DNA of 32,782 bases from assembly GCA_017447875.1 (NCBI GenBank), contig JAFSMP010000048.1:1-32782 (forward strand). The letters run 5' to 3'. Made by a program: the position numbers and the translations under genes. The notes below the pieces were generated by a model, which ran no database searches, had not been told where the DNA came from, and saw only the letters and a program-made list of their open reading frames with translations. The first letter of the stretch is position 1. Each line of letters starts with the position of its first letter. The DNA comes from Paludibacteraceae bacterium. GTDB taxonomy: Bacteria > Bacteroidota > Bacteroidia > Bacteroidales > Paludibacteraceae. Positions 1 through 32,782 of the stretch are shown here, in pieces.

Positions 1-1
1 G

Positions 2-3000
2 AGTAAGACAGGAAGTACCACTTATTCATGCGGCATGACATCCTATTCTGACAAAGCAGCAGCGGCAGGAAATCACGTATCCGGTCACTTTACGGTTGCT
101 TCGGGATATAGTTTTACTCCGTTACGTGTGTCTTTGGCTACGACAGCCATCAGCAATGCAAAGAATATGTCCGTCATGATGGGCTCCGATACAGTGGTAT
201 GGCGTCAACCGGCAAGTAGTTCTGCTACTCCGACCAGACATGAATATTCTTTCTCTTCACCATCTTCCTACACAGGTAAAGATTCGTTGAAGTTTGTGGC
301 TTACGGAGAAACAAGCGGTTTCCGTATAGGATCACCGATAACGGTTTACGGTATCTTGGAGGCTACCGGCTACACGATCTCCTTCGCAGGAAATGGCAAT
401 ACAGATGGTTCGACGGCAAGCGTGACGAGTATCACGAGCGGAAGTGATGTAAGTCAGATCACCGCGAACGGATTTACCAAGAATGGTTATTCCTTCGCCG
501 GGTGGAAGACCAATACGGCACTGACCTATGTGCCTTATGGCAAAGAGGATACAGAAGGCAACCGCGTAGCAGTTGCAGTGAATGGTTCTGTTCCTGACAA
601 AGCCAAGATCAAAAACGTCACCAGCGACATCACCCTCACCGCTCAGTGGACGGAAGATACTCACACAGTAAGTGTGGCAGCGGGAGCACATGGTACGGTA
701 AGTCCGAGTTCGGTAAGCGGAGTAGGTATCGCTACAGCTTCAGGTAATATTACCGCTACACCGGCTACCGGTTACTCGTTCAACGGATGGATCTTGCCGA
801 GCGGTGTAACGGCTGCGGCTGGTAAGACGGCGTCGAGCAACCCGATACAGATTAACGCGACAGCGGATGGTAAGACCATTACGGCTACCTGGACGACGGT
901 AAGTTATACAATCACCTATAACCTCAATAGCGGTTTGTTGGATGGTTCGCAGAAGACGAGTTATAACATCGAGACCGAGGACTACGACCTGCCGACGCCA
1001 ACGAGGGATGATTATGTCTTCCAAGGTTGGTACACGGATGATGAATTTACATCTGATCGCGTATATACCTTGGCGGAAGGTTCTACGGGTGATAAGACTT
1101 ACTACGCGAAGTGGGCAGATGATTTGACAATCAACTGGACGATCACCAAGGTAAGCAGCAAACTGTACAAAGGTGGAACGGGCTATACTGTAACGGCCGA
1201 GATTGATGATGCTTCATGGGATGCGAGTGGTGATAAAGACGACTTGGTACTGAGTGCTTCGGATGGCGTGACCTTGAGCAATATCACAAAGAGCATCAAC
1301 GGTTCCGATAAGGCACAGGTTGAGGCTAACTTCAGTATCGCAGGTGATGTTGATGGCGATAAGATATACTTCACGCTCTCTGTTCCTGCTGCCGGTGACT
1401 ACTCCGCTATTGAAGATGAGAAAGAAGTGGATTTGGATGATTGCCCGGGAGGAAGTGCATATGTGATTCCGGTACAGAGTTCCGCAAGTGATCCTGATGG
1501 AGCGGGAGGAATGAGTTATGCTTGGATCTCCGACAATGGTTACATAACACGAGGATTCGGTTTAAGTTCAACTGGAGTTTCCGCAGATGAATATACCGGA
1601 ATATCGAGTTATAGGTCTAACAGTGGAGCCTCCGGGTGGATGTTCAAAACGGTTCATGGAGGAAGTACCATCCGAATTTACCTCAAGGGTACTCAGAATG
1701 CCGGAACGACAATCAGTTCTGTTTACTACAAAACCTCATACTTCAGCGAAACATCCAGTGCTACATCTCTGACTCCGACATCAACAGCATATTATACATC
1801 AGCAGGAGTTTCTTGTGATAATATAGCTAATGGAGTCGCCGGATATGCAGAATTGTCCTTCAGTAGTGCTTTGGCAGATAATAGCTTTGTATATTTCACC
1901 ACAAGTAACAATACTCACACGTACGGAGTATCTGTAGTCGGTTCAGGTGGTTCTGGTGGTGTGGAAACCTCTCTGGCATGGAGTAGCAGTTTGGCAGATA
2001 AGGCGACGGTAAATAAGGATGATGTAGATCCTGACTTCCAGTACTATGCTTCGCCGACACCGTCTAATGCCGGTGGACCGATTAGTTATACTTCTTCGGA
2101 TGAGAGCGTAGCTACGGTAAGTAGCAACGGTACGGTACACATCGTTGGTGATGGTTCGACGACTATTACGGCTGCGATGCCGGCTTATGGATGTTACAGC
2201 GCTGCCACATCGATCACGTACTCGCTGGTTGTAGCCAACACATGTGCTGATACACCGGGTACGATCGTTGATAACGACGGTAATGCGATAGCAGGTAATA
2301 AGGTATCGCGTGGAGCGTGCGAGACACTGACGTTGAAGTTAACCGGACATACCGGTTCGACTATTGCATGGAAGAAAGATGGTGTAACTATAGTTGGTGC
2401 TACGAATGCAAGTTATACCATTCCTGCCGGCAATTCGTATAGTGGTGTTTATTCGGCTACCGTCACAGGTGCTTGTACATTGTCTTCGACCAATAGCATC
2501 ACCGTAACAACAGCCGGTAGCGTAGATCCGACGATCTTTGCCGATGAGTTTACGGTGAAGAGCGGTCGTCCGTTCCACTACCGCTTGATGCAACTCAACA
2601 AGGGCGAGAGCGTAAGCGTCAAATCGACTACCAGTTGGACGGAGAATACTGACTTCGTGATCACGAAGGATGCCGATAATATCGTTTATATCAGCAGTAA
2701 GACTTATGCCGGTGTGACGATAGCATCTGCCGGAACGGAAACCATCACACTGACCATCTCGAACGAGTGTGGCGATCCTACGGATAAGGCAATTACGATC
2801 CATAAGATCGTGGCTACTGCGAAACCGACCGTGGCATGGATTGCTACCGGCGACACAAAGGGCGAGAAGACTTGCAAGGCTTCGGAGAGTACGAATACTA
2901 CGTTGTACGAGTATCTGGAAGACTATTACACGATGACTGCAATCAACTGCTACTGGTCAACATCTGAGGCTGATCTTGTAGAAGAGTACTCGAAGTACGA

Positions 3001-5113
3001 CTTGATTATCTTGACCGATTATCCGAATAGTGGTACTTGTCCGAAGGGTAAATCCGGTAAGGCTAATAGTTATACGAACGCGATTGGTTTGCTCATCGAC
3101 CATCGTCCTATTTTGACCTTCGAGGCATTCGTGGCAGGTTGCCCGAACTGGGGTATTGCTTCGAACCCGACAAACACGAAGACTACGCAGACAGACCTCA
3201 CACTCTTGTGTAATGCAGGGGATATATTTGATGATGATAGCGGAACATTTGCTGCAGGCGAAGATATTGCTGTTACTACAGCTTCTTCCGGACAAGCATT
3301 GCAAGGATTCCCGGTTGCTTCGTCGCCTGACTTTGTCTTCATTGGTAAGATTACCGATAGCGATGACAAGGAATACGTGGCATGCTGCGAGCGTCAGGTT
3401 CAGACGGAGGCCCGTATGATGGTATTTGGTTTGAATAGTGCCATCATGAGCAATATGACAGATGATGGTAAGATTATGGTTCAGAAGTTCGTTGACTATC
3501 TGCTTATTATGAATGCGGCTTCTATTCCTGACTGCTCTGTGATCTTCAATGGCGGAGGCGCTGATAATAGTTGGTACACGACAGGCAACTGGGAAAGCGG
3601 CAGCCTGCCTGATGCCTACGCTTCGGTTCGTATTGATAAGCCTTGTGAGGTTCCGTATAGTACGAACCCAGCTAAGGCCGGAAGTATCAAGATCCACCAA
3701 GGCGGTGCGTTCACCGGAAGTCTGACTATTCAGCCGAGAGGTCGTATGATTGTTGAGAAGACGATCACGCGTATTGAAGGCGATGAATATACGGTACACA
3801 AACCGACGGAGGTGAGCGACTTGGTATTGGAGACGAGTGAAGACGGAAACGGCGTATTGATCATGGGCTCTTATGATGGTACGAACAAAGCGACCGTAGG
3901 CTTCTACACGAAGGCGAAGAAGACCGGTGGACACAACGTCAACCAGTTCATCGGAACACCGTTCAACGATGAGACCTATGTCTTCAATAACTACTACGGT
4001 ACGAAGATTTACGAGTTCCGTGCTGCGCACGATGGAGATAAGGGTACAGACAATGAATGGATCCGCTTGCCGAACGATGGTGATATGAGACCGTTCTACG
4101 GATATAATATCTTAACCAACCAGGCAGATGAGCGTACGCTGTGGATGGAAGGTACGTTGGTAGCATCGGAGGATCAAAAGATGAAGATGTACTACAACGG
4201 TAGTTCGAACACGGAGAACATGTTCGCGAACTCATGGCCTGCGCCGATTGATATTGCGCAGTTCACGGCTTCGGACTTCGGTGGAGGTGTAGCAACCGTT
4301 TATATCTTCAATGCCGGTACGGTAGAGAATTATACAGCAATGGCGAGTGGCTCGGCTAGCGCAACAAGCGCAGGACAGTTCATCGTGCTGCCGATTGCAT
4401 CGGCTCCTTGGACGAGTCCGACCGTACGGGTTATCCCGTCGATGCAAGCCTTCTCCGTCTTTGCTTCCGGATCGAACCAGACCATGACATTGGATTATGA
4501 TCGTTTGGTTCGTACACGTGCAGCGTCCATGGACAAAGACTCGCTGACCACGGCTACTCGTGCACCGAGACGTGCAGCAGAAGAACCGGTGGTAATGCAC
4601 CTGCGTGTGGACGGAATTAACGGTTATGCAGCGAATATGCATATGTTGGAGCGCGAAGACTTGACAGACGGATTCGATAACGGCTGGGATGGACACCATA
4701 TGGTAGGAGACGAAGATGCTCCGCAGTTGTACGCGATCACCGAAGCCGGTAAGATGAATGTCAACTGTGTACCGAATATGGAAGGAACGGTTCTTGGATT
4801 CCGTGCAGGTACGGATAACCAGTTTACCTTCTCCTTCGGTTATGAAGGCGAAGAGGATTGGTATCTCAATGACCTCAAGGAACAGAAATCGACGCTGATC
4901 GACGACATGTCGAGCTATACCTTCATGGTAGAGCCGGAAGATACTGAGGCACGGTTCGTGATAAGTAAGACGCCTATCCGTCAGACACCGACAGGCTGCG
5001 AGAGCGTAGGCGGCGCTGAGTCTGCTAAGGTTCGCAAGCTGATCATCAACGATAAGATTTATATCATCCGCGGCGGACGTATGTACAGCGTGGATGGACA
5101 GATGGTTAAATGA
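2..5113 (+). CDS. Giant multidomain secreted/surface protein, 5' end cut by window (module 1)
   Basis: The frame is open to the left edge, and the first ATG (35) has no signal peptide after it, so the true start lies outside the window and about 1700 residues are visible. Counting from that ATG: about 112-209, 210-290 and 291-364 are three List-Bact/InlB-B-type repeats, each ending in an aromatic strand (AQW, ATW, AKW); about 470-640 is a Ser/Tyr/Gly-rich beta module; 645-735 resembles a bacterial Ig-like (Big2) domain; 738-828 is Ig-like; 929-1160 is an alpha/beta segment (VAWIATGDTKG, LIILTDYPN, ACCERQV) that may be a glutamine-amidotransferase-like fold; the rest is beta-rich and ends in IIRGGRMYSVDGQMVK. 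The C-terminal ~750 residues are clearly paralogous to the protein at 5824-11928. The last residues resemble part of a type IX secretion C-terminal domain, but no complete one is seen. The ligand is unknown. A small membrane protein follows 29 nt downstream. Confidence 0.85.
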   Translation, partial: SKTGSTTYSCGMTSYSDKAAAAGNHVSGHFTVASGYSFTPLRVSLATTAISNAKNMSVMMGSDTVVWRQPASSSATPTRHEYSFSSPSSYTGKDSLKFVAYGETSGFRIGSPITVYGILEATGYTISFAGNGNTDGSTASVTSITSGSDVSQITANGFTKNGYSFAGWKTNTALTYVPYGKEDTEGNRVAVAVNGSVPDKAKIKNVTSDITLTAQWTEDTHTVSVAAGAHGTVSPSSVSGVGIATASGNITATPATGYSFNGWILPSGVTAAAGKTASSNPIQINATADGKTITATWTTVSYTITYNLNSGLLDGSQKTSYNIETEDYDLPTPTRDDYVFQGWYTDDEFTSDRVYTLAEGSTGDKTYYAKWADDLTINWTITKVSSKLYKGGTGYTVTAEIDDASWDASGDKDDLVLSASDGVTLSNITKSINGSDKAQVEANFSIAGDVDGDKIYFTLSVPAAGDYSAIEDEKEVDLDDCPGGSAYVIPVQSSASDPDGAGGMSYAWISDNGYITRGFGLSSTGVSADEYTGISSYRSNSGASGWMFKTVHGGSTIRIYLKGTQNAGTTISSVYYKTSYFSETSSATSLTPTSTAYYTSAGVSCDNIANGVAGYAELSFSSALADNSFVYFTTSNNTHTYGVSVVGSGGSGGVETSLAWSSSLADKATVNKDDVDPDFQYYASPTPSNAGGPISYTSSDESVATVSSNGTVHIVGDGSTTITAAMPAYGCYSAATSITYSLVVANTCADTPGTIVDNDGNAIAGNKVSRGACETLTLKLTGHTGSTIAWKKDGVTIVGATNASYTIPAGNSYSGVYSATVTGACTLSSTNSITVTTAGSVDPTIFADEFTVKSGRPFHYRLMQLNKGESVSVKSTTSWTENTDFVITKDADNIVYISSKTYAGVTIASAGTETITLTISNECGDPTDKAITIHKIVATAKPTVAWIATGDTKGEKTCKASESTNTTLYEYLEDYYTMTAINCYWSTSEADLVEEYSKYDLIILTDYPNSGTCPKGKSGKANSYTNAIGLLIDHRPILTFEAFVAGCPNWGIASNPTNTKTTQTDLTLLCNAGDIFDDDSGTFAAGEDIAVTTASSGQALQGFPVASSPDFVFIGKITDSDDKEYVACCERQVQTEARMMVFGLNSAIMSNMTDDGKIMVQKFVDYLLIMNAASIPDCSVIFNGGGADNSWYTTGNWESGSLPDAYASVRIDKPCEVPYSTNPAKAGSIKIHQGGAFTGSLTIQPRGRMIVEKTITRIEGDEYTVHKPTEVSDLVLETSEDGNGVLIMGSYDGTNKATVGFYTKAKKTGGHNVNQFIGTPFNDETYVFNNYYGTKIYEFRAAHDGDKGTDNEWIRLPNDGDMRPFYGYNILTNQADERTLWMEGTLVASEDQKMKMYYNGSSNTENMFANSWPAPIDIAQFTASDFGGGVATVYIFNAGTVENYTAMASGSASATSAGQFIVLPIASAPWTSPTVRVIPSMQAFSVFASGSNQTMTLDYDRLVRTRAASMDKDSLTTATRAPRRAAEEPVVMHLRVDGINGYAANMHMLEREDLTDGFDNGWDGHHMVGDEDAPQLYAITEAGKMNVNCVPNMEGTVLGFRAGTDNQFTFSFGYEGEEDWYLNDLKEQKSTLIDDMSSYTFMVEPEDTEARFVISKTPIRQTPTGCESVGGAESAKVRKLIINDKIYIIRGGRMYSVDGQMVK

Positions 5114-5142
5114 GTGAATAAGAGAAAGAAAGGAAACAAGAT

Positions 5143-5556
5143 ATGAAAAGTGTTAAGATTATTGGTTATCGGCTAGCGGCGATAGTGCTTTTAGCAATGC
5201 TGCCGATAGTAATGAGCGCAGTGGAGTATAAGAACAGTTATAAGCCATCTGGAATTAGCAATCAGCGAGCAGCCAGTGTACAGGTAGCGGCACCGTCGGC
5301 AGCGTTCCAATCGACCAGTACCTTACCCGGATCGGGTAGCGCGTTGAGCGCTACACCGATGCTGGGCGAGGATGGAACGGCAACATTGGAAGGAGCGGCA
5401 AGTGCACCTGCTCAGGCTCCAAGCGGACCGAGAAAGTCCTCCGTGTTCGATGACGAAAATGAGGATATGCCCCTCGGTGATGCTGTCCTTCCCTTGCTCC
5501 TCCTCGCGGGTGCGTACCTGAGCGTGCGCGTGTTCCTTAATAGAAAGCGCGCGTAA
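5143..5556 (+). CDS. Small two-segment membrane protein with PLGD C-terminal tail (module 1 partner)
   Basis: 137 aa. Residues about 8-25 form a hydrophobic N-terminal segment that could be a signal peptide ending MSA. A low-complexity Ser/Ala/Pro middle (FQSTSTLPGSGSALSATPM) follows, then an acidic patch (DDENED), MPLGDA, a hydrophobic stretch (about 114-131) and a basic end (NRKRA). This motif + membrane segment + positive cluster is the layout of processed sorting tails such as sortase or exosortase substrates, but I know no named family for it. The protein at 11925-12569 has the same plan and sits in the same place after a paralogous giant gene, so the two genes probably form a functional pair. 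The start is the ATG after the purine-rich AAGAAAGGAAAC. The stop codon lies in a short GTTAAGC-like repeat and is followed by a terminator. Confidence 0.8.
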   Translation: MKSVKIIGYRLAAIVLLAMLPIVMSAVEYKNSYKPSGISNQRAASVQVAAPSAAFQSTSTLPGSGSALSATPMLGEDGTATLEGAASAPAQAPSGPRKSSVFDDENEDMPLGDAVLPLLLLAGAYLSVRVFLNRKRA

Positions 5557-5573
5557 GCCGTTAAGCGATTAGC
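5553..5573. repeat. Short heptamer repeat, about three units
   Basis: Three degenerate 7-nt units close to GTTAAGC overlap the stop codon of the 137-aa protein gene. The unit resembles the AACCGCT/TAACCGN array at 26532-26566. It is short and imperfect, so this is a weaker case than the five-unit arrays elsewhere in the window. Confidence 0.45.
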
Positions 5574-5583
5574 GGAATTTTGC

Positions 5584-5621
5584 AAAAAAATGGCATACAA
5601 ATTTGCGTATGTCATTTTTTT
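5584..5621 (+). terminator. Rho-independent terminator after module 1, fused to the next promoter
   Basis: An A-tract, the arm TGGCATAC, the loop AAATTTGC and the arm GTATGTCA (one G-U pair) are followed by seven T. The -33 box of the next promoter lies in the loop, and the T-tract forms part of its 20-nt spacer, so one element both ends transcription of module 1 and carries a new promoter. Confidence 0.8.
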
Positions 5622-5633
5622 GTTGTACCTTTG
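5602..5633 (+). promoter_or_regulatory. Promoter (TTTG-20-TACCTTTG) with no adjacent start codon
   Basis: TTTG (5602-5605) and TACCTTTG (5626-5633) are separated by 20 nt, matching the Bacteroidota sigma-ABfr-type consensus. Transcription should begin near 5640. No convincing reading frame starts before 5824; the first transcribed feature is a perfect 14-bp hairpin. The spacer and -7 box are identical over about 27 nt to the potA promoter on the other strand (22259-22290). Confidence 0.75.
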
Positions 5634-5639
5634 CAACTG

Positions 5640-5760
5640 TTTGTATAGAGCGAATAATAGCCTGCAGGTTGGACTTGCAGGCTATTATTGTGAGGGGTGA
5701 TATGGGTAATTTTTGACGAAAAAAAGGGAAATTTGATCAAATTGCCAAAATTGTGCAAAA
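5640..5760 (+). other. Candidate small RNA or structured long leader
   Basis: Downstream of the orphan promoter lies a perfect inverted repeat, AATAATAGCCTGCA (5653-5666) with TGCAGGCTATTATT (5676-5689), around a 9-nt loop. It is not directly followed by a T-run, so it does not look like a simple terminator. Further on is a 14-bp palindrome, AATTTGATCAAATT (5730-5743), a plausible operator. The region is either a short non-coding RNA or an upstream leader for the 2034-aa gene, which also has its own promoter at 5764. The 3' end is a guess. Confidence 0.4.
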
Positions 5761-5763
5761 AAA

Positions 5764-5795
5764 TTTGCATATGTGAATTAAAATGATTAACTTTG
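5764..5795 (+). promoter_or_regulatory. Promoter of the 2034-aa giant gene
   Basis: TTTG (5764-5767), 20 nt, TAACTTTG (5788-5795). The predicted transcript starts about 20 nt before the ATG at 5824. The -33 box continues as TTTGCATATG, as in most promoters of this window. Confidence 0.8.
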
Positions 5796-5823
5796 CACGG
5801 ATTTTGAAAAAAAACATTGTACC

Positions 5824-8800
5824 ATGAGATATTTTACGCTTAGATCTAATCGGATATTTGCCGCTGTTTTTGTACTTATAACCATGCTTTGTGGTAAAGC
5901 ATGGGGTGCGGATTTTACTTCTACTGAGACCGTAGCAGCGGGGGGGACAACAAAGAGTCATGTGACTTGTTCTTCCAGTGAGACATCTACTACCGGCAAG
6001 AAAATCAAGAATGTCAGTAGTCAGCCTTGTGTGGCTATAGGTAGTACTGCCGACACGGATCCTGGAGCGTACTATATTCAAATTCAGGCAGATGAAGGTT
6101 ATACGATAGATAATACGCTTAGTATAACCGGTGCGGCGAATGGTTCTTCGGCTGGTTCTTTGGCTGTACTTATGTGGCGAGGTGCCTATAGCGCGACATC
6201 TGCCGATACGTGCTTTACTGTAACGGCTCCTGCCAATAGTTCAACGACCGAAGATCAAATTTCCCTCACGTTCCCTTCTGGAAGATTTAGGACCATTCGT
6301 TTGTATAAGCGAATCAATTATAATGAAGGAACCATAGGATCCGGTGCATCGGGGAATAGTCACCGTATACCCAGTTCGGGTGTAAGTTTCAATGTGAAAT
6401 CCATTTCTGCCTCGGCTACGGCTCAGGTGACTACCAAAACGATTTATCTGAAACCGGGCGTATGGAAGACAGGCGAGGGCAATGAGCGATTTGCCGTCTA
6501 TTGTTTTAATGCCACCGGGAATGAGTGGTATGACATGAGCCTGTTTGTGCAAAACGACTGCGACGGAACGGTGTACAAGGCTGAGGTTAGTTTGGACTAT
6601 ACGACCTATATCTTCTGCCGAATGAATCCCGGAACGACGGAGAATAATTTCAATGACGGCGTCAAATGGAACCAGACGGACGATCAAGCGGCTTCGGGCG
6701 GTGAGTATGCTGAAGTCACAGGTTGGGGCAGCGGTAACTCGCCTTGCAATTGGAACCATAAGCCGTATAGCGTCTGTGTAACGGGCACCTGGTTGGCCTT
6801 TAAGGGTGAGACGATTACGTTGACGGCTACTTGCGCTTGCGCCACGCATTTCCAGTGGTATCATGGTTCGGATCCTATCGAGGGTGCTACCAGTGCGACT
6901 TACACCAAGACGAGCTGCACACGCGCGGACGGCGGTAATTACTATTGCAAGGCATGGGGCGTAGCCGGTGAGAGTGAGGCCAAAAGCAGCAATGTATACG
7001 GTGTAAAAGTACCTTATTTGGCTATTCAGACCGGTGGCGGCGGAGACCTTCAAGATCTGGATTTTGTCCGTACGAGTCCGAGTGACGAGACCGCCACATG
7101 CGAGAGATATCTCGGCGTAGCGTGGGATTATGAGATGTTGGTGAAAGATGGCATAGATGCCCGCGGTAATACCGGTACCATGACCAGCAACAACTGCACC
7201 GATTGGACGATGGACCAGTTGAATAACGACAAATGGTGCAGAATAAATACGACGAAGGAAGGAACGTATCATTTTACACTCTCTTTCAGCAACTCCACCT
7301 ATGCACCGGTGAAGTTGAGCGCGACCTATCCGCCGATGGTGCAGACTCCGGGTCTGAAGGTGTACATAGAGAATACGCCGGCTATGCAGGAGAGGGGATG
7401 GAACAACAGCAGTATCTACTACCGTATCGGTAAAGGTAAGTACGACGATGGGGATGATCGCAACTGGACTGCCGCACAACTGATGACCTTGGTTCCCGGT
7501 ACGGCACGCTATCTCTATACCACGACACCGGACTGGGGTAACAATTTCTGGGTATGGCATATCGCCAATAACGCAGGTTGGGTGGACGGTAAATATTCCA
7601 TTTATAAAACCAAGACGGAAGACAGTTATGCGATTACCGAGTCGTCCAACTTCAACGGAGATGAGGTAACGACCGACCGGACGATCTATCTGAACAGTAC
7701 TTCCGGCGGATACGGAGAAGACCCGATTAATAGTAATTGCCAGTTCTACGGTTATACCCATTCGAACGGCATGATCACGCATAACGCGAGCGTAGGAGAG
7801 ACTACGAACGGTCAGATCAAGGTGGAATATACCCACCATGACAATACAGCGCAGACCAATGAGGCCTATGCTTCGCGTACCATCAATGACCTGGCGCATA
7901 CTTGTAATCTGAAGATCACGGGTGTACCCGATAACGGCTATAAAGTGGTGTCCGTGACGGTGAACGGAGAAGCGTTCGCGAGCGGTAACACGCATATATT
8001 GGCAGCGGATGCAACTATCGCGGCTACGTTCGACCATGCGACCTATACCGTCACGCTACACCCGAACGAAGGAACCATCAATTCCGGTAATGTCACCGAA
8101 TATACGCACGGTACAGGCGCAACGCTGCCGACCGACGTGACGAAGGATAACAAAGAGTTCGCAGGATGGTACGACAATGAGGCTTGCACCGGAGATCCGA
8201 TAGATGTTATTTCTACCACCGAATGGGGTAACAAAGAATACTGGGCAAAATGGGTTAATGAAGTGCCGAAAGTAACCTATATCTTGGGTTCGTGCTATGT
8301 GAATGGTAGTAAGATGTGGACGCAGGGTAGCGATGGTAGTGTGAAAGCCTGGTTATTCCAAAAAGGCGCTACCGTAGCAGAGAATAATGTAAAAGCGACT
8401 ACGGATATATCGATTTCTTCTAATAGTACCGGCGGTGTCTATTTCAATACCAAAGATATTACATTACTGGATAACGAGAGCTATTGGAATACGAGTTCAG
8501 GTAGTAATAGGGCTATCAAAGCATTAAAAGTAAGTGGCGGTGGAACAATCACCTTTAATCTCAGCGGTATGATTGCGAGCCAGATTGCTTTCTATGTCTT
8601 CCCAGCCAGCAAAGATGCTTATTCGATCGATTTGACAGTGAACGGCGCGACGACTAATCGCGCAATTGCAGCGAACCAACAACATAAATGGCATAAATAC
8701 CAGTATAAAGGCGGCAATTACTCCGGAGAGTTCTCGATCACGAGTAACAGCAAGGAGAGCCGCGTGGTTGTGATCGTGGAGGTGCCGTTAGTGACCGTCA

Positions 8801-11800
8801 CGTTTGATAAGAACCATGCATCGGCGACGGGTACGATGGAGAACATCTCCGTTCCGAAAGGATCGACCTTCGCGCTGGAGGAGAATGCGTATGAGTTAGC
8901 AGGGTCTAACTTCCTCGGTTGGACGGAAGATGCTCCGGGTGCAGGGCTGTTGATTGCTGACGGAGCGGATTATACGACCGAGGCGGACGTGACGCTCTAT
9001 GCGCAGTGGGAAGAGATCATCCAGACCACAATCACGCTGGATGCCACGGGTGCGTATAACCGCTATACCTCATCGGTGGTAGCGACCTACAACAAACCGA
9101 TGCCGGAGATAGCCGTGCTGCCTAAGCGCGCTAACGGCTATGTGTTCGACGGATATTATACCGAGCCCAACGGTGGCGGCACGCAGTACTATACCGGTTT
9201 GGGCGCCAGCGTACAGAACTGGGATAAGACGGATCCGACCTATACCCTGTATGCCAAATGGTTAGAACCTTGCGACCTCGTTCCAACGCTGACGAAGGTG
9301 TCTCCGGGTGTGACGATATGGGATGGACAGAAGGTAGATGTAGGCGTGGTGAAACTGACCTGCGAATATGAGGTGGAAGGTATTACCTATGACCTGCAGT
9401 CTGTCTCGCCTGTGAATCCGGTCAACGGCTGTACCTTCGAGTATTTCGATGAGTATGTCCATTTGCGCGGCGTACCGGCTGTAGGTAACACAGAGGTGCT
9501 GAATATACCGGTGACCTTCACTATGGCTAACTCTTGCGACCCGGCTCGTACGTACACGATCTCCACATCGATCCGTATCTATCCTGCGGGACAGAAAGCG
9601 AAGATAGCGTTTATTATCACCGGTACTAAGGGCGGAGCGTTTAATGCCTATTCGGCTTCGGACGCCTCGTCGTGTAACGACCTGGTGACCTATCTGGGCA
9701 ATTATTTCGATATCACCTATGTGAACGGATATGCATCCAAGGATGAGGCGACGCTGGCAACTTATTACGATCAGTACGACCTGATGGTGGTGACTGACTT
9801 CTTGAATACGCAAGAGGGCTATACCAATGCGCTGGGTACGCTGATAGACAAGAAACCGATCCTCAGTTTTGAGGCCTACGTAGCAGGCTTGTCGAACTGG
9901 CATATCGGATCCAACCCCAAGGACCCGAAACCGAAGGTGCAGGATATGAAGGTGCTTTGTGCCGGTCACGCGATCTTCAAGAATGCGAAATACGAAGAGG
10001 GTGACGCCGAGGAGACGGTAGTGGTGAGAGCCGATACAACCGTGAACGTATTGGCGAGCCTGAGTAGCGCCGAGAAAGCGAAGGGCTTGCAGGGCTTTAC
10101 GATCAACGAGGCTCCGGACTTTGTGTTCCTGGCTACGATCGAAGATGCGAATAACAACCGTGACCTGATCGTCTGCTGCGAGCGACAAGTGACGTTCCCG
10201 GCCCGACTGCTGCTGTACGGAATCAATTTCTACGAGATGCCGAACCTCTCCAAAGCCGGTAAGATCGTCATGCGACAGATGATCGACTATCTGCTGATGA
10301 CAGACGAGACCAAAGTGGCGGACTGCTCGCTGGTATTTGATAATAAGAGTGGTGACCATAAATGGGATAATCCGGCTAACTGGGCTCCGGGTTATAACAT
10401 TATCCCGACGCCGTATCACCCGACGCGTATCATCGCAGAGTGCTGGGTGAACGTGGACGATGCCCATGCGGGTAGTGTGAAGATCAACAAGGGTCGCGAT
10501 GAACACGATAACGTCGTGGACGGTAAACTGATCGTGAAGCCGTATGGCGGATTGACCATTGCCGGCCTGGTAGCTACCGTCAAGGACACCCGTTATGCTT
10601 CGCCGATCACCATCAAGGCGGAAGACCTGCTAATTGAAGCCGATGAGGATAACAACGGTGCATTCGTCTATGGTAACAAGGAATCGGACGTACGTGCGAC
10701 CGTGCAGTACTACAGTCGCGGCGAAGGAGCGAGAACGAACAGTCCGGTTTGGCAGTACATGGGTACGCCGTTCCAATCGGGACATTCGGCGATCAGCATG
10801 TACCGCGACGCGTGGATGTGCCGCTGGACCACTGCTTCGGATAAGACGATGGGTGGCCTCTGGCAATGGGTGGAGAACGACGACGTGCTCATTCCGTTCG
10901 AGGGCTATTGTATCACGCAGGAGGCTAAGAAGACCTATACGTTTGCCGGTAAACTGAATGCACCGGTGACCAAGACCCTGATCCTCGATAACCGTGAACC
11001 GGACGACGGATTCGCGTTTGTAGCGAACAGCTGGACGGCGCCGATTAAGATCCAAGAGATGGAGGATGAGGACTTCACCAATGCCGAGCGCGCAATCTAT
11101 ATCTACCATACAGGTACGTACGCCGAATGGACGGCTAACGGTAATCCTGCTATCAATGCCACTTCGGCTGCGGTCACACTCCCGGGACAATATGCCGTTA
11201 TCCCGATTCACTCCTCGCCGTATATCTCAGGAGCAGACTCCGTCATTCCGGCTATGCAGGGCTTCTTCGTGAAGACCAGCAGTGCAGATGCCAAACTGAA
11301 ACTGGTATATAACCGTACAGTCTATGACGCGAAGTACTTCAAGACCTCGACCCAACCTATGCGGGCGCCGAGCCGTTACGGTGCTCCGGAACTGATGCTG
11401 CTGACGGTGCTCGGTAAGACCTCCGGTGGTGACCGCGTACATATCTTAGAGCGCGGTGATTTCTCCGAAGAATATGCAGACGGTTGGGATGGACGTAAGA
11501 TCGCCGGCGATGAGGCGGCTCCGAAACTGGCACTTGTCAAAGAGGCCGGCGAGATGGCAGTAGCGGCACTGGAGAGTGCGGATGAGCATTACCTCAGTTT
11601 CCGTGCCGGTCAGGACACCGAATATACCTTCCATTTCGAATACGAAGGCGAACCGATATACCTCTATGACCAGTTCACCGGTGAGGCTACGCTCATCGAG
11701 ACCGGTAACACCTATACCTTCCAAGCTACTAACAGCACGGCCGTTAAGCGGTTCCTGCTTACGAAGAATCCTCCGCGTGTGCCGACGGCTCTGGAGAATA

Positions 11801-11928
11801 CAGCAGACAGAGTACAGAATACAGACCAGAAGTTTATTCAGGAGGGTAAACTATTCATCTTCCATGGCGGAGTAATCTATGACGCGCAGGGCAAGCGCGT
11901 AGAGCTCAGAAAGGAGGGTGCGTTATGA
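5824..11928 (+). CDS. Giant multidomain secreted/surface protein (module 2)
   Basis: 2034 aa with a signal peptide at about 1-28 (FAAVFVLITMLCGKAWGA). About 205-290 (TIYLKPGVWKTGEG...) looks like a starch-binding or other carbohydrate-binding beta domain; 320-395 is Ig-like with paired Cys (CACATHFQWYHG ... GGNYYCKAWG); 740-809, 990-1064 and 1069-1149 are List-Bact-type repeats ending AKW/AQW/AKW; 1260-1490 is the alpha/beta segment shared with module 1 (KIAFIITGTKGG, LMVVTDFLN, PILSFEAYVAG, VCCERQV); the rest is the shared beta-rich C-terminal region, ending LFIFHGGVIYDAQGKRVE. The shared C-terminal half makes the two giants paralogs with different N-terminal binding domains. The start follows a matching promoter by about 20 nt, and the stop overlaps the next start as ATGA. 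The role, perhaps glycan binding or adhesion, is inferred from domains only. Confidence 0.9.
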   Translation: MRYFTLRSNRIFAAVFVLITMLCGKAWGADFTSTETVAAGGTTKSHVTCSSSETSTTGKKIKNVSSQPCVAIGSTADTDPGAYYIQIQADEGYTIDNTLSITGAANGSSAGSLAVLMWRGAYSATSADTCFTVTAPANSSTTEDQISLTFPSGRFRTIRLYKRINYNEGTIGSGASGNSHRIPSSGVSFNVKSISASATAQVTTKTIYLKPGVWKTGEGNERFAVYCFNATGNEWYDMSLFVQNDCDGTVYKAEVSLDYTTYIFCRMNPGTTENNFNDGVKWNQTDDQAASGGEYAEVTGWGSGNSPCNWNHKPYSVCVTGTWLAFKGETITLTATCACATHFQWYHGSDPIEGATSATYTKTSCTRADGGNYYCKAWGVAGESEAKSSNVYGVKVPYLAIQTGGGGDLQDLDFVRTSPSDETATCERYLGVAWDYEMLVKDGIDARGNTGTMTSNNCTDWTMDQLNNDKWCRINTTKEGTYHFTLSFSNSTYAPVKLSATYPPMVQTPGLKVYIENTPAMQERGWNNSSIYYRIGKGKYDDGDDRNWTAAQLMTLVPGTARYLYTTTPDWGNNFWVWHIANNAGWVDGKYSIYKTKTEDSYAITESSNFNGDEVTTDRTIYLNSTSGGYGEDPINSNCQFYGYTHSNGMITHNASVGETTNGQIKVEYTHHDNTAQTNEAYASRTINDLAHTCNLKITGVPDNGYKVVSVTVNGEAFASGNTHILAADATIAATFDHATYTVTLHPNEGTINSGNVTEYTHGTGATLPTDVTKDNKEFAGWYDNEACTGDPIDVISTTEWGNKEYWAKWVNEVPKVTYILGSCYVNGSKMWTQGSDGSVKAWLFQKGATVAENNVKATTDISISSNSTGGVYFNTKDITLLDNESYWNTSSGSNRAIKALKVSGGGTITFNLSGMIASQIAFYVFPASKDAYSIDLTVNGATTNRAIAANQQHKWHKYQYKGGNYSGEFSITSNSKESRVVVIVEVPLVTVTFDKNHASATGTMENISVPKGSTFALEENAYELAGSNFLGWTEDAPGAGLLIADGADYTTEADVTLYAQWEEIIQTTITLDATGAYNRYTSSVVATYNKPMPEIAVLPKRANGYVFDGYYTEPNGGGTQYYTGLGASVQNWDKTDPTYTLYAKWLEPCDLVPTLTKVSPGVTIWDGQKVDVGVVKLTCEYEVEGITYDLQSVSPVNPVNGCTFEYFDEYVHLRGVPAVGNTEVLNIPVTFTMANSCDPARTYTISTSIRIYPAGQKAKIAFIITGTKGGAFNAYSASDASSCNDLVTYLGNYFDITYVNGYASKDEATLATYYDQYDLMVVTDFLNTQEGYTNALGTLIDKKPILSFEAYVAGLSNWHIGSNPKDPKPKVQDMKVLCAGHAIFKNAKYEEGDAEETVVVRADTTVNVLASLSSAEKAKGLQGFTINEAPDFVFLATIEDANNNRDLIVCCERQVTFPARLLLYGINFYEMPNLSKAGKIVMRQMIDYLLMTDETKVADCSLVFDNKSGDHKWDNPANWAPGYNIIPTPYHPTRIIAECWVNVDDAHAGSVKINKGRDEHDNVVDGKLIVKPYGGLTIAGLVATVKDTRYASPITIKAEDLLIEADEDNNGAFVYGNKESDVRATVQYYSRGEGARTNSPVWQYMGTPFQSGHSAISMYRDAWMCRWTTASDKTMGGLWQWVENDDVLIPFEGYCITQEAKKTYTFAGKLNAPVTKTLILDNREPDDGFAFVANSWTAPIKIQEMEDEDFTNAERAIYIYHTGTYAEWTANGNPAINATSAAVTLPGQYAVIPIHSSPYISGADSVIPAMQGFFVKTSSADAKLKLVYNRTVYDAKYFKTSTQPMRAPSRYGAPELMLLTVLGKTSGGDRVHILERGDFSEEYADGWDGRKIAGDEAAPKLALVKEAGEMAVAALESADEHYLSFRAGQDTEYTFHFEYEGEPIYLYDQFTGEATLIETGNTYTFQATNSTAVKRFLLTKNPPRVPTALENTADRVQNTDQKFIQEGKLFIFHGGVIYDAQGKRVELRKEGAL
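11796..11830. repeat. Heptamer array inside the giant gene (unit near GAATACA)
   Basis: Five 7-nt units; the first and fourth are GAATACA and the others are variants. It encodes the linker ENTADRVQNTDQ between the last beta domain and the short C-terminal tail of the 2034-aa protein. Because 7 is not a multiple of 3, each unit is read in a different frame. Confidence 0.7.
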
Positions 11929-12569
11929 GAGAAAGACGTGTCAAATGGGTGATCGCCTTAGCCGTTGTGATCAGCGGTATATGGTTCATGGGCGTCATGT
12001 ATGTGATGACCTACAAGCCTGAGGTGTATAACGCTCCGGGTGTGGTAGTCGTTCCGTCTCCAGTAGCGAGTCCGATGTCCACCATCCGCAGTTACAAGCC
12101 GACCCGTTCGCGTGCGATATACAAGCCTGTGATGTACAGGTATAATGCCCTGCGTAAGAATATACCTAACGTACCGATGCAGTCCATGCGTATCCGTACG
12201 ACGAGTAGTGCGCAAGTGCATTCGGTAGGCGGTGGCGGTAACGGTAGCGTCGGCATGGGCGGTTCGCATGGCGGTTCGTCCCGCGGTATCATCTACAGCA
12301 CCGCTTCGGTAGCGATGCCGCAGACCAATTTCATAGCGATGGCTTCGTCCCGTCAGATGGCCGAACCTGCTGCAACACAAGCTCCGTCGATGGCGCGTGT
12401 GGCTTCTGCTCCGCGTCACGCTCCGGGACCTCCGAACATCGATGATTTACCCGATGAGCATCAGTTAACCGAGCAACCGATAGGAGACGGACTGTGGTTC
12501 TTACTACTACTTGCTATCGGATATATCGTTAAACAAATGACCCGCCGTTCGGCAGGTCATTTGTTTTAG
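11925..12569 (+). CDS. Small two-segment membrane protein with PIGDG C-terminal tail (module 2 partner)
   Basis: 214 aa. A hydrophobic segment lies at about 8-29, followed by SYKPTRSRAIYKP (compare SYKPSG in the module 1 partner), a Gly/Ser-rich stretch (about 103-120), an Ala/Pro/Ser stretch, an acidic patch (DDLPDEHQ), then QPIGDG, a hydrophobic stretch (about 190-206) and a basic end (KQMTRRSAGHLF). The plan matches the 137-aa protein though sequence identity is low outside the tail. Its ATG overlaps the giant gene stop (ATGA), suggesting translational coupling. The last codons are the left half and loop of a terminator hairpin, so the sequence after KQM may be set by RNA structure. The stop overlaps that of the convergent barrel gene. 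No named family is recognised. Confidence 0.8.
   Translation: MRERRVKWVIALAVVISGIWFMGVMYVMTYKPEVYNAPGVVVVPSPVASPMSTIRSYKPTRSRAIYKPVMYRYNALRKNIPNVPMQSMRIRTTSSAQVHSVGGGGNGSVGMGGSHGGSSRGIIYSTASVAMPQTNFIAMASSRQMAEPAATQAPSMARVASAPRHAPGPPNIDDLPDEHQLTEQPIGDGLWFLLLLAIGYIVKQMTRRSAGHLF
12534..12567 (+). terminator. Terminator embedded in the end of the 214-aa gene
   Basis: CAAATGACC (12534-12542) pairs perfectly with GGTCATTTG (12555-12563), with an inner GCC/GGC stem and a GTTC loop, followed by TTTT. It lies inside the coding sequence up to the stop codon. The convergent gene ends at the same place, so it may stop both transcripts, though the T-run favours the + direction. Confidence 0.8.
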
Positions 12570-14386
12570 AAGCGGTAGGTCGCTCCGATCAGGAATCCGA
12601 TACCCTGACTGCGATATCCGTAGAGGTATTCGTTCTTGCGGTGTAACCAGTTGTCGAGTTGGAAGAAGAGCGCTAAGTTAGGCTGAGGCTCCGGACGTAC
12701 GATCTGTTCGCCGCTGGCTTTAGATGAGCGTGCATTCATGCGCGATGCCTTCCCAACCAGCATCTCATACTGCAGACCGAGGTTCAGGTCCACGATCGGC
12801 GCCAAGGTATGTTCGCCGTCGGTGGCGAGTGCCTTGCGGCTGCCGACAAACTTGTTCTCCGAATAGAGCGACCAGTGTTCGTCGATCCGACCGTCCACGC
12901 GCAGACCCATCTCCCATTTGGCGCGGTCATAGACCGTTGAGTCGCCTTTCCAGAAATAGGCATCGCCGTAGAAATGGATATTAACGATGTCGCGGTAGTG
13001 GTAATGGATCTGACCGCCTATCTTACCGCGCTGCAGGTCTGTATGGAAATAGGTGAAGTCGCCTGCCTGCACTTTCATGTTCAGCGGTGCGAAAATCGCA
13101 CTGTCCGCCGTCGCCACCCATACATCCTCGTGCTTCATATACGCGTACCCTCCGTGCAACTCGATGAGCAGGTCACGGTACGGACGGATATGAAATCCGA
13201 TCTCACCGTCCACCGGTGTATAGCTTGCTTTATGAGGCTCCATGATACCGGCATGGATGATCCGATAGCGGTTCTCCTCCATGTAACTCTGCAGCGAGTT
13301 GGTACCCAGACTACCCAGTACGTCGGCGTAGATGGTCAACCATTGTTTGGCCACCTGTGCCTCGAAGTTGACATGCGGCGACGGGGCAATCACCCACGGA
13401 CCGAGGTTCATGTCGATGTTCACGCCCGCATGGATACGCACGCGTTTGCCTTCGTACGCATAGTAGGGTTCGATACGGAAGTTATGACGTTTCTGCACCA
13501 GCGAGTCCGGGATCACATCGCCCAGAGAACCTAACTGCAGGAAGTTATTCTGCACATATACGTTCGCGCCTACATGGTGCGCCTCGTTATGCCAATCGAA
13601 CGACGCGTGGGTACGCACCTGGTGTTCACTCACCGCACCGGGTTTGGAGAAGAGCATATAGCCTGTCTGGAATCGATACTGCACGTCCTGTTTGGCATTC
13701 GCCTTGATGCCCAGGAACGCTTCTGCGGTCCATAAAGCCGTCTTGTCGATCGTACCGATCTCGTGCGGCTCCGGATATGCGTCCTCATTCTTCGCCCATA
13801 GACCGTGGTCCTGGCTGTAGTCGTAGAAATGACCGTACTTATGATAGTAGATATTACCGCCATTCACTCCGAAATAGAGGTCGCAGGTGCTGAAGGGATG
13901 GGTGAAGTCAAGACCAATCTTGGTCTTGCTCAGTGCTGCCAGACCCCATTCGGCCTTATGATGGGCGTAGATATCGAGGATCGAGTTCTTACCGTCATCC
14001 AGGTGGTAACCGAAGTCAAAGAGGGTCTGCGGATGACCGAGACCACCGCGGATATATCCGTCGTACGCCTTACCGGCCTCAAAGCGGGTAGGCTGGGAGA
14101 GCATCGAACTGATAGTCGGCGCCGGAGCCACATCAGCCGTATAGGTCGAGTACTCAATGGGCGCCGGTTCGATAGTCGTGGTGACCACCGCCGGTTTGGT
14201 GGACACTTTGCCTGCCGCCTGTATGATCGGTTGAAAATCCCGCTCCACCGTGATCGTACGATTCAGCGCGCTATCGCTTTGGGCGAAAGCGCAGAGGGTT
14301 GCCGTTAAAACTATCGAGATGACGAGACCTCGAGATCTCGAGATCTCAAAAATCTTCAATCTAAAATCTTCAATCTTCAATCTCAT
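12566..14386 (-). CDS. Outer-membrane beta-barrel protein (TonB-receptor-like barrel)
   Basis: 606 aa. The hydrophobic segment LVISIVLTATLCAFAQ (about 21-36) looks like a signal peptide core, followed by a short periplasmic region (ERDFQPIIQAAGKVSTKP) and then alternating amphipathic strands rich in Tyr/Trp/His up to the C-terminal IGFLIGATYRF, whose terminal Phe is typical of barrels inserted by BamA. I see no plug domain or TonB box. Pairing of this kind of barrel with a ~1000-aa TPR protein is, from memory, common in Bacteroidales; the substrate is unknown. The first ~20 residues (MRLKIEDFRLKIFEISRSRG) are wholly encoded by two adjacent short-repeat arrays and do not look like a normal signal-peptide n-region, so the start could be a later codon. 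It overlaps the TPR gene by 17 nt and is last in the pot operon. Confidence 0.8.
   Translation of the reverse strand: MRLKIEDFRLKIFEISRSRGLVISIVLTATLCAFAQSDSALNRTITVERDFQPIIQAAGKVSTKPAVVTTTIEPAPIEYSTYTADVAPAPTISSMLSQPTRFEAGKAYDGYIRGGLGHPQTLFDFGYHLDDGKNSILDIYAHHKAEWGLAALSKTKIGLDFTHPFSTCDLYFGVNGGNIYYHKYGHFYDYSQDHGLWAKNEDAYPEPHEIGTIDKTALWTAEAFLGIKANAKQDVQYRFQTGYMLFSKPGAVSEHQVRTHASFDWHNEAHHVGANVYVQNNFLQLGSLGDVIPDSLVQKRHNFRIEPYYAYEGKRVRIHAGVNIDMNLGPWVIAPSPHVNFEAQVAKQWLTIYADVLGSLGTNSLQSYMEENRYRIIHAGIMEPHKASYTPVDGEIGFHIRPYRDLLIELHGGYAYMKHEDVWVATADSAIFAPLNMKVQAGDFTYFHTDLQRGKIGGQIHYHYRDIVNIHFYGDAYFWKGDSTVYDRAKWEMGLRVDGRIDEHWSLYSENKFVGSRKALATDGEHTLAPIVDLNLGLQYEMLVGKASRMNARSSKASGEQIVRPEPQPNLALFFQLDNWLHRKNEYLYGYRSQGIGFLIGATYRF
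14315..14346. repeat. Octamer array (unit near CGAGATCT)
   Basis: Four 8-nt units close to CGAGATCT lie at the 5' end of the barrel gene, immediately beside the heptamer array at 14352-14386. The unit is related to the octamer array at 25745-25784 (CTCGAAAT). It encodes ISRSRG in the barrel protein N-terminus. Confidence 0.7.
14352..14386. repeat. Heptamer array at the TPR/barrel gene junction (unit ATCTTCA)
   Basis: Five 7-nt units, three of them exactly ATCTTCA. The array contains the barrel start codon (14384-14386), its first dozen codons and, in another frame, the last codons and stop of the TPR gene (YEIED). The same unit recurs inside the metallo-beta-lactamase-fold gene at 26327-26361. 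Confidence 0.8.
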
Positions 14387-17321
14387 AGCTTTCCTCCTTT
14401 TCTACAGGTTTCTCCAATTCATTGAGCCGCACGAGACGTTCTGCGATCAGCGTCGGGATGTCATCGCCGGTGGCGGTGTAGTTCTGCTGCAGCACGAGCA
14501 GGTACTGCCGTGCCTGGAACAGCTCTCCGCGTTCGCGGTTGATATCGCTCAGTAAGATCAGCGCCCGTGCCAACCAGTATTGCTGTTGTGTGTTCATCTG
14601 GGTGAACGACATAATCTCCGCCTCGGCATCGTCCAACTGCTTGCTGTCAAAATACGTCTGTGCCACCAGGTACTTCGCTTCGGCTCCTTGGGCCGTACGC
14701 ACTTCGGTGGCCAGCGTCTTGAGGTCCGGTAAGGCCTTGGCGGTGTTACCCAAACCGAGATACGCTTTGGCGCGGCAGTAGAGTGCCTCGTTCTTCGTCT
14801 CGTCGCTCAGCGGACTGTCACTTAAGATCTGTTCGGCGATGTCGATAGTCGGTTGGTGGCGCTCCAGATGTTGGCAGCAACGTAAGATACCCAGACGTGC
14901 CACATACAGATTCTCGCGGTTGGAAGCCAGTGCATGCAAGCGGTAGAAAGCCTCCAGCGCACAGTTATAGTCCGCCTTGTCGTAACAGATCTCCGCCACA
15001 CGCGTAGAGGCCTCTTCCTGGTAAGGATTGGCAGCCATCTCCGACAGGAGCATATACTGCGCCAGAGCCTCGCTGCTCTTACCCAAGCGGTAATAGGAGT
15101 CCGCCAGGTAATACCGCGCCATGGTGCAGTACCGTCCGCCGGCGCAGAACTGGGTGAGATAATTCGTCAGGGTCACCGTCGCCTTCTGGTAGTCCGCCTG
15201 CATATACTGCATCTCCGCCGAAGCGTAGAGCAGACTGTCCTCTTGCGTAGTGACGTTCATATTCATCTTCGCCAGCCCCTTGGTGTACGCTACGAACTCA
15301 TCCACCTGTCCGGTCTCCACATACAGCGCCTGCAGTGCGTCCAAGGCCGTGTAGGCTTCTTCCGTGGCCGGGTATTTCTCGATCGTAGCACGGTAAGCGG
15401 CAATAGCCTGGTCGTTATCGTGGATATTACGGAACAGCATCGCCCGCTCCAGACTCGCCTTACGTGCCAGTTTGGACTGCGGGTAGGTAGCCAACAGCGA
15501 CTCATAGGTCGTTATCGCACTGCGCTCATCGTCCATCTGTAACTGCGCGCGGGCGATCTCATACACACCGTCATCCGCATAATCGGATTTCGGATAACGC
15601 TTGATCAACTCCCGGAGGACGTCAATCTTCTCGCCGTATTTATGTTGCAGACCCAAGGCATAACCGCGTTGGAACAACGCATAGTCTGCACCCGCTGCCT
15701 GCAGGTTACTTACCTGACTGTAATAGGTGATCGCCTGGCTGAACCGGCGTGCATTGAAATAGCAGTCACCGATCCGGTTGAGGGCATCGGCGTAAGTGGG
15801 TTCGGTCGCCAAAGCAGCATCGATATAGGCGGAGAAAGCATTTTTCGCTTCTTCGTATTTCGCTTGCGAGAAGGCACAGTAACCGTTGAGGTACTGCGCA
15901 ATGACGTAGTTACCGGACTGACGAACGTCCGAACGGGCAAAGAAGGCCTGCAGGTCTTTCTCGCACGCCAGGTAGGCTCTCAGACGATAGTTGGCTTCCG
16001 CGCGCAGGTAATAGGCCTCGGTGGTGTACCGGTCGGACTCAGCCGCATGGTTGATCACCTCCGTCGTCCATTCCACCGCCTGCTGCATCTTACCTTGCAG
16101 GAAACAGTCGGCTCCTAACTGGTAGCGCAGGTACTGCTTGGTCTGAAGCATCTTCGGCGTGGGTTGTTCGATCGAGTCCAGCGTAGCGATGGCTGCCGCG
16201 TAGTTCTTACTCTGCATCAGTGCGTCGCTCAGCAACTGGTACACGCGGTTCTCGTATTGGGAATTCGGGAAGCGGTGCAGGAAATCATTGAACGCCCGTA
16301 CCGACTCACCCAACGCACTCGAACTCTGATAGGTACACAGGGCGTAGTTATACGATGCCTCCTCGGTGATAGCCGGCGTTAACTGGTAGTTAGCGGCCGC
16401 CTGGTAGGATAACATCGCCTGCTCGGGTTGACCCAGCTGCACGTACGCATTACCCATCGTCAGGCAGGTGGACTCCGAGATGGTGTCTTTCTGCTGCTTC
16501 ACCTGCTTGAGGGCTTTCACGGCGGACTCGTACTGACCTAACTTGAACTGAGCGGCACCGAGCATATACATATCGCCGCGCTGCAGCGGTTCTTTGGCCG
16601 CAATCGCTGCCTGACGGTATTTAGCCAGGTGCTCCACCGCTACTCCGTACGCCTGCTTGCGGTAGAAGATCTCACCTAAGATACGGTGCAGTTCTCCGTT
16701 ATTCGGGCTGTCCGGATAGTCACGAAGAAGGATCTCGGCGCGAGACTCCACCTCTTCGTAGTTCTTCTGCGCGTAGTAGATCTGCACGATATAGTACGGC
16801 ACGGTCTTCGCGAAAGACGGGTCGTTCTCCAATCGCAACAGAGCCGGCAGAGCCGCGTCGTACTTCTCCATCTTGTACATACAATACGCGTGGTAGTAGT
16901 TACCCTGCGCACTATAACGGCTGTCACCCTTACCCAACTGCGCAAAGTAGATCGATGCCCGCTGGTATTCCTGCATCATCAGGTAGGCATAGCCGCGATA
17001 GAACGAGTAGTCGTTCTGGTGCGGACGCGTCAAGGCCGTCACATCGATCTGCTCCAGGATCTTCAAGCTCTGTTTGTAATGCCCTTTCTCCACCTGCAGC
17101 ACACCTTGCATGAAGTTCACCTCATCGGCGAAGGTGGTGTAGGGGTAGGCTTGCAGGTAGGCCTTCAAGTCTTTTTGCAGCAACTTATCCCGTCCGTCAA
17201 AACGAGCCGCCAACGCGTCATAGCGTTGTTCCATCTCGCTCGTCTGAGCATAAGCGGGAGTTACTAGGATTCCTAGGAACCCTAGGAGCCCTAGAATACC
17301 TAGTCGGATTTGTTTTCTCAT
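14370..17321 (-). CDS. Periplasmic tetratricopeptide-repeat protein, ~1000 aa
   Basis: 983 aa with a signal peptide (about 1-25, ending TPAYA before QTS) and then a nearly continuous array of TPR-like helix pairs, recognisable by repeated A..Y..AL/G.......Y..A motifs (for example FYRGYAYLMMQEYQRASIYF, LGAAQFKLGQYESAVKALK, ARYYLADSYYRLGKSSEALA) up to about residue 960, ending in an acidic tail. Such proteins act as protein-protein scaffolds in the periplasm; here the likely partner is the barrel encoded next. The start overlaps the potD stop as ATGA, and the end overlaps the barrel start by 17 nt. The hydrophobic core of the signal peptide, LGILGLLGFLGIL, is encoded by a 9-nt tandem repeat. 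The exact function is not recognisable. Confidence 0.85.
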   Translation of the reverse strand: MRKQIRLGILGLLGFLGILVTPAYAQTSEMEQRYDALAARFDGRDKLLQKDLKAYLQAYPYTTFADEVNFMQGVLQVEKGHYKQSLKILEQIDVTALTRPHQNDYSFYRGYAYLMMQEYQRASIYFAQLGKGDSRYSAQGNYYHAYCMYKMEKYDAALPALLRLENDPSFAKTVPYYIVQIYYAQKNYEEVESRAEILLRDYPDSPNNGELHRILGEIFYRKQAYGVAVEHLAKYRQAAIAAKEPLQRGDMYMLGAAQFKLGQYESAVKALKQVKQQKDTISESTCLTMGNAYVQLGQPEQAMLSYQAAANYQLTPAITEEASYNYALCTYQSSSALGESVRAFNDFLHRFPNSQYENRVYQLLSDALMQSKNYAAAIATLDSIEQPTPKMLQTKQYLRYQLGADCFLQGKMQQAVEWTTEVINHAAESDRYTTEAYYLRAEANYRLRAYLACEKDLQAFFARSDVRQSGNYVIAQYLNGYCAFSQAKYEEAKNAFSAYIDAALATEPTYADALNRIGDCYFNARRFSQAITYYSQVSNLQAAGADYALFQRGYALGLQHKYGEKIDVLRELIKRYPKSDYADDGVYEIARAQLQMDDERSAITTYESLLATYPQSKLARKASLERAMLFRNIHDNDQAIAAYRATIEKYPATEEAYTALDALQALYVETGQVDEFVAYTKGLAKMNMNVTTQEDSLLYASAEMQYMQADYQKATVTLTNYLTQFCAGGRYCTMARYYLADSYYRLGKSSEALAQYMLLSEMAANPYQEEASTRVAEICYDKADYNCALEAFYRLHALASNRENLYVARLGILRCCQHLERHQPTIDIAEQILSDSPLSDETKNEALYCRAKAYLGLGNTAKALPDLKTLATEVRTAQGAEAKYLVAQTYFDSKQLDDAEAEIMSFTQMNTQQQYWLARALILLSDINRERGELFQARQYLLVLQQNYTATGDDIPTLIAERLVRLNELEKPVEKEESYEIED
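17264..17308. repeat. Nonamer array encoding a signal-peptide core (unit near CTAGGANYC)
   Basis: Five 9-nt units beginning CTAG lie in the TPR gene. The 9-nt period keeps frame and gives a three-residue peptide repeat (LGI, LGL, LGF, LGI), forming the hydrophobic core of the signal peptide. Confidence 0.8.
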
Positions 17322-18562
17322 CTTGCTAATTTGATCTCATTCCACATCTCCAGTAACATCTCCTGGGCGTTACCGGCATCGTGCATCAATGCACAACGGC
17401 TGATGGTGCTCTTGTCGGCATAGTAGACCGGGTTGAGGTGCAGCGCGTGCGGATCCAGGGTCTTACCTTCTACGTAGATCGGCTCCTCACCGAAGAAATA
17501 ACTGGCGTTCACGGTTTCCGGCCATTCTTCCTCATCGTTCATCTCTTCCAGCATCTCAGCGGCAGCTTCAGGACCACCGACACACGATACATAACCGATC
17601 TCATCCATATTAGCCAAGGCATTGTCTGCGCGGCACAGGTAATCGATGAAATAGGTAGCAGCCTTCACGTTCTTCGCGTACTTCGGGATCACCCAACCGT
17701 CGAACCACACGTTCGAACCTTCTTGCGGCACGATATAATCGAGCATCACACCCATCTCAGCCGCCTCTTCGATAGCGAACTGGGCGTCACCGGACCAACT
17801 GAGGTTCAACCATGCCTTACCTTTGGTCATCTCTTCCTTACCGAAGTCCACTTCCCAACCGCAGATCTGTTTCTTAGCCTGCAGCAGTACCTCTTTCACT
17901 GCGGCGATACGCTTGGCGTTGATGTTACGCACCAACTCGTCGCGGTTCAACTCACCCGACTCGATCTGATCGTGGAAAGCGTAGAGCACCAGCACCGAAT
18001 ACACGTCACGGAATGCATCTTTCATCAGGATACGGTTCTCGAATTTCGGATCCAAGAGCGCACCCCAACTCTGCAAGTCCTCGCGGTTGACGAACTGCGG
18101 GTTGTAGATGAAGCCGGTTGTTCCCCACATGTAACCTACCGTGTAGTCACTCACCTTCACATCCGCATTCGGCGCCATCTGTTGGAACTTATGCGTCACG
18201 TACGGCGAGATATTGTCGAAATAGTAGATCGAATCAGGAATCAGATCCTTCTGAATCGGCAACAGCAGGTCTTTCTTGAGCATTCGCTCGATGATATACT
18301 CCGACGGACAGAACACGTCGTAGTCCTCATGACCCACTTCGATCTTGGTCAGAGCGGTCTCGTTGATGTCGAAGGTTTCATAGACGATCTCCACTTTCTC
18401 ACCTGTCTGCTCATAATACCACTGCTCAAAACCTTCCTTGACGTCCTCATTGATGTAGTCCGCCCAGTTGAGCACTTTCAGTTGATGTGCGCGTTTCACA
18501 CCGCTGCACGAACAGAACACGATGGCTACCAAAGCCAACACGAATGTTGTAAACTTTTTCAT
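17318..18562 (-). CDS. potD: Spermidine/putrescine ABC transporter, substrate-binding lipoprotein PotD
   Basis: 414 aa. The N-terminus MKKFTTFVLALVAIVFCSCS is a lipoprotein-like signal with a slightly unusual lipobox (FCSC). The PotD/PotF family signature follows: LKVLNWADYINEDV, then YETFDINETALTKIEVGHEDYDV, YTVGYMWGTTGFIYNP and FDGWVIPKYAKN. It should bind polyamine outside the inner membrane and hand it to PotB/PotC. It is longer than the E. coli protein (about 348 aa), partly through an acidic insert (about 345-385, NDEEEWPETVNASYF). It overlaps potC and the TPR gene by 4 nt each. Ligand specificity between spermidine and putrescine cannot be read from the sequence. Confidence 0.92.
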   Translation of the reverse strand: MKKFTTFVLALVAIVFCSCSGVKRAHQLKVLNWADYINEDVKEGFEQWYYEQTGEKVEIVYETFDINETALTKIEVGHEDYDVFCPSEYIIERMLKKDLLLPIQKDLIPDSIYYFDNISPYVTHKFQQMAPNADVKVSDYTVGYMWGTTGFIYNPQFVNREDLQSWGALLDPKFENRILMKDAFRDVYSVLVLYAFHDQIESGELNRDELVRNINAKRIAAVKEVLLQAKKQICGWEVDFGKEEMTKGKAWLNLSWSGDAQFAIEEAAEMGVMLDYIVPQEGSNVWFDGWVIPKYAKNVKAATYFIDYLCRADNALANMDEIGYVSCVGGPEAAAEMLEEMNDEEEWPETVNASYFFGEEPIYVEGKTLDPHALHLNPVYYADKSTISRCALMHDAGNAQEMLLEMWNEIKLAR

Positions 18563-19971
18563 TTTTCCTCTTGTTTAGAATTACGTATATTGATATAAAT
18601 TAAAACGCCTAACATAACGATTAAAATTAAGGTGAACAGCGGCCGTAACTCCGGTGTCAGACCACCCTTACGCGCATCGGAATAGATGAACGTACTGAGC
18701 GTCTCCAGACCTCCGCTACCTTTGGTGAAGAATGTCACGCCGAAGTCATCTACGGATAAGGTTAATGCCAAGATAAAGCCCGACAGCATACCCGGCCATA
18801 GTTCCGGCAATAGCACCATACGCAGGGCCTGCGCCGGCGTAGCACCTAAGTCCAGTGCCGCCTCGTACGTGTTGGGATTCATCCTGCTCAGACGCGGCAG
18901 CACACTCAGCACCACATAGGGCGTGCAGAACACCACATGCGCGATGCATACTGTCCCTAATCCTTGACTCATACCCAAGGCCACGAACAACAGGAAGAGC
19001 GATATACCGGTGATAATATCCGGATTGATCATCGGCACGGAGTTGAGGAAACTCACTACTTTCCGTTGCCGTGCCCGCATGTTGTATATACCGATCGCTG
19101 CCAAGGTGCCTAAGATCGTCGAACATAAGGCCGCTACCAAGGCGATGATCAGGGTGTATAATATCGCACTGTTCAGACCCGCGTCCGCTTTACCCGTGAA
19201 CAAGTTCACGTACAGGTCCATTGAGAAACCGGTCCAGTTACCCAGCACCTTGCTTTTCGTGAACGAGAACACCGCAATCAACGCAATCGGTGCGTACAGA
19301 ACCAACAGCAGTAACCACAGGTACAACTGCGAACCGTAATGCCGTCGCAACCCTATTCGTTTACGACGGAGAATCTCTTGCTCCACCGGACTCAGGTTCT
19401 TCTCCTTGCGACGCTGGAGGTAGATATATCCGCCATAGAGGAGGGTGCCAAACAGCACCAGACCTGCGAACAACCACCATATCCAGCCCGTCTTCATCCG
19501 CGCTGCGGCTGTATGCGTACGCACGTATTCTTCAAAAGTCTTGTACGCGTTCGCTACCAGCACCCGCTGACCGCGGTTCTTGATCGTCTTATTGCTCCGC
19601 CAAACGGTCCAGAAGACGTTCGATTCGTCTGTGTAAGAGTAGATACTGTCAAATGCATCAGCCAATTTTGGCTGATATCCATCCGCAAACACGAAGTCCA
19701 GTTGCTCGGTGCTTTCGACTTTCGACTTTTGACTTTCGACTATTATCTTTATATTTACTTTTTCTCCAGAGTATGTCTCCGGAAACTCCGCCAGCAGCGT
19801 GTTCTCGCCCGTCGTCCCGACGCGTAACTCATAGGTGAGGTTCGATTGCGCGCTCAAAGGACAGAGGACAATGGACAATAGACAATAGACTAAAATGTGC
19901 CGAAGGGTATTTAGTCTTTTGTCTTTCAGTGAAACGGTCTTTTGTCTTTCAGTGAAACGGTCTCTTCTCAT
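18559..19971 (-). CDS. potC: Polyamine ABC transporter permease PotC with unusual N-terminal periplasmic domain
   Basis: 470 aa. Residues about 206-470 are a normal-sized PotC/MetI-type permease with the EAA loop EAALDLGATPAQALRMVLLP, which contacts the ATPase. Ahead of it are ~205 extra residues: a signal-peptide-like segment (about 26-43, ILVYCLLSIVLCPLSAQ), a predicted periplasmic domain (about 44-160, LTYELRVGTTGENTLLAEF ... FADGYQPKLADAFDS), a further membrane segment (about 165-185, WIWWLFAGLVLFGTLLYGGY) and a basic cytoplasmic linker (RRKEKNLSPVEQEILRRKR). I do not recognise the periplasmic domain. The start region and signal peptide are built from short repeats (19914-19959, 19857-19891) and the periplasmic domain contains another (19712-19746). 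It overlaps potB and potD by 4 nt each. An internal start for a plain PotC cannot be excluded. Confidence 0.88.
   Translation of the reverse strand: MRRDRFTERQKTVSLKDKRLNTLRHILVYCLLSIVLCPLSAQSNLTYELRVGTTGENTLLAEFPETYSGEKVNIKIIVESQKSKVESTEQLDFVFADGYQPKLADAFDSIYSYTDESNVFWTVWRSNKTIKNRGQRVLVANAYKTFEEYVRTHTAAARMKTGWIWWLFAGLVLFGTLLYGGYIYLQRRKEKNLSPVEQEILRRKRIGLRRHYGSQLYLWLLLLVLYAPIALIAVFSFTKSKVLGNWTGFSMDLYVNLFTGKADAGLNSAILYTLIIALVAALCSTILGTLAAIGIYNMRARQRKVVSFLNSVPMINPDIITGISLFLLFVALGMSQGLGTVCIAHVVFCTPYVVLSVLPRLSRMNPNTYEAALDLGATPAQALRMVLLPELWPGMLSGFILALTLSVDDFGVTFFTKGSGGLETLSTFIYSDARKGGLTPELRPLFTLILIVMLGVLIYINIRNSKQEEK
19712..19746. repeat. Heptamer array inside potC (unit CTTTCGA)
   Basis: Four clear 7-nt units, three of them exactly CTTTCGA, plus a degenerate fifth. 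In the PotC frame this encodes the hydrophilic loop IVESQKSKVESTE of the extra periplasmic domain. Confidence 0.75.
19857..19891. repeat. Heptamer array encoding the PotC signal peptide (unit near ATAGACA)
   Basis: Five 7-nt units grading from AAGGACA to ATAGACA. On the coding strand the array gives most of the hydrophobic stretch LVYCLLSIVLCPL of the PotC N-terminus. Confidence 0.75.
19914..19959. repeat. Perfect 23-bp direct duplication at the potC start
   Basis: Two identical 23-bp copies in tandem (GTCTTTTGTCTTTCAGTGAA plus ACG), a few codons into potC. The two copies are read in different frames, giving RFTERQK and then TVSLKDKR. The start of the unit, GTCTTTT then GTCTTTC, is itself a heptamer pair. 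A tandem duplication this perfect is probably recent or unstable. Confidence 0.85.
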
Positions 19972-20759
19972 ACCATCCCTCCTTCCTCTTTTGCGTCATG
20001 GTCGCCGAAGAACGACGTCAGACCGATGATAATCAGCAGCACTAACGACAGCACCGCACCGTAGTTCAGCAGGTCGGTCGTCGTGATATAGTCCTGAATC
20101 AGACTACCGAACAGTTTGATATTATTATGCGTCAGCAACTCCGCAATCGCGAAGGTCGAGACGGTTGGCATAAACACCATCACAATACCGCTGTACACAC
20201 CCGGCATACTCAGCGGCACGATGATCTTCCAGAAGCATATCCATTTGTTCGCACCCAGGTCCTGCGCCGCTTCCACGAGGCTGTCATCCATCTTCTGTAA
20301 GGTGTTGTATATCGGGTAAATCATGAACGGCAGGTAATCGTAACACAGACCGAAAAGCAATGCTCCTTCACCTAACGGCAGGCCGCACATGTTAAACAGC
20401 TCCACCGTCGCTACCGTCCGCAACAGGAAATTGATCCACATCGGCAGAATAAACAGCATCGCCATCACTTTCGGGGTCTTGAAGTCTTCCTGCGCCATGA
20501 TATATGCGGCCGGGTAACCGATGAGCAGGCAGATGACGGTGTTGAACACCGCAATCATGACCGAATATAAGAAGGTCTGAATGGCTTCGCTGTGCGAAAA
20601 GAACTTCGCGAAGTTATGCAGCGTGAAGTGTCCGTCGATATCCGTCAGCGCATATACGCCCACGAGTATCAGCGGCAGCACCACGAACAGCGCCATGAAC
20701 GCCACATACGGCCAAGCCCACGTCCGCCTCGAAGAAAATATCTGAACGACTTTATTCAT
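19968..20759 (-). CDS. potB: Polyamine ABC transporter permease PotB
   Basis: 263 aa integral inner-membrane protein with about six hydrophobic segments (first [20 protein letters not shown], last [16 protein letters not shown]). The EAA loop [20 protein letters not shown] sits between segments, as expected for a MetI-type permease that docks on PotA. The length is close to E. coli PotB. Its ATG overlaps the end of potA by 8 nt and its stop overlaps the potC start by 4 nt, so expression is probably coupled. It pairs with PotC as the transmembrane channel for spermidine/putrescine. Confidence 0.93.
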
Positions 20760-22215
20760 AGCTGCTCAGCAAAATATCATCTTTCGGTATCACGATTCCC
20801 ACGCGGTCACCGTCGTCCCATACATCGTTCGTATTCACGAAGAAGTCATAACCCGTATCCGTACGGATCGTCAGATGGTAGTGATTGCCCTTGAACAGAA
20901 TAAAATGCACCTCACCGGACAATGTACCCTCTTCCTCGTAGTCCTGAAGATCAATCGAACGGAACGGCACACGCACTTGCACCTTGTCGCCGGCCTCAAA
21001 ACGCGCCACCTGACCTTCATTCACTTTCCACTCGGCACCCAGGAACCGCACCTTGCCGTTCTTCAGCACCTCGCCCTCCAGGTAGTTATACAGGTAATGC
21101 TCTTTGCGCATAATCTGGATATCCTCCGGTTTCACAAGCATGCCGATCTCCGTGCCCGGCAGGTACTCGTGGTAGTCCTGAATGAGGAACTCATAGCCGT
21201 CCGGCGTCAGCACACGCATTTCGTAATGTACACCCTTGAAGATACAGGTCTGCACCTCGCCGTACCACTTGGTAAATTTCCCCTTCGGCACGCGGTCTTC
21301 TACATCGTCCTCTTCGTTCACCGCTACCTTACCGCGTTTCTCATCCTCCTTACGCCAGACATAGATATCCTCCGGTCGGATCACCACATCCACCGGGTTG
21401 TTCTCACCGAAACCGGTGTCGATACAGTCGAACACCTGTCCGCAGAACTGCACTTTCTTATCCTTAATCATCGTGCCGCTGAGGATATTGCTCTCACCGA
21501 TAAAATCGGCCACAAAGCAGTTCTGCGGCTCGTTGTAAATATCCGTCGGCGTACCAATCTGCTGGATCTTACCTTCACTCATCACCACCACGCGGTCGGA
21601 CAAGGTAAGCGCCTCTTCTTGATCGTGCGTCACGTAGATAAAGGTGATACCCAACTGCTCGTGCAGCTCCTTCAACTCGATCTGCATGTCGTGGCGCATC
21701 TTCAGATCCAATGCACTCAGCGGTTCGTCGAGCAGCAGCACCTCGGGCTTGTTCACGATAGCCCGGGCGATCGCTACACGTTGTTGCTGACCACCGCTAA
21801 GCGTATCTACCTTACGCTCTTCGTAGCCCGTCAGGTTCGCCATCTTCAGCGCTTGACGCACTTTCTTCTTGATCGTCTGCGGGTCCTCTTTCTTCAATTT
21901 CAGACCGAAGGCGACATTATTAAACACATTCAAATGGGGGAATAAGGCGTATTTCTGGAATACGGTGTTCACCGGACGCTGGTACGGCGGGGTCTTCGTC
22001 ACGTCTTCGCCTTTCAACAGGATCTCACCTGAACTGGCAACCTGAAAACCCGCGATACAGCGGAGCAGTGTTGTTTTACCGCAGCCCGAAGGACCTAAGA
22101 TGGTGACGAACTCGCCTTTCTTAACCTGAAGACTCACGTCATCCAATGCGAACTTACCATCCTCGAACTGCTTCGAGACATGGTTGACCTCAATAATAAA
22201 ATCCGATTTTGCCAT
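20752..22215 (-). CDS. potA: Polyamine ABC transporter ATPase PotA with duplicated C-terminal domain
   Basis: 487 aa. The ATPase domain is complete: Walker [11 protein letters not shown]-loop region [12 protein letters not shown], signature [14 protein letters not shown], Walker [13 protein letters not shown] and H-loop YVTHDQEEA. After about residue 240 lies an extended regulatory region with two copies of a TOBE-like unit: [19 protein letters not shown] ... VKPEDIQIM and [19 protein letters not shown] ... IPKDDILL, separated by ~75 residues. This makes the protein about 110 residues longer than E. coli PotA (378 aa). It powers uptake through PotB/PotC. It is the first gene of the six-gene operon, with a promoter 44 nt upstream of its ATG. 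Confidence 0.94.
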
Positions 22216-22221
22216 TTCTTC

Positions 22222-22488
22222 TCATACAAACACGCGCATACTCACGCAAAATACGGTGCAAAGGTACAACAAAAAAATGACATGCACAAGAAAACACGTC
22301 ATTTTTCTGAATTTTTTTCGCAAAAAAGCGTTATTTTTTATATCAATCGGAGGTGGGATAGGCTTTGATACCGCCGTGCACGATGTCTGCACCGCCTCTT
22401 CGGGTTCCGTCTTGTCTTTCTTACAACTCGGTATCGCGAACAAGCCTGCACCGATGCAGATGAGTAGTATAAATCGTTTCATATTCAT
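22222..22488 (-). CDS. Very small lipoprotein, frame runs through its own terminator
   Basis: 88 aa as an open frame; MKRFILLICIGAGLFAIPSC (start at 22488 or, two codons on, 22482) is a clear lipoprotein signal, with Cys at position 22 and a charged KKDKTEPEE after it. A dedicated promoter lies just upstream (22501-22532), which supports a real gene. From about residue 52 the sequence looks non-coding: residues 62-74 read through a terminator hairpin and the rest through the potA promoter and leader. Stops occur in another frame right after PPPIDIK, so the gene may have suffered a frameshift or lost its stop. The mature peptide could be about 30 residues plus an aberrant tail. Function unknown. 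Confidence 0.55.
   Translation of the reverse strand: MNMKRFILLICIGAGLFAIPSCKKDKTEPEEAVQTSCTAVSKPIPPPIDIKNNAFLRKKFRKMTCFLVHVIFLLYLCTVFCVSMRVFV
22259..22290 (-). promoter_or_regulatory. Promoter of the pot-TPR-barrel operon
   Basis: On the minus strand: CTTG (22287-22290), 20 nt, TACCTTTG (22259-22266). Transcription should start near 22252, about 37 nt before the potA ATG. The spacer contains the 3' arm and T-tract of the terminator at 22271-22306, and about 27 nt are identical to the orphan promoter at 5602-5633. Confidence 0.8.
22271..22306 (-). terminator. Rho-independent terminator of the small lipoprotein gene
   Basis: Minus-strand hairpin AATGACGTG / CATGTCATT (one G-U pair) followed by seven T. 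It lies within the open frame of the lipoprotein and overlaps the -33 half of the potA promoter. Confidence 0.75.
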
Positions 22489-22500
22489 TCATTTGGTCTG

Positions 22501-22532
22501 CAAAATTACTGCTTTTTTCTCATATATGCAAA
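22501..22532 (-). promoter_or_regulatory. Promoter of the small lipoprotein gene
   Basis: On the minus strand: TTTG (22529-22532), 20 nt, TAATTTTG (22501-22508); the -33 box extends as TTTGCATATATG. The transcript would start only about 6-12 nt before the ATG. Confidence 0.75.
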
Positions 22533-22568
22533 TATTCCTTCATTTTTCTGCAATTTATCCCTTCGATA

Positions 22569-22600
22569 TTTGCATATTTCGTTTTTTTGTAGTACCTTTG
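22569..22600 (+). promoter_or_regulatory. Promoter of the DUF4861 gene
   Basis: TTTG (22569-22572), 20 nt, TACCTTTG (22593-22600), with extended TTTGCATAT. The ATG follows at 22609, so the leader is almost absent. It is divergent from the promoter at 22501-22532. It also shows that an upstream ATG at 22570, inside the -33 box, is not the start. Confidence 0.8.
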
Positions 22601-22608
22601 CAGTCGTT

Positions 22609-23448
22609 ATGAAAAAGATGTTTTTTTATGTACTGGCTCTATGGAGCCTGACGGCCTGTCAGCAGGTGGAGCAGCAGGCGAAAGTGTTCGGTCGTTATGT
22701 GCCGGAACGTAAGGATGATTTTGCGTGGGAGAACGAGTATGCAGCTTTCCGTATGTACGGACCTGCATTGGCTCCCGAGAACCCCTCCAACGGTGTGGAC
22801 CTGTGGTTAAAAACCAGCCCCGAGTTGGTGGTGGACAGTTTCTATTACCGCGAGCATGTGTTGGGCCTGCCGTATCATATCAATTACGGCAAGGGTCTCG
22901 ACTGCTATAAGGTGGCTCACACCTGCGGAGCTGGTGGACTCGTGGTGATTGCCGATGATCAGACCTGGATAGGCGGACCCTATGACCGTTGGGAGATTCT
23001 CGAGCAGACACCCGATAAGTTCGTCTTTAAGTTGGAGTACGACAGCCTCTTAGTGGCAGGACATGTGCTGCAAGAATCGATCACAATCACCGCCGAAGCC
23101 GGACAGTTGCAGAATAAAGCGGAAGTGGTTATTTTTGGCGATTATGAGGGTGAGTTATTGGCCGGCGGCGGCATCTATCTGCATGATACGGTTGACTACC
23201 ACATGACGATACCGGAAGTGGGGTATGTCTTTTATGAGGAAGATGCTCTGAGCGATAAGACTGCGGCTCGCATGAATTACGAATACAACGGTTCGACCTC
23301 TCAGGGACGTATCCAGATCTCCGTAAAAACACCCGGTGCTACGCTGACGGATATCGTGGACGGTAACTTAGTCGCCGTCAAGCCTTACGCCTTAGGCGAC
23401 ACGCTCACCTATTTCTTCGGAGCCACCTGGTCCGAATGGAGCAACTAA
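22609..23448 (+). CDS. DUF4861-family lipoprotein
   Basis: 279 aa from ATG 22609, chosen because the upstream ATG lies in the promoter. MKKMFFYVLALWSLTAC is a lipoprotein signal with lipobox LTAC. The body has motifs I associate with DUF4861: ERKDDFAWENEYAAFRMYGP, NGVDLWLK, HINYGKGLDCYKV and GAGGLVVI, followed by a beta-rich C-terminal half. From memory, family members often sit near pectin or other glycan-degradation genes; here it is alone, with no SusC/SusD pair or glycoside hydrolase nearby. Its biochemical role is not established from the sequence. A single-gene transcript is likely: own promoter, strong terminator 5 nt after the stop. Confidence 0.85.
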   Translation: MKKMFFYVLALWSLTACQQVEQQAKVFGRYVPERKDDFAWENEYAAFRMYGPALAPENPSNGVDLWLKTSPELVVDSFYYREHVLGLPYHINYGKGLDCYKVAHTCGAGGLVVIADDQTWIGGPYDRWEILEQTPDKFVFKLEYDSLLVAGHVLQESITITAEAGQLQNKAEVVIFGDYEGELLAGGGIYLHDTVDYHMTIPEVGYVFYEEDALSDKTAARMNYEYNGSTSQGRIQISVKTPGATLTDIVDGNLVAVKPYALGDTLTYFFGATWSEWSN

Positions 23449-23452
23449 CAAA

Positions 23453-23482
23453 AAAATCCGACCTCAAACGGGGTCGGATTTT
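23453..23482. terminator. Bidirectional terminator between DUF4861 gene and efp
   Basis: AAAATCCGACC (23453-23463) and GGTCGGATTTT (23472-23482) form a perfect 11-bp stem with A-run and T-run flanks, placed between two convergent genes, so it can serve both. Confidence 0.9.
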
Positions 23483-23503
23483 CCTATAACCTATAACCTT
23501 TAT
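23483..23503. repeat. Short heptamer repeat (unit CCTATAA)
   Basis: Two exact CCTATAA units and one variant fill the gap between the terminator and the efp stop codon. Confidence 0.55.
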
Positions 23504-24066
23504 CAACGCACGCGCTCGCAATAACTGCCGTCACGGGTGTCGATACGGATGATCTCACCTTCGTTGATGAACAGCGGAACACGTACTTCCGCACCGGTCT
23601 CCACGGTGGCCGGCTTGAGGGTGTTGGTAGCGGTGTCACCTTTCAGACCCGGCTCGGTGTAGGTCACTGCCAGTTCTACCTTGGTCGGCAGTTCAGCGAA
23701 CAGCACGGTGTCCGTCGAAGCGTCAGAAACAACCTCTACGTTCATGCCTTCCTTCAGGAAGTCCACACCCGTGATCAGGTCGTGACCGATAGGCACTTGC
23801 TCGAAGGTCTCGTTGTTCATGAAGATATAATCTTCACCTTCCTTGTACAGGAACTGATACGGACGGCGCTCTACACGTACATCCTCCAGTTTCTCACCGA
23901 TATTGAAGCGGCGCTCGAGCACGCGACCATCCACTACATCTTTGAATTTCACACGCATAATCGTGTTACCCTTACCCGGTTTTACGTGCAGGAACTCGAT
24001 TACAAAATACAGACGGCCATCCATGCGGATACATACGCCGTTTTTGATGTCTTGACTATTAATCAT
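23503..24066 (-). CDS. efp: Translation elongation factor P
   Basis: 187 aa, the normal length for the family. It relieves ribosomes stalled at polyproline stretches. The KOW-like N-terminal domain carries the loop KPGKGNT, whose Lys is in the position that is post-translationally modified in many bacteria; the central OB domain includes [25 protein letters not shown], and the C-terminal OB domain includes [20 protein letters not shown] and ends near [15 protein letters not shown]. No epmA/epmB-type modification gene is next to it. The 5' leader consists largely of a heptamer array (24070-24104), and the promoter is shared back to back with the marC-type operon. Confidence 0.97.
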
Positions 24067-24069
24067 ATC

Positions 24070-24104
24070 AATTAAAAATTAAAAATTACGAATTAAAAAT
24101 TCCG
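24070..24104. repeat. Heptamer array in the efp leader (unit AATTAAA)
   Basis: Five 7-nt units, three exactly AATTAAA, immediately upstream of the efp ATG on the minus strand. They make the leader very AT-rich and unstructured at the ribosome entry site. Next to it is a small hairpin (TTCCG ... CGGAA, 24100-24114). Confidence 0.75.
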
Positions 24105-24124
24105 CTTTTTCGGAAAAATCGCTG

Positions 24125-24156
24125 CAAAATTACAAAATTTCTTGCATATATGCAAA
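24125..24156 (-). promoter_or_regulatory. efp promoter, overlapping the divergent marC-type promoter
   Basis: Minus strand: TTTG (24153-24156), 20 nt, TAATTTTG (24125-24132). Its -33 box and that of the + promoter are the two halves of the palindrome TTGCATATATGCAA (24142-24155). Confidence 0.85.
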
Positions 24157-24172
24157 TTTTTTAGTAATTTTG
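24141..24172 (+). promoter_or_regulatory. Promoter of the marC-type/rpiB/radical SAM/MBL operon
   Basis: CTTG (24141-24144), 20 nt, TAATTTTG (24165-24172), with a start site predicted about 16 nt before the ATG at 24195. It shares its -33 palindrome with efp, so RNA polymerase probably cannot occupy both at once. Confidence 0.85.
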
Positions 24173-24194
24173 TGCCCTAATTTGTGAAAATACT

Positions 24195-24791
24195 ATGGAA
24201 ACAGTACAGAATTTCTTTGGGCAAGTGGATTTTTGGCAGGTAGTGTCCTCCTTTATTTTCCTCATCGCTATTATCGACCCGTTTGGTAATATTCCTCTTA
24301 CCATCGCGTTGGAACAGAAGGGCGTGAAGATCAGTGCATGGCGGGTTTGCTTGGCGAGTCTGATTATCTTGCTGGCGTTCCTTTTCTTAGGGGAATGGGT
24401 TCTCAAGCTCTTCGGCGTGCAGATCGAATATTTCGCTATTGCGGGTGGATTTATCATCTTCTTAATGGCAATCGAGATGATCCTTGATGTAACGATCTTC
24501 AAAAACGACCTTGAGGGCGACGGTTCGATCGTGCCGCTGGCTTTCCCGATGTATGCCGGACCGGGTGCTTTTACCGCCCTGCTCGCCATCACAGCGGAGT
24601 ATAATGTGGCGAGTCTCTGCGTGTCGCTCTTCCTCTGCATCGCGTTCCTCTATGTCGTGCTGATCGGAACCCACTGGTTAACCAAATACCTCGGACAGAC
24701 ATCGCTCTATATCATTCGTAAGTTCTTCGGAATCATCGTCTTAGCGATTGCTTGTAAACTGATGTTCGGTAACCTGGCAGCAATATTTTAA
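24195..24791 (+). CDS. MarC-family integral membrane protein
   Basis: 198 aa with about six hydrophobic segments (VVSSFIFLIAIIDPFGNIPL first, FFGIIVLAIACKLMFG last). The IIDPFGNIPL motif near the N-terminus and the central PLAFPMYAGPGAFTALL are typical of the MarC/YhgN/YchE family. The family function is poorly known; a former link to multiple antibiotic resistance is not supported for MarC itself. It is the first gene of a four-gene operon, with rpiB 11 nt downstream. The exact subfamily is not assigned. Confidence 0.92.
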   Translation: METVQNFFGQVDFWQVVSSFIFLIAIIDPFGNIPLTIALEQKGVKISAWRVCLASLIILLAFLFLGEWVLKLFGVQIEYFAIAGGFIIFLMAIEMILDVTIFKNDLEGDGSIVPLAFPMYAGPGAFTALLAITAEYNVASLCVSLFLCIAFLYVVLIGTHWLTKYLGQTSLYIIRKFFGIIVLAIACKLMFGNLAAIF

Positions 24792-24802
24792 ATACCAAAG
24801 AT

Positions 24803-25252
24803 ATGAAAAGTTTTAGCGAAATGACCATCGCGTTGGCAAGTGACCACGCAGGTTTTAACTTAAAGCAGAAAGTGCAGTTGTTCCTGGAAGACAACGGTGC
24901 GAAAGTGAAGGATTTCGGTTGTTATAACACCGAGAGTTGTGACTATCCCGACTTCGCCCACCCGCTGGCTACCGCTGTGGAAAAAGGTGAGTATGAGTTC
25001 GGTATCGTGATCTGCTCCACCGGTAACGGTATCACCATGACCGTCAACAAACACCAGGGTATCCGTGCAGCTCTGTGCTGGGAACCCAAGTTAGCAGAGT
25101 ACGCCCGTGCGCATAACAACGCCAATGTACTCGGTCTGCCGGCTAGTTTCGTTTCCGCCGTACAGGCACTCGATATCGTTCGGACGTTCTTCCAAACCGA
25201 CTTCGAAGGCGAACGCCATGAGCGTCGTATTAACAAGATCCCGTGCGCTTAA
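24803..25252 (+). CDS. rpiB: Ribose-5-phosphate isomerase B
   Basis: 149 aa, the usual size for RpiB/LacAB proteins, which interconvert ribose-5-phosphate and ribulose-5-phosphate in the pentose phosphate pathway. Motifs: ALASDHAGFNLK (phosphate and substrate loop), DYPDFAHP, the active-site Cys loop VICSTGNGITM, AALCWEPKLAEYARAHNNAN and the C-terminal GERHERRI. The family is cytoplasmic. The start is the ATG 11 nt after the MarC-type gene; a second in-frame ATG (MTIALAS) lies six codons on and could also serve. It overlaps the next gene by 35 nt. Confidence 0.96.
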   Translation: MKSFSEMTIALASDHAGFNLKQKVQLFLEDNGAKVKDFGCYNTESCDYPDFAHPLATAVEKGEYEFGIVICSTGNGITMTVNKHQGIRAALCWEPKLAEYARAHNNANVLGLPASFVSAVQALDIVRTFFQTDFEGERHERRINKIPCA

Positions 25253-26201
25253 CGCGTGTCGAGCCTATGTGAGTTATGCACTGAGCCGTCTCGGTTCAGT
25301 GCATGTTGCACATGCACCTTTATTCGTCTCCGTCGAACCGGCGAATGTATGTCAGTTGCGTTGTCCCGCTTGTCCTGTCGGTCTTCGAAATAAAGGGATA
25401 CTGGGAAACCGGGATAATGAGCGATTCATGTCCCTCAATGTATGGCATCGGGTGCTCTCGGAGATACGCGACACGGCACTCATCGTGCAGTTCTATTTCC
25501 AAGGCGAACCTCTGCTCAACAAAGACCTGCCGATCATGATCCGGGAAGCCCATGAGGCGGGACTATACACCATCGTTTCTACCAACGCCCAAGCACTCAC
25601 CGAGTCCATGGCGGAAGCACTGGTAACCAGCGGCTTAGACCGAATCATCGTCTCCATGGATGGCCTTACCGACGAGTCTTACAATGCCTACCGTGTCGGT
25701 GGCAGTCTGGAGAAATGCAAAGAGGCGTTACGTTTCCTTCGAAACTCGAAATCTCGACATCTCGAAATCTCGAAATCTCCAATCATCGAACTCCAGTGTC
25801 TTCGTCTAAAGTCCAACGAGCACGAGTGGGCGCAGTTCAAGCGCGAGTATAAGGCACTCGGTGCTGACCGTCTGGTATTTAAGACCGCACAGCTATACGA
25901 CTATGCGAATGGTCACCCGCTTATGCCTTCGAACCCGAAATACAGCCGTTATATTCAAGGTGAAGACGGCCTGTACCACCGGCGGAAACTACACAAAGGC
26001 TGTTGGCGCGTGAAGAGTGGAGTAGTGATCACTACCAACGGTGACGTGCTGCCCTGCTGTTACGACAAGAACCATGCCTACGCCTACGGCAATATCATGA
26101 CCACGCCGCTTAAAGAGTTATTCTCCAATGAGAAAGCCACGGCCTTCCGCCAAACCGCTTTCCGTCAAACCCCTCCAATATGCCAAGAATGCTGGAAATA
26201 A
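25218..26201 (+). CDS. Radical SAM/SPASM-domain protein
   Basis: 327 aa from ATG 25218, chosen because the longer frame (from 25107) would lie mostly inside rpiB. The 4Fe-4S motif is CQLRCPAC (CxxxCxxC) at about residue 50, preceded by the strand FVSVEPANV. A SPASM-like auxiliary cluster region follows near the C-terminus (GCWRVKSGVVITTNGDVLPC, CY, and the final CQECW). Such proteins do radical chemistry on peptides or small molecules; the substrate is unknown and no precursor peptide gene is evident. Residues near 180-190 (NSKSRHLEISKSP) come from an octamer array, and the end has a 2 x 15-nt duplication (AFRQTAFRQT). It overlaps rpiB by 35 nt and the MBL gene by 22 nt. Confidence 0.88.
   Translation: MSVVLTRSRALNACRAYVSYALSRLGSVHVAHAPLFVSVEPANVCQLRCPACPVGLRNKGILGNRDNERFMSLNVWHRVLSEIRDTALIVQFYFQGEPLLNKDLPIMIREAHEAGLYTIVSTNAQALTESMAEALVTSGLDRIIVSMDGLTDESYNAYRVGGSLEKCKEALRFLRNSKSRHLEISKSPIIELQCLRLKSNEHEWAQFKREYKALGADRLVFKTAQLYDYANGHPLMPSNPKYSRYIQGEDGLYHRRKLHKGCWRVKSGVVITTNGDVLPCCYDKNHAYAYGNIMTTPLKELFSNEKATAFRQTAFRQTPPICQECWK
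25276..25304. other. 13-bp hairpin inside the radical SAM gene, 23 nt after the rpiB stop
   Basis: ATGCACTGAGCCG (25276-25288), loop TCT, CGGTTCAGTGCAT (25292-25304): 13 pairs with one G-U. No T-run follows. It could attenuate or stabilise the transcript between rpiB and the downstream genes. Confidence 0.7.
25745..25784. repeat. Octamer array inside the radical SAM gene (unit CTCGAAAT)
   Basis: Four 8-nt units, three exactly CTCGAAAT, plus a degenerate fifth. It encodes a hydrophilic linker before the conserved IELQCLRLKSNEHEW segment. It is related to the array at 14315-14346. Confidence 0.75.
26142..26171. repeat. Two-copy 15-nt duplication at the radical SAM C-terminus
   Basis: Two 15-nt copies differing at two positions; in frame they give AFRQT twice, just before the final CQEC motif. 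Confidence 0.7.
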
Positions 26202-26797
26202 AACGTTTTGTCTTCGGTCCCTTTGAGACGAATTGCTATGTCGTTTCCGACGAGCAGCAGGTACTGCTGGTGGATCCTGCGTGCTATACGCCTTACGAAC
26301 AGCAGCAGTTATACCGGTATATTTCAAATCTTCAATCTTCAATCTCCAATCTTCAATTGTCCATCGTGGCAACGCACGGTCACTTAGATCACTTGTGGGG
26401 CGCCAAATGGGCGACGGAAACCTGGCATACTCCCGTCCTGATGCACGAAGCGGACATCCCCATGGCACACGCCATGCAACAGCAGTACGATATGTTCGGT
26501 GTTCGTGCTACCGCCGAACCCTTCCCTATCGAACCGCTAACCGCTAACCGATTACCGTTCACCGTTATCCAGACACCCGGTCACACTCCGGGCAGTGCAT
26601 GTCTCTATTGGCCGGAAGAAAAGACCTTGTTATCCGGAGATACATTGTTCCAAATGGGTTACGGTCGAACCGACTTACCCGGAGGAAACATGTCTCAATT
26701 GATCACGTCCCTCGAGCACCTCTTTACCCTCCCTTCTGACGTCCTTGTCTATCCCGGACATGGCGATTTTACCACAATTGGCGCAGAAAAGCGTTAA
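26180..26797 (+). CDS. Metallo-beta-lactamase-fold hydrolase, glyoxalase II-like
   Basis: 205 aa (ATG 26180; a second ATG at 26189 gives MLEIKRF, which may be the better start). Metal-binding motifs are complete: THGHLDH, TPGHTPGS, SGDTLF with GYGRTD, and YPGHG. The layout matches small glyoxalase-II-like (YcbL-type) hydrolases, which cleave thioesters such as S-lactoylglutathione analogues; the substrate here is unproven. The protein has two peptide segments encoded by heptamer arrays: SNLQSSISNLQLS just before THGHLDH, and IEPLTANRLPF before TPGHTPGS. Both are predicted to lie in surface linkers between conserved strands. It is last in the marC-type operon and overlaps the radical SAM gene. 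Confidence 0.92.
   Translation: MPRMLEIKRFVFGPFETNCYVVSDEQQVLLVDPACYTPYEQQQLYRYISNLQSSISNLQLSIVATHGHLDHLWGAKWATETWHTPVLMHEADIPMAHAMQQQYDMFGVRATAEPFPIEPLTANRLPFTVIQTPGHTPGSACLYWPEEKTLLSGDTLFQMGYGRTDLPGGNMSQLITSLEHLFTLPSDVLVYPGHGDFTTIGAEKR
26327..26361. repeat. Heptamer array inside the MBL-fold gene (unit AATCTTC)
   Basis: Five 7-nt units, three exactly AATCTTC, with the same unit (in another phase) as the array at 14352-14386. It encodes SNLQSSISNLQLS, an apparent insert immediately before the metal-binding THGHLDH motif. Confidence 0.85.
26532..26566. repeat. Second heptamer array inside the MBL-fold gene (unit AACCGCT)
   Basis: Five 7-nt units grading from AACCGCT to CACCGTT. It encodes EPLTANRLPFTV before the TPGHTPGS motif. 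Two unrelated arrays in one 618-nt gene is striking. Confidence 0.8.
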
Positions 26798-26811
26798 AAA
26801 ATCCTCAAAAA

Positions 26812-26843
26812 TTTGCATATATGCAATTTTTGTAGTACCTTTG
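26812..26843 (+). promoter_or_regulatory. tamB promoter
   Basis: TTTG (26812-26815), 20 nt, TACCTTTG (26836-26843); the -33 box is part of TTTGCATATATGCAA followed by a T-run, which could double as a weak terminator for the MBL gene. The tamB ATG is at 26858, so an upstream ATG at 26821 and the frame opening at 26813 fall inside the promoter. Confidence 0.82.
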
Positions 26844-26857
26844 TAGCCGATTTGCAG

Positions 26858-29800
26858 ATGAAGCGGGTTGGTTACATAATATCGGTCATTTTGGTGAGCA
26901 TACTGCTGGTAGGCAGTATGTTCGTGTGCGTGTTGTCGAGTGACCGGGTCGAGACGGCGGCAGTGAACCTGGTGGCGGAAGAGTTCACGCGCGCGTTGGG
27001 TACGCAGGCGAAAGTGGGTGCGATGGAGTATCGTTTTCCTGCGCGAGTAGCCATCAAGGACGTCTTCATCGAAGATCAGCAACATGATACCCTCTTCTAT
27101 GCCGGCGAACTGTATGCCGCCTTCCGTCCCATCGCTCTCTTCCGTAATGAGATAGTTTTCTCCGGTGTGCGGGTGAAGGATGTCGTGGCGAACGTCTATC
27201 GCTACTCGAACGGCACGTGGAACTACGCGTTCCTCGTTCCTCCGCCCCAAGAGAAAGAGCATAACCCCTTCCGCAGTATCCTCTCGGTGCGTGATATCCG
27301 TCTGCAGAACATCCGCGTGCGGTATGAGTCGTTCTATGCCCACCTCGACCATGCGGACATGGACCTGCGCCATCTGAGCACCAAGGCGTTGGATGCGCAG
27401 ATCAACGATATCGTCTTGTCCATGACCCGTAAGGGCAGTAAGGAACGCTTCGACCTGCAGTCCGTTCAGGCGCACCTGATTGTTAACGACACGATAGTCA
27501 CCATGCCGACGATGACAGCCAGTCTGCCCCATTCGCGTCTGGACATGAGCGGTATAGAGGTGCATTTCCCTTCGGCAGACACCCTGAACTTAGACAGTGC
27601 GGCACATGATATCAAGATGGGACTGATGTTCCATGAGGCGCGTCTGGTGCCTGCCGACATCGCGCTGTTCGTGCCACGCGTGTCCCGTCTGAACCGGGCG
27701 ATCACCCTCAACGGTGCCGTCACCGGAACCCTCGATTCGCTCGCTTTCGAGTCCATCGCCCTGCGGTATGACGGTAAGACCGTGCTGGAAGGCAACGTGT
27801 CGGCGGTCGGCATGCCCGATATCAACCGCACGTACCTCAGGGCTAACCTCACGGATTTTCAGACGAATGCGGCGCAGTTACAGGACTTCCTCTCGCGCTT
27901 GAACGGTCGACCGGTCACCTTACCGGCTGCCGCCTATCGCTTGGGTACGGTTCGTTACCGGGGTCTGGCGGAAGGACGTCTGGAGAACCTGACGCTGCAT
28001 GGTGCTTTCCGCACCTCCCTCGGTACGATCACCACCGACGGTACGTTCCGCTCCGACTCGATCCTGGAGCACATGACCTATAACGCCCGCGTCGTAGGAC
28101 GCCGGTTCCAACTGGGACGTATGATCAACCATGCGCCGCTGGGTTCGGTTACCGTCGACGTGCAGTCCGCCGGCCGTATCGACACCGGGGAAGTGCGCGG
28201 TGGAATCAAGGCCCATGTGCGCGAACTGACCTACAAAGATTATACCTACAGCGATCTGCATATCGACGGACATTACGATCCCAACGGTTACCGCGGACAG
28301 TTCTTCGTTGACGACCCGCATATAGCGATGTTCTTCAATGGCGTCGTGGACCTGAGCGAACAGAACCCCGAACTGAACTTCAACCTGCGGTGTGAGCATT
28401 TCGATATGGAACCGATCACCGACAAAGAGTTCGTCACGCGCTTTAACTTAGCCGTTGATATGAGCGGTTCGGAGACCGATAAGATAAGCGGTTACCTCGT
28501 GCTCGACTCGTTGTATGTAGGCACCGATCATGACACGATCCTTATGCAACAGCTCACGCTGCTCGCTTCGGGTGCGGTGGGCCACTCCAAGTCCTTCACC
28601 CTCCGTTCCGACTATCTGCAGGCCCACTTTGACGGTGTCTTCCGTTACAAGGATCTGGTGCCTGCCGCGCAACAGCTGATTCATTATTACCTGCCTTCTG
28701 CCGTCTTGGCGCCCAAGCAGCCATGGGAACCCGTCTCGTTTGCTATGCGGGCGGACGGCGAACGGCTACGCGACATACAACGTCTGTTCATCGCACCCCT
28801 CACGCTCTCCGACCATCCTACCTTCACCGCCTCGGCGTACGTAGGGCCAAACGTGGAACCCGAGGTCGATGTCCATTTCTTTGCACCCGGTGTGCGGGCG
28901 GGATCGACTCCGGTGCATGACCTGACGCTGACGCTCAACACCATCGACACGCTCCGTCATGCGGGTGCGAAAGGGTCGGGTCTGGCGCTCAGCATCTCCG
29001 CCGAGGCGATGCAACTGCATACCGTCTTCTCTTCCCTCGCTTTCCATGACACCCTGCTCACCCATCTCACCGTGCGGCAGCAGGCGCAGATGGACGAGTT
29101 GTTACCCGAAGGATGGCGGTCACTCTCGCCGCGTGAACTGCAACGGGCACTCAGCGATGACCTCAGCCAGAAAGAACGGAAACGCGTCTTGCTCTCTGCC
29201 CAACGGGCAGGAAACTACGGCGGTGACCTTAAGCTGCTCACCCATTTCTCGCGGTATAACAAACGACCGCTCATCGACATGCATCTGCTGCCCGGTACGC
29301 TGCTCTTGCGTGACTCGCTCTACTCCCTCGCGGAGAGTCGGATCACCTACTGCGCAGCCGACACGACCCTGCAGGTGGACCATTTTGCTTTCGAAGGCGG
29401 CGGAGTACATGTTCGTGCCAACGGTTTTGCATCTACCAACCCGCTGGACACCCTGGCGGTAGCGTTGCAGAAGATAGACGCGTCCTATGTCGTGCCCTTC
29501 CTCCTGCCCGTGCAGACGATCATGTTTAACGGTCTGCTATCCGGTGAGGCGGATATAACCGGTGTGTTCTCCAAACCACAGGTGGATACGAAGATCCATA
29601 TCGACTCCATGGGACTGAATAACGTCTATTTCGGCGAAGCCGAAGTAGACCTGCATATCACCGACTCCCTCGCTTTCCATGCTGACGTATACGACCGTCC
29701 TGACCATAAACGGGTGAACCTCGACGGCAAGGCCCTCTTCAACGGTATTGGTACATGGAACCTCGATATGCAAGCGGACCAAGTGCCGCTCTCCTTCGTG

Positions 29801-31381
29801 AACCACTGGACCTCGGCTGTCCTCACCGACCTCGACGGAACGGCAACCGGTAAGGTCGTCGTAGGTGGTCATAAAGGCTTTACCTATGTGCTCGTTCGGG
29901 CAGCGGCGAAGAACGCGTCGCTCACCTTGCCGTGGACCGGAGCACGCTATACCATCCCTCATGACACCATCGTCTTGGATACCACCACCATCCGCTTCCC
30001 CAACGTGCATCTGGTCGATGAGGAAGGCAACAAAGTGGATCTGGACGGTGCCATCTACCACGAGCAGTTCCGTAATTTCGCCCTCGACCTGCATGTTGAT
30101 GCCCATAAGGCACTCGTCTTCGATAAGGAAGATGCAGGGGAGATGCTCCGCGGACATGTCTATGCCGACGGACATGTGGAGGTGTTCGGCGAAGAGAAAG
30201 ATCTGGCAGTCATCGCCGATGCCGTCACTACCCGTAACTCGCGGTTCCGGCTCTCCATCGATAATGTCGCTACCGCCAATGAATCGAACTTCATCCATTT
30301 TGTTCACCATGAGACCCAAGCCGACTCCGTGCCCGAGACCGATCTCGATAATATCGACCATGCACCGGTGACCTCTAAGATCAAGACTTTCGACCGCCTT
30401 GGCCGTTGTATGCTGCAACTCGGTATCGAGGTCAACCCGCAACTGCAGTTCCAACTCGTGCTCGGGGAGCGCAACGGCGATATGATCCAGGCGCAAGGAA
30501 ACGGTGCGCTCAAACTCCTCTACGACACGGAGACGGGCGACGTCAAACTGCTCGGTACCTACGATATCGAACGGGGTACGATGTCGTACACCGTCGCCAA
30601 TGCCATCCATAAGGAGTTCACGGTGGGCGAAGGATCGTCGATCATCTTCTCCGGTAACCCCAATAACCCGCAACTGAACGTCACCGCCAAGTACCGCGTC
30701 ACTGCGAACCTCAAGGACCTCTTCGGCGAAGAAGTGAACCAACTGGCAACCTCCCGAACCAACATACCGGTGCTCACCTGTATGCATATGACGGGATACC
30801 TCAATAACCCGACCCTCAGCTTCTCGCTCGAGTTCCCCAGTTCGGATCAGGCTATCCAGCAGCAGGTGCGCCAGGTCATCAACACCGACGAGATGCTCAT
30901 GCGTCAGGTGATCTACCTCCTCGTCTTCGGCCGGTTCTATACGCCCGAATATATCGCGAACGCCGAGCAGACCACACTCAACTCCACCTATTCGCTGCTC
31001 TCGTCCACCGTCACCAGCCAGATCAACGCGTGGTTATCTAAGTTGACGAACATGCTCACCCTCGGTGTGGCGATCCGTACTGAAGGAGAAGGACAACAGG
31101 CGTCGCAAGAGTACGAGGCGCAGTTCCAACTGCAACCCGTCGACCGTCTGGTTATCAACGGTAACTTCGGTTACCGCTATAACGATGTGTCCAACCAGCC
31201 TTTCTTCGGTGACCTTGATGTCGAACTGCTGCTCACCGAGGACGGACAATGGCGACTCAAAGGCTATACCCATACCGTCGATAAATACTCCTTGCGACAG
31301 GCTTCCACCATCCAAGGAGTCGGTTTCATGTGGAAAAAAGACTTCAACTGGCCGTCAGTCAAGCGCCGTGACAGCAAATAA
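26858..31381 (+). CDS. tamB: TamB/AsmA-like translocation and lipid-transport protein
   Basis: 1507 aa from ATG 26858, chosen because the earlier in-frame ATG lies in the promoter. One N-terminal membrane anchor (about 5-28, GYIISVILVSILLVGSMFVCV), then an AsmA-like start (VAIKDVFIEDQQHDTLFYAG) and a very long series of beta repeats forming the periplasm-spanning groove typical of TamB. The C-terminal DUF490 domain is recognisable: YDIERGTMSYTV, IIFSGNPNNPQLNVTAKYRV, GYLNNPTLSFSLEFPSSD, EMLMRQVIYLLVFGRF and a final beta region. The family helps move phospholipid to, or assemble proteins in, the outer membrane, in proteobacteria with TamA. No tamA-like gene is in the window. It is transcribed alone from its own promoter. 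Confidence 0.93.
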   Translation: MKRVGYIISVILVSILLVGSMFVCVLSSDRVETAAVNLVAEEFTRALGTQAKVGAMEYRFPARVAIKDVFIEDQQHDTLFYAGELYAAFRPIALFRNEIVFSGVRVKDVVANVYRYSNGTWNYAFLVPPPQEKEHNPFRSILSVRDIRLQNIRVRYESFYAHLDHADMDLRHLSTKALDAQINDIVLSMTRKGSKERFDLQSVQAHLIVNDTIVTMPTMTASLPHSRLDMSGIEVHFPSADTLNLDSAAHDIKMGLMFHEARLVPADIALFVPRVSRLNRAITLNGAVTGTLDSLAFESIALRYDGKTVLEGNVSAVGMPDINRTYLRANLTDFQTNAAQLQDFLSRLNGRPVTLPAAAYRLGTVRYRGLAEGRLENLTLHGAFRTSLGTITTDGTFRSDSILEHMTYNARVVGRRFQLGRMINHAPLGSVTVDVQSAGRIDTGEVRGGIKAHVRELTYKDYTYSDLHIDGHYDPNGYRGQFFVDDPHIAMFFNGVVDLSEQNPELNFNLRCEHFDMEPITDKEFVTRFNLAVDMSGSETDKISGYLVLDSLYVGTDHDTILMQQLTLLASGAVGHSKSFTLRSDYLQAHFDGVFRYKDLVPAAQQLIHYYLPSAVLAPKQPWEPVSFAMRADGERLRDIQRLFIAPLTLSDHPTFTASAYVGPNVEPEVDVHFFAPGVRAGSTPVHDLTLTLNTIDTLRHAGAKGSGLALSISAEAMQLHTVFSSLAFHDTLLTHLTVRQQAQMDELLPEGWRSLSPRELQRALSDDLSQKERKRVLLSAQRAGNYGGDLKLLTHFSRYNKRPLIDMHLLPGTLLLRDSLYSLAESRITYCAADTTLQVDHFAFEGGGVHVRANGFASTNPLDTLAVALQKIDASYVVPFLLPVQTIMFNGLLSGEADITGVFSKPQVDTKIHIDSMGLNNVYFGEAEVDLHITDSLAFHADVYDRPDHKRVNLDGKALFNGIGTWNLDMQADQVPLSFVNHWTSAVLTDLDGTATGKVVVGGHKGFTYVLVRAAAKNASLTLPWTGARYTIPHDTIVLDTTTIRFPNVHLVDEEGNKVDLDGAIYHEQFRNFALDLHVDAHKALVFDKEDAGEMLRGHVYADGHVEVFGEEKDLAVIADAVTTRNSRFRLSIDNVATANESNFIHFVHHETQADSVPETDLDNIDHAPVTSKIKTFDRLGRCMLQLGIEVNPQLQFQLVLGERNGDMIQAQGNGALKLLYDTETGDVKLLGTYDIERGTMSYTVANAIHKEFTVGEGSSIIFSGNPNNPQLNVTAKYRVTANLKDLFGEEVNQLATSRTNIPVLTCMHMTGYLNNPTLSFSLEFPSSDQAIQQQVRQVINTDEMLMRQVIYLLVFGRFYTPEYIANAEQTTLNSTYSLLSSTVTSQINAWLSKLTNMLTLGVAIRTEGEGQQASQEYEAQFQLQPVDRLVINGNFGYRYNDVSNQPFFGDLDVELLLTEDGQWRLKGYTHTVDKYSLRQASTIQGVGFMWKKDFNWPSVKRRDSK

Positions 31382-31460
31382 CCACTTTCTCTGTACGCGC
31401 GCACGCGCTCGTTCCTTATAATTATAAATAATAAAGAGCGCACGACAGCGCCGAACCCGC

Positions 31461-31510
31461 TTTTTGCCCTTTTTGCCTAAAAATGCCTAAAATGGCCTAA
31501 AAATGCCTAA
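31461..31510. repeat. Decamer array upstream of the rRNA operon (core TGCCTAA)
   Basis: Five 10-nt units with the core TGCCTAA (first one TGCCCT), spaced 9-10 bp, roughly one helical turn, so all copies face the same side of the DNA. It ends about 75 nt upstream of the rRNA -33 box. Confidence 0.8.
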
Positions 31511-31546
31511 AAAATTTCCCTATTGATTTTCAGCACTTTAGGCAAC

Positions 31547-31574
31547 AAAATGCATATAGGGGTGCATTTTTTTT
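31547..31574 (+). terminator. Rho-independent terminator before the rRNA promoter
   Basis: AAAATGCA (31547-31554), loop TATAGGGG, TGCATTTT (31563-31570), then TTTT. It would isolate the rRNA promoter from tamB readthrough. Confidence 0.82.
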
Positions 31575-31582
31575 GAAAAATA

Positions 31583-31614
31583 TTTGGTCATGTCAAAAAA
31601 AAGCAGTACCTTTG
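31583..31614 (+). promoter_or_regulatory. rRNA operon promoter
   Basis: TTTG (31583-31586), 20 nt, TACCTTTG (31607-31614). Start predicted near 31621, about 255 nt before the mature 16S 5' end. This is the only promoter here whose -33 box does not continue as GCAT/GCGT/TGCAT (it reads TTTGGTCATG). Confidence 0.85.
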
Positions 31615-31620
31615 CACTCG

Positions 31621-31875
31621 CTTTTGAGAAACAAGTGTGTTTCGATTTTCTACCGGAGGCCCGGACATTAAAATTCAGATTCACCTACGTGGACCTAATT
31701 TTTTTGCGCCAAACCGAAGGATAGACGAAGCGAATTGAAAGATTGATACAATTAGTGTAGTACAAGAACGAATATTGAGTGCATCGACCATACATGGTCG
31801 ATCATTCGCGAAGTTCCCAAACAATTCTACACTTTAATAAATCGGTTATTCTGAGCTATCTTATAAATTTCTTTT
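31621..31875 (+). other. rRNA leader
   Basis: No coding frame. It contains a hairpin ATCGACCA (31783-31790) / TGGTCGAT (31795-31802), which sits inside an outer CGAAT/ATTCG pairing, and a sequence ACACTTTAATAAAT (about 31832-31845) loosely like the antitermination boxA. The stem that would pair with sequence after the 16S gene cannot be checked because the window ends. Confidence 0.6.
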
Positions 31876-32782
31876 ACAACGAAGAGTTTGATCCTGGCTC
31901 AGGATGAACGCTAGCGACAGGCCTAACACATGCAAGTCGAGGGGCAGCGCGGGAGAAGCTTGCTTTTCCTGGCGGCGACCGGCGCACGGGTGCGTAACAG
32001 GTGTGCAATCTGTCCTATACCGGGGCATAGCCCAGCGAAAGTTGGATTAATTCTCCATGTGAGCGAGTGCCGCATGACACACGCTTGAAACGTAAGGGTA
32101 TAGGGTGAGCACGCTTCTGATTAGATAGTTGGTGGGGTAACGGCTCACCAAGTCGACGATCAGTAGGGGTTCTGAGAGGAAGGTCCCCCACATTGGAACT
32201 GAGACACGGTCCAAACTCCTACGGGAGGCAGCAGTGAGGAATATTGGTCAATGGGCGAGAGCCTGAACCAGCCAAGTAGCGTGCAGGATGACGGCCCTAT
32301 GGGTTGTAAACTGCTTTTATACGGGGATAAAGTGAGGGACGTGTCCCTTTTTGTAGGTACCGTATGAATAAGGACCGGCTAATTCCGTGCCAGCAGCCGC
32401 GGTAATACGGAAGGTCCGGGCGTTATCCGGATTTATTGGGTTTAAAGGGAGCGCAGGCCGAAGGTTAAGCGTGACGTGAAATGTAGCCGCTCAACGGCTG
32501 AACTGCGTCGCGAACTGGCTTTCTTGAGTGAGTTCGATGTAGGCGGAATTCGTGGTGTAGCGGTGAAATGCTTAGATATCACGAAGAACTCCGATTGCGA
32601 AGGCAGCCTACAAGGCCTTTACTGACGCTAAAGCTCGAAGGTGCGGGTATCGAACAGGATTAGATACCCTGGTAGTCCGCACGGTAAACGATGGATGCCC
32701 GCTGTCGGCGATACAATGTCGGCGGCCAAGCGAAAGCGTTAAGCATCCCACCTGGGGAGTACGCCGGCAACGGTGAAACTCA
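31876..32782 (+). rRNA. rrs: 16S ribosomal RNA, 5' portion (cut by window end)
   Basis: GAAGAGTTTGATCCTGGCTC near 31881 is the universal 5' region (27F site); CTACGGGAGGCAGCAG (about 32219), GTGCCAGCAGCCGCGGTAA (about 32387) and GATTAGATACCCTGGTAG (about 32659) are conserved sites in the right order and spacing. The window stops in the AAACTCA site (E. coli about 907), so roughly 60% of the gene is present. The short V3 region and the sequence AATATTGGTCAATGGGCGAG fit Bacteroidales. The mature 5' end is placed by analogy with E. coli, plus or minus a few nt. Confidence 0.97.

Follow-up and report, generated by a model that had tools for sequence, protein, structure and literature searches.

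Short tandem arrays in the window

Which process could have placed about a dozen short, degenerate tandem arrays, most with different units, in a single stretch of the genome of an uncultured gut bacterium of the Paludibacteraceae? The stretch analyzed here, referred to as the window, spans 32,782 nt, and a sequence-only reading of it had noted 13 such sites and proposed a process that actively builds or inserts arrays. Tandem Repeats Finder lists 12 of the 13, only 5553 being missing. When arrays were scored at +1 per match and -2 per mismatch, 10 sites in the window reached a score of at least 13, compared to none in any of 60 shuffled windows, i.e., 25745 (score of 21), 26327 and 31474 (18 each), 19712 and 19858 (17 each), 26532 (16), 14349 (15), 14323 (the 8-mer, 14), and 24070 and 17264 (13 each). 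The arrays examined were as follows.

11796..11825, plus strand: 30-nt array with a 7-nt unit (GAATACA family), close to the C-terminus of a 2034-aa ORF (ENTADRVQNTD)
14314..14347, minus strand: 8-nt array TCGAGATC, N-terminal region of ORF 12566-14386
14349..14383, minus strand: 7-nt array AATCTTC/GAAGATT, MRLKIEDFRLKIF, in the overlap of two ORFs
17264..17294, minus strand: 9-nt array CCTAGGNNN, signal-peptide-like start of a TPR protein (LGLLGFLGILV)
19712..19741, minus strand: 30-nt AGTCGAA array encoding a VESQKSKVES insert, N-terminal part of a PotC-like permease, before the permease domain
19858..19890, minus strand: 7-nt array TTGTCYA, signal-peptide-like region of the PotC-like permease gene
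19914..19963, minus strand: 23-nt unit in 2.2 copies, AGACCGTTTCACTGAAAGACAAA, N-terminal extension
23483..23499, plus strand: 2.4 units of CCTATAA, weak, at a convergent gene junction
24070..24101, plus strand: 7-nt array AATTNNN, between EF-P and a divergent gene
25745..25779, plus strand: 8-nt array CTCGAAAT, within a radical SAM/SPASM gene (LRNSKSRHLEISKSP)
26327..26357, plus strand: 7-nt array AATCTTC, variable stretch of a metallo-beta-lactamase-fold hydrolase
26532..26566, plus strand: 7-nt array AACCGNT, EPLTANRLPFTV, another variable stretch of that hydrolase
31474..31513, plus strand: 10-nt array TGCCTAAAAA, between genes, preceded by a 9-nt doublet at 31460-31477

The noted sites are therefore real arrays with few exceptions: 10 lie far above chance, and that at 11796, which scores only 9 alone, is rescued by its family, as its 30 nt can be aligned to GAATACA arrays at three other loci of the genome sample. 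The site at 23483 is weak (score of 10, with 0.38 expected per shuffled window), and 5553, with a score of 5 and nothing from Tandem Repeats Finder, was not confirmed as an array. The 30-mer of 19712..19741 is found at further loci and in other species, the 23-nt unit of 19914..19963 belongs to a second small dispersed family, and relatives hold other units at the place of the hydrolase array 26327..26357. As first described, the arrays occupy places that tolerate them, namely junctions, leaders, signal-peptide-like starts, and loops.

Abundance and length of arrays in the genome

A genome sample consisting of the window and 40 further stretches (832,782 bases, about 833 kb, 37% of the genome) contained 172 arrays at a score of at least 14, the threshold used for genome-wide counts, and one shuffled copy contained none. 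Codon shuffles of the sample, a control suggested along with the original reading, gave 1.0 to 4.3 arrays, corresponding to an excess over codon-preserving controls of at least about 40-fold at score 14 and at least 21-fold at score 12. Chance and codon structure are thus ruled out as the source of the arrays by the dinucleotide and codon shuffles, and their genome-wide presence is confirmed.

Period 7 dominates, with 104 arrays, followed by periods 8 (19), 10 (12), 14 (12), and 11 (10); periods 9 (6), 15 (5), 12 (2), 6 (1), and 3 (1) are rarer, and others gave none. Arrays with units of 1 to 6 nt are nearly absent from the sample. Length is narrow: period-7 tracts measure 30 to 33 nt in 76 cases, 23 to 26 nt in 39, 20 to 22 nt in 13, and 37 to 40 nt in 5, a typical array having about 4.4 units in about 30 nt. 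The proposed copy number of about five whatever the unit length therefore holds for period 7 and fails for longer periods, which have about 3 to 4.5 units; since these have fewer units, total length (about 30 to 40 nt) is steadier than unit number. The peak at 30 to 33 nt is seen both inside and between genes, and the copy number cannot be due to frame selection alone, because intergenic arrays are equally long. Intergenic arrays account for 86 of 198, compared to 25.8 expected at random, as judged by gene calls of our own that miss some genes.

Dense arrays also occur outside this genus. While most sampled genomes outside it have few, five carry some, longer than those of the genus and in one case at high density. 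G097, from another family, has 8 arrays of period 7, 8, or 14 in 90 kb, again longer than the genus arrays. Longer heptamer arrays occur in other Bacteroidota.

Recurrence of ordered words

The claim that each array has its own unit was half right, as 123 period-7 arrays in the sample represent 51 words, single words recurring up to 9 times. Units are accordingly drawn from a recurring vocabulary and were not independently invented. In several words, some unit positions are constant and others variable, and further imperfect arrays are duplicated verbatim. Across 14 words, arrays share a common phase at a level that 0 of 5,000 random draws reach, at starts or at ends, although edge base composition may inflate this phase lock. 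Chance recurrence is more of a concern for AT-rich words, which make up much of the vocabulary, than for AGTCGAA. The strongest evidence rests on the latter.

With up to four mismatches, the AGTCGAA 30-mer has 15 copies in 833 kb, all 15 bordered at one end by a G and otherwise dissimilar in their flanks; the search pattern itself fixed the extent of these copies. When 9 copies were scanned freely, 5 measured 30 nt and the others 27 to 37 nt, and 8 of the 9 shared an end phase. The whole assembly yields 15 matches (two overlapping), compared to 0 for a reversed control, and IMG/VR contigs also contain the word. With up to two mismatches, the 30-mer is present in 28 of 61 genus genomes, with a maximum of 57 matches in G007, and several of these genomes carry it at many unrelated sites, usually with the odd unit in one place. 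Among the matches listed with exactly one odd unit, G007 being left out, this was the second unit in 32 cases, the third in 13, the first in 3, and the fourth in 4 (binomial 2.7e-8, for copies that are not independent). Selection could yield part of this ordered pattern, since an odd unit 2 converts the rare CGA codon (4.2 per 1,000) to CAA in the commonest frame. Copies in called genes are in the sense orientation in 46 of 47 cases and in one frame, encoding VESQKSKVES, in 37 of 47 (12 of 12 and 10 of 12, respectively, in the genome of the window). Phase, unit order, and frame suggest that this recurrence reflects copying.

Array replacement at homologous sites

The closest named relatives are mostly rumen Paludibacteraceae. 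In these, arrays are not kept as ordinary coding sequence; homologous sites carry different arrays, which rules out ordinary conserved coding sequence as their origin, and are often without any array or hold another word. Shuffle-level counts, widely spread copy numbers, and coding conservation, the three outcomes named beforehand as speaking against an active process, were thus not found in this genome.

Between relatives that are about 95% identical in their aligned parts, whole arrays are replaced within conserved flanks. In L090/L092, for instance, an array is replaced by one of another period between flanks 95 to 98% identical. The tally of replacements excludes the pair L111/L112 because of runs of N in L112, and a scan of pairwise alignments for clean insertions, noisy in variable regions, does not enter the counts. 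The replacements support an active process, whereas insertion into an empty site was not seen: a search with joined flanks found a clean empty site for 0 of 322 arrays, a weak test given the few close pairs. The pattern observed instead is replacement inside already variable spacers, and short-tract exchange between species is supported as the source of part of this swapping.

Ordinary gain and loss of whole units is also seen between relatives, in a comparison of species rather than populations; at the potA-potB junction, L128 and L100 differ by 21 nt, i.e., three units. Some arrays thus look locally grown. One could extend this to all arrays by assuming in situ replication slippage in steps of 7 to 11 nt from local seeds at tolerant spots, with selection on frame and for short length giving about 30 nt and with composition, stop avoidance, and codon usage giving the shared words. 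Besides these whole-unit changes, the presence of MutS in the genome alongside the scarcity of 1- to 6-nt units, the longer heptamer arrays of other Bacteroidota, and the observation that heptamers are the commonest class of 5- to 11-nt simple sequence repeats in most surveyed genomes, for which slippage has been proposed (excerpts of PMC4679880 and PMC4692102), are consistent with such a process. However, the same length mode occurs between genes, where frame is irrelevant, identical ordered 30-mers recur across unrelated loci as well as across species, words share a phase lock, and the L090/L092 array was replaced by one of a different period. Slippage alone does not explain the ordered shared words and the array swaps, and we consider it unlikely as the general origin.

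It is far less plausible still that the arrays are retained for a regulatory function, as binding sites for a DNA- or RNA-binding protein or, in leaders and junctions, as controls of translation. The constant and variable unit positions and the intergenic excess would fit such a role, but the 51 words among 123 arrays, the arrays in gene interiors, and the homologous sites lacking an array or carrying another word all argue against it.

Search for a dedicated machinery

An enzyme dedicated to making or inserting arrays, such as a REP-type Y1 transposase, a retroelement, or a telomerase-like polymerase, could also be suggested by their narrow lengths, their shared phase, and their dispersal as families in the genus. 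RVT_1 was found in 15 of 61 genus genomes. It was absent from the genome of the window (76.7% complete), from G007 (95% complete, 57 copies), and from G009, G022, and G029, while array-rich G040 and G015 each have one. A reverse transcriptase origin is not supported, as several array-rich genomes have no such enzyme. Y1_Tnp matches occurred in 22 of 61 genomes, 18 above the cut-off, with two weak ones in the genome of the window; most were weak and partial, and a Y1 transposase origin is likewise not supported. Neither terminal inverted repeats nor, by eye and with no empty site for comparison, target duplications were visible in the copy contexts inspected (15 and 55). Seven elements were folded and none formed a hairpin clearly beyond shuffles (MFE of 0 for three; z of -1.84, -1.65, -1.43, and +0.11 for the others), leading us to reject an RNA hairpin element. 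A dedicated enzyme is thus quite improbable.

Comparison with known repeats

Titles and abstract openings from open-licence PubMed Central gave no account of such arrays in Paludibacteraceae. Dispersed arrays of heptamers are described for Xanthomonas (GGGAATC) and Nostoc (GGGGA(T/C)T), the Xanthomonas data comprising 186 and 183 loci in two genomes with 2 to 26 units, most with four, 89 to 93% of them intergenic and strongly variable between the two species (PMC4692102). The arrays studied here share the 7-nt unit, the conserved and variable positions, and the many dispersed loci, with period 7 dominant as in that class. In contrast to the one G-rich word of those systems, there are many words here, tighter in length, about half of the arrays lie in genes, and a word keeps its order and frame from site to site and from species to species; the genome thus has neither one or a few words nor mostly intergenic arrays. 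Several dispersed heptamer families per genome, as here, are carried by cyanobacteria as STRR. We know of no in-frame protein insertion or narrow length for STRR families. Calothrix has three STRR heptanucleotide words, according to the excerpts of PMC4692102.

TAACTGA direct repeats are patchily distributed in Beggiatoaceae, some Cyanobacteria, and five Bacteroidetes. The Maribeggiatoa genome has 169 sets with two to six copies each, and the number rises to as many as 43 in several Bacteroidetes and Cyanobacteria; the repeats lie mostly just upstream of starts, a translational role has been proposed, and words nearly identical to them are rarely repeated (excerpts of PMC4679880). The unit length and patchy distribution are shared, whereas that system has one word and this one many. 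Rickettsia palindromic elements, of about 150 bp, insert in frame into unrelated protein genes and encode a conserved peptide (PMC10969869, in excerpt), features shared here by the AGTCGAA family only. Unlike these elements and MITEs, the arrays are about 30 nt long, tandem, not palindromic, and without inverted ends. Repeats made by retroelements (DGR, retron, or telomerase-like) go with a reverse transcriptase in the genome, which was not found in the incomplete genome of the window or in G007. In phase-variable microsatellites, slippage changes the unit number within a population; here, changes of whole units were seen between species.

Proposed micro-array cassettes and their significance

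We believe that the arrays are probably dispersed micro-array cassettes, copied whole into tolerant sites, swapped between species, and edited by slippage. A genus vocabulary of short tandem words, mostly heptamers, would be copied as whole ordered units to unrelated sites, and copies would persist where about 30 nt are tolerated, i.e., at gene junctions, leaders, signal-peptide-like starts, and loops, and within genes in orientations and frames free of stops. An array at a tolerant site may later give way to a different one, by overwriting or by exchange with the homologous site in a related species, while slippage would alter the unit number. Considering the array-rich genomes without a reverse transcriptase and the lack of visible inverted repeats or target duplications, we infer that DNA serves as the template for copying, with short homologies used at gaps arising in repair or replication. 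More tentatively, and with some doubt, the 30-nt non-palindromic array could be a mobile ten-codon cassette copied whole into dozens of unrelated proteins, in one orientation and frame and without a reverse transcriptase or transposase ends, the whole vocabulary rewriting signal peptides, loops, and junctions genus-wide.

Heptamer repeats are reported from several bacteria, and the literature found offers only hypotheses on why the unit has seven letters and how the repeats spread. In the genus studied here, 172 arrays come from 37% of a single genome, with many words and recent replacement between close species; given the varied homologous sites and close species pairs, slippage, copying, and exchange can be separated by comparison. 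The in-frame copies in conserved transport and housekeeping proteins suggest a route from short DNA repeats to new protein segments, and the ten-codon cassette, if true, would rank with the smallest known genetic elements that disperse and would continually supply new peptide sequence.

Abundance and length of the arrays

The assembly containing the window comprises 2.25 Mb in 70 contigs (76.7% complete), with the window as contig C25. A domain search with the PotC-like permease returned named relatives that were mostly rumen Bacteroidales or Paludibacteraceae MAGs, and the 40 best-aligned loci showed 71 to 76% identity to the window in aligned DNA. The transport genes of the window, for which PotABCD is our own naming, encode an ABC ATPase with a TOBE_2 domain, two BPD_transp_1 permeases, and a solute-binding protein. 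Further genes encode EF-P, a metallo-beta-lactamase-fold hydrolase, a radical SAM/SPASM protein, an RpiB-like isomerase, and a TPR protein. Protein starts described as signal-peptide-like are so called from their hydrophobic character, which is a reading and not a prediction.

A sequence-only reading had listed 13 short tandem arrays in the window. Tandem Repeats Finder recovered 12 of them, and 10 reached a score of at least 13 (match +1, mismatch -2), which was attained in none of 60 window shuffles. The site at 5553, absent from the Tandem Repeats Finder list, is not an array, and that at 23483 is a weak one, while the site at 11796, weak by itself, can nevertheless be aligned along 30 nt with three further loci. 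In the window plus 40 stretches of 20 kb from the same genome (832,782 bases), 172 arrays were found at score 14 and none in one block-shuffled copy. The genome-wide excess proposed by that reading was upheld under codon-preserving controls, with 1.0 arrays per replicate after codon-order shuffling and 4.3 after synonymous-codon shuffling (three replicates each). Period 7 predominated (104 arrays), followed by period 8 (19), and periods 1 to 6 accounted for 2 together. The genome carries MutS, which fits the scarcity of small-unit repeats, though units of 5 to 6 nt are missing too.

Short period-7 tracts, part of which may be fragments of arrays split by mismatches, numbered 71 at 14 to 16 nt (42 in shuffles), 33 at 17 to 19 nt (8.5), and 13 at 20 to 22 nt (1.5). 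Longer tracts numbered 39 at 23 to 26 nt, 18 at 27 to 29, 76 at 30 to 33, 17 at 34 to 36, 5 at 37 to 40, none at 41 to 47, and 1 beyond. This histogram lacks the falling curve expected of slippage. The length mode was equal within called genes and between them. A few arrays of 54 to 65 nt exist (L199:17070-17123, the PotC linker of locus L057, and the potA-potB junction of L137), so the size limit is strong without being absolute.

A shared vocabulary of units

Each array had been thought to carry its own unit, but the 123 period-7 arrays of this genome reduced to 51 words, i.e., repeated unit sequences. The units are a vocabulary and not random. Among the 14 words with at least three arrays (74 arrays), starts and ends shared phase beyond all 5000 random draws. 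Imperfect arrays of other words recurred verbatim at unrelated places, an array being present in 31 of 175 short repeated stretches.

The best case of this shared vocabulary is AGTCGAA. With up to three mismatches, its 30-mer matched the assembly 15 times (two matches overlapping), and the reversed 30-mer did not match. A looser pattern gave 15 copies in the sampled 833 kb, their 30-nt extent being imposed by the pattern; the outside base at one end was the same in all 15, and the flanks were otherwise unlike. When nine AGTCGAA arrays were scanned free of any pattern, five measured 30 nt and the others 27, 32, 32, and 37 nt, with a common end phase in eight. Over 55 contexts from the genus, the next base was C in 39 and the preceding base T in 32, other positions being less biased. 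With up to two mismatches, the 30-mer was present in 28 of 61 genus genomes and in none of the other 33, with matches per genome ranging from one only to 31 (G015), 38 (G040), and 57 (G007); the reversed control gave 3 matches in all 61 together. Among the matches listed, a single odd unit was unit 2 in 32 of 52 arrays, unit 3 in 13, unit 1 in 3, and unit 4 in 4, by a hand count that omits G007 and includes overlapping windows of longer arrays. Matches in G040 were strongly strand-biased within contigs (33 forward, 5 reverse), in part because matches overlap within longer arrays. An AGTCRAA 30-mer was also found in 29 IMG/VR stretches (L273-L301).

Other sequences are dispersed as well. AT-rich promoter-like stretches at window positions 24100-24172, 5608, 22256, 26806, and 31581 (TTGCATATATGCAA, TACCTTTGCA, TAATTTTG) were found at many genome places (57 matches). 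They are probably Bacteroidales-type promoters (consensus TAnnTTTG). A second small family, AGACCGCTTCGCTAAAAGACAAAAGACCG-like, occurs at window 19914-19963 and in L010, L012, L194, L197, and others; L089 has a 59-nt segment of this type that L093 and L096 lack.

Gene context and reading frame

Intergenic arrays numbered 86 of 198, versus 25.8 expected at random, as judged with a crude gene caller that missed the window hydrolase gene in one run and with a coding fraction that varied by method (93% by longest ORFs, 86 to 87% by codon score). Three of the words listed, AAATCTT, AAAATTG, and AAATGGT, carry stop codons when read in sense, and these lay mostly or exclusively outside called genes.

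The AGTCGAA copies inside called genes (up to three mismatches) were in sense orientation in 46 of 47 cases and shared the frame encoding VESQKSKVES in 37, counts that take in some homologous sites and loci picked as best matches (L243-L272); 18 more copies lay outside called genes. The own genome gave 12 of 12 and 10 of 12, respectively. Because copies sharing descent are not independent, binomial values serve as guides only. Inspection shows no stop in any sense frame of this array. The frame bias is therefore not explained by stops alone; a bias against the rare codon CGA may account for it.

Turnover at homologous sites

An array was detectable in 35 of the 73 homologous loci compared at the potA-potB junction, with many words and periods of 7, 8, 10, and 14. 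All eight translated AGTCGAA copies there extend potA by ...VES(H/N)E, ending at ATGA. The PotC start and linker bore a different word in most relatives that have an array, and the hydrolase variable stretch held AATTTTC, AATCGTC, AATTGTC, AATGTCC, other units, or no array. The PotA loop had an array in 15 of 62 loci; four (L084, L118, L122, and L136) carried a PPxPSLKGGE-type insert and no array. Such inserts use the same tolerant sites as arrays, as do CCCCTCCC...GGAGGGG-like palindromes, L091 and L093 being junction cases of these elements.

In a hand tally of seven usable pairs of close relatives (95 to 96% identical in aligned parts), about 13 sites had an array facing a different array or unrelated sequence and about 5 a whole-unit change, the remainder being identical or differing by point changes. 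Examples are TCTGTAT (30 nt) in L092 versus CCTAGGACT (33 nt) in L090 and GATAGAT in L138 versus GAAAATT in L139 (26 nt each). The junction of clade L089/L093/L096/L099 (91 to 96% aligned identity) existed in four states, three with a different type of array and one with none, identity to L099 being at least 0.93 in 7 of 10 flanking windows for L096 and 8 of 10 for L089 and lower elsewhere. Species with about 84% identity again show the L096 and L099 types, and a degenerate version of the L089 type is found in L130. Identity between L099 and L147 was slightly raised beside the junction (0.93 and 0.88 versus 0.68 to 0.85), which suggests short-tract exchange. Precise insertion into vacant orthologous sites, which the earlier reading proposed as a check, may occur but was not seen: no clean empty site (joined flanks, 85% identity) was found for 322 arrays in 100 loci.

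Independent slippage is not readily compatible with ordered 30-mers in the same phase at unrelated sites, nor with the exchange of one array for another of different period. Reverse transcriptase was not found in array-rich G007, G009, G022, and G029 but is present in G040 and G015, Y1 transposase signals were mostly weak and partial, and the elements that were folded proved unstructured or not clearly better than shuffles. Together with the slippage misfit, these results lead us to infer that whole arrays are copied by a general DNA process. This reading draws its weight from recurrence and replacement rather than from exclusivity to the genus. They would also be exchanged between species, with frame and length presumably under selection and slippage editing the arrays.

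Distribution and known kin

Arrays of period 7, 8, or 14 occurred at 16.2 per 100 kb in the own genome, 15.5 to 19.8 in close relatives, and 7.5 to 8.2 in other genus members (L149-L162 and L177-L182). None were found in 20 kb of one genome from another genus of the family or in 43.6 kb of five more such genomes, one of which had a period-12 array. With at most 20 kb sampled per genome, at which low densities are missed, arrays turned up in 4 of the 19 genomes drawn from the order's other families and in 1 of 20 from elsewhere in the phylum. These five, read further because an array was present, had 8 such arrays in 90 kb (G097, another family) or 1 to 3 in 80 to 120 kb (the other four). Their period-7 arrays were longer, with a median of 50 nt (n=13) versus 31 nt in the own genome (IQR 30 to 33, n=116). 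In G097 (L302-L305 with L219) the heptamer and octamer arrays are dense and far longer, some exceeding 80 nt, which shows that such density also occurs outside this genus.

Xanthomonas heptamer arrays, with relatives in Nostoc, have conserved and variable positions, 183 to 186 loci, and a four-unit mode (PMC4692102), sharing the heptamer unit and such positions with the present case. Beggiatoaceae TAACTGA repeats have two to six copies, and several Bacteroidetes have longer ones (PMC4679880); Rickettsia palindromic elements are small in-frame repeats coding a peptide (PMC10969869). The present arrays unite features of these and fully match none. Heptamer arrays are a wider, patchy habit of Bacteroidota, and the short recurrent form is, within our sample, a special feature of this genus.
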